From NCBI GenBank assembly GCA_020052645.1, contig JAGVOQ010000033.1:1-50314 (forward strand): 50,314 nucleotides of DNA, read 5' to 3'. The DNA is from Candidatus Omnitrophota bacterium (lineage in GTDB: Bacteria > Omnitrophota > Gorgyraeia > Velamenicoccales > Velamenicoccaceae). The translations under genes and the position numbers were made by a program. The notes beneath the pieces were generated by a model. It saw only the letters and a list, made by a program, of their open reading frames with translations, was not told where the DNA came from and ran no database searches. Of this stretch, positions 1-50,314 are shown one piece after another. Every line of letters begins with the position of its first letter. The stretch's first letter is position 1.

Positions 1-116
1 ACTCTAGTACGAATCTTTCGTCAGGCACAACGTACTATTATCGCGTCAGAGCGCATGATGGGAATGCGTATTCTACCTATTCCAATGTGGCCAGTGCTAC
101 GACTAAGACGAGTTAA
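1..116 (+). CDS. C-terminal end of a fibronectin type III domain protein (partial)
   Basis: Only the last 37 codons are in the window, read from base 3 to the TAA at 114-116. The translation contains the end of a fibronectin type III fold: SGTTYYYRVRAHDGN followed by YSNVASATT, matching the family pattern of a G-T-x-Y-x-Y-R-V-x-A strand and a closing S-N-x-x-x-A-x-T strand. Such domains are common in exported or surface proteins of bacteria. The start and the rest of the protein lie outside the window, so its overall function cannot be judged. Confidence 0.75.
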   Translation, partial: SSTNLSSGTTYYYRVRAHDGNAYSTYSNVASATTKTS

Positions 117-302
117 TTTGTTGAAATAAATTGAACTGTATTAACTTATACTTCTCGGTCTAAAAACTTAAGCCTTTTCAAGGCGTGTCTGATTGTGGTT
201 GTCCTGCCTATGGCAGGACTTCTTGTAATCACATTAAGGTTGGTTGTTTGGGTATATCGCCTTAAAAGAACTCTTGGGCTTTTAGTTTAAGGTGGGCTCT
301 AT
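117..302 (+). other. Intergenic region with several hairpins; possible small RNA or leader
   Basis: No gene is seen here. Several inverted repeats lie in series: 172-176/180-184, a perfect 8-bp stem at 201-208/212-219 (GTCCTGCC, loop TAT), and a 9-bp helix at 258-266/286-294 with one G-U pair. The series ends in the strong terminator at 303-341. TTGAAA (121-126) and TATACT (147-152) could form a promoter, but the 20-base spacing is long. Together they could make a transcript of about 180 nt. No known riboswitch core was recognised. Confidence 0.35.
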
Positions 303-341
303 AAAAGCACTTATGAAGAAGTTCATGAGTGCTTTTTTATT
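303..341 (+). terminator. Strong intrinsic terminator
   Basis: A 15-bp stem (303-317 with 322-336, one G-U wobble) closes a GAAG loop. It begins AAAAGCAC and ends GTGCTTTT, running into TTTATTT. This would end transcription from the fibronectin-III gene or from a small RNA before the MerR promoter. Confidence 0.85.
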
Positions 342-354
342 TAGCATTATGTTC

Positions 355-396
355 TTGACATGGTAAAATAACGAGAGTACTCTCTATTTAGAGAGT
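355..396 (+). promoter_or_regulatory. Putative promoter with MerR-type dyad operator
   Basis: A perfect -35 box TTGACA lies at 355-360. Downstream, ACTCTC (379-384) and GAGAGT (391-396) form a perfect dyad around TATTTA. TACTCT at 378-383 would be a weak -10 with 17-base spacing. The dyad sits directly before a MerR-like gene, so autoregulation is plausible. MerR-family promoters are known for dyads near the -10/spacer and for poor spacing, but no ligand can be inferred. Confidence 0.45.
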
Positions 397-649
397 GGGG
401 GAGGTATTTATCTATAACTTATACTTAATTAAAGACTTAGCACGATTGAGCGGTTATTCAATTCATACGCTCAAATACTATCTTAAAATTGGCTTAATTA
501 AAGAAACGGGTCGCAGTCCTGAGACCCGTTTTCGTTTTTTTGGGGATTCAACATTAGAAAAATTAAAAACTATTCACGATCTGCGCAGGCAGGGAAAGTC
601 AATCAAGGAAATCAAAAATGAGTTACTTTGCGACCCTCGGGCTAACTAA
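395..649 (+). CDS. MerR-family DNA-binding protein (short)
   Basis: A small regulator of about 80 residues. It is essentially only a MerR-type winged helix-turn-helix: LIKDLARLSGYSIHTLKYYL, then a GLIKETGR wing and a helix with the pattern FRFFGDSTLEKLKTIHDLRRQG. There is no C-terminal effector domain and no Cys-rich metal site. The start is uncertain. The GTG at 395 overlaps a GGGGGAGG stretch (397-404) that looks like a ribosome-binding site for a slightly later, non-canonical start. The gene overlaps the ExeA-type ATPase by 32 bases, so it is probably co-transcribed with the secretion genes and may control them. Confidence 0.75.
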   Translation: MGEVFIYNLYLIKDLARLSGYSIHTLKYYLKIGLIKETGRSPETRFRFFGDSTLEKLKTIHDLRRQGKSIKEIKNELLCDPRAN

Positions 650-1442
650 AGAACCTTTTTCCACGAGCCCGGATCCGGATTTTTTCTATCATTCTGTCAG
701 CCATGAGACTGCGTTAAAACGATTGGAGATCGCGATTAGGCTTCGTCGAGGTTTGAGTTTGATTTTAGGAGATGTTGGGACGGGAAAAACAACATTGTCT
801 CGGGCACTTTTACAAACCTTCAAAGACGAACAGGAGTATATTTTTCATATGATTTTGGACCCGAGCCACAAATCCGAATTCCAATTCTTGTTAAGCCTGG
901 TAAAGATGTTTGGCATATCAAGCGAATTTAATTCAACCCTTGATTTTAAGGAAGCTTTACAGAAGTATTTATTTCAAAAAGGCGTTGATGAAAATAAGAC
1001 TATTATTTTGTTGATCGACGAAGGACAGAAGATCTCAATGGAGAATCTAGAGGTCTTAAGGATGCTCTTGAATTATGAGACTAATGAGTATAAGCTATTA
1101 CAGTTGGTGATTATGGCGCAAGTTGAGTTGTTGCCAAGGGTTACCCGGGTGAGAAATTTCATGGACCGCGTTTCTTTAAAATACACCATCAACCCTTTAT
1201 CTGAAGAAGAAGTAAAAGACCTTATTTTTTTCAGGCTTAAAGCCGCTGGATATTGTTTTGAAAACAATATTTTTACCAATGAGTCTATTGGTTTGATCTA
1301 TCGGCACACTTCGGGCTATCCACGTAAGATATCTATTTTATGCCATGATGCCCTGGAGCTGGCGGTCATGAAAGAACGGTCTGTTGTCGATCGTGATATT
1401 ATTGAGGAACTTATTTGTGAAAGGCAGGAGTATGCGCGATAA
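618..1442 (+). CDS. ExeA/GspA-like AAA ATPase
   Basis: A 274-residue AAA-type ATPase of the ExeA/GspA family. In type II secretion these proteins work with GspB to help the secretin assemble across the cell wall. The N-terminus MSYFATLGLTKEPFSTSPDP is the family signature (YfxxfGLxxxPFsxtpDp). Walker A is GDVGTGKT near residues 51-58 and Walker B is IILLIDEGQ near residue 130. It ends after the ATPase lid, without the peptidoglycan-binding domain or the membrane segment of classical ExeA. It overlaps both neighbours, and the next genes encode a GspC/PilP-like protein and a secretin, which supports a secretion or pilus role. Confidence 0.9.
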   Translation: MSYFATLGLTKEPFSTSPDPDFFYHSVSHETALKRLEIAIRLRRGLSLILGDVGTGKTTLSRALLQTFKDEQEYIFHMILDPSHKSEFQFLLSLVKMFGISSEFNSTLDFKEALQKYLFQKGVDENKTIILLIDEGQKISMENLEVLRMLLNYETNEYKLLQLVIMAQVELLPRVTRVRNFMDRVSLKYTINPLSEEEVKDLIFFRLKAAGYCFENNIFTNESIGLIYRHTSGYPRKISILCHDALELAVMKERSVVDRDIIEELICERQEYAR

Positions 1443-2028
1443 TCAATCTCCTGAAGAAAAACTTTTGCGTTTGATAAGAAAAGATAAGGGGTCGAGTTCT
1501 GCGGCCGATGCTCCTAAGCCGGAGCTTTCCGGCACTGCGAAAATTCTTGCTCCACGGCAGGCTTTTTCTTTGAATTTTAACGCATCCTTCGTGATCAAGA
1601 GTCTTTTTTTCATCTCGTGCTTATATTTGATATACTGTTATTTGGATCCTTTGCTTTTTCCTAAAGAACAAAAAGGCTTTAAAAGCGCAATTGTGGTTGA
1701 AGAGGAGAAGGTCGAACCTTTGCCGACGTTGAAGCCCTATGATTCTTATCATCAAGGAGTCCAGGGTCAGGAGCTTTTTGCCGCGCTAACATCTACTGAA
1801 GTCATGGTTGCGCCGGCTAAGGACGTTAATTTGGATTTGATTAAAGATTTGTCGCTTGTGGGTGTCCTTTCAGGAGAAAATCCTGAGGCCATTATTCAAA
1901 ATAAAAAAGATCAAAAGACTTTTTACGTCGCCAAAAATGGGTTTTTCGGTGAATTCCAGGTTGAAGACATTCAGGAAGGTAAGGTTATTTTGGGATATCA
2001 TGGTCAAAAATACGAACTTTTTTTATAA
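1432..2028 (+). CDS. Single-pass GspC/GspB/PilP-like secretion protein
   Basis: A 198-residue protein with a cytosolic N-terminus, one membrane segment at about 52-71 (ASFVIKSLFFISCLYLIYCY) and a periplasmic part. The last 60 or so residues (LSLVGVLSGENPEAIIQNKK and on to KVILGYHGQKYELFL) resemble the homology region of GspC or PilP, a small beta domain that binds the secretin. I chose the ATG at 1432 because AGGCAGGAG stands just before it; an upstream ATG at 1384 lacks this. It overlaps the ATPase gene by 11 bases. Its likely job is linking the inner-membrane platform to the secretin encoded next. Confidence 0.7.
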   Translation: MRDNQSPEEKLLRLIRKDKGSSSAADAPKPELSGTAKILAPRQAFSLNFNASFVIKSLFFISCLYLIYCYLDPLLFPKEQKGFKSAIVVEEEKVEPLPTLKPYDSYHQGVQGQELFAALTSTEVMVAPAKDVNLDLIKDLSLVGVLSGENPEAIIQNKKDQKTFYVAKNGFFGEFQVEDIQEGKVILGYHGQKYELFL

Positions 2029-2029
2029 G

Positions 2030-2148
2030 CCCCGTTAGAGAAAAACCACTCTAGTTTAGCGTGTGAGAAGGTATTGTTTTTAAAAGGTGGCTATGGGATA
2101 AAGCCACTGTTTTTAAAGAATGCTGGTGGTCGTCGTTCTCTAACGGGG
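2030..2148. repeat. CCCCGTTAGAGA paired-end repeat, copy 1
   Basis: A 119-base element bounded by inverted 12-mers, CCCCGTTAGAGA (2030-2041) and TCTCTAACGGGG (2137-2148), followed by TAAA. The middle is not conserved with the other copies. It starts two bases after the stop of the GspC-like gene. Its right end and the left end of the next copy form a 19-bp perfect palindrome arm pair (2131-2149 and 2152-2170). Confidence 0.85.
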
Positions 2149-2152
2149 TAAA

Positions 2153-2265
2153 CCCCGTTAGAGAACGACGCAGAGCTTGTCAATGAGTAAAATCGAAAGA
2201 ATATTGAGTCGGAGTATTGCCAAAACCTCTTTGTGTTGCTTAAGGGCAACCTGTCTCTAACGGGG
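2153..2265. repeat. CCCCGTTAGAGA paired-end repeat, copy 2
   Basis: A second element of the same design, 113 bases: CCCCGTTAGAGA at 2153-2164 and TCTCTAACGGGG at 2254-2265, then TAAA. It lies in tandem with copy 1, separated by TAAA, and ends 21 bases before the secretin start. No ORF-like content was recognised inside. Confidence 0.85.
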
Positions 2266-2286
2266 TAAACCGGAAAGGAACGAAAG

Positions 2287-4206
2287 ATGAAAAGGGCTTT
2301 ATCAATCATTGTTATGGGGCTGTTTTTGTCTTTGTTTTCACCTCATTCTAATTTCGCACAGGAGCAAAAGATATATCTTCCTGAAGACGACAGTAAGTCT
2401 CGAAACGCCAGCGTTGCGGTGCCTCTGAGCGGCGGCTCTTCGGGACAGAACGCTAATCTTATTACTCTTGAAGTTAAGGGCATGGATGTTGTTGATGTCC
2501 TTCAGATGTTGGCCAAGCGTTCTTCGTTAAGCCTTGTTATCGGGAAAAATGTGACAGGAAGGGTGGCGCTTTTCCTTAAAGACATTGATGTTCGGGATGC
2601 TTTTGAGATCGTGATCCTGGCGAATGATCTGGCTTATGAAACAAAAGGAAATATTATTAATATCATGACGCAAAGGGATTATGAGCTTCTTTATGGAGAG
2701 CGTTATCAGGATAAAAAAAAGATTAAATCAGTGAGTTTGAAGTACGCAAATGCAATGGATTTATCTCAGTCTTTGAATCAAATGAAAACGAATATCGGCA
2801 GGGTGATTGTGGATGGGCGTTCGAATACGGTTATTTTGATCGACACACCTCAGAAAATAAAGGAAATGGAAGATTTTATTCATAAAGCTGACATCCTTAT
2901 TGAAACGCAAATATTTAATTTAAAATATGCCCAAGCGGATAAGATCAGCCCTAGTGTTCAGGAGGTTTTGACCAAGGGGGTTGGTTCTGTGAAGGTGGAC
3001 GCTCGAACCAATAAAATTGCCGTCACGGATTCGCGAAATAAGCTGGAGGAAGTCAGCCGGCTTATAGCAGCTTTTGACGAGAAGACGCGCCAGGTCGTCA
3101 TCGATGCGCAGATTGTTGAGATCAATCCTTTGAAAGACCAGTTTTCCATGGGCGTTGATTGGGATTATTGGTTGAAGAAGAATATGCGTTTTGCAGGTTC
3201 TCTGCCGGCACCGGTCTTATCGGACGCTACAGCTATTCCTAATATATTGTCTTTCGGTGTTGCCGCCGCAGGCAGCGAGGTAACACAGCAGGGGCAGTAT
3301 AAATCCGTTATTAATTTATTACGCGTGATCGGAAAAACGAAAATTATTTCAAGTCCACGCATCATGGCTTTGAATAATCAGGAGGCTAAGATATTAGTTG
3401 GGACCAAAGAAGCTTACATCACCTCGACGGTATCACAGACCGGCACGACCGCAGTTACGTCCCAATCGGTTAGTTTTGTGGATGTCGGGATAAAGCTTTA
3501 TGTCACGCCTACGATTAATGCCGACGGTTTTGTGACTATGAAGATCAGGCCTGAAATCAGTTCTTCAAAAACTACGGATATTATTTCCGAGGGACAGATA
3601 ACCCAGATTCCGATCGTGACGACGTCAGAAGCTGAGACCGCCATTATGGTCAAAGATGGAGCCACTATTGTTATCGCAGGACTTAAAAAAGATACCCGTG
3701 ATAAAGAAGTAAAAAAATTTCCTTTCTTGGGCGATTTGCCTTTGGTGGGGTTTTTGTTCAGGAGCGTTCGAGATGAATCGACGAAAACGGAACTCGTGAT
3801 ATTTTTAACGCCCCATATTGTTAGCGGCGAAGAAACATTTCCCTATACGTCTTTGACAAAAGACAAAGATATTGAAGCGATCCAGACCCATATGACGAAG
3901 ACCAAGGAAGCGACAGCATTTAAAGACAATCGGTACTATCGGGAATATATTGTCAATAAGGTACAGGACGCGTGGATGAATATTCGTTTAAGAGAACATC
4001 TTTTTGAGGGTCAGGTTAAAGTGCGTTTTGTCTTGATGGACGACGGTGGATTAAAAGCCGATCCGCGCGTTATTTCTTCTACGGATTTTCGCTTAGATAA
4101 ACTGGCCATTGATTGCATAGGAAATTCCTTGCCTTTTCCTCCGTTTCCGGAGGATTATCATGGGCTGACACAAGGGTTTGAGATTATCTTAAAAGCCGAT
4201 AAGTAG
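2287..4206 (+). CDS. Type II/IV secretin with a TonB-like C-terminal domain
   Basis: A 639-residue outer-membrane secretin that forms the exit channel of a type II secretion or type IV pilus system. A signal peptide covers about residues 1-25. Next come an STN-like N0 domain (about 55-125), two N-domains with the VxVDxRxNxxxxxD pattern (RVIVDGRSNTVILIDT, VKVDARTNKIAVTDSR), and the secretin barrel domain (about 270-505, with PFLGDLPLVGFLFR near its end). Residues about 555-637 look like a TonB/TolA C-terminal domain (VRFVLMDDGG, LDKLAIDCIG, then PFPPFPEDY), an unusual fusion. No lipobox is seen. The gene follows an ExeA-like ATPase and a GspC-like protein and lies between CCCCGTTAGAGA repeats. 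Confidence 0.92.
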   Translation: MKRALSIIVMGLFLSLFSPHSNFAQEQKIYLPEDDSKSRNASVAVPLSGGSSGQNANLITLEVKGMDVVDVLQMLAKRSSLSLVIGKNVTGRVALFLKDIDVRDAFEIVILANDLAYETKGNIINIMTQRDYELLYGERYQDKKKIKSVSLKYANAMDLSQSLNQMKTNIGRVIVDGRSNTVILIDTPQKIKEMEDFIHKADILIETQIFNLKYAQADKISPSVQEVLTKGVGSVKVDARTNKIAVTDSRNKLEEVSRLIAAFDEKTRQVVIDAQIVEINPLKDQFSMGVDWDYWLKKNMRFAGSLPAPVLSDATAIPNILSFGVAAAGSEVTQQGQYKSVINLLRVIGKTKIISSPRIMALNNQEAKILVGTKEAYITSTVSQTGTTAVTSQSVSFVDVGIKLYVTPTINADGFVTMKIRPEISSSKTTDIISEGQITQIPIVTTSEAETAIMVKDGATIVIAGLKKDTRDKEVKKFPFLGDLPLVGFLFRSVRDESTKTELVIFLTPHIVSGEETFPYTSLTKDKDIEAIQTHMTKTKEATAFKDNRYYREYIVNKVQDAWMNIRLREHLFEGQVKVRFVLMDDGGLKADPRVISSTDFRLDKLAIDCIGNSLPFPPFPEDYHGLTQGFEIILKADK

Positions 4207-4207
4207 G

Positions 4208-4321
4208 CCCCGTTAGAGAACTATGTTTTTTAACGGTTTGCGCTCATGGTGGCTTTAAATCACCGTCAACTTTATTGCTGGATAACGGCCGACACAAAGC
4301 TGGCGGTTTTCTCTAACGGGG
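4208..4321. repeat. CCCCGTTAGAGA paired-end repeat, copy 3
   Basis: A 114-base element right after the secretin stop, with CCCCGTTAGAGA at 4208-4219 and TCTCTAACGGGG at 4310-4321, then TAAA. The termini are identical to copies 1 and 2 and the middle differs. The remainder to 4395 shows nothing recognisable apart from the kinase start region. Confidence 0.85.
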
Positions 4322-4395
4322 TAAAAAATCTTTATTTTGGTTTAAATTGGGTTTTTTAAGACGCGTGTGAAGTTGTAAGAGAAAGATTCCTCGCC

Positions 4396-7300
4396 ATGAT
4401 TGATTTTTTTAAATCCCAGATGGACTATGTTTATTTTATCTACGGGCTGGGCTTTTTTACGCTAGCTGCTGTTTGCTTTTTGTTGATCAGGACACATGGC
4501 GAAAAGCTGCGTTGGTTTTGGTTAGGGTTGTTCGGCCTGGTTCATGCGATTAATGAATGGCTGGATCTCTTTGCCCTAACGCTCGGCGATAGTCATTTTT
4601 TTAAATTTTTTAGACTGATTATTTTGACTGTGTCGTTTTTATTGTTGTTTGAGTTCGGCCGCGCGAGTTTTAATTCTATAAAACTAAAAAAAATTCCGTG
4701 GTTTGTTTATATTTTTTTGTTTATTTTATTAGGCGTGGGTTGGTATATTGGCGATTTGGATGGTTTGAATATGGCATCCCGCACACTTTTAGGTTTTGGT
4801 GGCGGGTGTTTTGTAGCTCTTGTATTTTTATTGGCCGCATGGCAGGGTGAAAAGGGATTAAAGTCGTGGCGGATTGTTGCAGGGTTTGTATTTGCTTTTT
4901 ATGCCTTGACTCAATTGGTCATAGCTAAAAGCCATTTTCCCATTCCTCCTCTTTTGAACCAAGAAGATTTCCTAAAATTTTTTTATTTTCCTATCCAACT
5001 CTTGAGAGCTATTTTGGCTTTTGTGGCTTCTTTCTTGCTTTGGAGTTACTGGTATTTAACCTGGGAAATGCCGAAACATCTTGCATCTGTTAAGAGGCAA
5101 TTGAATAGAAAGAAAGTTCTCTTTTCGGCGTTGGTTCTCATTGGATTTATTGTTCTGGGATGGTTTATCGTAGAATTTTTTAGTTATTTTAATGTTTTGC
5201 ATGATAAGGATAAGTTTTTAGCAAGAGCTGAAACAACGGCTGCGGCTGTTAATTCTCGTCGCATTGAACATTTAACAGCTTCTTCTTTAGATCTTGACCA
5301 GCCTGATTATCTGCGTTTGCGAGAACAGCTGACATTAATTAAAAAAGCTAACAAGGATTTGCGTTTTGTCTATTTGATGATTTCAAAAAATGGCCATATT
5401 GTTTTTTTAGCCGATTCCGAACCTGAGCAATCACCGGATTATTCTCCTCCAGGGCAAGTTTATTTAGAAGCCCACCCTTTATTAAAACGTAATTTTTTCA
5501 GCAACAATAGCTTTATTGTCGGCCCCTATAAAGACCGTTGGGGGGAGTGGATCTCGGCTTTTTCGCCCATTAAAAATTTAGAAACGAACAAGAATGTTGC
5601 TGTTGTAGGAATGGATATTAATTATGCCTTGTGGCAGAAGATAGTTTTTCATGATCGCATATCCGGTATTTTTGTTGTTTTTAGCTTTTTTATTGTTTTT
5701 GTTTTTGGATTTATTTTTGTTCAGCTCAGCCGTTTGGCCGTAGTTCGTTTTTCTGAGATCAGTAGATTCCTGGAACACATAATGGATAGTATTCCTAGCC
5801 CTGTTTACTATAAAGACAGGGAAGGGTTTTATCTTGGGTGTAATGATACCTTTGCGGCATTTTTTGGAAAGTTTAAAAAAGAGATTATTGGAAAAACTGT
5901 TTTTGATTTGATGCCAAAAGATATAGCCATAAAACTCTATGAGGCAGATCAGGCTTTAGTAAAATTACCCGGCGTTCAAACGATTGATACAAGATTGGCT
6001 CGTGCTGACGGTTCAACGAGGGATGTGATTATCAGTAAGTCTTCTTTTATAGACGCGCAAGGAGATGTTGCTGGGATTGTCGGTATTTTCATGGATGTTA
6101 CGGAGCGCAAAAAAGCGCAAGTAGACTTGCTAGAAAAAGAAGAGCAGTTCAGGGCTATTTATGAAGGCTCTAATGATGCAGTGATGATGTTGGACGACAA
6201 AAAGTTTTTGGACTGTAATCCGCAAACATTAAAAGTTTTTGGATTTAACAATAAGGAAGAATTTATAGGTAAGTCACCTGGTGATGTTTCCCCGATGACT
6301 CAGCCTGATGGTCGAGCATCGGCCTTGGTATCTCAAGAATATATTCAGAAGGCTTTTCAGGAAGGAGGCGCGCGTTTTGAATGGGTGCATCAGCGTAAAA
6401 ACGGTGAAACTTTTTTTGCCGATGTTCTTTTGTCTGCGTTTAGCTATGGCGGTAGACGTGTGTTGCAAGCGACAGTGCGCGACATCACCGAGAGTAAGCG
6501 TCTTCTGGATTTAATTTTTTCGGAAAAAGAACGTTTGTCTGTAACTTTGAGCAGTATCGGGGATGGTGTTATCGCAACTGATACTGAAGGCAAGGTTATT
6601 TTAATGAATAAGGCTGCAGAAGTTTTGACAGGTTGGAGACAAGAAGAGGCTTTTGGTCAATTTTCTCTAACGGTTTTTCATATTATCAATGAAGAGACTC
6701 GTGAGCTTTGCAGGAATCCTTTTCAGGAAGTTATGAGGACGGGCAATGTCATGGAGCTGGAAAATCACACTGTCTTAATCGCAAAAAATGGAGAAGAAAG
6801 GATTATCGCTGATAGCGGAGCACCTATCCATGACCGGCAAGGAAAAATTATAGGCGCGGTTTTGGTGTTTCGGGATATCACGAAAGAAAAAAAGATGCTG
6901 GATGATCTAAAAGCTGCAGAAAAAGAATGGCAGCGGACTTTTGATGCGATTTCTGATATTTTGTTTATTCAGGATAAAGATTTTAATATTATTAAGGTTA
7001 ATCATGCGTGTCTGGAGGCGCTCAAGTTAACTAAGGATCAGGTTGTGGGCAAGAAGTGCTACGAGGTCTTGCATCACACGAATCATCCTTGGCCCAATTG
7101 TCCCTTTGACCAGACGCGCATCGACCAAAAAGTTCATGTGGAAGAAGTGGATGACCCTACGCTTGGCGCAACGCTTTTGGTGACAACATCGCCTATCTTT
7201 AAAGAAGATAGGAGCTTCTTTGGTTCTATTCATATCGCTAAAGATATTTCCGTTATCAAAAAATATCAGCATGAATTAGAAAAGAAGAATAAAGACCTTG

Positions 7301-8403
7301 AGCAATTGGATCAATTGAAATCCGACTTTATTTCGATTGTTTCCCATGAGTTGCGCACACCTCTGGCTATCACCAAGGAAGGCATCAGCCTTGTTCTTGA
7401 TGAGGTAACGGGTAAGATAAATCCCAAACAAAAAAAGATCCTGAAGCTTTCCAAAGACAGTATGGACAGGCTCGCCCGTCTTATTAACGATCTTTTAGAT
7501 ATTTCAAAGATTGAATCCGGCCGTGTTCAGCTTTTAAGAAAGTCCGCTGATCTCGTTAAATTGGTAGAAAAAGTTTTAGGAAACTTTACTCTTAAAGCGC
7601 GAGAGAAAAAATTAAAATTGACACTTAACACACAGGCCTCGGAGATAGTTTTAAATATTGACGAAGATAGGATTATTCAGGTTTTCGTCAATCTTATAGG
7701 CAACGCATTAAAATTTACTGAAACTGGCTCTATTGAAGTTTCTTTAGATGATAAAGGCGATGAAGTAAAGTGTGTCGTGGCTGATACGGGCCGGGGCATC
7801 GCAAAAGCAGATTTGCCTAAAGTTTTTGATAAATTCATGCAATTCGGACGCACGGCTGGAGGTGGTGAAAAAGGAACGGGCCTGGGTCTTTCTATTGCCA
7901 AGGGATTGGTTGAGCTCCATAACGGAAAAATGTGGGTGGAGAGCGAATTAGGCAAAGGCACCAGATTTTGTCTTATCGTTCCTCGTAAAACGACAATGGA
8001 GCGGGTTCGAGAACATATAGAAAAGGCGATCGGCGTTGCTATCAAAGACAGTGCGGAGTTCTCTTTAGTTGTTGCAGCTCTTGATTATTCTGATAAAATA
8101 AGCAATGAACTTAAGGATGTCGGCCTTATGGAGTTAGCGGATCAAATGGAGAAGGTTTTCCGCAAACGGATCTATCGTCAGAAAGACAGCGTCCTCAATT
8201 GTTTAAATAAATTTTTTATAATTTTGAGTGATTGCAATCAGTCAAATTCTTTGATTATTCGGGATAGGCTTGCGCAGGAGTTGGAAGAATTTTTAAAAAG
8301 CAAAAGCTTAAGTTCTGATGTCAATATCCAATGGCAGATTGCGACATTCCCGGATGATGGCAATACCTATCAGGCCTTGATTGAAAAAGTTAAGCAAGAT
8401 TGA
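4396..8403 (+). CDS. Multi-PAS membrane sensor histidine kinase with degenerate GGDEF-like tail
   Basis: A 1335-residue sensor kinase. The N-terminus is a multi-helix membrane region (about 1-225). A further helix near 240-260 leads to a periplasmic sensing region of the PDC/Cache type (about 265-415), closed by another helix near 425-445. Four PAS domains follow, at about 455-575, 582-700, 711-830 and 841-955. HisKA carries the phospho-accepting His984 in SHELRTP. HATPase_c has an N box (VFVNLIGNALKFT), DTGRGIA and GTGLGLSIAKG, to about 1195. The last 135 residues resemble a GGDEF domain in layout but lack the GGDEF signature (LNCLNKFFIIL in its place), so cyclase activity is unlikely. Two receiver genes follow directly, the likely partners. 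No close ribosome-binding site is obvious. Confidence 0.93.
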   Translation: MIDFFKSQMDYVYFIYGLGFFTLAAVCFLLIRTHGEKLRWFWLGLFGLVHAINEWLDLFALTLGDSHFFKFFRLIILTVSFLLLFEFGRASFNSIKLKKIPWFVYIFLFILLGVGWYIGDLDGLNMASRTLLGFGGGCFVALVFLLAAWQGEKGLKSWRIVAGFVFAFYALTQLVIAKSHFPIPPLLNQEDFLKFFYFPIQLLRAILAFVASFLLWSYWYLTWEMPKHLASVKRQLNRKKVLFSALVLIGFIVLGWFIVEFFSYFNVLHDKDKFLARAETTAAAVNSRRIEHLTASSLDLDQPDYLRLREQLTLIKKANKDLRFVYLMISKNGHIVFLADSEPEQSPDYSPPGQVYLEAHPLLKRNFFSNNSFIVGPYKDRWGEWISAFSPIKNLETNKNVAVVGMDINYALWQKIVFHDRISGIFVVFSFFIVFVFGFIFVQLSRLAVVRFSEISRFLEHIMDSIPSPVYYKDREGFYLGCNDTFAAFFGKFKKEIIGKTVFDLMPKDIAIKLYEADQALVKLPGVQTIDTRLARADGSTRDVIISKSSFIDAQGDVAGIVGIFMDVTERKKAQVDLLEKEEQFRAIYEGSNDAVMMLDDKKFLDCNPQTLKVFGFNNKEEFIGKSPGDVSPMTQPDGRASALVSQEYIQKAFQEGGARFEWVHQRKNGETFFADVLLSAFSYGGRRVLQATVRDITESKRLLDLIFSEKERLSVTLSSIGDGVIATDTEGKVILMNKAAEVLTGWRQEEAFGQFSLTVFHIINEETRELCRNPFQEVMRTGNVMELENHTVLIAKNGEERIIADSGAPIHDRQGKIIGAVLVFRDITKEKKMLDDLKAAEKEWQRTFDAISDILFIQDKDFNIIKVNHACLEALKLTKDQVVGKKCYEVLHHTNHPWPNCPFDQTRIDQKVHVEEVDDPTLGATLLVTTSPIFKEDRSFFGSIHIAKDISVIKKYQHELEKKNKDLEQLDQLKSDFISIVSHELRTPLAITKEGISLVLDEVTGKINPKQKKILKLSKDSMDRLARLINDLLDISKIESGRVQLLRKSADLVKLVEKVLGNFTLKAREKKLKLTLNTQASEIVLNIDEDRIIQVFVNLIGNALKFTETGSIEVSLDDKGDEVKCVVADTGRGIAKADLPKVFDKFMQFGRTAGGGEKGTGLGLSIAKGLVELHNGKMWVESELGKGTRFCLIVPRKTTMERVREHIEKAIGVAIKDSAEFSLVVAALDYSDKISNELKDVGLMELADQMEKVFRKRIYRQKDSVLNCLNKFFIILSDCNQSNSLIIRDRLAQELEEFLKSKSLSSDVNIQWQIATFPDDGNTYQALIEKVKQD

Positions 8404-8442
8404 TCCTGTTTTTTTACGACAAAGCTTTTTTGGAGGAATTTT

Positions 8443-8856
8443 ATGGAAGAGACACAGGAAAAAAGAATAGTTTTGATGGTTGATGATGACGCCAGTTTTG
8501 TTGCAGTTTTGAAAGAGAGAATTTTGTCCTGGGGATACGCGTGTTTGACTTCATCGAGCGGTCCAGAGGCCTTAGGTGTTCTAGAATCTCAGGATGTTGA
8601 TATTGTCATCCTTGATTATATGATGCCCGGCATGGATGGTTTAGCTACTTTAAAAGAAATCAGAAAAAAATATAAAGATTTGCCGGTGATCATGTTTACT
8701 GCGCATCCGGATGGGCGATCTTTGTTTGGCTCAAGAGAATTGCACGTCAACGCGTTTCTTCCAAAACTCAGCTCAACGACGGACGCCTCCACTTCTTTAA
8801 AGTCAGCCATTTTGTTGGTTATTGCTCAGCAAAAGGATAAGCGGGCGAATCCATGA
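8443..8856 (+). CDS. Stand-alone receiver-domain response regulator 1
   Basis: A 137-residue single REC domain with no output domain. The acidic pocket is DDD at 14-16, the phosphorylation site is Asp58 (IVILDYMMPGMDG), and the conserved Thr86 and Lys108 are present. The loop after Thr86 (HPDGRSLFGSRELHVNAFLPK) is unusual compared with the second receiver. GGAGG lies just before the ATG. It follows the multi-PAS kinase and overlaps the next receiver gene by four bases, so all three are likely one phosphorelay operon. Confidence 0.9.
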   Translation: MEETQEKRIVLMVDDDASFVAVLKERILSWGYACLTSSSGPEALGVLESQDVDIVILDYMMPGMDGLATLKEIRKKYKDLPVIMFTAHPDGRSLFGSRELHVNAFLPKLSSTTDASTSLKSAILLVIAQQKDKRANP

Positions 8857-9221
8857 AGAAAAAAATCCTTTTAGTTGATGATGAGCCCTTGTTGGTAGAA
8901 ATGGTTTCTATGCGTCTGGAAGCCAATGATTATGAAGTGATGTGCGCAGGCGATGGCCAGGAGGCCTTGGAAAAAGTCCGTAAAGTTAAGCCGGATCTGA
9001 TCATCCTGGATTTGATGCTTCCTAAAATTGACGGTTATAAAGTCTGCCGTATGTTGAAATTCGAGGATCAGTATAAGAATATCCCCATTCTTCTTTTTAC
9101 AGCTCGAGCCCAGCAGAGCGATATGAAGTTAGGTGAAGATGTTGGTGCTGATGCCTATCTCGTGAAACCTTTTGATGCTGAAGTCCTTTTGGCAAAAATC
9201 AAAGAACTCTTAAAACAATAA
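8853..9221 (+). CDS. Stand-alone receiver-domain response regulator 2 (CheY-like)
   Basis: A 122-residue canonical receiver with VDDE at 8-11, phospho-acceptor Asp53 (LIILDLMLPKIDG), Thr83 and Lys105 (AYLVKPF). It has no DNA-binding or enzymatic output domain. It starts in an ATGA overlap with the preceding receiver and is therefore translationally coupled. With the kinase at 4396 it suggests a multi-step relay whose output lies elsewhere. Confidence 0.92.
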   Translation: MKKKILLVDDEPLLVEMVSMRLEANDYEVMCAGDGQEALEKVRKVKPDLIILDLMLPKIDGYKVCRMLKFEDQYKNIPILLFTARAQQSDMKLGEDVGADAYLVKPFDAEVLLAKIKELLKQ

Positions 9222-9247
9222 TTTTTTTAGGTCTCGCCCTAAAAAAA
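9222..9247. terminator. Weak bidirectional hairpin after the receiver genes
   Basis: TTTTTTTAGG (9222-9231) and CCTAAAAAAA (9238-9247) form a 10-bp stem around TCTCGC. A separate T run follows at 9255-9261. It could end the kinase operon in either direction, but most of the stem is A-T pairs. Confidence 0.45.
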
Positions 9248-9319
9248 ACAAAGCGTTTTTTTGTCCTGCAAAATTAAAAATAGTTTTAAAATTATTGTGG
9301 CTCAAAAAAGGAGGTTAGC

Positions 9320-9757
9320 ATGAAAAAAGTGTTGTTAACTGTTTTGGTTTGTTTTTTTGTGATTTTGTTCTCTTGTCTGGTATTTGCAGAAGGTGATCAG
9401 GAGGGTGTGAATACGACAGCAGCGCCAGAAATGAAGCATGAGGGAATGCCTGGGCCGGCAGCCATGATGATGGAACATGGCAAAAAAATGATGGGAATGA
9501 TGGGTGGTAAGTCTATGGTGGCAACCAGCGATGGCGGTGTTGTTATTTTGTTCGGGCATAAGCTTCAGAAATACGATAAGAATTTAGTGCTGCAAAAAGA
9601 AGTTGAGATAAAAATTGATAAAGAAGCCATGCTTAATAAAATGAAATGTTCTAAGATGGCTGAAAAAAAAGCTCAAGAAGACCTCAAGGATAAAAAAGAA
9701 GAGAAAGCAGCAGAATCTTCTGAGCCGATGGGAATGCCCGCTTCAGATATCCAGTAA
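9320..9757 (+). CDS. Exported methionine-rich protein of unknown function
   Basis: A 145-residue protein with a clear signal peptide (MKKVLLTVLVCFFVILFS, cleavage probably after VFA at residue 23). The mature part is small and hydrophilic, with 15 Met, ten of them between residues 38 and 66 (MMM, then KKMMGMMGGKSM), and a Lys/Glu-rich C-terminal half. I do not recognise a family. GGAGG lies 6 bases before the ATG. The stop is followed at once by the start of an exported methionine sulfoxide reductase. A Met-rich exported protein beside an exported Msr could act as a sacrificial oxidant sink that is repaired enzymatically; this is an inference. Metal (copper) binding through Met and His is an alternative. 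Confidence 0.8.
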   Translation: MKKVLLTVLVCFFVILFSCLVFAEGDQEGVNTTAAPEMKHEGMPGPAAMMMEHGKKMMGMMGGKSMVATSDGGVVILFGHKLQKYDKNLVLQKEVEIKIDKEAMLNKMKCSKMAEKKAQEDLKDKKEEKAAESSEPMGMPASDIQ

Positions 9758-10834
9758 GTGAGTAAAATCGCTGTAGATGCATTTAAGCTTTGTTTAGTGA
9801 TTGCGATTGTTGTTTTTTCAATGCTCATGTTTGAGGTGATAGGATTTTCAAAAGAGGAGGCAATTAAGATTCGTATTTTTGATGCGGCTCGTGGGACCCT
9901 TAGAGAGGTCGATAAGGTTACTAAAACAGAAGCCCAGTGGAAAAAACTTCTCGCTCCAGAGCAGTTCCGGATTATGCGACAGAAAGGAACAGAAGCCGCT
10001 TTTGTCGGTCGATGTGAATTGCCTAAAAAAGGCGAAGAAGGGATTTATCAGTGCGTGGGTTGCGGCACAGACCTGTTTTTAGTGTCAACAAAGTTTGAGT
10101 CAGGTACAGGTTGGCCAAGTTTTTATGAACCTGTTTCCCGATTTAATATTATAACACAGGCGGATGATGGTTTCGGACTGCATCGGGTGGAAGTCCTTTG
10201 TGCTCGATGTGACGCTCATCTGGGTCATGTTTTTGACGATGGCCCGCCTCCTACGGGGAAACGTTATTGCATTAACGCGGTTGCTTTGAAATTTGTAAAA
10301 GTTGACGGCCTAAAAAAAGAACAGTTAGGAATAGCAGCGTTTGGAGCTGGGTGTTTTTGGGGTGTCCAATCAGCTTTTGATACGCTTAAAGGGGTTAAAG
10401 AGACTTTTGTTGGTTTTATGGGGGGAACAACTAAGAATCCTACGTATGAAGAAGTCTGTACACAATCAACAGGATATGCCGAAGTTGTTCAAGTATTTTA
10501 TGATCCCGGAGTTATCTCTTATGATGAATTGCTTGATTTTTTCTGGGGCATACATGATCCTACCACGTTGAATCAACAGGGTCCGGATGTTGGTAATCAA
10601 TACAGGTCTGTTATTTTTTATTATTCAGCTGAACAGGAAAAGGCGGCTCGGCTTATTAAGGAAAGAAAAGAAAAATCTCATGCGTTCGAAAAACCCATTG
10701 TGACTGAGATTGTTTCCGCCGGAGATTTCACAAGGGCAGATGCGTATCATCAGGATTATTTTAAGAAACGTGGATTAAAGTCGACATGCCGCCTTCCGAA
10801 AGCAACTCGATTAGGGAAGGCCGTTAATTATTGA
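9758..10834 (+). CDS. msrAB: Membrane-anchored or exported MsrB-MsrA methionine sulfoxide reductase
   Basis: A 358-residue bifunctional repair enzyme that reduces both epimers of methionine sulfoxide. A hydrophobic N-terminal segment (residues 11-30) acts as a signal or anchor, so it works outside the cytoplasm. MsrB comes first, with zinc Cys pairs C99/C102 and C148/C151 and catalytic Cys171 in RYCIN. MsrA follows, with catalytic Cys199 in GAGCFWG and the usual STGYAEVVQV. The GTG start at 9758 directly follows the stop of the Met-rich gene, giving translational coupling. MsrBA order is found in some bacteria, and PilB-type exported fusions are known. The Met-rich neighbour is a plausible dedicated substrate. 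Confidence 0.93.
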   Translation: MSKIAVDAFKLCLVIAIVVFSMLMFEVIGFSKEEAIKIRIFDAARGTLREVDKVTKTEAQWKKLLAPEQFRIMRQKGTEAAFVGRCELPKKGEEGIYQCVGCGTDLFLVSTKFESGTGWPSFYEPVSRFNIITQADDGFGLHRVEVLCARCDAHLGHVFDDGPPPTGKRYCINAVALKFVKVDGLKKEQLGIAAFGAGCFWGVQSAFDTLKGVKETFVGFMGGTTKNPTYEEVCTQSTGYAEVVQVFYDPGVISYDELLDFFWGIHDPTTLNQQGPDVGNQYRSVIFYYSAEQEKAARLIKERKEKSHAFEKPIVTEIVSAGDFTRADAYHQDYFKKRGLKSTCRLPKATRLGKAVNY

Positions 10835-10858
10835 CAATTAAGTGAAATTAATTATACT
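10831..10858 (+). promoter_or_regulatory. Promoter of the metal-transport operon leader
   Basis: TTGACA (10831-10836) and TATACT (10853-10858) are spaced by 16 bases, a near-consensus sigma-70 promoter overlapping the msrAB stop codon. Transcription would start near 10865 and leave a leader of about 415 nt before the DedA gene. Confidence 0.75.
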
Positions 10859-10864
10859 CTAGAA

Positions 10865-11052
10865 ACAGGGGAGATCAGGTTTTTGTACCGGGTCCGTCTC
10901 TAAGCCAGGCAGTAGCTTTAAAAGCTACGGGACTTCCTAAAATCATGCTTGAAAGGAGACTGGAAAAGGGACAAGAAAGCTGTATCTTCTTTTTTTTATC
11001 TTATGAGTATTTCAAAGGAGGCCCAGACTTACGGAAAGTAAGTCTGTTGGCC
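10865..11052 (+). promoter_or_regulatory. Structured 5' leader, unassigned
   Basis: This stretch holds several helices. GTAGCTTT (10912-10919) pairs with AAAGCTAC (10921-10928). GGCC plus CAGACTTAC (11020-11032) pairs with GTAAGTCTG and GGCC (11038-11052). Short complementary pieces link TCTC/GAGA and CCAG/CTGG around 10897-10962. A T run lies at 10989-10997. The genes downstream (P-type ATPase, UPF0016, TerC) are classical targets of the Mn2+-sensing yybP-ykoY riboswitch, but I cannot align its conserved core here. It may be a divergent form or a different regulatory RNA. Confidence 0.4.
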
Positions 11053-11104
11053 GAATTCCTGCCTGTCGGCCCTCGGCTTCGCCGCGAGGCGTGCAGGTGA
11101 GGTG

Positions 11105-11271
11105 ACCCAGCACTTATTTTAGCAACAAGCTTATGATGAAGAATTTTAAGATTGAGCCTTAATGCTGAACTTATGATTTAAAAAAAGGGATGGGAGAAAA
11201 ATAAGTGCTGGGTTAAATTCCGACAAACAAATTATGTTCATGATATTCCATAATTTGTGTCGTCATTAAAG
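11105..11271 (+). promoter_or_regulatory. RNA module W, copy 1 (leader of the DedA operon)
   Basis: The first helix is a perfect 16-bp inverted repeat, 11105-11120 with 11198-11213 (ACCCAGCACTTATTTT), with a 77-base loop. The linker TAAATTC leads to a second helix: CGACA (11221-11225) with TGTCG (11258-11262), an unpaired AA (11226-11227), and CAAATTATG (11228-11236) with CATAATTTG (11249-11257). TCATTAAAG follows at 11263-11271, ten bases before the DedA start. The same layout with different but complementary bases occurs at 20998-21115. Confidence 0.75.
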
Positions 11272-11281
11272 AGAGGGTAAT

Positions 11282-11935
11282 ATGGAATTTATTGGATTTG
11301 TCATAGATGTTGTCATGCACATTGATAAATATCTTAACGTTGTCATCCAGAATTATGGTGTTTGGGTGTATGTGTTGCTTTTTTTGATTATTTTTGCGGA
11401 AACGGGCCTGGTCGTGACGCCTTTCTTACCCGGTGATTCATTGCTTTTTGCCGTTGGAGCTTTTGCGGCACTCGAGTCTTTTGAATTGCCATGGCTTTTG
11501 TCTACGCTTGTGGCTGCGGCCGTTATCGGCGATAGCGTTAATTATGCTATAGGAAAGTATTTTGGAGAAAGATTGTTCAGGAGAAAAAATTCGAGAATTT
11601 TCAAAAGAGAATACCTAGAAAAAACCCATAAATTTTATGAAAAGCACGGAAAAAAAACGATTGTGTTGGCGCGTTTTGTTCCTGTGGTGCGGACATTTGC
11701 GCCTTTTGTGGCAGGTTTGGGGAAGATGTGTTATCGTGACTTCTTTTTTTATAATGTCACGGGCGGTATTTTATGGGTGGTTGTTTTAGTTTTGGTCGGG
11801 TATTATTTTGGTAATGTTCCTATCGTTAAAGATAATTTTTCTATCGCTATATTTGCGATTGTTTTTATTTCCTGTCTGCCTATTGTGATCGAGTTTTGGC
11901 GTCACCGGATTAAAAGAAAAGACAAAAAGGTCTGA
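11282..11935 (+). CDS. DedA family membrane protein
   Basis: A 217-residue integral membrane protein of the DedA/VTT family. The signature regions are ETGLVVTPFLPGDSLLFAVG and, later, ARFVPVVRTFAPFVAGLGKM, a conserved Arg-rich turn. DedA proteins are involved in membrane homeostasis, and several act as undecaprenyl-phosphate or lipid flippases or affect the proton motive force. It is first in an operon with a P-type ATPase (one-base overlap), UPF0016 and TerC, so a link to cation stress is likely. GAGGG lies just before the ATG. Confidence 0.92.
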   Translation: MEFIGFVIDVVMHIDKYLNVVIQNYGVWVYVLLFLIIFAETGLVVTPFLPGDSLLFAVGAFAALESFELPWLLSTLVAAAVIGDSVNYAIGKYFGERLFRRKNSRIFKREYLEKTHKFYEKHGKKTIVLARFVPVVRTFAPFVAGLGKMCYRDFFFYNVTGGILWVVVLVLVGYYFGNVPIVKDNFSIAIFAIVFISCLPIVIEFWRHRIKRKDKKV

Positions 11936-14502
11936 TGCTTTCAGAAAATGAAATTAAAAATATGAAAGGGTTGTCTGAAGAAGAAGTGGCTCAGCGTTTG
12001 AAGCGGGATGGATATAATGAGCTTCTTTCTCAGAAAAAGCGGTCGATTGTTGCCATATTTTTTGACGTGGTGAAAGAGCCCATGCTATTGCTTTTGTTGT
12101 GTTCAAGCGTGGTGTATCTGTTTTTAGGGGAAGTTGATGATGCGCTTATGTTGTCTAGTTTTGTTTTTGTGGTGATAGGCATCACGTTTTATCAGGAACG
12201 AAAAACCGAGAGGACCCTGGAGGCCTTGCGCAATTTATCAAGTCCCCGGGCACTCGTGATCAGGGGCGGTATTCAGAAAAGGATCTCAGGGCAGGAGGTT
12301 GTTAAAGACGATATTATTGTTTTAAGGGAGGGAGACCGTGTGCCAGCGGATGCAGAGATCCTTTCCTGTTCTAACCTCACAGTAGATGAATCTTTGTTAA
12401 CGGGAGAGTCTGTGGCTGTACGCAAGTCTGAAATCACCGGCCGAGAGATGAGCAGGCGTCCCGGAGGCGATGATTTACCTTTTGTTTATTCAGGCACTCT
12501 TGTGGTTCAGGGACGCGGTATCGCTAGGGTAACATCCATCGGAATAAACACCGAGATGGGCAAGATCGGAAAAGCGCTTGAAGCCATTAAAGAAGAGCCG
12601 ACGCTTCTGCAAAAAGAAACAGGCAGGATTGTACGGCAATTTTTTGTGGGCGGCGTAATCCTCTGCGCTTTGATCATTATTATTTACGGCCTCACGAGAG
12701 GGGATTGGCTTAAGGGTTTTCTTTCAGGGCTCACTTTAGGCATGGCTATGCTGCCGGAGGAGTTCCCAGTTGTCCTGTTGATCTTTTTGACTTTAGGCGC
12801 CTGGCGTATTTCAAAAAAACATGTTTTGACCCGTCGATCAGCCGCGATTGAAACATTGGGTGCTGCGACCGTTCTTTGTGTGGACAAGACAGGGACGCTG
12901 ACCATGAATTCCATGAAATTGGCCAGCATTTCTACTAGCGGCACTTTTTTTGATTTTGATAAAAACAATACCACTGTTTTGCCAGAACAATTACATGATG
13001 TGATGGAGTACGGGATTTTGGCCAGCCAAAAAGATCCGTTTGATCCTATTGAAAAAGAGTTAAAATCAACAGGGGAGTTGTATTTATCCGGGAGTGAACA
13101 TATCCATCACAACTGGAAATTGGTGAGGGAGTACACGCTTTCTAAAAAATTGCTCGCGCTTTCTCATGTTTGGGAGTCCCCAGATCGACAAAATTATATC
13201 ATAGCCGCAAAAGGTTCTCCGGAAGCTATCGCTGATCTTTGTCATTTATCTCAAGAAAAAAAACAGGAGTTGAAAACACACATTGAGAGGATGGCAGAAA
13301 AAGGCTTACGTGTTTTAGGTGTGGCTAAGGCCACTTTTAAAAAAGTTGAACTTCCTGAAGAGCAACATGATTTTTCTTTTGTTTTTATCGGCTTGCTTGG
13401 ATTTATAGACCCTATTCGCGCGACTGTTCCTCAGGCGATCCAGGAATCTTATAAGGCGGGACTTCGGGTGATTATGATTACCGGAGATTATCCTGGCACG
13501 GCTGTCCATATTGCCAAGCAAATCGGTTTGAAAAATCCTGATCAATATATTGCTGGTTGCGAGCTTGAGAAAATGGATCTTCTCGTTTTAAGGGAGAAAA
13601 TAAAAACGATCAACATTTTTCCTCGTGTGGTGCCTGAGCAGAAGCTTGCGATTATTAAAGCGCTCAAGGCTAATGGCGAGATTGTTGCCATGACAGGGGA
13701 CGGTGTTAATGATGCGCCTGCTTTAAAAGCCGCGCATATCGGTATAGCTATGGGTGAGCGAGGGACTGATGTTGCCCGTGAAGCTTCTGCCCTAGTGTTG
13801 CTCAATGATGATTTCTCATCCATTGTACACGCGGTCCGTTTAGGACGCAGGATATTCGACAACTTAAAAAAGGCCATTGCCTATATATTTGCTGTTCATG
13901 TGCCTATTGCAGGCATGTCGTTTTTTCCGGTTTTATTTCAGTTGCCTATCGTGCTTTTGCCGGCGCATATCGCGTTCTTAGAGTTGATCATTGACCCTGC
14001 GTGTTCGACCGTGTTTGAATCAAACAGGGAAGAGAAAGACATCATGGACAGGCCGCCGCGCAGGCTAAACGATCCTTTGTTTAACAAAAGATTATTTACG
14101 ATCAGTCTTTTTCAGGGGTTGAGTGTTATGATCGTTGTTTTTATTGTTTTTTTATCTGCGCTGTATTTAAAAAAAGGAGAGTTGGAGGCGCGTTCTTTGA
14201 GTTTTGCTACTCTAGTTTTTGCGAATCTTATGCTTATTACAACTAATCTCTCATGGTCTAAAAGTATCTTTAAGATTTTGACAACCAGGAATATGGCCTT
14301 ATGGGGTGTTGTTTTGGGAGCTTCTTGTGCGCTCTTATTGGTTTTGTTTTTTCAACCCTTACGTGATCTTTTCCATTTTGCAGTTTTGTCATTTGAAGAT
14401 TTGATGATATGTTTTGTTGCAGGGATCTTCAGCTTGCTTTGGTTTGAAGTTTCAAAGCGGTTATTCAACTGCGATCTTAAGAAAGTTGAAGGGAATGGAT
14501 GA
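11935..14502 (+). CDS. P2-like cation-transporting P-type ATPase
   Basis: An 855-residue P-type ATPase. An N-terminal cation-ATPase domain is followed by the actuator domain (DESLLTGESVAV), the phosphorylation motif DKTGTLTMN, and the hinge (MTGDGVNDAPALKAA). The TM4 motif is LPEEFPVVL, with Glu retained. TM6 carries LELIIDPACS, with Glu and Asp. There is no N-terminal heavy-metal CxxC domain and no CPC motif, so it is not P1B. It belongs among Ca2+/Mn2+-type pumps, and the substrate cannot be fixed from sequence. It overlaps DedA by one base and the UPF0016 gene by four, and sits with Mn-associated families, which favours Mn2+ or Ca2+ efflux. Confidence 0.9.
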   Translation: MLSENEIKNMKGLSEEEVAQRLKRDGYNELLSQKKRSIVAIFFDVVKEPMLLLLLCSSVVYLFLGEVDDALMLSSFVFVVIGITFYQERKTERTLEALRNLSSPRALVIRGGIQKRISGQEVVKDDIIVLREGDRVPADAEILSCSNLTVDESLLTGESVAVRKSEITGREMSRRPGGDDLPFVYSGTLVVQGRGIARVTSIGINTEMGKIGKALEAIKEEPTLLQKETGRIVRQFFVGGVILCALIIIIYGLTRGDWLKGFLSGLTLGMAMLPEEFPVVLLIFLTLGAWRISKKHVLTRRSAAIETLGAATVLCVDKTGTLTMNSMKLASISTSGTFFDFDKNNTTVLPEQLHDVMEYGILASQKDPFDPIEKELKSTGELYLSGSEHIHHNWKLVREYTLSKKLLALSHVWESPDRQNYIIAAKGSPEAIADLCHLSQEKKQELKTHIERMAEKGLRVLGVAKATFKKVELPEEQHDFSFVFIGLLGFIDPIRATVPQAIQESYKAGLRVIMITGDYPGTAVHIAKQIGLKNPDQYIAGCELEKMDLLVLREKIKTINIFPRVVPEQKLAIIKALKANGEIVAMTGDGVNDAPALKAAHIGIAMGERGTDVAREASALVLLNDDFSSIVHAVRLGRRIFDNLKKAIAYIFAVHVPIAGMSFFPVLFQLPIVLLPAHIAFLELIIDPACSTVFESNREEKDIMDRPPRRLNDPLFNKRLFTISLFQGLSVMIVVFIVFLSALYLKKGELEARSLSFATLVFANLMLITTNLSWSKSIFKILTTRNMALWGVVLGASCALLLVLFFQPLRDLFHFAVLSFEDLMICFVAGIFSLLWFEVSKRLFNCDLKKVEGNG

Positions 14503-15161
14503 TAGCGTTTACGGCTTCGTTTCTTTTTGTCGTTTTGGCTGAAATGGGGGATAAAACCCAGCTTTTAGCTATGGCTTTTGCAGCAAAATATAGCGCGCAT
14601 AAGGTGCTTCTTGCTGTTTTTCTCGCGACAATTTTAAATCATGCGCTTGCTGTTGTAACGGGGCATTTTTTAACCACAATCGTGCCCTTAGATGTTATTT
14701 CTTTTGTCGCTGCGTTGTCTTTTATCGCGTTTGGCTTATGGACGATTAGAGGGGATACGCTCCAAGGTGAGGATAAAAAAGAATCTCGGTTTGGTCCCGT
14801 GGTTACAGTAGGAATAGCTTTCTTTTTGGCTGAAATGGGGGACAAGACTCAACTGGCGACGATCAGTCTTGCGGTTGAGTATCAGAATATGGTTTATGTG
14901 CTCGTGGGCACAACTCTTGGCATGGTGGTTGCGGATTTTATTGGCATTGTTTTTGGTATAATAATGCGTAAGCATATGCCAGAACGTTCCATCAAGGCAA
15001 TTTCTGCTATTGCGTTCATATTGTTTGGTTTAAATGGGGTTTATCGAGTTTTATCGAATCGTTTGGAGCTGGCGCATGTTTGGGGAATTATTTTGCTTAT
15101 TGGTCTAACTACGATCGTGGGGGCTAATCGTCTGTTGCGATTGAATAAGGAGAGGGCATAA
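14499..15161 (+). CDS. UPF0016/GDT1 family cation exporter (MntX-like)
   Basis: A 220-residue membrane protein with two repeats of the signature E-x-G-D-(K/R)-(T/S): VLAEMGDKTQLLAMAFA near the N-terminus and FLAEMGDKTQLATISLA in the middle. The family includes the Golgi protein TMEM165/Gdt1 and bacterial MntX, which move Mn2+ and Ca2+. Both repeats are intact, giving a full-length single-gene form. It overlaps the P-type ATPase by four bases (ATGA) and TerC by one. Confidence 0.93.
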   Translation: MIAFTASFLFVVLAEMGDKTQLLAMAFAAKYSAHKVLLAVFLATILNHALAVVTGHFLTTIVPLDVISFVAALSFIAFGLWTIRGDTLQGEDKKESRFGPVVTVGIAFFLAEMGDKTQLATISLAVEYQNMVYVLVGTTLGMVVADFIGIVFGIIMRKHMPERSIKAISAIAFILFGLNGVYRVLSNRLELAHVWGIILLIGLTTIVGANRLLRLNKERA

Positions 15162-16078
15162 TGTCATTTTTATTATGGGCGGGGTTTATTGTATTCGTTC
15201 TTGCAATGTTGGCGCTGGATCTTTTGATTTTTCAGCGCAAGGCGCATGAAATAAAAATAAAAGAGGCTCTTGTCTGGAGCGGTATATGGATAGGTCTGGC
15301 CCTGGTGTTTAATGCGGGTGTATATTTTTGGGCTGGACGACAGGCTGCCTTGGAATTTTTAACGGGCTACCTTTTGGAGAAATCTTTAAGCGTCGATAAC
15401 CTTTTTGTATTCCTGATTATTTTTTCTTATTTTAAGATCCCGCATAAATATCAGCATGAGGTTTTGTTTTGGGGGATATTGGGCGCTCTTGTCATGCGTG
15501 CCGTATTTATTTTCGGCGGCATCGCTTTGATTGAACGATTTCACTGGATTATTTATTGTTTTGGCGGCCTACTGATATTTACCGGCATTAAGATGTCTTG
15601 TGAAAAAGAGAAGGAAATCCATCCTGAAAAGAATTTTATCCTGCGTCTTTTTCATCGATTTATGCCGGTTACTCACAATATAGAAAGCGGCAAATTTTTT
15701 GTTAAAATCGATAAACGCTGGTTTGCCACACCGTTGTTTGTGGTCCTTCTGGTTGTTGAAACGACAGATGTTGTTTTTGCCGTTGATTCTATTCCGGCCA
15801 TATTGGCCATCACCCGCAAGCCTTTCATTGTTTATACCTCCAATGTATTCGCGATTTTGGGGTTGCGCGCGCTTTATTTTGCTTTGGCGGGTATCATGCA
15901 GTACTTTCATTATCTGCGTTTTGGTTTATCCGCTATTCTTGTGTTTGTAGGGCTAAAAATGTTATCGGCGGATTTTTTTAAGATTCCTATCGGCGTTTCG
16001 CTTTTTGTGATCGCCGCAATTCTTTTAGTTTCGATTTTTGCGTCTATCCGTTGGCCGAAAGAAAAAATAAAAAAATAA
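15161..16078 (+). CDS. TerC/Alx family integral membrane protein
   Basis: A 305-residue polytopic protein of the TerC family. It has the conserved stretch LEKSLSVDNLFVFLIIFSYF and a later VVETTDVVFAVDSIPAI with acidic residues inside membrane helices. E. coli Alx and other TerC members export Mn2+ or help metalate exported proteins. It is the last gene of the DedA, P-type ATPase, UPF0016, TerC operon and overlaps its neighbour by one base. A bidirectional terminator follows. Confidence 0.93.
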   Translation: MSFLLWAGFIVFVLAMLALDLLIFQRKAHEIKIKEALVWSGIWIGLALVFNAGVYFWAGRQAALEFLTGYLLEKSLSVDNLFVFLIIFSYFKIPHKYQHEVLFWGILGALVMRAVFIFGGIALIERFHWIIYCFGGLLIFTGIKMSCEKEKEIHPEKNFILRLFHRFMPVTHNIESGKFFVKIDKRWFATPLFVVLLVVETTDVVFAVDSIPAILAITRKPFIVYTSNVFAILGLRALYFALAGIMQYFHYLRFGLSAILVFVGLKMLSADFFKIPIGVSLFVIAAILLVSIFASIRWPKEKIKK

Positions 16079-16140
16079 GGCAGCTATTCTTTTACTTGTC
16101 TTGTTTCTAAATTTTCTTTAATAGCAGTATCCTGCCTTTT
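16077..16140. terminator. Bidirectional terminator between TerC and CstA genes
   Basis: AAGGCAG (16077-16083) pairs with CTGCCTT (16132-16138), and CTATT (16084-16088) pairs with AATAG (16120-16124). The stem is flanked by A-rich sequence on the left and T-rich sequence on the right, suiting termination of both convergent genes. It covers the last codons of the CstA gene. Confidence 0.6.
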
Positions 16141-17879
16141 TTCAAAGATTCCAAAAATATAACGATAACGAGTATGAGCATGACGATCGAAAGACCGGCA
16201 TTGAGGTTGCCTCGGATCGTATGTTTGGGAAGATAGTTGTTCACGATATTGTCGATATCCGCGATAAAAGTCGTCACGAACATAAAGACGCCAGGCAGCA
16301 GGGTTATGAGACAGTAGGATAATTTTTTAGAATGCTTAAGAATAAAGATGGTGCCGATGAATAGGGCGAGTGTTGCTAAAAGCTGGTTGGCGACGCCGAA
16401 CATGGGCCATATGGTTGAGATATCTCCGTTATAAACTAGATATCCCCATAGAAAGCTGATCGTGGCACTGCTTATGATTATTCCTGGCATCCAGTTGTTG
16501 CGGCCCCATCGCGGTTTGGCAAATTTTACCAATTCCTGCAGGATGTAGCGCGCTACGCGTGTTCCGGTGTCCACTGTTGTTAAGATGAAGAGCGCTTCAA
16601 ACATAATGGCAAAATGGTACCAGTAGCCCATAAGGTGTTTAAGGCCTTTGATCGACGATAAAATGACAGACATCCCCGCAGCGAGCGAGACCGCGCCGCC
16701 GGAACGTCCGGTGAGGGTTTCTCCTGTCATGCGTTCAATTTCTGAGAGATGTGTCGCCTGAAGTCCCAGCTTGGAGAAGGCTTCAGGAGAAAGATTGATC
16801 GCGAAATAATCGCCCGGCAATAAAACGGTTGCGGCAATCAAGGCCATGATGGAGACAACGGCTTCGACGAGCATTGATCCAAAAGCTATGAAGCGGATTT
16901 CAGATTCGTTGTTGATCATTTTGGGCGTTGTTCCTGATGCGACAAGACTGTGGAATCCGCTGATCGCGCCGCAGGCAATAGTGATGCAAACGAACGGCCA
17001 GACTTTTCCAGGGATGATCGGGCCTCCGCCATGTATGAATGTTGTGACAGCCGGCATTTGGATGACAGGATTGACACAAACAATGCCCAAGATCAAGAGA
17101 AGGATGGTTCCGATTTTCATGTAAGAGCTTAAATAATCCCGTGGGCATAAGAGCAGCCAAACAGGCAGGATGGAAGCGATAAAACCATAAACAGGCAGGA
17201 TGATGGAAAGAGCGGGTTTTGAAAGAAGAAAATAAGAGCCGAAGGCGGTTTTTGACAATGGTTCTCCTATGATAACGCCAAAGACAACCAGGGTGACGCC
17301 GATGAGTGAGGCTTCGACAATTTTTCCAGGCCTTAATTTGTACATATAAAGCGCAATCAAGAGAGCTATGGGGATCGTCATGGCAATCGTAAAAGTCGCC
17401 CATGAGCTTTCGCTTAAAGCATTGACGACCACGAGCGCTAATCCTGCTAGAGCGGTGATGATGATGAAGAGGATGGCAAAACCTGTGGCAAAGCCTGCGG
17501 CCGGGCTTATATGTTTTCTGGCCAGGCGGGTTAAAGACTGACCTTTCATGCGCACAGACGCAAACAGGATGACCATGTCATGTACAGCGCCGCCAAGCAC
17601 AGCCCCGATCAATATCCAAAGAAATCCCGGAAGAAAACCAAATTGAGCGGCTAAGACCGGTCCTACTAGAGGGCCGGCACCTGAAATAGCGGCAAAGTGG
17701 TGGCCAAAAAGGACATATTTATTTGTAGGATGATAATCTTTGCCATCTTGAAACGTATGGGCCGGGGTTGGGCGTTTATTATTGAAGACGAGGACTTTTG
17801 TGATGATGAATTTCGCGTAGAAGCGGTATGCCAGCGCGAAAACCAAGAGACTTATGACGATGAGGTTTAGTGCATGCAT
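16107..17879 (-). CDS. cstA: CstA family carbon-starvation protein / peptide or pyruvate transporter
   Basis: A 590-residue polytopic protein of the CstA family, somewhat shorter than E. coli CstA (701). Diagnostic parts are HHFAAISGAGPLVGPVLAAQ near residues 60-80, GGAVHDMVILFASVRMKGQS, and a C-terminal SFLWGYLVYNGDISTIWPMFGVANQLLA region (positions about 470-500). Members take up peptides or pyruvate during starvation. It is transcribed alone, convergent with the TerC operon and divergent from the MFS gene. TATAAT on the minus strand at 17905-17900 may be its -10 box, but no good -35 is seen. Confidence 0.93.
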   Translation of the reverse strand: MHALNLIVISLLVFALAYRFYAKFIITKVLVFNNKRPTPAHTFQDGKDYHPTNKYVLFGHHFAAISGAGPLVGPVLAAQFGFLPGFLWILIGAVLGGAVHDMVILFASVRMKGQSLTRLARKHISPAAGFATGFAILFIIITALAGLALVVVNALSESSWATFTIAMTIPIALLIALYMYKLRPGKIVEASLIGVTLVVFGVIIGEPLSKTAFGSYFLLSKPALSIILPVYGFIASILPVWLLLCPRDYLSSYMKIGTILLLILGIVCVNPVIQMPAVTTFIHGGGPIIPGKVWPFVCITIACGAISGFHSLVASGTTPKMINNESEIRFIAFGSMLVEAVVSIMALIAATVLLPGDYFAINLSPEAFSKLGLQATHLSEIERMTGETLTGRSGGAVSLAAGMSVILSSIKGLKHLMGYWYHFAIMFEALFILTTVDTGTRVARYILQELVKFAKPRWGRNNWMPGIIISSATISFLWGYLVYNGDISTIWPMFGVANQLLATLALFIGTIFILKHSKKLSYCLITLLPGVFMFVTTFIADIDNIVNNYLPKHTIRGNLNAGLSIVMLILVIVIFLESLKKGRILLLKKI

Positions 17880-18058
17880 AAGGGATTCCTATTGTTTCTA
17901 TTATACTCAAATGAATTATTTTTCATAGACTAAATTTTTAGTTTTTTTTGCTTGACTTGCGGTTGAGTTGAAGGAAGAATGGAACCTGACGAATATAATG
18001 TTTTTAAAATTGCAAAATTGCTATACATATTTCTGGAACCATTCATGCAAGGGAAGCG
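17880..18058. promoter_or_regulatory. Divergent promoter region between the CstA and MFS genes
   Basis: A-T-rich. A plus-strand TATAAT lies at 17994-17999 without a good -35 at normal spacing. A minus-strand TATAAT lies at 17905-17900. The sequence before the MFS start has AAGGGAAG as ribosome-binding site. No operator-like dyad was found. Confidence 0.4.
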
Positions 18059-19390
18059 ATGAGTAAAAAAAATTTCAGTCAAGGTTTAGATTTTAAGTTT
18101 ATTCTCCGGGCCTTAAGGTATCGGAATTACCGTTTATTTTTTATTGGACAGAGTATTTCTTTGGTTGGGACATGGATGCAGGCCGTGGCCTTAAGCTGGC
18201 TGGTGTATCGATTGACGAATTCAGCCTTGTTGTTAGGCGTGGTTGGTTTCGTCGGCCAGTTGCCTGCTTTTTTATTGACGCCTTTGGCCGGCGTGATCGC
18301 AGATCGGCATAACCGCCATCGGATATTGATCCTGACGCAGATTTTGTCAATGATGCAGGCGTTGATCCTGGCTTTTTTGGTTTTGACGAATAATATCGAG
18401 GTGTGGCACATCATGGGTTTAAGCCTATTAATGGGTTTGATCAATTCTTTTGATATGCCAATACGTCAGGCTTTTACCATTGAGATGATTGAGAATAAGG
18501 AAGACTTAAGCAATGCCATCGCGTTGAATTCTTCGATGGTGAACGCGGCGCGTTTAATAGGCCCGTCGATTGCAGGGATTTTGATTGCAGCTCTAGGAGA
18601 AGGCATTTGTTTTTTAATTAATGGGGTCAGTTATTTGGCGGTGATCGCATCGCTTTTACTCATGAAGATCGCCCAAAAAGAAATAAAACCGTCTTTTAAG
18701 AATGTTTTGCATGACATGAAAGAAGGCTTTGTTTATGCTTTTAACTTCTTACCTATCAGGGCCATTCTTTTGCTCTTGAGTTTGATGAGCCTTGTGGGTG
18801 TGCCTTATCAGGTTCTTATGCCAATTTTTGCCAGGGACATTTATCACGGTGGGCCTAGAATTCTTGGGTTTCTGATGGCTATGGCAGGCCTGGGCGCGTT
18901 AATGGGGGCTTTGTATTTAGCAGGAAGGAAGAGTGTCTTGGGCCTGGGGAGAGTTATCGCTACGACTTCAGGTCTTTTTGGTTTAGGGCTGATTTTGTTT
19001 TCTAGCTCTAGAATCCTGTGGTTTTCATTGTTGATGATTTGTATGGCGGGTTTTGCTATGATGGTTCAGATGGCTGCCAGCAATATAGTCTTACAGACCG
19101 TCGTGGATGAAGATAAGCGCGGTCGGATCATGAGTTTTTATACAATGGCTTTTATGGGCATGACGCCTTTTGGAAGTCTTTTGGCTGGGAGTCTGGCCAA
19201 TAAAATAGGAGCGCCTAAGACGCTCTTATGCGGAGGTTTTTGTTGTGTCTTGGGGTCTCTTGTTTTTATTAGGATTCTTCCTGCGATAAGAGCGAAGATC
19301 CGGCCACTCTATATAAAAAAAGGTATTATACCGGAAGTGGCTCAAAGCATTGAAGCCGTAACCGGCCTAGAGAACATTCTTGAAAAATAA
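18059..19390 (+). CDS. MFS transporter, EntS-like (MFS_3)
   Basis: A 443-residue major facilitator transporter. The start FRALRYRNYRLFFIGQ-type stretch (here ILRALRYRNYRLFFIGQSIS) and the loop GVIADRHNRHRILILTQ are typical of the MFS_3/EntS subfamily, which exports siderophores and other small molecules. Twelve hydrophobic segments are consistent with the length, and a cytosolic tail of about 35 residues follows. Substrate unknown. It is a single gene between CstA and the ATP synthase operon. Confidence 0.88.
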   Translation: MSKKNFSQGLDFKFILRALRYRNYRLFFIGQSISLVGTWMQAVALSWLVYRLTNSALLLGVVGFVGQLPAFLLTPLAGVIADRHNRHRILILTQILSMMQALILAFLVLTNNIEVWHIMGLSLLMGLINSFDMPIRQAFTIEMIENKEDLSNAIALNSSMVNAARLIGPSIAGILIAALGEGICFLINGVSYLAVIASLLLMKIAQKEIKPSFKNVLHDMKEGFVYAFNFLPIRAILLLLSLMSLVGVPYQVLMPIFARDIYHGGPRILGFLMAMAGLGALMGALYLAGRKSVLGLGRVIATTSGLFGLGLILFSSSRILWFSLLMICMAGFAMMVQMAASNIVLQTVVDEDKRGRIMSFYTMAFMGMTPFGSLLAGSLANKIGAPKTLLCGGFCCVLGSLVFIRILPAIRAKIRPLYIKKGIIPEVAQSIEAVTGLENILEK

Positions 19391-19447
19391 GGTAAATTGA
19401 GAACGTTTTTTTAAAGGTAAGTCGCAGGCAAAGATTATTAGAAAAGG

Positions 19448-19475
19448 TTGACAAAGTCAATTTTTGAGATAGAAT
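19448..19475 (+). promoter_or_regulatory. Promoter upstream of the ATP synthase operon
   Basis: TTGACA (19448-19453) and TAGAAT (19470-19475) with 16-base spacing make a strong sigma-70-like promoter. A terminator hairpin lies about 50 bases downstream and before the first atp gene, so the leader may be attenuated. Confidence 0.7.
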
Positions 19476-19526
19476 TATGATTCAACTATTTGATATACAT
19501 GGACTTGTTTTCTAATGAGAATGCAG

Positions 19527-19555
19527 CCAGAGATAAAGTTCTCTGGTTTTTTGTT
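19527..19555 (+). terminator. Intrinsic terminator or attenuator before atpZ
   Basis: CCAGAGA (19527-19533) pairs with TCTCTGG (19540-19546), then TTTTTTGTTTT. It lies downstream of the promoter at 19448-19475, so it either ends a short transcript of about 70 nt or ends read-through from the MFS gene. Confidence 0.75.
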
Positions 19556-19598
19556 TTATTGTTTGTGGATTAAGGCATAAGGCCAACGGAGTCGCCCT

Positions 19599-19838
19599 TT
19601 GACCACGCATAAAGAGGCTGCCTATAAACGGATTAAAATAGCAGGGATGCTTGCGTATATCCCTTTTATTCTGATCGCCGGCCCATGGGCCGGATACAGT
19701 CTTGGAGAAGTGGTCGAAAGAAAATTCAGCTTAGGCCCTATGGCTTTATTAGCGGGTTTTGGTTTGGGTATGGTTGTTGCAATCGTTGAAATTTTCAGGA
19801 TCGTCAAGCTTACCTTAAAGATAAGCAGCAGGGATTAG
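19599..19838 (+). CDS. atpZ: AtpZ-like small membrane protein of the ATP synthase operon
   Basis: A 79-residue protein with two hydrophobic segments (about 15-33 and 44-66) and the family pattern PWAGYSLGEVVERKF between them. AtpZ and AtpI proteins are encoded at the start of many atp operons and are implicated in c-ring assembly and Mg2+/Ca2+ supply. The TTG start at 19599 follows a CGGAG site. It is separated from atpI by two bases. Confidence 0.8.
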   Translation: MTTHKEAAYKRIKIAGMLAYIPFILIAGPWAGYSLGEVVERKFSLGPMALLAGFGLGMVVAIVEIFRIVKLTLKISSRD

Positions 19839-19840
19839 GA

Positions 19841-20212
19841 ATGGAAACTTTCGTAAATAGAACAATCCAGATCACGACTCTTATTGCTGTGGTGAGCGCT
19901 TTTGCTTTGATCATGAGCCAGCAATTGATTTGGGCCGAAGGGTTTTTAGTGGCAGTGCTCTGGTCCATTTTGAACTTTTGGCTTTCTTCGGAGGTTTTAA
20001 AGATCGCCATTTTTAAAGAAAATAAGCAGAAGCTTTTTCTTATGCTCTTGGTGAAGTTCCCTTTATTGTATTTACTCGGGTTTTTTGTTTTGATATCCCG
20101 GCTTTTTGAGGTTTCAAGCCTTTTGACCGGATTACCTCTTGTCTGGGTTGTTATGGGAGTCATTAAATTATGTCCGAAGTTCATGCCGTCAGCGCAGAAT
20201 TGCCAAATTTAG
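19841..20212 (+). CDS. atpI: ATP synthase protein I (AtpI-like)
   Basis: A 123-residue protein with four hydrophobic segments (METFVNRTIQITTLIAVVSA at the start, then FLVAVLWSILNFWLSSEV and LVKFPLLYLLGFFVLISRLF). Size, topology and position between atpZ and atpB match AtpI, the assembly factor for the c-ring. GGGATTAGG precedes the ATG. Its 3' end overlaps atpB by 43 bases. Confidence 0.75.
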   Translation: METFVNRTIQITTLIAVVSAFALIMSQQLIWAEGFLVAVLWSILNFWLSSEVLKIAIFKENKQKLFLMLLVKFPLLYLLGFFVLISRLFEVSSLLTGLPLVWVVMGVIKLCPKFMPSAQNCQI

Positions 20213-20946
20213 TTACCCTTATCGCCGAGCGATTTGAGGGGTACGTTTTTGCTCAAAAGCTTGTTCTTTGGGAAAATGTTATTTTTTCTTTTTTGATCAT
20301 TCTTGTCCTGTCTTTATGGGCGATTCTGGTTTCAAGAAAAAGACAGGAAGTGCCGGGTCGTTTGCAGAATGCCGCTGAAGTTTTAGTGGGCGGGCTTGAT
20401 GATTTTGTATGCGGCATTTTAGGGCCCAAAGGCCGTAGATACACACCTTTTATTGGGACCCTTTTCATCTATATCCTTTGCATGAACTTGTTTGGTATTG
20501 TGCCGTTTATGAAATCTCCGACCAGCAGTTGGTCAACAACGCTGGCCTTGGCCCTGTGCGTGTTTTGTTATGTTCAATATTCTGCTTTTAAACAAAATGG
20601 TTTTTTAGGGTATATCGACCATCTTATGGAGAGGCCGCGCGGTTTTTTGGCATTTTCTGCGGTGATTCCTTTGCTGATGTTTTTCCTGCATGTGATGGGT
20701 GAGTTGGTAAAGCCCTTGAGCCTGTCTTTGCGTTTAAGAAGCAATATTTGGGGCGATGACATGCTTTTGGCCATTATGGCGAAATTCGGACTTCCGGGCC
20801 TGCCCATGTTGTTGTTTAATACAATACTTGCGATCATCGCCGGCGTAGTTCAGGCGGTTGTATTTTGTCTTTTGACGACGATTTATTTTGCGCTGATTTT
20901 GCCTCATGAAGAAGAGGCGAGGGGATCAAATAAGGCCACAACTTAA
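20170..20946 (+). CDS. atpB: F1Fo ATP synthase subunit a
   Basis: A 258-residue stator channel subunit. The essential arginine is Arg188 in KPLSLSLRLRSNIWGDD. The last helices (LFNTILAIIAGVVQAVVFCLL) carry the conserved Gln of the half-channel. The motif differs from E. coli (LRLFGN) by RLRSN, so R190 is an extra positive charge beside the key residue. The ATG at 20170 has GGGAG upstream and lies inside the atpI reading frame. The usual next gene, atpE, is about 435 bases away, beyond a structured RNA region. Confidence 0.96.
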   Translation: MSEVHAVSAELPNLVTLIAERFEGYVFAQKLVLWENVIFSFLIILVLSLWAILVSRKRQEVPGRLQNAAEVLVGGLDDFVCGILGPKGRRYTPFIGTLFIYILCMNLFGIVPFMKSPTSSWSTTLALALCVFCYVQYSAFKQNGFLGYIDHLMERPRGFLAFSAVIPLLMFFLHVMGELVKPLSLSLRLRSNIWGDDMLLAIMAKFGLPGLPMLLFNTILAIIAGVVQAVVFCLLTTIYFALILPHEEEARGSNKATT

Positions 20947-20997
20947 GAGAGCCGTCGATTTTCGGCAGGCGAACTTAAGTTGTTTTGGTCGCATTTG

Positions 20998-21115
20998 ACC
21001 CAGCACTAATTTTTCATAAAAATTAGTGCTGGGTTTAATTCGCGCAAATGACTTATGCTATGAAAAGCGTTCCCTGCCTGCCGGCAGGCAGGCATAAGTC
21101 ATGCGCTCATTAAAG
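20998..21115 (+). promoter_or_regulatory. RNA module W, copy 2 (between atpB and atpE)
   Basis: Helix 1 is a perfect 17-bp inverted repeat, 20998-21014 with 21018-21034 (ACCCAGCACTAATTTTT, loop CAT). The linker is TTAATTC. Helix 2 is GCGC (21042-21045) with GCGC (21103-21106), an unpaired AA (21046-21047), and ATGACTTATG (21048-21057) with CATAAGTCAT (21093-21102). Inside helix 2 is a 10-bp loopless palindrome arm pair, CCTGCCTGCC and GGCAGGCAGG (21073-21092). TCATTAAAG follows at 21107-21115. Same architecture as 11105-11271, with compensatory changes in both helices. Confidence 0.8.
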
Positions 21116-21157
21116 GAAAATAAACTTTACTCCGTATTTTACAATCCCCAAGGGGAT

Positions 21158-21233
21158 GGACCTTACTAATTCCATACAAAGGAAGGGTCCTACCCAGAAA
21201 GGGTGCCCTTTCTTATCCATATAAAGGAAGGGG
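21158..21233 (+). promoter_or_regulatory. RNA modules Y-Z-Y in the atpE leader
   Basis: Y hairpin 21158-21190 has outer stem GGACC/GGTCC and loop TAATTCCATACAAA. Z hairpin 21192-21204 is ACCC-AGAAA-GGGT. A second Y hairpin lies at 21205-21233 (GCCCTT with AAGGAAGGGGC, loop containing TATCCATATAAA). The same Y-Z-Y order occurs at 33784-33865 with covarying stem bases, and Z-Y at 26755-26793. Confidence 0.7.
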
Positions 21234-21254
21234 CTAAATTAGAGAAATTGTTTT

Positions 21255-21364
21255 GCTCCTCATCTTTTCTAGGAATAACATCAATGAGGGAAGATTCGGA
21301 GTTGATTCCTGTAAAGAGACAGGAATCAAGAGTTCACTCGTTCGCCATTGAGGCAATGGCGAAC
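21255..21364 (+). promoter_or_regulatory. RNA module X, copy 1, and expression-platform hairpins before atpE
   Basis: CTCC (21256-21259) pairs with GGAG (21298-21301) and ATC (21262-21264) with GAT (21293-21295), with the module-X marker GATTCGGAGTTGA on the 3' side. TTGATTCCTGT (21302-21312) then pairs with ACAGGAATCAA (21319-21329). GTTCGCCATTG (21340-21350) pairs with CAATGGCGAAC (21354-21364), ending seven bases before the AGGAGG of atpE. The internal hairpin differs from the other X copies, so this is the most divergent clear member. Confidence 0.5.
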
Positions 21365-21381
21365 TCATGAAGGAGGCTCGT

Positions 21382-21612
21382 ATGGATTATAAAGTAGCGT
21401 TGGGATTTGCAATACCTTTAAGCTTGGCGATTGTTGGTTTTGGTTCAGCGATTGCTTTGGGAAGAGCTGTGTCTTCAGCCATGGATGCTACAGGCAGACA
21501 GCCTGAAGCAGCGACCAAGATATTGATCAATATGGCTACAGGCTGCGCGTTTATTGAAGCGTTAACGATCTATGCGCTTGTGTTTGCTTTTTCGTTGGCC
21601 GGCAAGTTTTAA
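21382..21612 (+). CDS. atpE: F1Fo ATP synthase subunit c
   Basis: A 76-residue proteolipid of two helices with the polar loop GRQPEA (38-43) and ion-binding Glu59 in FIEALTIYALV. The ATG at 21382 is chosen because AGGAGG lies just upstream; an ATG at 21367 would add five residues but has no such site. Sodium-type c subunits carry a Gln in helix 1 and Ser/Thr after the Glu. Here the equivalent positions are Leu26 and Ala60, so proton coupling is more likely. It has its own long structured leader. Confidence 0.95.
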   Translation: MDYKVALGFAIPLSLAIVGFGSAIALGRAVSSAMDATGRQPEAATKILINMATGCAFIEALTIYALVFAFSLAGKF

Positions 21613-21627
21613 GGAGCGGCTTAAAAA

Positions 21628-22125
21628 ATGGAACTGCTGAAGCTTTTAACGACAAACGAGATCGTCGCTCAGGTCATTAATTTTCTGATCCTTTTTTTCC
21701 TGTTGCGTATTTTTTTGTGGAAACGCATTTTAGGGATTTTGGATGAGCGGCGTGAAAAAATCGCGCAAGATTTTAAGACGATAGAAGGCACAAAAAAGTC
21801 GGTCGAAGAGCTCAAAAATGATTATGAAAAGAAGATGGGTTCTATTGAAGAGATGGCCAAAACTAAAATGCATGAGGCTGTTTTAGAAGGCGGTAAGATC
21901 GTCAGCGAAATCAAAAAAGAAGCTTACCGGGACGCTGAAAAGATCATTCAATCAGCTCGCGCGGATATCCGTTATGAAATAACAAAAGCCAAAAATGAAC
22001 TTAAAGACAAGGTGGTTGATCTCACTATTCAGGCAACGGAGAGCGTCATTCGGGAAAAGTTAACGGTGGAGAGCGATAAAAAAATCGTTAAAGAATTTTT
22101 AGATCAAATGGAAGAATTATCTTAA
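21628..22125 (+). CDS. atpF: F1Fo ATP synthase subunit b
   Basis: A 165-residue peripheral-stalk subunit. One N-terminal membrane helix (about 10-29, VAQVINFLILFFLLRIFLW) is followed by the conserved KRILGILDERREKI start of a long charged coiled coil. Length and position between atpE and atpH are normal, and only one b gene is present. AAGGAGCGG precedes it by about ten bases. It overlaps atpH by one base. Confidence 0.96.
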   Translation: MELLKLLTTNEIVAQVINFLILFFLLRIFLWKRILGILDERREKIAQDFKTIEGTKKSVEELKNDYEKKMGSIEEMAKTKMHEAVLEGGKIVSEIKKEAYRDAEKIIQSARADIRYEITKAKNELKDKVVDLTIQATESVIREKLTVESDKKIVKEFLDQMEELS

Positions 22126-22661
22126 TGAATATTATTCTTTCTAAAAGATATGCGGAAGCTTTTATCAGTTATGCCAAACCTATTTTAGGTTTGGATGAAA
22201 TTGTCGACGAATTTAAGAATTTAAAATTTGTCCTTGTCCAGAATCCCGAGCTGAAGGCGTTTTTGGAAAATTATGGGATCCTTCATAAAGAAAAATATGA
22301 CACGATCGAGAGTGTCCTAAAAGATTTTTCCCGTGAGTTGAGGGATTTTCTGAAATATCTTGTGCATAAAGACCGCATCAGCCATATCCTTGAGATGTGT
22401 GATTATGTGCGCGTGACCTACGCCCATGGAGAAGCAGTGGATGCTCTTTTAAAAACATCGTATCCTTTAGATTTGGAATTGATACAGGCTATTAAAGACA
22501 GTGCTGAGAGAAAATGCGGGAAGAAACTGAATTTGCATATTCAGTATGATGGTGATCTTTTGGGGGGTGTGCGCTTGACGGTGGGCCATTTGGTTTTTGA
22601 CGGTTCTGTTAAGAGGCGGCTTGAAGAGTTGAGAGAGAAACTAAAGACAGTAAGGATATAA
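22125..22661 (+). CDS. atpH: F1Fo ATP synthase subunit delta
   Basis: A 178-residue delta subunit joining the peripheral stalk to F1. The N-terminus has [12 protein letters not shown], the family hallmark, and the C-terminal part has [27 protein letters not shown], the conserved closing segment. It starts on the last base of the atpF stop and ends four bases before atpA. Confidence 0.96.
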
Positions 22662-22665
22662 TATT

Positions 22666-24192
22666 ATGGATATACGGCCCGAAGAAGTTACGTCTGTAAT
22701 TAAGCAGGAACTGGAAAAGTATAAAGCGCGTCTTAGGATGGAATCCGTAGGGACGGTCATCCAGGTGGGCGACGCTATCGCGCGGGTCTATGGGCTTGAT
22801 AATGTTATGACCGGCGAAATGGTTCAGTTTCAATCCCAGGTGTATGGGATGGTGTTGAATTTGGAGGAGGATAGCGTCGGTGTTGTTATTTTTGGCGCTG
22901 ACAACCCTGAGCAAAATATCAAAGAAGGTGATTCGGTTAAAAGGACAGGAAAGATTGTTCAGATGCCTGTTGGAGAGGTGCTGAAAGGCCGTGTGATTTC
23001 GGCTTTGGGAGCACCCATTGACGGTAAAGGGCCTGTTGTTACCAATAAATTCCGGACCATGGAATTTGACGCTCCCACTGTTATTGATCGTCAGCCTGTA
23101 AAAGAATCTTTAGAGACAGGGATCAAGGGGATCGATGCCATGATTCCTATTGGCCGTGGTCAGCGCGAATTGATCATTGGAGACCGGCAGACCGGAAAAA
23201 CCGCTTTGGTGCTTGATGCTATTATTAATCAGAAAGGCAAAGATGTTTATTGCGTCTATGTAGCCATTGGACAAAAAGTCGCCAGTATCGTAGCTGTGGC
23301 TGAAATTTTGGAAAAATACGGCGCCATGGAATATACAACGATTGTGAGCGCTTCGTCTCGTGCGTCAGCGTCTCAGCAGTATCTGGCTCCATACGCGGGA
23401 TGCGCCATTGGCGAAGAATTCATGTATTCGGGTAAAGATGTTCTTGTTGTGTATGATGATTTGTCCCATCATGCTCAGGCGTATCGGCAGCTTTCGCTTC
23501 TCTTGAGGCGGCCGCCAGGACGCGAGGCTTACCCTGGAGATATATTTTATCTGCATTCAAGGCTCCTGGAACGAGCGGCGAAATTAAGCGATAAACTCGG
23601 TGGAGGATCACTCACGGCTATTCCTATTGTTGAAACTCAGGCGGGTGATATTACCAGTTATATTCCTACCAACGTGATCTCTATTACCGACGGTCAAATA
23701 TATTTAGAAAATGATCTTTTTTATTCCGGCGTACGGCCTGCGATCAACGTTGGTTTGTCAGTTTCTCGTGTGGGCGGTAAGGCTCAGGCAAAGGCCATGC
23801 GGCAGGTGGCTGGAAAATTACGCCTGGATTTGGCTCAGTACAGGGAGCTTTTGACATTTTCAAGTTTTGGCGCAGAAGTTGATAAAACGACTCAGGCTCA
23901 ATTGAATCGTGGTGAACGGATGGTTGAGATATTAAAGCAGGAGCAATACAAACCATTGTCGCTCGCGCGACAGGTGATGATCATTTACACAGGCATAAAA
24001 GGATTTTTAGACGATGTGTCTTCTGATTTGATCAAAAAGTTTGAAATAGAATTTTATTTATTCATTGAAAAGAAATATCCCGAACTTGAGAGCGGCATAC
24101 AAACTAAGAAAATTTTGGACGATGATTTAGCGAAACAGTTAGATGAGGCGATCCGATTGTTTAAGCTTGAATTTTTAAAAAATAAATCATAG
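22666..24192 (+). CDS. atpA: F1Fo ATP synthase subunit alpha
   Basis: A 508-residue non-catalytic nucleotide-binding subunit of F1. The Walker A is GDRQTGKT at 172-179. ALVVYDD-type Walker B (here [16 protein letters not shown]) and the [15 protein letters not shown] segment with the arginine finger region are intact. Length is normal. It is preceded by atpH (four bases) and followed by atpG (three bases). Confidence 0.98.
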
Positions 24193-24195
24193 ATT

Positions 24196-26455
<2,260 letters not shown>

Positions 26456-26464
26456 GTCTAAACA

Positions 26465-26734
26465 ATGGCAAAAGAATTTCATTTAACCGTTCTATCCCCG
26501 ACAAAAAGTCTTTATAATGGCAAGGTTGTTTCATTGGTCGCGCCTGCGGCTTTGGGGTATTTGGGCATTTTAGCGGATCACGCGCCTTTGATCGCCGGTT
26601 TAAAAAAAGGGAAGATCATGATTAAAGAATCTTCAGGTGGCGATGTTTTGCTTGAAACTCAAACGCGAGGTTTTTTAGAAGTTAAAAATAATAATGTGAC
26701 GATTATTTTAGATCGTCCTAGTGGCGTATGTTGA
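26465..26734 (+). CDS. atpC: F1Fo ATP synthase subunit epsilon, short form
   Basis: An 89-residue epsilon subunit with the N-terminal beta-sandwich only (LTVLSPTKSLYNGKVVSLVAPAALGYLGILADHAPL). Typical bacterial epsilon is about 130-140 residues and has two C-terminal helices that can insert into F1 and block ATP hydrolysis. Those helices are absent here, and the gene ends after the sandwich (IILDRPSGVC). Loss of this brake would permit ATP-driven pumping; this is an inference. It is the last gene of the operon. Confidence 0.95.
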   Translation: MAKEFHLTVLSPTKSLYNGKVVSLVAPAALGYLGILADHAPLIAGLKKGKIMIKESSGGDVLLETQTRGFLEVKNNNVTIILDRPSGVC

Positions 26735-26754
26735 AAAAAAGAACTCCTGGTTTG

Positions 26755-26793
26755 ACCCAGAAAGGGTAGTCCTGCCCAATTCCACATTAGGGT
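26755..26793 (+). promoter_or_regulatory. RNA modules Z-Y before exbB
   Basis: Z hairpin 26756-26768 is ACCC-AGAAA-GGGT. A Y-like hairpin follows at 26769-26793 (CCTGCCC with GGGTAGG, loop AATTCCACATTA). Both lie between atpC and the module-X copy upstream of exbB. ACTCCTGGTTTGA just upstream (26743-26755) resembles the start of module X at 49435, but its partner strand is not evident. Confidence 0.5.
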
Positions 26794-26829
26794 AGGGGGA
26801 TAAGCCTGTGGTTTGTTAAGGAAAAAATG

Positions 26830-26996
26830 TCCCTTGTCTATGCACTCTAAAATTTCTTCCCCAGCGCATTCGGGGTAAGAAATTTTTAGTCCATAAAGGA
26901 CAGGCCTTCCTGGTTCCGCATAAAGGAAGGGCCTAGAGTAGACTTCGGGATTAATTTTGCAAAGAAGAAATACCTCGAAAATTCAAAATTAAGGAG
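26830..26996 (+). promoter_or_regulatory. RNA module X, copy 2, upstream of exbB-exbD-hppA
   Basis: P1 is TCCC (26830-26833) with GGGA (26947-26950). The inner helix is GTCTA (26836-26840) with TAGAC (26939-26943). A long AT-rich hairpin spans 26847-26889. A Y hairpin with stem AGGCCTTCC/GGAAGGGCCT and one extra G is inserted at 26891-26936. The 3' hairpin is TTAATTTTG (26951-26959) with CAAAATTAA (26984-26992), directly followed by the GGAG ribosome-binding site of exbB (start 27003). Opening or closing this last hairpin could control translation. Confidence 0.7.
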
Positions 26997-27002
26997 CTAA
27001 CA

Positions 27003-27620
27003 ATGTCTTTATGGCAATTAGTGAAGGTCGGCGGCTTTACGATGGTGATTTTAGTATTGTTTTCAATCCTTTCTTTAGCGATTATTATTGAAAGGCTTCT
27101 GTATTATCGTCGCAGGTCCCTGATCCGCAGAAAAAATTTTATGAGCCGTATCGCCGTTGAATTAAATAAAAAAAATATTTCCGAGGCTGTTAAGCTATGC
27201 AAAAACACAGATACGCCTTTTTCACGCGTTGTTCAGGCCGGCCTGAATCTCTATAGCCACGATGAAGTCGTGATATCGAATGCCATGGAGAGGGAAGTCA
27301 CTATTGAAACAACGCGCTTGGAGCATTTGACCAGCATTGTGGGGACCATTGGGAGTACCGCAGTTTATATTGGACTTTTTGGCACTGTCCTTGGTATAAT
27401 AAGGGCTTTTCATGACATCTCTCGAAGTGGTTCAGGGGGAGTTGACATCGTTATCAACGGAATTTCCGAAGCGCTTGTGTGTACGGCCGCTGGATTATGC
27501 GTAGCGGTTCCTGCAGTTATCGCTTATAATTATTTCGTTAAAAAAGTCGATATCTTTATTACGGATATGGAATTATGTGCTTCTGAAGTTATGGATCTTT
27601 TGAATATCAGGCAGAGATGA
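27003..27620 (+). CDS. exbB: ExbB/TolQ/MotA family proton channel protein
   Basis: A 205-residue inner-membrane protein with an N-terminal helix, a cytosolic region (about 35-105) and two more helices near 115-140 and 155-180. TIGSTAVYIGLFGTVLGIIRAF and ALVCTAAGLCVAVPAVIAYNYF are the diagnostic segments of ExbB/TolQ, with the pore Thr/Ala-rich pattern. It pairs with ExbD, encoded next with a four-base overlap. Together they use the proton gradient to drive TonB-type or related work. No tonB gene follows; hppA does. Confidence 0.93.
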   Translation: MSLWQLVKVGGFTMVILVLFSILSLAIIIERLLYYRRRSLIRRKNFMSRIAVELNKKNISEAVKLCKNTDTPFSRVVQAGLNLYSHDEVVISNAMEREVTIETTRLEHLTSIVGTIGSTAVYIGLFGTVLGIIRAFHDISRSGSGGVDIVINGISEALVCTAAGLCVAVPAVIAYNYFVKKVDIFITDMELCASEVMDLLNIRQR

Positions 27621-28030
27621 AACGTCGTTCGCGAAAGCAAAACCTGGTTGCTGAGATCAACATAACACCGTTCACGGATGTTATATTGGTGCTCTTGGTT
27701 ATTTTTATGATCACGACGCCTTTGATTTCGCAGTCCAATATCAAGGTTGATCTGCCGAAAGCAAAGAGTGGGCAACCTGTTGAAGCTGGACAGAGTTCGG
27801 GCGCTGAGATCATTGTGACGCGCGAAGGCCCGGTTTATTTAGACGGCAAGGTCGTTACGCGCAAAGAGATGGGGAAGGAATTAGAGGACTTAAAAAAAGA
27901 AAATCACGATTTAAGCGTTGTCGTGCGTTCGGATAAAACAGTAAGGTTTCAGGATATTGTTAACGTATTAGATATGTTAACGGAACTGGGTATAACAAAA
28001 CTTAAAATTGCAGCAACAGCACAGGAGTGA
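27617..28030 (+). CDS. exbD: ExbD/TolR family protein
   Basis: A 137-residue single-pass protein. AEINITPFTDVILVLLVIFMITTPL carries the essential Asp at the start of the membrane helix. The periplasmic part (about 45-137) contains the typical YLDGKVVTRKEMGKEL and VVVRSDKTVRFQDIVNVLDML segments. It overlaps exbB by four bases and precedes hppA by 12 bases, so all three are likely co-transcribed. Confidence 0.94.
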   Translation: MKRRSRKQNLVAEINITPFTDVILVLLVIFMITTPLISQSNIKVDLPKAKSGQPVEAGQSSGAEIIVTREGPVYLDGKVVTRKEMGKELEDLKKENHDLSVVVRSDKTVRFQDIVNVLDMLTELGITKLKIAATAQE

Positions 28031-28042
28031 GAAAGGAGTATC

Positions 28043-30322
28043 ATGTTCGGTTCGATCATTGCAAGTCCGTTTGAAATCGTTGCTATCTGGAGTGTTTTGT
28101 TTATCGCATTTTTGGGGTTAGGATACGCGATGTTATTGCGGTCTCAGATCATGAAGTATGATAAAGGGACACCAAAGATGCAAGAGGTGTGGAATGCGAT
28201 TCGTACAGGTGCGGATGCATATTTAGGGCAGCAGTTAAAAACTATTGTGCCGTTTATCGTTGTCCTTACCTTTGTATTATTCTTTTCTGTTTATGTCATT
28301 CCTCCTACTGAGGAAGCCTTGGCGCGTTTCAGTAATTTTAAGCCTGAAACCGTAAAGCTTATCGTTGGATTTGGCCGTGCCTGCGCGTTTGTCATGGGCG
28401 CTGTTTTTTCACTCATGGTCGGTCAATTCGGTATGCGTATGGCGGTTGAAGGTAATGTGCGCGTGGCCTCAGCTGCCCGAAGAAGTTTTTCGGAAGCGTT
28501 AAAAATAGCCTATCGTTCTGGGACCATCACAGGGATGTTGACAGACGGTCTTGGATTGTTTGGTGGAACCATTATTTTTATTATTTTTGGTATTGCATCT
28601 CCTGATGTTTTATTAGGTTTTGGTTTTGGTGGAACGTTGTTGGCGTTGTTCATGCGTGTGGGCGGCGGTATTTATACAAAAGCCGCTGATGTCGGCGCTG
28701 ATCTGGTTGGAAAAGTTGAGAAAAATATCCCTGAAGATGACCCGAGAAACGCCGCTGTGGTGGCAGATCTTGTTGGAGACAATGTCGGTGATTGCGCAGG
28801 TATGGCGGCCGATATTTTTGAATCGTATGAAGTCACAATTGTTTCAGGATTGATTTTGGGGTTATCATTAGTTGGTATTACGCATGAAATTAAGTGGATC
28901 GTTTTTCCTTTGCTTGTGCGCGGTATTGGTGTTCTTTCATCTATCGTCGGGACTTACCTTGTTAAAGGTAAGAAGGGCGAGAAGAAGAGCGATGCGTTTG
29001 GCGCTATCAATCGCGGGTTCTATGCGTCTGCAGGCATCTCAATCGTTGCATTTCTTTTCTTGGCTCATTATTATATGCACGAGTGGCGCGCGTTTTTCTC
29101 GGTCGCCGTGGGTATTCTTTTGGCCATTGTGATTGATGAAGTTACCAAGTATTTTACACACACGGAACACGCGCCTGTTAAAGAGATCGCTGAAAGTTCA
29201 AGAACAGGATCAGCCACGCTTATTTTGCGCGGGTTGGCCCTTGGTTTTGAATCTACTGTTTGGCAAGTCCTTGTTATCGCTTTAACGATTATGGCAGCTG
29301 TTGTGATTTATTGGGGACAGCCTGTTGTTTTTGTTCTCTATGGCGTAGCCATGACAGGTATTGGTATGTTGACATTAACAGGAAACAATGTGGCCATGGA
29401 TTCTTTTGGCCCTATTGCGGACAATGCTAATGGTATCGGCGAAATGGCAAAGCTTGAACCTGAGGCCCGTCAGATCATGGCGGATTTAGATGCTGTGGGT
29501 AATACAACCAAAGCTATCACCAAAGGTGTGGCCATCGGTTCCGCGGTTATTGCCGCTGTGTCTTTATTTGGTGCATTTTTAACAGATGTGACTAAAGTTC
29601 AGGCCCAAATGGGTGTTCCTGAGGCCCTGCGGCTTCTTTCAACAGGTATTAGGGTTTCTGAGCCTACTGTTTTTGTGGGTATGCTTATCGGTGGAGCCAT
29701 TCCCTGGCTTTTCTCATCTTTGATTATTACTTCTGTTGCACGCGCCGCGGGATTGATCGTTGAAACCGTGCGTAAGCAGTTTAAGATCCCTGGAATCATG
29801 GAAGGGACGGTTACGCCGGATTACAAAGAAGTTGTGGGTATCTGTACTATTGCAGCTCAGAAAGAACTCGTGGGTTTATCATTAATCGCTGTTTTAAGCC
29901 CGCTATTAATAGGTATGCTTTTAAAAGTCGAAGCGCTTGGTGGTTTCTTGGCTGGTGTTATTCTTTCAGGCCAGCTCTTAGCCGTATTTATGGCTTCTGC
30001 AGGTGGCGCATGGGATAATGCCAAGAAGATCATTGAAGACGGTCTTTATGGCGGCAAGGGCACAGAGGAGCATAAGGCTTCAGTCGTCGGTGATACAGTG
30101 GGCGATCCTTTAAAAGATACGGCAGGACCCGCATTGAATCCCATGATCAAGGTTATTAATCTTGTGTCATTGCTTGCGGCACCGATTTTGATACAATATC
30201 GTAATACAGATCCGCGCATTATTGTCACTATGATTGTGTTTGTTTTGGCGATAGCTGGCGCGATTATTTATTCAAAGCATGGTTGTTTGAGCTTGAAAAA
30301 AAGCAGTAAAACTGGATTCTAA
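28043..30322 (+). CDS. hppA: Membrane-bound ion-pumping pyrophosphatase
   Basis: A 759-residue pump that hydrolyses pyrophosphate and moves ions out of the cytoplasm. The active-site motif [11 protein letters not shown] lies at 216-226, then [22 protein letters not shown], and late [14 protein letters not shown] with [17 protein letters not shown]. The potassium-dependence site reads [10 protein letters not shown] (486-495), with Lys490 and Thr493. In the family this marks K+-independent enzymes, which are proton pumps; sodium PPases have Ala there. GAAAGGAG precedes the ATG. An operon with exbB and exbD is unusual and suggests shared use of the proton gradient. Confidence 0.96.
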
Positions 30323-30337
30323 GAAGAAATTAAATCA

Positions 30338-30390
30338 TTTGGGCTTCCTTTAATATTCTTTGATCGTAAGAGTTTTAAGGGGAGCCCAAA
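30338..30390 (+). other. Stem-loop between hppA and the hydrogenase operon
   Basis: TTTGGGCTTCC (30338-30348) pairs with GGGAGCCCAAA (30380-30390), with one G-U. There is no T run after it, so it is either a processing or stability hairpin or part of the short leader of the next gene. It does not match modules X, Y or W. Confidence 0.5.
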
Positions 30391-30412
30391 GAAGTTAATG
30401 AGGCCATAAAGA

Positions 30413-31840
30413 ATGACATATGAGCAGATATTATTAAGCGCAATTTTTGTTCCAATCACAGGAGCTTTTCTTGTGCCGTTGGCGGGCCGTGTTTCGCGGT
30501 TTTTGAGGAATGGCTTGAGTCTTGTTTTGATTTTGTTTTCTTTTAGTTGTTCTTTGGTCCTTTTGCCACACGTTTTTTCCGGGCAACCTGTTTTCTTTTC
30601 TTATGTCCTGCCCTTAGGGCTTGATTTTGTTTTTGTTGCGGACAAGCTCGCCGTCTTTATGTCGCTTGTGTCTACCTTAATTAGTTCTGTCATTATTTTT
30701 TATTCTTTCGGCTACATCAGCCATTACGAAAATCAGAATGAGTATTATTGTATGGTGGTATTATTTTTAGGAGCTATGGTAGGTTTGGTTTTTTCCGCCA
30801 ATCTTATTTTCCTTTATCTGTTTTGGGAAATTACGGCGGTGACCAGCTGGCGTCTGATCGGATTTTTCAGGGAGAGGAAACAAGTTTTAAAAGCTGATAA
30901 GGCTTTTCTAGTGACGGTATTCGGAGCGCTTTTAATGTTATTAGGATTTGTTCAAATTTATCAACAAACAGGAACTTTTGTTTTGACGCATGCTGCGCTT
31001 CCCAATGTCGCTGTTGTATTGATTTTGTGCGGAATATTGTCAAAGTCAGCGACATTACCGTTTCATACATGGCTTCCAGATGCAGGTGTTGCTCCGTCGC
31101 CTGTTACCGCGTTGCTCCATGCCGCTATTCTGGTTAAGATCGGCGTGTACGTTTATGCCAGGCTTTTTATTTCTTCATACTCTATTGATGTTTTTTGGCA
31201 AACAGCGGTCCCTGTGATCGCAGCGGCGAGCGCGCTTGTTTCTGCGGGCGCGGCGTTGGTTGAAACAGACTTGAAAAGATTGATCGCTTATTCGACGGTC
31301 AGTCAGATCGGTTTTATTTTTTTTGGATTAGCGATAGGCAATGAGATGGCGCTTGTCGGAGGCCTGCTCTATATTTTGATGCATGGCCTGGCAAAAGCCG
31401 GACTTTTTCTTTGCGCCGGCATTGTTGAACAGAATGCCAAGACAAAAAATATCACAGAATTGGGCGGGTTGATGACCACGATGCCCAAGACCGCGATATC
31501 TTTTCTTTTGTGTGCTTTTTCCGTTATGGGCATTCCGCCTTTCGGCGGATTTTTTTCTAAATATATGGTTTTTTCCGGCGCCATTGAAGCAGGACAGGTT
31601 TGGATAAGCCTTGTGTTTCTTATCGGCGCTTTTATGACAATTTTATATCTCTTCAGGGTTTTTAACATGGTATTTCTCGGTGAATCCAAAGGGCACGAAG
31701 CGAAAGAGCAGGATTCAAGCATGGTGTTTAGTGTTGTCCTGTTGGCGATCCTGTCGCTTGTGGGAGGTATTTTAATCGCGTTTCCTTCAATGTTGGCTCA
31801 TGATACAGCCGTTCAAATGCTTGCAAAGGTTATTCCATGA
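30413..31840 (+). CDS. MrpD/NuoN-like antiporter subunit 1
   Basis: A 475-residue membrane protein of the proton-conducting NADH dehydrogenase/antiporter family (Proton_antipo_M). LFWEITAVTSWRLIGF holds the conserved membrane Glu. LPFHTWLPDAGVAPSPVTALLHAAILVKIGVY holds the conserved Lys and the broken helix, and LKRLIAYSTVSQIGF the second Lys region. Such subunits couple electron transfer by hydrogenases or complex I to ion pumping. It overlaps the next subunit by four bases and is the first gene of the hydrogenase cluster. Confidence 0.92.
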   Translation: MTYEQILLSAIFVPITGAFLVPLAGRVSRFLRNGLSLVLILFSFSCSLVLLPHVFSGQPVFFSYVLPLGLDFVFVADKLAVFMSLVSTLISSVIIFYSFGYISHYENQNEYYCMVVLFLGAMVGLVFSANLIFLYLFWEITAVTSWRLIGFFRERKQVLKADKAFLVTVFGALLMLLGFVQIYQQTGTFVLTHAALPNVAVVLILCGILSKSATLPFHTWLPDAGVAPSPVTALLHAAILVKIGVYVYARLFISSYSIDVFWQTAVPVIAAASALVSAGAALVETDLKRLIAYSTVSQIGFIFFGLAIGNEMALVGGLLYILMHGLAKAGLFLCAGIVEQNAKTKNITELGGLMTTMPKTAISFLLCAFSVMGIPPFGGFFSKYMVFSGAIEAGQVWISLVFLIGAFMTILYLFRVFNMVFLGESKGHEAKEQDSSMVFSVVLLAILSLVGGILIAFPSMLAHDTAVQMLAKVIP

Positions 31841-33675
31841 TTGAACAGATAATCCTCTTACCTATAGTATTGCCTTTGGTTGCAGGATTTTATTATCTTC
31901 TTGTTCCTAAAAAGTTTCATGCCGTGACCGGGATTATGGCATTTTTGATAACGTTTGCCAATCTTTTGGTGACCGTTGTCTTATTTGATAAGAAATTTTC
32001 GTTTACTTTGCCATGGGTAGGCATAGGGCTGGACTTTTCTCTGCGCCTGTATCATTTCAGTTCTTTTATAATTCTTGCGGTGTCGTTGTTCGGTTTCTTG
32101 ATTACGCTTTATTCTCTTGTTTTTATCAGAGGAAAGTTCGGCGTGAAATATTTCTTTGCTTATTTTCTTCTCACGCTTGGTTTGGCCAACGGCGCGGTTT
32201 TGGCCGACAATCTTATGGTCATGCTTTTTTTCTGGGAGGCGCTCCTGGTGACACTTTTTGGTTTTATCGCCATAGGCAACAAAGGCGCTTTTAAAACAGC
32301 TGCCAAAGCTTTTATTATTATCGGTATTTCCGATTTATGTATGATGATTGGCATTGTTTTAACAGGACGTTTGGCCGGAACATTGACAATGTCAGAGATC
32401 AATCTTCCTTTGACGGGATTAAGCAGTTTGGCGTTTGTGCTTTTGATGATAGGTGCTATTTCGAAGGGAGGGTCCATGCCGTTCCATAGCTGGATCCCTG
32501 ATGCAGCGACAGACGCACCGCTTCCGTTCATGGCTTTAGTCCCCGGGGCTCTAGAAAAGCTTCTAGGTATTTATTTTTTAACAAGGATTTCTTTGGATAT
32601 GTTCCAGCTAAAAGAGCATTCGCCGTTAAGCACGGCGATGATGACAATCGGAGCCCTTACGATCATTCTGGCTGTTATGATGGCTCTTATTCAAAAAGAT
32701 TATAAGCGATTATTGTCTTATCACGCGATCAGCCAGGTTGGTTATATGGTTTTAGGGATTGGGACAGCTGTCCCCGCAGGCATTGTGGGTGGTTTGTTCC
32801 ATATGATCAACAATGCGCTTTATAAAAGTGGTTTATTTTTAACCGGAGGTTCGGTCGAGAAACAGACCGGCACGACAAATTTGGAAGAATTAGGCGGATT
32901 GGCGAAGAAGATGCCTATTACGTTTTGTTGTTTTTTGATAACAGCGCTTTCGATTTCCGGTGTTTGGCCTTTTAACGGCTTTTTTTCAAAAGAGCTTGTT
33001 TATGACGGCGCTCTGGAACGCGGTTGGATATTTTACTTTGTGGCGGTCTTAGGTTCATTTTTTACGGCGGCATCATTTTTGAAATTGGGCCACGCGGCAT
33101 TTTTGGGAAAACTGAACGAAAAATATAAAGCGGTCAAAGAAGTGGCTTTTCCCATGTGGTTCCCAACGGCGACGATCGCGGGCCTTTGTATTCTTTTTGG
33201 GGTATGGAATGCGTTCCCATTAAAGCGTTTTATTGAGCCTATTTTAGGAGCAGAAAGGCTTGAAGGTAAGAGCTTCGCTGGTTTTCCGACAAATATGACG
33301 CTTGTCGTTATTACTTTTGTGGTTTTAATAGCGGCTGTTTTGAATCATCTTTATGGCGTTAAATCTAAGGGTAGTGGGTTGAAGGCTGTGGATCATATCC
33401 ATTATGCCCCAGTGCTGTCTGAAATTTATGATAGGGCACAAAAGAGGTACCTTGATCCCTATGAATGGGGCATGGGATTTATGCGCTTTGTTTCTAGAAT
33501 TGCTTTTTGGTTTGATCGCGCCATTGATTGGATCTATGAGGATTTGGCGGTTCGTACAACCGCTGTTTTTACGAATGGAATTAAAAAACTTCACAACGGT
33601 AATTTTTCAACATATTTATCATGGTCGTTGGTGGGGTTTTTGTTGGTTGCGATATTGTTGTTGCGACCGTTTTAA
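31837..33675 (+). CDS. NuoL/MrpA-like antiporter subunit 2 with C-terminal lateral helix
   Basis: A 612-residue antiporter-type subunit, the largest of three here. FFWEALLVTLFGFIAIGN carries the Glu. GSMPFHSWIPDAATDAPLPF and EKLLGIYFL carry the key Lys region, and KRLLSYHAISQVGYMVLG is the next conserved helix. The extra C-terminal 130 residues, ending YLSWSLVGFLLVAILLL, match the lateral helix and final anchor of NuoL. A complex-I-like pumping arm is therefore implied. It is separated from the next subunit by 366 bases with tandem module-X RNAs. Confidence 0.93.
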   Translation: MIEQIILLPIVLPLVAGFYYLLVPKKFHAVTGIMAFLITFANLLVTVVLFDKKFSFTLPWVGIGLDFSLRLYHFSSFIILAVSLFGFLITLYSLVFIRGKFGVKYFFAYFLLTLGLANGAVLADNLMVMLFFWEALLVTLFGFIAIGNKGAFKTAAKAFIIIGISDLCMMIGIVLTGRLAGTLTMSEINLPLTGLSSLAFVLLMIGAISKGGSMPFHSWIPDAATDAPLPFMALVPGALEKLLGIYFLTRISLDMFQLKEHSPLSTAMMTIGALTIILAVMMALIQKDYKRLLSYHAISQVGYMVLGIGTAVPAGIVGGLFHMINNALYKSGLFLTGGSVEKQTGTTNLEELGGLAKKMPITFCCFLITALSISGVWPFNGFFSKELVYDGALERGWIFYFVAVLGSFFTAASFLKLGHAAFLGKLNEKYKAVKEVAFPMWFPTATIAGLCILFGVWNAFPLKRFIEPILGAERLEGKSFAGFPTNMTLVVITFVVLIAAVLNHLYGVKSKGSGLKAVDHIHYAPVLSEIYDRAQKRYLDPYEWGMGFMRFVSRIAFWFDRAIDWIYEDLAVRTTAVFTNGIKKLHNGNFSTYLSWSLVGFLLVAILLLRPF

Positions 33676-33682
33676 AAGGAAG

Positions 33683-33900
33683 GATCCCTTATCTTTAGCA
33701 CTTGAAAATATTCTTGCCAGGGCAATTGGGTGAGAATATTTTCTACGCAGATTTCGGGATTAATTTTGTAATCCAAAAGGGATAGTCCTTCCTGATTCCA
33801 TGCAAAGGAAGGGACTAACACAGAAAGTGTAGACCTTCCTAATTCCTCATAGAGGAAGGGGCTTAGGAAAAGAAACTATTGTATAGGCAAAAGATAAGGA
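33683..33900 (+). promoter_or_regulatory. RNA module X, copy 3, with Y-Z-Y inserted
   Basis: P1 is ATCCC (33684-33688) with GGGAT (33756-33760). The inner helix is ATC (33691-33693) with GAT (33750-33752), next to TTTAGC. An 11-bp perfect hairpin is GAAAATATTCT (33704-33714) with AGAATATTTTC (33733-33743). The 3' platform begins TTAATTTTG and resumes as CAAAAGATAAGGA at 33889-33901 after an inserted Y-Z-Y block (33784-33865; Y stems AGTCC/GGACT, Z hairpin ACAC-AGAAA-GTGT). No coding start is close behind it; module X copy 4 begins ten bases later. Confidence 0.65.
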
Positions 33901-33910
33901 AGTAGTGGAA

Positions 33911-34033
33911 TAACTCCTGGCCTAAACGCTTGTAAATTTTCTCGCCAGCAAAATTGGGCAGAAAATTTACTAAGCAGGCTGCGGAGTTAACTTTGGTGGG
34001 AAAAGAAACCATTGTATAGGCAAAGTTAAGGAG
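33911..34033 (+). promoter_or_regulatory. RNA module X, copy 4, at the ribosome-binding site of the third antiporter gene
   Basis: P1 is TAACTCC (33911-33917) with GGAGTTA (33983-33989). The inner helix is GGCC (33919-33922) with GGCT (33977-33980). A 10-bp hairpin is GTAAATTTTC (33932-33941) with GAAAATTTAC (33961-33970). The 3' hairpin is TTAACTTT (33987-33994) with AAAGTTAA (34022-34029), which overlaps the P1 strand and runs into AAGGAG (34028-34033), eight bases before the ATG. P1 and the 3' hairpin share TTA, so they compete. This is the clearest switch geometry in the window. Confidence 0.75.
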
Positions 34034-34041
34034 CAAAATTA

Positions 34042-35487
34042 ATGTATTCGTGGTTGGTGCTGTTGCCTTTTTTAGGCGTGATCTTTTTGAATTTACCTTC
34101 CAAAACAGTCAGGTATAAGCTGGCTTTTTGGTTGTCTTTATTTATTGTTGTTGTTCAACTATTTTTTGTTATTGTTCCGATGTCTGTTGCATGGAGCCGC
34201 ATCCTGGATTCTTTAGGGACATTTTTAAAGATGAATTTTTCCGTTGATAGCTTAAGCCAGGTTCTTTTGTTTTGTATCGGTCTTGTTGCGCTTGTTACGC
34301 TTTTTGTGCAAAGAGAGATGGCTCAGGATGAAAAACAAATGTTTAATTTTGCCAATGTGCTGTTGTTGGTCTTGGCTGGGATGAATGGCATTGTTTTGGT
34401 GAGGGATATTTTTTCTCTCTATGTATTTTTGGAAATTACGGCGATTGGTTCTTTTATCTTGATATCTCTTGATGAGAGTTTTAGTGCTTTTGAAGGAGCG
34501 TTTAAATATATCATTCTTTCTATCGTGGCGACGGTTCTTATGTTACTCGCGATAGGGTTATTTGTACTCGTGGCTGGGAGCACTTCGTTTGAGGCCATAG
34601 GCCGCGCTTTTGCAGACTATCCTAATGTTTTTTTGATTCGTTTGGCTATGGGGCTTTTTCTTTCAGGATGTTTCATCAAGGCGGGTCTCATGCCGTTTCA
34701 TGGTTGGCTGCCGGATGCCTATGCATCAGCACCAGCCTCGGTCTCAATTTTATTGGCAGGCATTGTTACCAAGGTCGTTGGCGTCTATACCTTAATGAGA
34801 GTGGTGGTGTCTATCTTTGGTTTTGATCCGACGTTGCGTACGATTTTGTTCCTTGTGGGTATTGTTTCAATTGTTTTTGGTGCTTTAGCTGCGTTGGGGC
34901 AAGGTGATTTTAAAAGAATGCTGGCTTATTCAAGCATCAGCCAGGTTGGATATATTATTTTAGGATTAGGAAGTTTTACTTTGTTAGGGCTGGCTGGGGC
35001 GGTTTTCCATTTGTTTAACCATGCTATATTTAAATCTCTTTTGTTTGTGAATTCCGCGGCTGTTGAATCCAGGACCGGCACGCGTCATATGGATAGTCTT
35101 TCAGGTTTATCTCAAAGAATGCCTGTAACGGGTGTGACGTCAATTTTAGCGAGTTTGTCTGCGGCAGGCGTTCCTCCGTTGGCAGGTTTCTGGAGTAAGC
35201 TTTTGATTATTATGGCTCTTTGGTTTTCCGGATTTATTTGGGTGGCTGTAATTGCTGTTTTGGCGAGCGTCTTGACACTGGCATATTTCTTGAAGTTTCA
35301 GCGGAAGGTCTTTTTTGGCACGATTGCAGCTGATTTTAACAATATCAAGGAAGCGGGTTTTGGTCTTATGGTGTCCTCGGTGATTTTGGCGGCCATTATC
35401 ATTGGAGTCGGCGTTCTTTTCCCGTTTATTTTCAGCAATTTTATCGTATTTATAAGTCCATTGATTGGAGGCACCGTTGGTACTTGA
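34042..35487 (+). CDS. MrpD/NuoN/NuoM-like antiporter subunit 3
   Basis: A 481-residue antiporter-family subunit. YVFLEITAIGSFILISLDE carries the membrane Glu. LMPFHGWLPDAYASAPASVS and GIVTKVVGVYTLMRV carry the Lys region, and FKRMLAYSSISQVGYIILGLG is the second Lys region. It is the third such subunit in the cluster, resembling the three pumping subunits of complex I (NuoL, M, N). AAGGAG precedes the ATG within the module-X platform. It overlaps the next gene by 11 bases. Confidence 0.92.
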   Translation: MYSWLVLLPFLGVIFLNLPSKTVRYKLAFWLSLFIVVVQLFFVIVPMSVAWSRILDSLGTFLKMNFSVDSLSQVLLFCIGLVALVTLFVQREMAQDEKQMFNFANVLLLVLAGMNGIVLVRDIFSLYVFLEITAIGSFILISLDESFSAFEGAFKYIILSIVATVLMLLAIGLFVLVAGSTSFEAIGRAFADYPNVFLIRLAMGLFLSGCFIKAGLMPFHGWLPDAYASAPASVSILLAGIVTKVVGVYTLMRVVVSIFGFDPTLRTILFLVGIVSIVFGALAALGQGDFKRMLAYSSISQVGYIILGLGSFTLLGLAGAVFHLFNHAIFKSLLFVNSAAVESRTGTRHMDSLSGLSQRMPVTGVTSILASLSAAGVPPLAGFWSKLLIIMALWFSGFIWVAVIAVLASVLTLAYFLKFQRKVFFGTIAADFNNIKEAGFGLMVSSVILAAIIIGVGVLFPFIFSNFIVFISPLIGGTVGT

Positions 35488-35965
35488 TATTTTTCTTCTT
35501 AGCGTGTTGGTGTTGGCGTCGTTGTGGACTGTTATGACGCGTAGTATCTTAAGGTCTGCGATAGGCCTGGCTTTGACCAGCGTTATTTTGACGATCGTGA
35601 TGTTTAGGCTTAACGCGCCCTTGGCAGCCATGTTTGAGCTCTCTGTCTGCGCCGGATTGATCTCTGTCCTATTTATATCAACGATAAGTTTGACGCAGCC
35701 CTATACGAATGAAGAAGTCTTAGAGCGCATGAAGATCATGTTTGCGCGATTTAAATTTTTACCCATTCTTCTGGTGGGCCTGGGTGCATTCTTATTTTTT
35801 ATGAACATAAGGCCTTTTGTGCCTTTTTATTATAAAGAATCTCTTGTTGATGTACGGGTTTTCTTATGGGATTTAAGGCGTATCGACATATTCGGACAGA
35901 TTTTGATTTTGCTCGTCGGAGTTTTTGGCGTTGTGATATTGTTCAAGGAGAGGGTTAAAAAATAA
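35477..35965 (+). CDS. NuoJ/MbhD-E-like membrane subunit
   Basis: A small membrane subunit of about 162 residues with four to five helices. The first helices (LDIFLLSVLVLASLWTVMTR, AAMFELSVCAGLISVLFIST with a conserved Glu and Cys) match the MbhD/MrpA C-terminal family and the end resembles MbhE (IDIFGQILILLVGVFGVVILFKE), so two Mbh-type parts may be fused. I chose TTG at 35477 because GGAGG sits five bases upstream; TTG at 35465 overlaps that site. In complex-I-like enzymes this position is occupied by NuoJ. Confidence 0.75.
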   Translation: MVLDIFLLSVLVLASLWTVMTRSILRSAIGLALTSVILTIVMFRLNAPLAAMFELSVCAGLISVLFISTISLTQPYTNEEVLERMKIMFARFKFLPILLVGLGAFLFFMNIRPFVPFYYKESLVDVRVFLWDLRRIDIFGQILILLVGVFGVVILFKERVKK

Positions 35966-36279
35966 TGGATATTGTTAATTTATTCTGGGTCTATGCTTTT
36001 TCTATTATCATGCTTCTTGTGATTGGGATTTATTGCATGCTTGCGACATTTAATCTTATGCGGGCCCTGATCGGTTCGGAGATCTTGATTAAGGCTGTGA
36101 CACTTTTTTTGATTGTGGCAGGTTATGTGACCAATCAAGGAGCTTTAGCCCAGTGCCTGGTGATCACGCTTATTGTTGTTGAGGTGGTGATGATGACGGT
36201 TGCTGTGGGTGTTGTCTTGGGCATTCATCGTTATAACAAATCGCTGGACGTGCGAAAAATAAGGAATTTGAAAGGGTAG
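35965..36279 (+). CDS. NuoK/MrpC-like membrane subunit
   Basis: A 104-residue three-helix membrane protein. IYCMLATFNLMRALIGSEIL contains a conserved Glu in a helix, and LAQCLVITLIVVEVVMMTV a second, both typical of NuoK/MrpC/HyfE. It starts on the last base of the stop of the preceding gene and is followed by the NuoA-like gene after seven bases. Confidence 0.9.
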   Translation: MDIVNLFWVYAFSIIMLLVIGIYCMLATFNLMRALIGSEILIKAVTLFLIVAGYVTNQGALAQCLVITLIVVEVVMMTVAVGVVLGIHRYNKSLDVRKIRNLKG

Positions 36280-36286
36280 GATATTC

Positions 36287-36619
36287 ATGAATCATTGGCT
36301 TTTGCTTCCTCCAGTAGCTTTTGTTGTGATCCTCGTTGTCAGTTGGTTATTTTTTAGGATCTGCGCGCGGTTTTCTTTTAAGCCGCAAAAACATTCGGCA
36401 GCAGAAGGCACGTCGTACGCTTGTGGTGAAGCAAATTATGATAATACGGCGCAGCCGGATTACAGTACTTTTTTTCCTTTTGCTTTTTTCTTTACGCTGG
36501 CGCATGTAGCGACACTGATCATGACGACTGTTCCCGTTGAGAATCCGTCGATATTTGTTATGGTCGCGCTGTATATTTTGGGCGCGGCTATTGGTTTGTA
36601 TATTCTTTTTAGGAAATGA
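36287..36619 (+). CDS. NuoA-like membrane subunit
   Basis: A 110-residue protein with three hydrophobic helices (about 5-24, 60-80, 86-106). The loop AEGTSYACGEANYDN resembles the Y-x-C-G conserved region of NuoA (ND3), where NuoA usually has YECG. Complex I and a few hydrogenases carry this subunit; Ech and Mbh types normally do not. Its presence together with a NuoC-like protein makes this enzyme more complex-I-like. AGGATATTC precedes the ATG. Confidence 0.75.
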   Translation: MNHWLLLPPVAFVVILVVSWLFFRICARFSFKPQKHSAAEGTSYACGEANYDNTAQPDYSTFFPFAFFFTLAHVATLIMTTVPVENPSIFVMVALYILGAAIGLYILFRK

Positions 36620-36625
36620 GGAATT

Positions 36626-37081
36626 ATGTCTTTAGCGAAAAAGATAATGACATGGGCAAGGATCAAGTCGCCTTGGATCATTCATTTTAATACAGGCGCG
36701 TGTAATGCTTGCGATATCGAGATCATCGCGGCATTAACACCGCGTTATGACTTGGAGCGTTTTGGTATACAGCTTAAGGGTACGCCGCGGCATGCGGATG
36801 TGCTTGTCTGTTCCGGGCCTGTGACAAAGCAGATTGAAGATCGATTGATCCGGATCTATGAGCAGATGCCGGAACCGAAGTTCGTGGTGGCGGTCGGGAC
36901 CTGCGCCTGTTCCGGAGGTGTTTTTAAAGGGTGTTATAATATTAAAGGCGGCATCAACGCCGTGATCCCTGTTTCCGCATTCATACCTGGTTGTCCGGCC
37001 AGCCCTAAGGCAATTATAGACGGCATGATTAAGCTTTTGACAAGTCTGGAAGAGAAAGAATCGGTGAAAAAAGATGCTTAA
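36626..37081 (+). CDS. Group 4 [NiFe] hydrogenase small subunit (NuoB-like)
   Basis: A 151-residue electron-transfer subunit that holds one [4Fe-4S] cluster close to the active site. The ligands appear as Cys26 and Cys29 (GACNACDIE), Cys93 (GTCACSGG) and Cys123 (PGCPASP). The C-x-x-C pair is hydrogenase-like; complex I NuoB has adjacent CC. It overlaps the NuoC-like gene by eight bases and the large subunit follows. Confidence 0.93.
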   Translation: MSLAKKIMTWARIKSPWIIHFNTGACNACDIEIIAALTPRYDLERFGIQLKGTPRHADVLVCSGPVTKQIEDRLIRIYEQMPEPKFVVAVGTCACSGGVFKGCYNIKGGINAVIPVSAFIPGCPASPKAIIDGMIKLLTSLEEKESVKKDA

Positions 37082-37535
37082 TGAAGAAAAAATCATTCAA
37101 GATCTTTGTGGAAAGTTTAAATTTTTAGAAAATCAGATTAAGGCCACGCGGCCTCGTAGGATTTTTTTAGAAGTTCCTTATGAACATTTTATGGAAGTTT
37201 TTGATTTTTGTGTTCGACAGCTATCTTTTACTCAGTTGTGTGCCATGTCAGGTCTTGATGATGTAGAGAAATTGAGTGTTATGTATCATTTGGCGCAAGA
37301 AGGCGGGATTGTGATTAATTTAAAGACAGGCGTGTCGAGAGAACAGCCTGTTTTAAAAACAGTGATGCCGTATTTTCTTTGCGCGGAGATTTATGAAAGA
37401 GAATTGGTAGATTTATTTGGTTTTAAAATTGAAGGGTTGCCTGATGGCAATCGGTATCCTTTAACGGATGATTGGCCTAAAGGTGAATTTCCGCTTCGCA
37501 AAGATTGGAAGCCTTTTGATCAAAAGAAGGCTTAA
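37074..37535 (+). CDS. NuoC-like 30-kDa subunit of the hydrogenase
   Basis: A 153-residue soluble subunit. The C-terminal half has YFLCAEIYERELVDLFGFKIEG and RYPLTDDWPKGEFPLRKDW, the complex I 30-kDa signature (E-R-E-x-x-D-x-F-G, then L-x-x-D-W-x-x-x-P-L-R-K-D). It helps bridge the large subunit to the other hydrophilic subunits. The ATG at 37074 lies inside the small-subunit gene and no strong ribosome-binding site is evident, so coupling is likely. Confidence 0.92.
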   Translation: MLNEEKIIQDLCGKFKFLENQIKATRPRRIFLEVPYEHFMEVFDFCVRQLSFTQLCAMSGLDDVEKLSVMYHLAQEGGIVINLKTGVSREQPVLKTVMPYFLCAEIYERELVDLFGFKIEGLPDGNRYPLTDDWPKGEFPLRKDWKPFDQKKA

Positions 37536-37547
37536 GGAGGATTAGCT

Positions 37548-38786
37548 ATGCATCATTCAAGTAAATTTAAAATACCTATGGGGCCGCAGCATCCTGCTTT
37601 AAAAGAGCCGGAAAGTTTTAGCATCGCTCTCAAGGGTGAGAAGATTATGGGCGTTGATATCCGTCTTGGGTACAATCATCGCGGCATTGAAAAGGCCTGC
37701 GAAGAACGGACTTTTGTCCAGGATGTTTATTTGATTGAACGCGTTTGTGGTATCTGTTCGCATTCGCATTCAACTGCTTTTGTTCAAGGAGTAGAAGAAA
37801 TTGCTGGCCTTATCGTGCCTCCAAGGGCTCAATACATTCGTACGCTCATCGGTGAATTGGAGCGTGTGCACAGCCATCTGCTTTGGTTAGGTGTCGCCGG
37901 CCATGAAATTGGTTTTGATACGTTGCTTATGTATACATGGCGGGACAGAGAGATCGTCATGGATATCCTGGCACTTCTTTCTGGGAATCGTGTTAATTAT
38001 GGCATGAACATGATTGGCGGTGTGCGCCGCAATGTCACTGAAGAACAGGCGCAAGATATTCTGAAAGGTGTCAAGACCCTTGAAGAACGCACCAAGTATT
38101 ATATTGAGGTTGCGACCCAGGAGACGACGATCATTAAACGTCTTTCTGGCGTCGGGGTCTTAAAAAAAGATGATGCGCTTCGTTTGGGCGCTGTAGGCCC
38201 GACGGCACGCGCCTCAGGCGTGGAATATGACGTGCGTCGTAACGATCCCTATGCGGCTTATGCCGAATTGGATTTTAATGTGATAACAGATACAAATAGC
38301 GATGTGTATGGCCGTACCATTGTGCGTGTTAAAGAGCTCCTAGAGTCTTATAAAATGATTCGTCAGTGCTTAAAGAATCTCCCCAATGGGCCGATTGCTG
38401 TTAAAGCGCCACGCAAGATTCCGGCAGGGGAGGCGATCAGCCGCTATGAAGCACCCCGCGGCGAAGACGTTCATTATATAAAATCCAATGGAGGAGAGAA
38501 GCCTGAGCGCGTAAAAGTCCGTGCGCCGACACTTGCGAATATCCAGGCGGTTAAACATATGCTTAAAGACAGATATTTGGCGGATATGCCGATCGTGGTG
38601 GCTGCGATTGATCCGTGTTTTTCCTGTACAGATAGACTTGTTTCTGTTAAAGGTAACGCGGGTAAGAGCAAAAAGATCTTAACGTGGGAGGCGCTTCGTA
38701 ATTACAGCGTTGAATGGCATCAGGTTCACGGGATTGATTTTACAGAATTGAGCTATAAATTCAGAACTAAAATGGAAAGGTTTTAA
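37548..38786 (+). CDS. Group 4 [NiFe] hydrogenase large catalytic subunit
   Basis: A 412-residue large subunit. All four nickel-iron ligands are present: Cys67 and Cys70 (RVCGICSHSHS) and Cys357 and Cys360 (DPCFSCTDR). This separates it from NuoD, which has lost them. The front GPQHPALKEPESFSI and RGIEKACEERTF are typical of group 4. A tail of about 49 residues follows the last motif and is presumably removed by the protease encoded at 40068, or kept as in NuoD-like proteins. TAAGGAGG precedes the ATG. The reaction would be H+ reduction or H2 oxidation coupled to ion pumping. Confidence 0.95.
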   Translation: MHHSSKFKIPMGPQHPALKEPESFSIALKGEKIMGVDIRLGYNHRGIEKACEERTFVQDVYLIERVCGICSHSHSTAFVQGVEEIAGLIVPPRAQYIRTLIGELERVHSHLLWLGVAGHEIGFDTLLMYTWRDREIVMDILALLSGNRVNYGMNMIGGVRRNVTEEQAQDILKGVKTLEERTKYYIEVATQETTIIKRLSGVGVLKKDDALRLGAVGPTARASGVEYDVRRNDPYAAYAELDFNVITDTNSDVYGRTIVRVKELLESYKMIRQCLKNLPNGPIAVKAPRKIPAGEAISRYEAPRGEDVHYIKSNGGEKPERVKVRAPTLANIQAVKHMLKDRYLADMPIVVAAIDPCFSCTDRLVSVKGNAGKSKKILTWEALRNYSVEWHQVHGIDFTELSYKFRTKMERF

Positions 38787-39728
38787 ATGGGTCTGGCACT
38801 ATTCACGATTCTTATTTTTCCAGGGTTTTTGTTTGTGAGTGTTTTCGGGCTTATGGCCGAATTTTTTGACCGTAGGATTTACGCGCGTCTGCAAAATCGT
38901 GTTGGGCCTCCATGGTTCCAGGCATTCGCAGATTTTATCAAGCTTTTAGGAAAAGAGGACATTGTGCCGTGCGCAGCGAATGAGAAGATGTTTGACTTTG
39001 CGCCGCTTTTTGCTTTGACGAGCGCTGTCACAGTATTTCTTTATATTCCCCTCTGGAAAGCGCCTGTGACATTCTCTTTTAACGGTGACATCGTCATGAT
39101 GCTATATCTTTTAACGATACCGACCTTGGCGTTTTTTATTGGGGGATGGTATTCCCGGTCGCTCTATGCACGGTTGGGTTCCGTGCGTTGCGTGACACAA
39201 TTATTTGCTTATGAGGTTCCTCTTTTTATGAGTATTTTGTCGAGCGCTCTTTTAGCTAATACCTGGGAATTGAAAGAAGTCGCGGCATTTTATCTTAAAC
39301 ATCCTTTGTATAGCTTATTCAATCTGGTAGGTTTCTTCGTTTCCCTGATCGCGATATTGGGAAAGCTGGAAAAAGTCCCTTTTGACATTCCTGAGGCAGA
39401 GACGGAGATCGTAGCAGGTACTTTTACAGAATACAGCGGCAGGCGATTGGCTATCTTAAGGTTGACAATCGACGTGGAAATGGTTGTTGGCGCCGCATTG
39501 CTGGTGGCTGTATTTTTTCCTTTTGCTCTTTACTTCCAATCTGTGTTGGGATTTCTCGTGGCTGTTTTGGAGATTTGTGGCGTGATCGCTTTGTTGGCAC
39601 TCTTGCGTACTATTGTGGCGAGATTGCGCATTGATCAGATGATTAATTTTTGCTGGAAAGTCCTTGTCCCATTTTCTCTTTTTCAGCTTTTATTAAACCT
39701 TATTTTAAAAGGAAAACTCATTTTATGA
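38787..39728 (+). CDS. NuoH/EchB-like membrane subunit
   Basis: A 313-residue membrane anchor of the NuoH family. RRIYARLQNRVGPPWFQAFADFIKLLGKEDIVP matches the conserved cytosolic loop near residues 25-55. The later segment KVPFDIPEAETEIVAGTFTEYSG carries the conserved Pro-Glu-Ala-Glu pattern that joins quinone or ferredoxin chemistry to the membrane arm. The ATG directly follows the large-subunit stop, and the gene overlaps the ferredoxin-like gene by four bases. Confidence 0.94.
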   Translation: MGLALFTILIFPGFLFVSVFGLMAEFFDRRIYARLQNRVGPPWFQAFADFIKLLGKEDIVPCAANEKMFDFAPLFALTSAVTVFLYIPLWKAPVTFSFNGDIVMMLYLLTIPTLAFFIGGWYSRSLYARLGSVRCVTQLFAYEVPLFMSILSSALLANTWELKEVAAFYLKHPLYSLFNLVGFFVSLIAILGKLEKVPFDIPEAETEIVAGTFTEYSGRRLAILRLTIDVEMVVGAALLVAVFFPFALYFQSVLGFLVAVLEICGVIALLALLRTIVARLRIDQMINFCWKVLVPFSLFQLLLNLILKGKLIL

Positions 39729-40093
39729 GACCTGGCAAGATGCTTCGGGAAGTTTTAAAACACCTGTTCAAAAAGCCCGCGACGAATATGTATCCGGCAG
39801 AAAAACTGGATATGCCAAAAACATATCGCGGGAAGCTTATCTTCCATGCTGATAAGTGTATCGGTTGCAAGCTTTGCGTGAGGGATTGCCCGTCGGGTGC
39901 CATCACTATCAATAAGATCGGTGAAAAACAATTTGAGGCAGTTCTCGATTTGGGAAAATGTATTTATTGCGCGCAATGTGTGGATTCTTGTCTTAAAAAA
40001 GCTCTTGAGGCGACGAATGATGTAGAGTTGGCGCAGTTGGATTCAAAAAAACTGAAGGTGGTTTTGGGTGAAAAATCTGGCTCAAGCTCTTAA
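39725..40093 (+). CDS. NuoI-like 2x[4Fe-4S] ferredoxin subunit
   Basis: A 122-residue protein with two classical clusters: Cys45, 48, 51, 55 (CIGCKLCVRDCP) and Cys79, 82, 85, 89 (CIYCAQCVDSCL). It is the electron input or output subunit, probably linking to soluble ferredoxin. I placed the start at 39725, overlapping the NuoH-like stop as ATGA; the longer in-frame reading extends into the preceding gene. It overlaps the protease gene by 26 bases. Confidence 0.93.
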   Translation: MRPGKMLREVLKHLFKKPATNMYPAEKLDMPKTYRGKLIFHADKCIGCKLCVRDCPSGAITINKIGEKQFEAVLDLGKCIYCAQCVDSCLKKALEATNDVELAQLDSKKLKVVLGEKSGSSS

Positions 40094-40565
40094 TCAACGG
40101 CTTAAAGGCGCGAAGCGTCTTTCTCTTTTAGGTGTAGGGTCTGATTTAAGAGGGGATGATGTCGCAGGTATTCTTGTCGCGAATTCTCTTTCGCTAAAAG
40201 CCAAGAAGTCGCGGAACTTTAAAGTTTTTATCGGTGAGACAGCTCCGGAAAACCTTACCGGGGAAATCAGGAAGTTTGATTCAACGCACCTTATTATTGT
40301 TGATTCCGCAGATATGAATAAAAAACCAGGGAGCGTGCAATTGATCGATCCGGATCAGATCGGAGGTCTTTCATTCTGTACTCACAGTTTGCCCTTGAAA
40401 GTCATGACGGATTATTTAGAAAAAAGTGTAGGATGTAAGACGTGCATCATTGGTATTCAGCCCAAAGGCCTTGGTTTTGACACACGGTGTTCTCCTGAGG
40501 TCCGTCGCACGGCAAAAAATATTTCAAATCTCTTATGGAAAGTTGTTAAAAATCTGGGTCTTTAA
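40068..40565 (+). CDS. Hydrogenase maturation endopeptidase (HycI/HyaD family)
   Basis: A 165-residue protease that clips the large-subunit C-terminus after nickel insertion. GVGSDLRGDDVAG (22-34) matches the G-x-G-N-x-L-x-x-D-D/E-G motif, with Ser in place of Asn. THSLPLKVMTDYLE contains the conserved His-Ser region. The start is GTG at 40068 inside the ferredoxin gene. It is the last gene of the cluster. The hyp genes for nickel-site assembly are not in the window. Confidence 0.9.
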   Translation: MKNLAQALNQRLKGAKRLSLLGVGSDLRGDDVAGILVANSLSLKAKKSRNFKVFIGETAPENLTGEIRKFDSTHLIIVDSADMNKKPGSVQLIDPDQIGGLSFCTHSLPLKVMTDYLEKSVGCKTCIIGIQPKGLGFDTRCSPEVRRTAKNISNLLWKVVKNLGL

Positions 40566-40592
40566 AGATTGAGTTAAAGAAGTGAAGTTCCT

Positions 40593-40664
40593 TCCTCCTT
40601 TAGCAGAAAATGCACAACACCATTCATCTTAAGGGCTTTAGCCCTAAAGGATTTCTGCGGAGGA
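40593..40664 (+). promoter_or_regulatory. RNA module X-like, copy 5, leader of the K+ transporter gene
   Basis: TCCTCC (40593-40598) pairs with GGAGGA (40659-40664), and GCAGAAA (40603-40609) pairs with TTTCTGC (40652-40658), around TTTAGC. The 3' side reads TGCGGAGGATTAACG, close to TGCGGAGTTAAC and TGCGGGATTAAC of copies 4 and 6. It lacks the long hairpin and the 3' RBS hairpin, so it is a divergent or reduced copy. The transporter starts 20 bases later. Confidence 0.45.
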
Positions 40665-40683
40665 TTAACGCGAAGGCAAAAAA

Positions 40684-42720
40684 ATGAAAAAAATAAGCGA
40701 AATTATTTCAAAAGACAAATATTTTGATGACGTTTGTCATCAGCCGCATCAGACGCTTAGGCAGCGCATCAAGTGTTTGTTTTTGGGCAAATCACAGAAT
40801 CCAAGGGATTCGAGGATTTTCCATAAATTGAGTTTAATTGCTTTTTTTGCCTGGGTTGGTTTGGGAGCTGACGGATTGTCGTCTTCCTGCTATGGTCCTC
40901 AAGAAGCTTTTTTAGCCCTTGGCGGCCATACGTATTTAAGTATTTTTGTGGCTATTGCCACAGTTTTGACAATTTTTATTATTAGCGCCAGTTATTCTCA
41001 GATCGTCGAGCTTTTTCCAACGGGCGGTGGCGGATATCTTGTTGCCAGCAAGCTTTTGTCTCCTACACTCGGCATGATCTCTGGCTGCGCGTTGTTGATC
41101 GATTATATCTTGACCATCGCGGTTTCTGTTGCCAGCGGTGCGGATGCTATCTTCAGTTTTCTTCCTCCTGAATGGCATGTTTATAAACTTCAGTTTGCGC
41201 TCATCGTTGTATTTGTTCTCGTATTTTTGAATATGAGGGGCGTCAAAGAATCTATTCTAGTCTTAACTCCGATCTTTCTGATTTTTCTTTTAACCCATGT
41301 ATTCATAATTATTTTTGCGCTGAGTACGCACGGGCCTGTTTTGCCTCATATTGCATCATCCATAAAAGGTGATATTCATAGTACGGTGTCTCAAGTTGGA
41401 TTTTTTGGAATGTTTCTTTTGATCCTAAGGGCTTATACCATGGGCGCAGGAACTTTTACAGGGATTGAAGCTGTCAGTAATGGGCTTTCTGTTTTAAGAG
41501 AGCCTAAAGTGGAAACAGCTAAGCGCACCATGCGTTACATGGCGATTTCTTTGTCTTTTGTTGTTTTTGGAGTAATGCTGGCTTATTTATTCTATGGCGT
41601 AGGACCACAGCCAGGAAAGACCTTTAACGCGGTTTTAATAGAAAAGGCTGTTGGGGGATGGGGGAGTTTGGGGAATGCATTTCTTTTGATCACGCTTGCT
41701 TCTGAGGCACTGCTGCTTTTTGTCGCCGCTCAAACTGGTTTTTTAGGCGGACCGGCTGTTTTGGCGAATATGGCGGTGGACCGGTGGTTTCCTATTAAAT
41801 TCTCGACGCTAAGCGACAGGCTTGTGATTCAAAAAGGCATCATTATCATGGGAAGCCTTTCTGCCGTCTTAATGATTTTTTCTCAAGGTTCTGTGCGTTT
41901 CCTTGTTATCCTTTACAGCATCAACGTTTTTATAACTTTTGTTTTGTCCCAGGCAGGAATGGTGCGGCATTGGTGGGATTCCCGGAACAAAATAAAAAAT
42001 TGGGTTAGAAAAATTTCCATTAATGGCATCGGTCTTTTGTTGAGCTTTTTTATCCTTATCTCCATGATTGTCCTGAAATTCAATGAAGGCGGCTGGATTA
42101 CTTTGTTCATTACAGCCACGTTAGTCCTTTTGGCTATTTTGACAAAACGTCATTACTATCAAATCGCAAAACAATTAAGGCGCTTGAACAGCCTTGTTGC
42201 AGCCACGGAAATAGAGCAATATGCCACGGAACACCTGGAGCATAATCCTGTTTTTGATCCTAAAGCCAAGACAGCTGTTTTATTGGTGAATGGATTTAAC
42301 GGTATGGGCCTGCATACGCTTTTTGGTATTATCCGCACATTCGGCGATACATTTAGAAATTTCGTATTTTTAGAAGTCGGTATTGTTGATGCCGGAAATT
42401 TTAAAGGCAAAGAAGAAATGGATAATCTTGGGGCCCATGTAAAGACAGACCTTGACCGCTATGTGGATTTTATGAAAAAGCAGGGGTATTACGCGGAAGG
42501 TATTTCTTCTGTTGCTGTAGACGTGGTGGATGAGGTGGATCAGCTCACGCCTCAGATTATGAGCCGTTTCCCCAATGCCGTCTTTTTCGGAGGACAGCTG
42601 TTGTTTGAAAAAGACACGTTGTTTGCGCCTTTATTCCATAATTACACCGTTTTTTCCCTTCAAAAGAGGTTGTATCGGCAGGGGATCCCCTTTGTTATAT
42701 TGCCCATCCGCGTGAATTAA
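40684..42720 (+). CDS. KimA/KUP-like potassium transporter (APC superfamily)
   Basis: A 678-residue transporter with about 12 hydrophobic helices and a cytosolic C-terminal domain of about 180 residues. The features LGADGLSSSCYGPQEAFLALG and ELFPTGGGGYLVASKLL, then IDYILTIAVSVASGADAIFSFL, follow B. subtilis KimA (YdaO), a proton-coupled K+ importer. KimA expression is controlled by a c-di-AMP riboswitch in Bacillus. An amino-acid permease of the same superfamily is the alternative. It is a single gene after the hydrogenase cluster, with a module-X-like leader. Confidence 0.85.
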   Translation: MKKISEIISKDKYFDDVCHQPHQTLRQRIKCLFLGKSQNPRDSRIFHKLSLIAFFAWVGLGADGLSSSCYGPQEAFLALGGHTYLSIFVAIATVLTIFIISASYSQIVELFPTGGGGYLVASKLLSPTLGMISGCALLIDYILTIAVSVASGADAIFSFLPPEWHVYKLQFALIVVFVLVFLNMRGVKESILVLTPIFLIFLLTHVFIIIFALSTHGPVLPHIASSIKGDIHSTVSQVGFFGMFLLILRAYTMGAGTFTGIEAVSNGLSVLREPKVETAKRTMRYMAISLSFVVFGVMLAYLFYGVGPQPGKTFNAVLIEKAVGGWGSLGNAFLLITLASEALLLFVAAQTGFLGGPAVLANMAVDRWFPIKFSTLSDRLVIQKGIIIMGSLSAVLMIFSQGSVRFLVILYSINVFITFVLSQAGMVRHWWDSRNKIKNWVRKISINGIGLLLSFFILISMIVLKFNEGGWITLFITATLVLLAILTKRHYYQIAKQLRRLNSLVAATEIEQYATEHLEHNPVFDPKAKTAVLLVNGFNGMGLHTLFGIIRTFGDTFRNFVFLEVGIVDAGNFKGKEEMDNLGAHVKTDLDRYVDFMKKQGYYAEGISSVAVDVVDEVDQLTPQIMSRFPNAVFFGGQLLFEKDTLFAPLFHNYTVFSLQKRLYRQGIPFVILPIRVN

Positions 42721-42727
42721 ATAATTC

Positions 42728-42755
42728 TTGACAAATCGTAAATTAATGGTAAACT
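42728..42755 (+). promoter_or_regulatory. Promoter upstream of the first cold-shock gene
   Basis: TTGACA (42728-42733) and TAAACT (42750-42755), spacing 16. Transcription would begin near 42762 and meet the terminator at 42789-42831, leaving about 70 nt, before the cold-shock gene at 42942. The same promoter-then-terminator layout is seen before atpZ. Confidence 0.65.
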
Positions 42756-42788
42756 CACAGTTGTAGTAAATAAAGATTAGAAGTCTTG

Positions 42789-42831
42789 AACCGCAAGGGT
42801 GAAAAAGATAACTAACCTTGCGGTTTTTTTT
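42789..42831 (+). terminator. Strong intrinsic terminator or attenuator
   Basis: AACCGCAAGG (42789-42798) pairs perfectly with CCTTGCGGTT (42816-42825) over a 17-base loop, followed by TTTTTT. It ends the K+ transporter transcript or attenuates the promoter just upstream. Confidence 0.85.
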
Positions 42832-42847
42832 ATCAGCGTCATATTTA

Positions 42848-42904
42848 CCCCGTTAGGGAATTCAGATGTCTAGCAGGTAAAGGTGATAAAGATTTCTAAC
42901 GGGG
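42848..42904. repeat. CCCCGTTAGAGA-type repeat, copy 4 (short, variant)
   Basis: CCCCGTTAGGGA (42848-42859) and TTTCTAACGGGG (42893-42904) bound a 57-base element, half the length of the three copies near the secretin. Each arm has diverged slightly. It lies in the leader of the first cold-shock gene, 38 bases before the start codon. Confidence 0.7.
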
Positions 42905-42941
42905 TTTACTATAATTTTGAGGAAAAGGAGGTATTCAAGCA

Positions 42942-43142
42942 ATGGCAAAAGGAGTTGTTAAGTGGTTTAATAACCAAAAAGGTTATGGTTTTATCACTCC
43001 GGAGAATGGTAAGGATGTGTTTGTGCATCATACCGCTATTCAGGGTGAAGGTTACAAGTCTTTGGACGAAGGACAAGCGGTTGAGTTCGAAATCGAAAAA
43101 GGTCCTAAAGGCGAACAGGCTACCAACGTAGTTAAGTTGTAA
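42942..43142 (+). CDS. cspA: CspA family cold-shock protein 1
   Basis: A 66-residue nucleic-acid-binding protein with a single cold-shock fold. RNP1 is KGYGFIT and RNP2 is VFVHHTAI, both intact. It acts as an RNA chaperone. AAAAGGAGG precedes the ATG. A long leader (from about 42762) with a terminator and a repeat hairpin suggests control at the RNA level, as is known for cspA mRNAs. Confidence 0.97.
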
Positions 43143-43163
43143 CCTGAAGGTGGGATAATCATG

Positions 43164-43200
43164 GGCCCGGTCTCTTTGAAGAGCCGGGCCTTTTTATTTT
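43164..43200 (+). terminator. Intrinsic terminator after cold-shock gene 1
   Basis: GGCCCGG (43164-43170) with CCGGGCC (43184-43190) and inner CTCTT/AAGAG form a 12-bp stem with one bulged T, then TTTTTATTTTTG. A classic terminator, ending transcription before the second cold-shock gene. Confidence 0.9.
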
Positions 43201-43220
43201 TGTAAACCCGGAGAGCCGAT

Positions 43221-43430
43221 ATGCATACAGGTAAAATAAAAAAGTTAGTGGGCGAAAGAGGTTTTGGTTTTATCAGCGATAATGACGGCCGAGAGGTATT
43301 TTTTCATCAAAATAATATTGTTGACAGTAAATTTTCCGATTTGAAAGAAGATCAGGAAGTTGAATTTGATGTTGAAGCTTCAGAAAAAGGGCCTCGCGCG
43401 GTCAACGTTCGTGTTATCCAAAAGGGATAG
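43221..43430 (+). CDS. CspA family cold-shock protein 2
   Basis: A 69-residue cold-shock-domain protein, more divergent than its neighbour. RNP1 is RGFGFIS and RNP2 is VFFHQNNI. GGAGAG precedes the ATG. The tail (EKGPRAVNVRVIQKG) is standard. It is followed by the radical-SAM gene after two bases, so these two are likely co-transcribed. Confidence 0.95.
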   Translation: MHTGKIKKLVGERGFGFISDNDGREVFFHQNNIVDSKFSDLKEDQEVEFDVEASEKGPRAVNVRVIQKG

Positions 43431-43432
43431 GG

Positions 43433-44755
43433 ATGAAAATAGTTTTGATTGAACCTCGCGCGTGTGAGGCGAATGTCTATAGTAAAATATCCATGCCGCT
43501 GTTGGGCCCGGTCTACTTAGGGACTATTTTAAAAAATAGAGGGCATGAGGTTGAGATTTATCATGAAAACATTCAGCCTCCTGATTATGCGAATCTTAAA
43601 GCTGATCTTGTGGGTATTTCTATCCTCACTTCGACCGCGACCCGCGGTTATGAAATTGCCAAAAAATTCAATAAAGAAAAAGTGATTATGGGCGGCGTCC
43701 ATGCGAGTCTTTTGCCGAATGAGGCATTAGAATTTGCCCGGCAAGTTGTTGTGGGCGAGGCTGAAGAAGTTATTGCAGATATAGCTGAGGGCAGAAACCT
43801 TGAACCAATCGTTTACGGTAAGCCTATCCAAGATTTGGATGCGCTTCCCGTTCCTGATTTTTCTTTAATTAAAGGATATCGTAAGAATCCCTTGATCATG
43901 CCCGTATCAACATCTCGTGGCTGTCCTTTTGATTGCAGCTTTTGTTCTGTCACAAAGATGTTCGGCCGAAAATACCGTTTTCGCAGTCCTTTAAATATTG
44001 TTGCGGAATTGAAATCAAGGACCGCGGGGTCATTCTTTTTCTGTGACGATAATTTTACGGCGCACCCGTTGCGGTCACGGCTTTTATTAGACCTTATGCT
44101 GAAAAATAAAATAAACAAGTGGTCTTGTCAGGTGCGTTGTGATGTGGCTAAGGATAAGGATCTCTTGAGTCTTATGAGTAAGGCCGGATGCCGCTTGGTT
44201 TGTATTGGTTTTGAATCTGTGAACCCGAAGACGCTTAAGGCCTACGACAAGAAACAGACGCTGGAAGATATTGTTTCCGCGATTCGGTCGTTCCACAAAA
44301 AAAGAATAAAAATTCATGGCATGTTTGTTTTAGGCGGAGAGGATGATAATAAAACGACTATTTGGGAAACCCTGAAATTTGTCATTAAACAAAGAATAGA
44401 TACGATGCAATTGTCTATTCTGACGCCTTTTCCCGGGACAAAGGTTTATGAAATGCTGGAAGCTCAGAAGAGAATATTTACCAGGGATTGGAGACTTTAT
44501 GATGGCCAGCATATCGTTTTTTTCCCAAAGTTGTTAACAGCAAAAGAACTACAAATGAATGTTATTAAGGCCTACGAAAAGTTTTATTCACTCACGAAGT
44601 CGTTTTCGTTAGTTTTTAAGTTACGCTTGAGAAACGCTATGTTTCGTTTTATGGGGCACGCGATAGTCCGGGAGTGGAACCGGCGTAATGTAAAGATGCC
44701 TTGGTTGTTGCAAAACGCCAGTCTAGTCGCCAATAGGAAAGAAGGCTTAGTATGA
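43433..44755 (+). CDS. B12-binding radical SAM protein
   Basis: A 440-residue protein with an N-terminal cobalamin-binding fold (about 1-120, LIEPRACEANVYSKISMPLL and VGISILTSTATRG) and a radical-SAM barrel. The cluster ligands are Cys164, Cys168 and Cys171 (RGCPFDCSFC). The C-terminal part has hydrophobic and basic patches that may sit at the membrane. Members of this broad family carry out methylations, ring closures and lipid or cofactor modifications; the substrate cannot be told. It overlaps a 53-residue Cys-rich gene by four bases. Confidence 0.9.
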   Translation: MKIVLIEPRACEANVYSKISMPLLGPVYLGTILKNRGHEVEIYHENIQPPDYANLKADLVGISILTSTATRGYEIAKKFNKEKVIMGGVHASLLPNEALEFARQVVVGEAEEVIADIAEGRNLEPIVYGKPIQDLDALPVPDFSLIKGYRKNPLIMPVSTSRGCPFDCSFCSVTKMFGRKYRFRSPLNIVAELKSRTAGSFFFCDDNFTAHPLRSRLLLDLMLKNKINKWSCQVRCDVAKDKDLLSLMSKAGCRLVCIGFESVNPKTLKAYDKKQTLEDIVSAIRSFHKKRIKIHGMFVLGGEDDNKTTIWETLKFVIKQRIDTMQLSILTPFPGTKVYEMLEAQKRIFTRDWRLYDGQHIVFFPKLLTAKELQMNVIKAYEKFYSLTKSFSLVFKLRLRNAMFRFMGHAIVREWNRRNVKMPWLLQNASLVANRKEGLV

Positions 44756-44913
44756 AGAAGATCAAAGTTTCTCACAAAGGAAGGATCTGCAAGCATCCTG
44801 CCTGTAAGATATTCTTAAGTATTTACAATCATGAGTGCTATTGTTACCTGCACCAGGATAAATTAATAATTCAGGATAGCATTCGAGGGGCCGCGCATTT
44901 GGCGAAAGTTTGA
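44752..44913 (+). CDS. Small Cys/His-rich protein, zinc-finger-like
   Basis: A 53-residue protein that starts as ATGA inside the radical-SAM stop codon, so it is translationally coupled. Cysteines at 13, 18, 29 and 31 and histidines at 15, 27 and 34 (RICKHPACK, HECYCYLHQDK) suggest a metal-binding knuckle of the form C-x4-C-x10-C-x-C-x2-H. The rest is basic and short. I do not recognise a named family; small zinc-ribbon-like proteins of this type are common in uncultured phyla. Possible roles are nucleic-acid binding or assisting the radical-SAM enzyme. Confidence 0.65.
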   Translation: MKKIKVSHKGRICKHPACKIFLSIYNHECYCYLHQDKLIIQDSIRGAAHLAKV

Positions 44914-44968
44914 CAAGGTTGCGTGATTGACAGTGTTTTTTTAGCCGTTTTTTAGAAGACGAATTTTC

Positions 44969-44996
44969 TTGCCAATTTCAAAATTTCTAATATAAT
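44969..44996 (+). promoter_or_regulatory. Promoter upstream of the TPR protein gene
   Basis: TTGCCA (44969-44974) and a perfect TATAAT (44991-44996), spacing 16. A further TTGACA at 44927-44932 lacks a partner. The transcript would have a leader of about 100 nt before the gene at 45107. Confidence 0.65.
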
Positions 44997-45106
44997 TAGA
45001 ACTTAGTAAATCGCTTGGATCTTTCTTTCAAGAGATTTTAAAAAAGCTCATCTAGGTTGAGTTTTTTAAAACAATATCAACAGAAAGTTTGTGGTATAAA
45101 AATTCT

Positions 45107-46006
45107 ATGAAAACAAAAAATTTTATATGGTGCATGGTTTTTATCGCAAGTTTTATTTTTTTCATTGCTCCTTTTTGTTCGGCTGAATCTATTTTGCTTA
45201 AAAATGGGCAAAAAGTTGAAGGGTTACTTTGGGAAAAATCGGATAAATACGTTAAGCTTGTGATCGATGGTGTTTTGACTACTTTTTTCAGTGATGAAAT
45301 TGATCCCAGCTATTTTGCCAAACAAGAAGCGCCCGCTTTTTCAAAGAATCAGACCTTTTCAACAAATCAGACGGTTTCATCCGGTAAGGCGCCTTTGACA
45401 AAACCGGCAGTGGAATCGGCGGCCAAGGAAGAGAAAATGGCCCCTGGTAAAAAATCCATGATTCTTTGTAAACAAGGCGCCGAATTAGGGGCTCAAGGAA
45501 AATTTAAAGAAGCAGAGGTGCTTTTTAAAGAGGCTATGGCTTTAGCAAGGATCGCCCCGCAGGGATTTGATTCTTTTGCCGTAGGGGGCTTAAGGACATG
45601 CTCAGATGTGAGTTCTGGCGTTATTTCAGATGAAGCTGCGCGTTCTATCGCTCAAGCAGCGGTTTTACTGACCGCTAAACAAGTGGAACAATCCTTGAAA
45701 CTTCTTGAGAAAGTCGCAAAAGATTATCCTGATTATGCGCCTATATGGCATGATCTTGGGCTGAATTATTTGGCAGTGGGGCAGGTCGAGAAGTCTTTAT
45801 CAAGCCTTGAAAAGAGCCTTCGATTGGAATCGGATAATCCGGATACTCTTTTTGCTCTTGGGGCCGCCCAGATCGCCTTAAGTCAGTTTGTTGAAGCGAA
45901 AGCGAATTTAGAAAAAGCCAAAGCCTTGTATTTAGAGCAGGGGCGCAAACCTAATTCTCGCTATATCGATGCGTGGATGAAAAAAATGGCGGAAAAAGCT
46001 CTTTAA
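45107..46006 (+). CDS. Exported TPR-repeat protein
   Basis: A 299-residue protein with an N-terminal signal peptide (MKTKNFIWCMVFIASFIFFI and on, cleavage probably after CSA near 26). A short beta-rich piece follows (ILLKNGQKVEGLLWEKSDKY), as in SH3-like or DUF-type export domains. TPR-type helical repeats lie at about 115-165 and 195-290 (YAPIWHDLGLNYLAVGQVEKSL, TLFALGAAQIALSQFVEAKANL). It likely acts as a scaffold in the periplasm. The ATG at 45107 is preferred as it begins the signal peptide; an upstream TTG at 45089 adds six residues. No good ribosome-binding site is seen. Confidence 0.85.
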   Translation: MKTKNFIWCMVFIASFIFFIAPFCSAESILLKNGQKVEGLLWEKSDKYVKLVIDGVLTTFFSDEIDPSYFAKQEAPAFSKNQTFSTNQTVSSGKAPLTKPAVESAAKEEKMAPGKKSMILCKQGAELGAQGKFKEAEVLFKEAMALARIAPQGFDSFAVGGLRTCSDVSSGVISDEAARSIAQAAVLLTAKQVEQSLKLLEKVAKDYPDYAPIWHDLGLNYLAVGQVEKSLSSLEKSLRLESDNPDTLFALGAAQIALSQFVEAKANLEKAKALYLEQGRKPNSRYIDAWMKKMAEKAL

Positions 46007-46070
46007 AAAAAGTATCTTTTCTTTGATTGTTAAAATTTTTTAATCCTTCAAGCAGATCTTTTAAAGCGCA

Positions 46071-46769
46071 ATGAGTCGAATTGTAAGCCTGATCAGGGAA
46101 AGAATAGTCCGGGAGTTCGACCCGAATTATTCAGATTATGTTTTTGACGGTAAAGAGAAGCGCTATCGCCCGGCGCGTTTTTTTTTAGGGCTTTTCTCAA
46201 AAAAAACACTTGATAAGGAATTCAAGGAAATTTTTGTAAAACAAAAAGAAGGAACGGAATTATTAGATGTGGGGGGAGGGACAGGTTTATTGTCCGGAGT
46301 TTTATTAAAGTATTTTTCGCGAGTTTACGCGATTGAAGTTTCAATAAGAATGCTTTTAGAATCTCATCCGCGGCTTTCTTTAGACCCAAACTATTTTCGA
46401 ATCAACGCGGATATTTTTAAATCTCCTTTTAAAGAAAACAAAACATTTGATGCTATTTTTTGTTCGGATGTTATTCATCATACAGGCAGGCATCCGGAAT
46501 TATTGAATATTTTGAAAAATCTGCTTAAGGACTCAGGGACGCTTGTCATTGTGGATTATCTGCCTGAAAGTCTTAAGACGAAACGGGTTCAATTGTTTGA
46601 AGAACTCTTTATCGAAGATTTGAAGCTTATTGCTCCTGAGGTGCTTGAAACTTATTTTTCAAAAGATGAGTTTTCAACAAGGTATCATCCTATAAGCCGT
46701 TTTGAATATATTTTTATCGCCCAGAAAAAACAAGCACCGATATGTGAGGCGAAGGCCCATTTATCGTAG
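46071..46769 (+). CDS. Class I SAM-dependent methyltransferase
   Basis: A 232-residue methyltransferase. Motif I is LLDVGGGTGLLSG near 65-77, then YAIEVSIRM, and motif IV is FDAIFCSDVIHHTGR. The substrate is unknown. It lies directly before the methanofuran-type genes and its frame ends 45 bases before mfnB. Small-molecule or lipid methylation is most likely from the Methyltransf_11-type fold. Confidence 0.85.
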   Translation: MSRIVSLIRERIVREFDPNYSDYVFDGKEKRYRPARFFLGLFSKKTLDKEFKEIFVKQKEGTELLDVGGGTGLLSGVLLKYFSRVYAIEVSIRMLLESHPRLSLDPNYFRINADIFKSPFKENKTFDAIFCSDVIHHTGRHPELLNILKNLLKDSGTLVIVDYLPESLKTKRVQLFEELFIEDLKLIAPEVLETYFSKDEFSTRYHPISRFEYIFIAQKKQAPICEAKAHLS

Positions 46770-46814
46770 TCCTTGTGAGCAGAGCGAACAAGGGAAAAAT
46801 AAGGAGTTTTGTTC

Positions 46815-47528
46815 ATGAAATTATTGGTGAGCGCGATTGATTGTGGCGAAGCCAGGGCCTGTATAGCCGGCGGTGCGGATATTGTTGATGTAAAAAATCC
46901 TAAGGAAGGCTCTTTGGGGGGACATTCTCCTGAAGTTATAAAGAAGATTCGAAAAATTGTCCCTAAGAGCTTGATCCTTAGCGCTACTGTTGGAGATGTG
47001 CCTAATAAACCCGGCCTTGTCGCCCAAGCGGCCCTGGGTCTTGCTGTTTCCGGTGTAGATTATGTTAAGATCGGCTTGTGTGATCATTTTACCGTCCAAG
47101 AAGCCATTTATCTTGTGCGCCTGTTGGTTCAAGCGATTAAGCCAGTTAATAAAAATATTAAGGTCGCTGTCTGTGGATATGCGGATGCCGCTCTCAAGAG
47201 TTATATCTTACCGAAACATATCCCTCGTATTGTGAAAGAAGCCGGGGCTCAAGTGGCCATGATTGATACATTGTCTAAGGGCGACGGAAAGGGCCTGTTT
47301 TCTTTTCTTTCCGAGGGTGAACTTTTAAGTTTTTCACGTCAGTCTCGGCATTTTGGCCTCCAAGTGGCTTTGGCAGGGAGCCTTAATGAGGAAGATGTTA
47401 TAAGGATAAGGGATAAAAAACTTTGCGATTTGATCGGCGTGAGAACTTTAGCTTGCCGCGGAGGAAAAAGAAGCTCTACGATTTTAGCTCCCCGGGTCAA
47501 AGAAATCAAAAAACTTCTCTCTCAATAA
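46815..47528 (+). CDS. mfnB: (5-formylfuran-3-yl)methyl phosphate synthase, MfnB
   Basis: A 237-residue enzyme of the MfnB (DUF556/UPF0264) family. It condenses two glyceraldehyde-3-phosphates into the furan ring precursor of methanofuran. The active-site stretch VDVKNPKEGSLGG carries Lys27, and VDYVKIGL carries Lys85, both known in MJ1099. GDVPNKPG and IDTLSKGDGKGLF are further conserved segments. I chose the ATG at 46815, nine bases after AAGGAG; the TTG at 46809 is less likely. It is followed by the kinase after three bases. Confidence 0.93.
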   Translation: MKLLVSAIDCGEARACIAGGADIVDVKNPKEGSLGGHSPEVIKKIRKIVPKSLILSATVGDVPNKPGLVAQAALGLAVSGVDYVKIGLCDHFTVQEAIYLVRLLVQAIKPVNKNIKVAVCGYADAALKSYILPKHIPRIVKEAGAQVAMIDTLSKGDGKGLFSFLSEGELLSFSRQSRHFGLQVALAGSLNEEDVIRIRDKKLCDLIGVRTLACRGGKRSSTILAPRVKEIKKLLSQ

Positions 47529-47531
47529 ACG

Positions 47532-48203
47532 ATGTCCACCCTGATTAAAATAGGGGGAAGCCTAACCCCAAATGCTGCCTTAGAGATATTTCATCTTTTA
47601 AAAAAATTCAAAACAAAAGAAAAGATTTTCTTTTTTCCTGGTGGAGGTCTTTTTGCGGATTTGATTCGTACATACAGGAAAGAGGCCGCGCTCAGAGATT
47701 TTACAACACACAGGATGGCTCTTGCGGCGCTTGAGCAGAATGCTTTTCTCTTAAGCGATATCTGTCAATGCCGGTGCCTGACGCGTTTATCGCAAATTAA
47801 AAAAAATAAAGTTTCGCCTGTTGTGATAGCGCCTTACCAACTATTGACTCAGAAGTGGCCTTTTAGCGGTTATAATCTTAATATCGACGTGTTTTCATCG
47901 GACTCATCTGCTCTTTATTTGGCGCATCTTTTGAAAGCAAGATGTATCATCGCAACAGATGTAGACGGGGTTTGTTTGAAAGATCCTAAGACTTCTAAGA
48001 AAAACTTTAAGCTTTTGCCAACGCTTAGCGCGCAGGATTTAAAAAAGATAAAGCGAGGAGGGCCATTGGATGAAACAGTGGCTCGTCTCATGATTAAATA
48101 CAAGTTAAACATCTGGGTTGTGAATGGTAAATACCCTCAAAGGATTCTTGAAATAATCCGTTATAACTCTGTTTCAAAAGGGACTTTTGTGCGATACGCA
48201 TAG
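47532..48203 (+). CDS. mfnE: Amino-acid-kinase-family protein, MfnE-like
   Basis: A 223-residue kinase of the aspartate/uridylate kinase fold. The N-terminus LIKIGGSL and FFFPGGGLFADLIR form the phosphate-binding region, and CIIATDVDGV closes the nucleotide site. Its place right after mfnB points to MfnE, the kinase that activates the aminomethylfuran phosphate in methanofuran synthesis. Identity rests on fold plus context, since this family is broad. Confidence 0.8.
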   Translation: MSTLIKIGGSLTPNAALEIFHLLKKFKTKEKIFFFPGGGLFADLIRTYRKEAALRDFTTHRMALAALEQNAFLLSDICQCRCLTRLSQIKKNKVSPVVIAPYQLLTQKWPFSGYNLNIDVFSSDSSALYLAHLLKARCIIATDVDGVCLKDPKTSKKNFKLLPTLSAQDLKKIKRGGPLDETVARLMIKYKLNIWVVNGKYPQRILEIIRYNSVSKGTFVRYA

Positions 48204-48230
48204 ATCAGGCCTAAGAGGAGAAAAATTATT

Positions 48231-49259
48231 ATGAAAATATTTTTATATGCATTTGAGTTTTTTATGGCCAAACGGTTGCATATCGGCCTTTTGGCTTTTA
48301 TCATCCCTGGTTTTTTTAGAAGCATGAAGCAGTTTAGCGTTGATATTTCTCCTTTAGCTCCTGTTATTTCTTTTTTAATTGTTTGGGCCGCTTACTTGGA
48401 AAATCTTACCACCGATAAAAAAGAAGACAGTTTGGGGGCCGTGCCTCATGGTGTTTCTTTAGCTTTGGAATCCAGGCTTTACCCGATAGAGAAGTTTTAT
48501 CCCTTTATATATCTTTTGGCTCTTATTTTTGCCTGGTCGGAAAGCATGAAATGTTTTCTCTATACGGTATTAGCTATTATTGTTTTTTCAAGTTATGTCC
48601 AGCCTATATTCTATTCCAAAGAGAAAAAGAGGCGTTTTCGATTAAAAGAGATCTATGTTGTTAAAAATTTGATTCCTCCCATGGGTTGGGTTTTATCCGT
48701 AGGGGTGATCCCATTTGTTACGACGCATAGCGTTTGGATTCCTGAGTATAATTTTGGTTTGATTGGCGCGCTTATCTGGTCTTTCAGGGAAGAAATTAAA
48801 TACGATATACCTGATGCTGAAGGCGATAAAAAAGCAGGGATTAAGACGTTCCCGAATGTGTTGGGTGAGAAAAGAACAAAACTGATTCTGACGTTCATTA
48901 ATTTTACGTTACAGGTTTTATTTTTTACCTGTTTATTTTTATTAAAAAGAAATAATCGCACATTGCAACTTGATGCGGCGTTTTATTACATGTATCCGTT
49001 CTTAGCGTCGTTTTTCTACGATTATCAATTTTCTAATCTCTTGTTTGAAAAGAGGAAAAAAGAATATTGCAATATCGGTGTTTTATGGTGGGACATCCTT
49101 TTGATTTTGTTTTTGGGGATTCCGTGGCCTGTCAATATTGTGATTTTTCTTTTCTTAAGGTTTTCAGGCGGCTTGTTGGCCACATCTACTTCTGCTGTAG
49201 ACGCGTTTTTGGATGTTTTGAAATCCGCAGAAGACAAATATTTTAGAGTTAAGGCGTAA
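48231..49259 (+). CDS. UbiA-family prenyltransferase
   Basis: A 342-residue membrane protein. The two Asp-rich Mg2+/prenyl-diphosphate motifs are intact: NLTTDKKED (N-x3-D-x3-D) early and DAEGDKKAG (D-x3-D-x3-G) in the middle. UbiA enzymes attach isoprenoid chains to aromatic or sugar acceptors. The acceptor here is unknown. GGAG before the ATG is clear, and the gene follows the MfnE-like kinase by 27 bases, so it may belong to the same operon. A strong terminator ends it. Confidence 0.88.
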   Translation: MKIFLYAFEFFMAKRLHIGLLAFIIPGFFRSMKQFSVDISPLAPVISFLIVWAAYLENLTTDKKEDSLGAVPHGVSLALESRLYPIEKFYPFIYLLALIFAWSESMKCFLYTVLAIIVFSSYVQPIFYSKEKKRRFRLKEIYVVKNLIPPMGWVLSVGVIPFVTTHSVWIPEYNFGLIGALIWSFREEIKYDIPDAEGDKKAGIKTFPNVLGEKRTKLILTFINFTLQVLFFTCLFLLKRNNRTLQLDAAFYYMYPFLASFFYDYQFSNLLFEKRKKEYCNIGVLWWDILLILFLGIPWPVNIVIFLFLRFSGGLLATSTSAVDAFLDVLKSAEDKYFRVKA

Positions 49260-49277
49260 TTTTTTTAAAAGAAATCT

Positions 49278-49315
49278 AACCCCTTGAAGCGTTGGCGCGT
49301 TTTAAGGGGTTTTTG
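49278..49315 (+). terminator. Intrinsic terminator after the UbiA gene
   Basis: AACCCCTT (49278-49285) pairs with AAGGGGTT (49304-49311), with an inner GCG-TTGG-CGC hairpin, then TTTTGTTT. It ends the methanofuran-type operon. Confidence 0.85.
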
Positions 49316-49364
49316 TTTAATCGAAGCGAAGAAGTTTCTTGAAGCGAGCGTAAGGGGTGTTTGA

Positions 49365-49416
49365 ATGCCCGCTATTCAAGCATCAGCGGGCATCCGCTGA
49401 AGTTCTAGTGGCGGAT
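49365..49416. other. Two adjoining hairpins before module X copy 6
   Basis: ATGCCCGCT (49365-49373) pairs perfectly with AGCGGGCAT (49385-49393). ATCCGC (49392-49397) pairs with GCGGAT (49411-49416). No gene is associated. They could be the front part of the leader that continues with module X at 49433. Confidence 0.5.
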
Positions 49417-49432
49417 GGTTGAATAGGATATG

Positions 49433-49554
49433 ATCCCTGGTTTAAGCGTTTGTAAATATCTTGCCCAGGGATGCCGGGCAAGATATTTACTTCGCAATCT
49501 GCGGGATTAACTTTAGTGGGAAAAGATACCATTATCTTAAGCAAAGTTAAGGAG
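49433..49554 (+). promoter_or_regulatory. RNA module X, copy 6 (without an adjacent gene)
   Basis: P1 is ATCCC (49433-49437) with GGGAT (49503-49507). The inner helix is GGTT with AATC, the covarying partner of GGCC/GGCT in copy 4. A long hairpin is GTAAATATCTTGCCC (49452-49466) with GGGCAAGATATTTAC (49476-49490). The 3' hairpin is TTAACTTT (49507-49514) with AAAGTTAA (49543-49550), directly followed by GGAG (49551-49554). No plus-strand gene begins after that GGAG. Confidence 0.7.
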
Positions 49555-49559
49555 CTCAG

Positions 49560-49673
49560 ACCCCGCCAAAGAGCGGTGAGGATTTCGTGCAGCAAGCACG
49601 CACTTGCCAATCCTTTATGGCAAGGTGCAGAGCAGCAGGCGATGTACTTGCCTCTCAATAAAAGGCAAGGTAC
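49560..49673 (+). other. Series of four hairpins after module X copy 6
   Basis: In order: CCGC/GCGG (49563-49576), CGTGC/GCACG (49586-49600), CTTGCCA/TGGCAAG (49603-49624) and GTACTTGCCT with AGGCAAGGTAC (49644-49673). The last two have one extra G on the 3' strand, the hallmark of module Y. They look like structural RNA, not coding sequence. From 49674 to 49696 there is only TTAAGGAGCTCAA, a second RBS-like stretch without a gene. Confidence 0.5.
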
Positions 49674-49696
49674 GCTAAAATATTACATTAAGGAGC

Positions 49697-50314
49697 TCAA
49701 CTATTATACCAGCGCGGCCTTCGCCATAACCAGCAGGTTTTAACGGACGCCCTGCGCCTGAGCAAGAGAAACGGAATCAAAAGGGTTAAAAATAGCATAT
49801 TGACGATCGTAAAGCTTATATTATTTTTATAGGTTAGAGACTGAAGGTGGGCTGATATCCAACGGAATATTTTGTTTTTGTGGCGGCCGAATAATAAGAA
49901 AAGCTGGGCCAGGGCAATGTTGCTGTGCACAGAAACAAAAAATAATATTTTTTTTAGTCTTTGACGTTTTTCTGTTAAGGCGTAATACAGCACTTTTGGA
50001 GAGTAGCCATCCGAGAAAAAATCTTTTATTTTGAAATTTTTCAACCTGCTGTATTTATCAAATAATAGGGAACCGGGAAAAACAAAGAAACCGGCGAATA
50101 TGGTGTTGGGATTCAATTTTAAGCTGTATTGAATCAAAGTCCTCATGTCGTTATAGGAATCATTCGGCATGCACAAAAGGAAAGAAACAGTGGAGTGAAT
50201 GTGGGGGTATTTATTCTTTAATATCGCACTGGCTTCGAGGCTGGCATCGGTTTTGCCTTTATAATGAAGCGTGTTTAAAGGATTTTTTTCCGCACCTATA
50301 AAGGTGTTGCTTAA
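49697..50314 (-). CDS. C-terminal part of a radical SAM protein (partial)
   Basis: The reading frame is open from the window edge (50314) to the stop at 49697, with no start inside. The fragment begins with residues such as NTFIGAEKNPLNTLHYKGK, then VSFLLCMPNDSYNDMRTLIQ and FAGFFVFPGSLLFDKYSR, which resemble the C-terminal half of B12/radical-SAM enzymes (F-x-x-G-x-P-x-x-x-x-x-D). The last 40 residues are hydrophobic, then basic (LLLRRRASVKTCW), and may be a late, non-conserved extension. It faces the UbiA operon and ends within the structured RNA tract. Confidence 0.7.
   Translation of the reverse strand, partial: LSNTFIGAEKNPLNTLHYKGKTDASLEASAILKNKYPHIHSTVSFLLCMPNDSYNDMRTLIQYSLKLNPNTIFAGFFVFPGSLLFDKYSRLKNFKIKDFFSDGYSPKVLYYALTEKRQRLKKILFFVSVHSNIALAQLFLLFGRHKNKIFRWISAHLQSLTYKNNISFTIVNMLFLTLLIPFLLLRRRASVKTCWLWRRPRWYNS

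Follow-up and report, generated by a model that had tools for sequence, protein, structure and literature searches.

To our knowledge, structured leaders are either specific switches serving few genes or loosely placed repeats. For interspersed repeats and MITEs, the lack of a preferred orientation to genes is typical but is not a strict definition. Two described repeats come close to the element reported here. MIRU repeats are apparently mobile and insert at start codons, and in the accessible text of their description they act via an ORF that is coupled to the following gene at −4 nt (PMC12548453). Pneumococcal BOX elements are presented, in the accessible part of that source, as dispersed, modular, transcribed and folded repeats that are reported to alter their neighbours' expression, and repeats located in operons are connected there with RNase E or RNase III cleavage (PMC3049150). 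The literature within reach, which excludes most subscription journals, yielded no report on riboswitches or interspersed repeats of Omnitrophota (Omnitrophica); term searches found none of six RNA terms in the accessible text of Seymour 2023 (PMC10066038), and neither Omnitrophota nor Velamenicoccus is named in the accessible text of a 50-genome RNA survey (PMC11109978). Here we analysed a 50,314-nucleotide stretch of DNA from a Candidatus Omnitrophota bacterium (contig JAGVOQ010000033.1; hereafter the window), in which a folded RNA recurs. Because it is repeated dozens of times in some genomes and is placed in intergenic gaps, immediately before the ribosome-binding site of many housekeeping genes, it seems to be a genuine element of gene expression and not an ion sensor, and it is apparently undescribed. 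On balance, we regard it as probably a dispersed cis-acting structured leader that would tune translation or stability of the next gene.

The dispersed RNA forms a single rod, built from helices P1-P4, that contains a conserved core. Abutting the rod is the variable hairpin P5, with a 3' strand that continues into the GGAGG ribosome-binding site. Within the core, the same 2x3 internal loop is present twice (C-UY-G / C-UKC-G). Both-sided changes were found in 16 of 20 core pairs in a sequence-only alignment and in 27 of 32 pairs in a model-fitted alignment, in support of the proposal of the first-pass annotation that a covarying structured RNA recurs and ends at the ribosome-binding site. The layout drawn there, with P1 closed by CYCC/GGRG, a covarying inner helix, an AT-rich hairpin and a 3' hairpin at the ribosome-binding site, was also right. 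In 26 copies from other families, the core had unpaired positions that did not vary, and both the pairing of P5 and its junction with the ribosome-binding site were kept. GU mismatches outnumbered AC mismatches in the core (28 vs 14 in alignment A7; 42 vs 22 in P1-P4 of alignment A4), as expected for an RNA of the element's strand. Over the whole of A4 the order is reversed (AC 90 vs GU 70) because of the weakly paired tip helix P6 (AC 63 vs GU 25), while P5 in the same alignment has 5 AC and 3 GU mismatches.

Covariance models R1 and R3 (R3 covering the core only) were built from window and related copies, and the window was searched with filters off. Of six sites that had been assigned one architecture, all on the + strand, four stood (33910-34034, 49430-49555, 33681-33760 and 26826-26997), one is doubtful and one is not a copy. 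The best full-length copy, at 33910-34034 (R1 115.9 bits; R3 core 76.4 bits, E 1.9e-21; fold z −4.2), is the second member of a tandem pair and contains P1 at 33913-33917/33983-33987 and the 3' hairpin P5 at 33988-33995/34021-34028, followed by a GGAGC ribosome-binding site at 34030-34034 and a start codon at 34042. The copy at 49430-49555 is also full-length (R1 102.3 bits; R3 core 66.3 bits, E 2.8e-18; fold z −4.8) and has no evident gene behind it, there being no ORF of 40 aa with a ribosome-binding site within 400 nt. Each of the three seed alignments includes these two copies, so that their scores partly reflect the model building; 33681-33760 and 26826-26997 were used for no model. The former is the P1-P4 core of the tandem pair's first member, upstream of the antiporter gene (R3 48.8 bits, E 9e-13), and its 3' hairpin is split at 33765-33870 (+ strand) by a second dispersed hairpin element of two units, Y, and seems to resume at about 33866-33905. 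Y itself repeats in the window's genome with 49 matches; 24 of them are no more than 250 nt from a listed main-element copy, and all 24 share that copy's strand. A Y-like insert between P4 and P3' is also found in the 26826-26997 copy, which precedes an ExbB/TolQ gene with its start codon at 27003 and scored 58.1 bits (E 4.8e-9) when the genome was searched and 26.7 bits (E 7.8e-6) for the core alone. The doubtful site, 21252-21333, lies before the ATP synthase c-subunit gene (21367) and is perhaps a degenerate copy (R1 E 0.071; R3 E 1.0; fold z −4.4), with P1 and the first internal loop present and the AARC bulge and second loop absent. The rejected site, 40593-40664, is a bulged hairpin with a similar 3' marker before a permease gene (fold z −2.8), and on the + strand neither R1 (E≤10) nor R3 (E≤2) matched it. 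Folding z-scores for the other five sites ranged from −3.4 to −4.8, only the first 150 nt of the 26826 copy being folded.

Across four genomes, a same-strand start codon lay within 15 nt of the 3' end in 151 of 226 copies and an opposite-strand one at the 5' end in 10, near-start-codon fractions being flattered for G003 and G005, whose loci are best matches only. The other 75 copies, not beside a detected start codon, comprise 54 at 16-420 nt from one, partly as upstream tandem members, and 21 with none within 420 nt. Among 138 copies selected for a ribosome-binding site that is followed 2-12 nt on by a start codon, the spacing was 4-6 nt in 103. In the complete genome G006, with 82 copies at E≤1, 66 of the 70 better-scoring ones follow one strand per chromosome half, the boundary being set by the analyst. 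A same-strand ORF (60 codons) ends within 400 nt upstream of the first copy in 58 of 66 cases in G000 and 61 of 66 in G006, and within 30 nt in 14 and 22 cases, respectively. The 55 nt before P1 in 168 non-tandem copies had no column above 0.2 bits in a fixed-distance alignment, which a motif at varying distance, such as a promoter, could escape. A leader set by the transcription start was considered and rejected, since there is no aligned motif before P1 and some copies directly follow a stop codon. In other families, some copies lie tail to tail with tRNA genes and have no start codon (a survey of 36 matches, 6 of them without a locus; 4 of the 30 loci, L359, L364, L376 and L378, were left out as near contig ends). 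Some copies have a start codon right after P5 (25 fit a loose pattern), which would place the ribosome-binding site inside the hairpin, where P5 would hinder translation.

The identity of the downstream genes does not bear out the ion/energy regulon that the window had suggested. We scanned 40 of the 42 genes of the window's own genome whose start adjoins a copy, and the analyst's grouping gave a mixed set: ion-coupled membrane proteins account for 2 of 40, both in the window (the antiporter and ExbB/TolQ), and redox or energy proteins for another 6 (flavodoxin, PorA, a sulfhydrogenase beta-like protein, rubredoxin, desulfoferrodoxin and a PorD/ferredoxin-like protein). Ribosomal, translation, transcription, chaperone, secretion or DNA-binding housekeeping proteins make up 13 of 40. 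The housekeeping genes found include those of five ribosomal proteins, RpoA, GroEL, DnaK, SerS and SSB; S11 at one copy was assigned by eye. Targets recurring in distant families are rpoA, dnaK, L21 and infC (infC in G000 being named by eye). The idea of one ancestral target gene in low-copy genomes was discarded because a family search returned mixed targets there (including infC, rpoA, dnaK, IHF/HU, L21, P-II and purH).

A conserved core that unites covarying helices with invariant nucleotides in its loops, lying directly before the ribosome-binding site and at times in tandem, is what a ligand-binding riboswitch class would show. Such a class, responding to an ion, a second messenger or a general growth metabolite bound by P1-P4 and controlling access to the ribosome-binding site beside P5, would need a very large regulon; large riboswitch regulons do exist, as in the c-di-GMP classes. 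We nevertheless judge it improbable, as the genes share no evident pathway and turnover at orthologous genes is unlike that of a metabolite switch. The 5' strand of P1, CTCCTT, is complementary to AAGGAG, but a switch by pairing of P1 with the ribosome-binding site was rejected for want of co-evolution (helix length 5.341 for own vs 5.348 for permuted pairs; 188 of 300 permutations at least as high), and no U-run terminator was seen in copies read by eye. No Rfam class fits either. None of the 4227 families of Rfam 15 reached its gathering score at the sites; relaxing the threshold to E≤10 over 20900-50314 again left the sites without a match, five matches lying elsewhere, and single copies returned only chance-level microRNA, ALIL and rne5 matches. 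The two classes specifically suggested fall away: the Na+ riboswitch (RF03071) had six matches at E≤10 in the window's genome, none on the window's contig and the best at 19.4 bits against a cut-off of 40.5, in a search where 12 of 14 control genomes also gave matches, one of them over the cut-off, and the ydaO/c-di-AMP class had no match at the sites.

The copy number itself raises the alternative of a selfish interspersed repeat, like REP, BOX or MITE, in which the hairpins would serve mobilisation, covariation would reflect the mobile form, and the place at start codons would be tolerated insertion. At E≤1 the window's genome has 80 copies and four relatives of the family have 67-98, G005 having 98 and G002, of the same genus, 7. 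Distribution across Omnitrophota is patchy, some of its lineages carrying many copies in each genome; in class- and phylum-wide scans 9 or 12 candidates were scored per genome, making copy numbers lower bounds and absences no proofs. Outside the core family, six pattern matches in G002, G008, G046, G057 and G061 included two elements, both in G061, and viral contigs gave no match with the core pattern. In G002, 15 of the 19 orthologues examined lacked the element, which is thus present at some conserved operon junctions and absent from others. Where orthologues both carry a copy, the two resembled each other little better than randomly chosen pairs, at a mean percentile of 0.57 among cross-genome pairs (17 of 22 pairs usable), indicating that the element behaves like a spreading repeat with many dispersed copies and empty orthologous sites. 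Adjacent pairs were same-strand in 12 cases and opposite in 0, and Y is nested in the main element. The first-pass annotation had named a mobile element unlinked to gene function, or lack of covariation, as evidence against its proposal; the repeat-like spread and weak ties to gene identity did appear, while covariation was not lacking. Against a purely selfish origin, which we hold to be unlikely, stand the orientation (151 sense vs 10 antisense, n=226), which is not the neutrality typical of such repeats, and the fixed start-codon spacing. Further, G000 and G006 share 8 element-bearing genes vs about 1.9 expected by chance (an estimate assuming 1700 genes each), the same four targets recur in distant families, and within-genome copies are not clearly more alike than cross-genome copies (G000, G006). 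Terminal inverted repeats or target-site duplications gave no clear case by eye. A transcript-processing or decay element, an intercistronic rod that is cut or protects ends and so sets mRNA levels for each operon gene, overlaps with the leader reading and does not exclude it. Location between stop and start codons inside operons agrees with this, as does the precedent of operon repeats linked to RNase E or RNase III cleavage in the accessible text on BOX (PMC3049150); alone, however, it leaves the conserved core sequence and tight start-codon spacing unexplained, and we consider it a possible but minority explanation.

Returning to the cis-acting leader as the preferred reading, the element occupies the gap before the ribosome-binding site in sense direction, often directly behind the preceding gene's stop codon, and would act in cis, as RNA, after transcription. 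By folding on itself it may isolate the initiation site from upstream sequence and keep it open, and it may also stabilise the downstream part of the transcript. In 79 of the 90 copies sampled, the native leader left the initiation region more accessible than shuffled leaders did (mean unpaired probability 0.522 vs 0.398), which is weak evidence for insulation because any self-folding leader leaves the downstream site open. A trans-acting factor, in the simplest case a dimeric RNA-binding protein, probably recognises the conserved core with its twofold loop. That the loop serves as a protein site is a guess based on its symmetry, and the putative factor would adjust many housekeeping genes together. 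The gene set would turn over because copies come and go as those of an interspersed repeat do. We tentatively propose a portable translation-initiation leader, an RNA cassette that may spread by self-copying to operon junctions, almost invariably in the sense orientation and immediately ahead of the ribosome-binding site, and that could place the genes it reaches under one post-transcriptional control via the twofold loop; the phylum might then rewire a housekeeping regulon by moving a 5' leader instead of promoters.

If functional, the element would represent a genome-wide, movable layer of post-transcriptional control in a large, mostly uncultured phylum. Given that Candidatus Velamenicoccus archaeovorus, apparently of the same family, has a complete genome and that a published metatranscriptome covering Velamenicoccus is mentioned in PMC13153191, the idea is testable on existing data. 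Compared with described systems, the element resembles MIRU in appearing mobile and sitting at start codons, whereas MIRU, in the accessible text, works through a coupled ORF and the Omnitrophota element is a covarying RNA fold abutting the ribosome-binding site (PMC12548453). It shares with BOX the form of dispersed folded repeats near genes, but the accessible description of BOX, from unrelated bacteria, mentions no fixed ribosome-binding-site spacing, the two being set apart by description (PMC3049150). Like the Na+ (RF03071, DUF1646) and c-di-AMP ydaO riboswitches it is a structured cis RNA before genes, yet neither covariance model matches at the sites and its gene contexts are general. 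Taken together, the element combines an aptamer-like conserved core with the copy number of a repeat and a constant position ahead of the start codon of essential genes.

With filters off, covariance models R1 (built from nine clean copies, alignment A1) and R3 (built from 44 core copies aligned by sequence alone) identified the architecture that the first-pass annotation had assigned to six window sites clearly at four of them (26826-26997, 33681-33760, 33910-34034 and 49430-49555), doubtfully at 21252-21333 and not at 40593-40664. A degenerate 3'-marker pattern, searched over 99 genomes with up to three mismatches allowed, gave 10 matches in the window's own genome and up to 11 in same-family genomes, while the reversed control matched once in all 99. 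No plausible Rfam family was found at the window sites using either curated thresholds or permissive searches. Elsewhere in the window, an Rfam cspA thermoregulator match at 42771-43195 scored just above gathering (78.6 versus 78) and overlaps an ORF at 42883-43131.

The element comprises a core rod (P1-P4), a 3' hairpin (P5) and a tip helix (P6). In A4, an alignment of copies fitted to the structure, standard pairs occupy 92.9% of pair cells, 27 of 32 pairs change on both sides, and none of 500 shuffles attained any of five covariation measures. The sequence-only alignment A7 was 94.3% paired, compared with only 33-53% in slid controls, and 16 of its 20 core pairs vary on both sides; none of 500 shuffles attained four of the measures and one attained the fifth. 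GU mismatches outnumber AC mismatches in the core (28:14 in A7 and 42:22 in P1-P4 of A4), the excess of AC over all of A4 (70:90) being due to P6, a weak helix with 68% pairing in A4. A 2x3 internal loop with C-UY-G and C-UKC-G strands is present twice in the core, flanking P2, an AARC bulge and the 2-bp P3. Other families of the class supplied 26 copies, in which U9, A15, C18 and U118 are invariant and C111 and C120 each persist in 25; this conservation is somewhat overstated, since the copies were retrieved with a model. P5 varies between families from short GC hairpins to long stems, and in other-family copies its end mostly adjoins the ribosome-binding site. A P5-type hairpin (TTAATTCGCGCA...GCGCTCATTAAAGG) of the kind standing 3' of the core in other families also occurs at window 21036-21110 without a recognisable core, preceded by a perfect hairpin at 20997-21035.

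R1 counted 80 own-genome copies at E<=1, with 71 in G003, 98 in G005, 82 in the complete genome G006, 67 in G004, 18 in G007, 7 in G002 and none in G001, a small and incomplete genome. An exact core pattern matched 64 stretches of the GTDB species collection, 61 with Omnitrophota, Omnitrophica or Velamenicoccus in the title and three (L288, L293, L313) with only 'bacterium' or 'uncultured bacterium'. Model R2, built from 86 copies, matched at least 73 of 384 genomes in a scan of the class, and R3 at least 85 of 384 in a scan of the phylum that took in an uncounted share of genomes from outside the class, with one of the 85 outside the class; absence calls in both scans are not firm because few candidates were scored per genome. 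The core at L180, from G329, which is classified in another family, looks identical to that of the L031/L208 copy in G003, possibly reflecting transfer or contamination.

Four genomes supplied 226 distinct copies: a start codon on the copy's own strand lies within 15 nt of the 3' end in 151 (42/77, 51/79, 36/41 and 22/29 by genome), and one on the opposite strand lies at the 5' end in 10. Some of the remaining 75 stand upstream in tandem arrays, and no start codon was found within 420 nt of 21 copies. The near-start count may be low, as the copy before infC, a gene able to start with ATT, suggests: in G000, apparently the own genome, ATT and a frame resembling the IF-3 start by eye lie 6 nt beyond the copy. 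Upstream, a same-strand gene end is common, and no fixed-distance motif was found before P1. In G006, 66 of 70 better-scoring copies keep to one strand per chromosome half, like leading-strand genes. By eye, a start codon directly follows P5 at L163:1569-1704, L178:1598-1716, L141:2773-2899, L030:1435-1554 and L145:2761-2945, with a ribosome-binding-site-like stretch seemingly inside the P5 bulge; judged from these sequences, P5 could block translation there. At L357, L360, L381, L190 and L373, from other families, copies stand tail to tail with opposite-strand tRNA genes within about 100 nt, and no start codon was found.

Gene names from the first-pass annotation held at Pfam level for ATP synthase c, ExbB, ExbD, membrane pyrophosphatase, three proton-antiporter proteins and one hydrogenase large-subunit-type protein; the protein called KimA-like matches AA_permease_2, which is not decisive for KimA either way. 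The proposed cation-related regulon was not borne out. A copy adjoins the start of 42 own-genome genes; two of the 40 scanned encode ion-coupled membrane proteins, both in the window. The impression of an ion regulon arose from the window. Six further targets are redox or energy proteins, and seven had no family at E<=1e-6. Own-genome targets include L7/L12, L21, L35, S16, L19, RpoA and SerS; GroEL, DnaK, a ClpB-type protein, SecD, SSB and a Dps-like protein; rubredoxin, desulfoferrodoxin, PorA, type II secretion/pilus proteins and others; and a hibernation-factor-like protein just under its cut-off. Family searches in distant low-copy genomes gave IF-3, RpoA, DnaK, an IHF/HU protein, L21, P-II and PurH.

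A second dispersed element, Y, consists of a short CCCAGAAAGGG hairpin followed by TAGWCCTTCCT...AGGAAGGGWCTAA, and lies at window 21147-21235 and 33765-33870. Y is nested in or beside main-element copies: of its 49 own-genome matches, 24 are no more than 250 nt from a copy in a list of 71 (about 1.4 expected), all 24 on that copy's strand. Repeat search revealed a further Y-like stretch at window ~26890-26940, outside the 49.

In 307 kb of G002 sequence, 19 genes proved orthologous to genes with the main element, which was present at four of the 19 and absent at 15. For six of the 15 with a recognisably conserved upstream gene, stop-to-start gaps with and without the element were 169 vs 27, 297 vs 23, 124 vs 37, 279 vs -4, 108 vs 17 and 190 vs 72 nt. 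Copies at orthologous genes had a mean identity percentile of 0.57 among all cross-genome pairs (17/22 pairs), one pair, before a gene reading as ribosomal S11, reaching 1.00; nine pairs of tandem neighbours averaged 0.60 among within-genome pairs. Within-genome mean identity exceeds cross-genome identity in G003 (0.713) and G005 (0.691), and is not clearly above it in G000 (0.653) and G006 (0.629). G000 (53 target genes) and G006 (60) share 8 targets, versus about 1.9 by chance with 1700 genes assumed. Turnover at orthologues combined with above-chance sharing indicates that copy turnover and preference for certain genes both seem to be at work.

From the ribosome-binding site to the start codon, mean unpaired probability was 0.522 with the native leader versus 0.398 with shuffled leaders; 90 of 138 copies were sampled, and the native leader gave the more open site in 79. 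No co-evolving pairing was found between the ribosome-binding site and the 5' strand of P1. We therefore favour a cis-acting leader working after transcription. Such a leader would keep the start site open and possibly stabilise the transcript, with a trans-acting factor reading the twofold loop; we infer this mechanism throughout. That the element serves processing is a tentative possibility, and since processing and leader roles are compatible, confidences in these readings overlap. A selfish repeat appears unlikely, and a riboswitch, as first proposed, is doubtful to a greater degree.

Within the part of the literature reached by term searches and listings, we found no description of the main element. 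By placement, the nearest relatives are MIRUs, which are reported to seem mobile, with start codons as their insertion sites (PMC12548453). By copy number and folding, BOX elements are nearest (PMC3049150).
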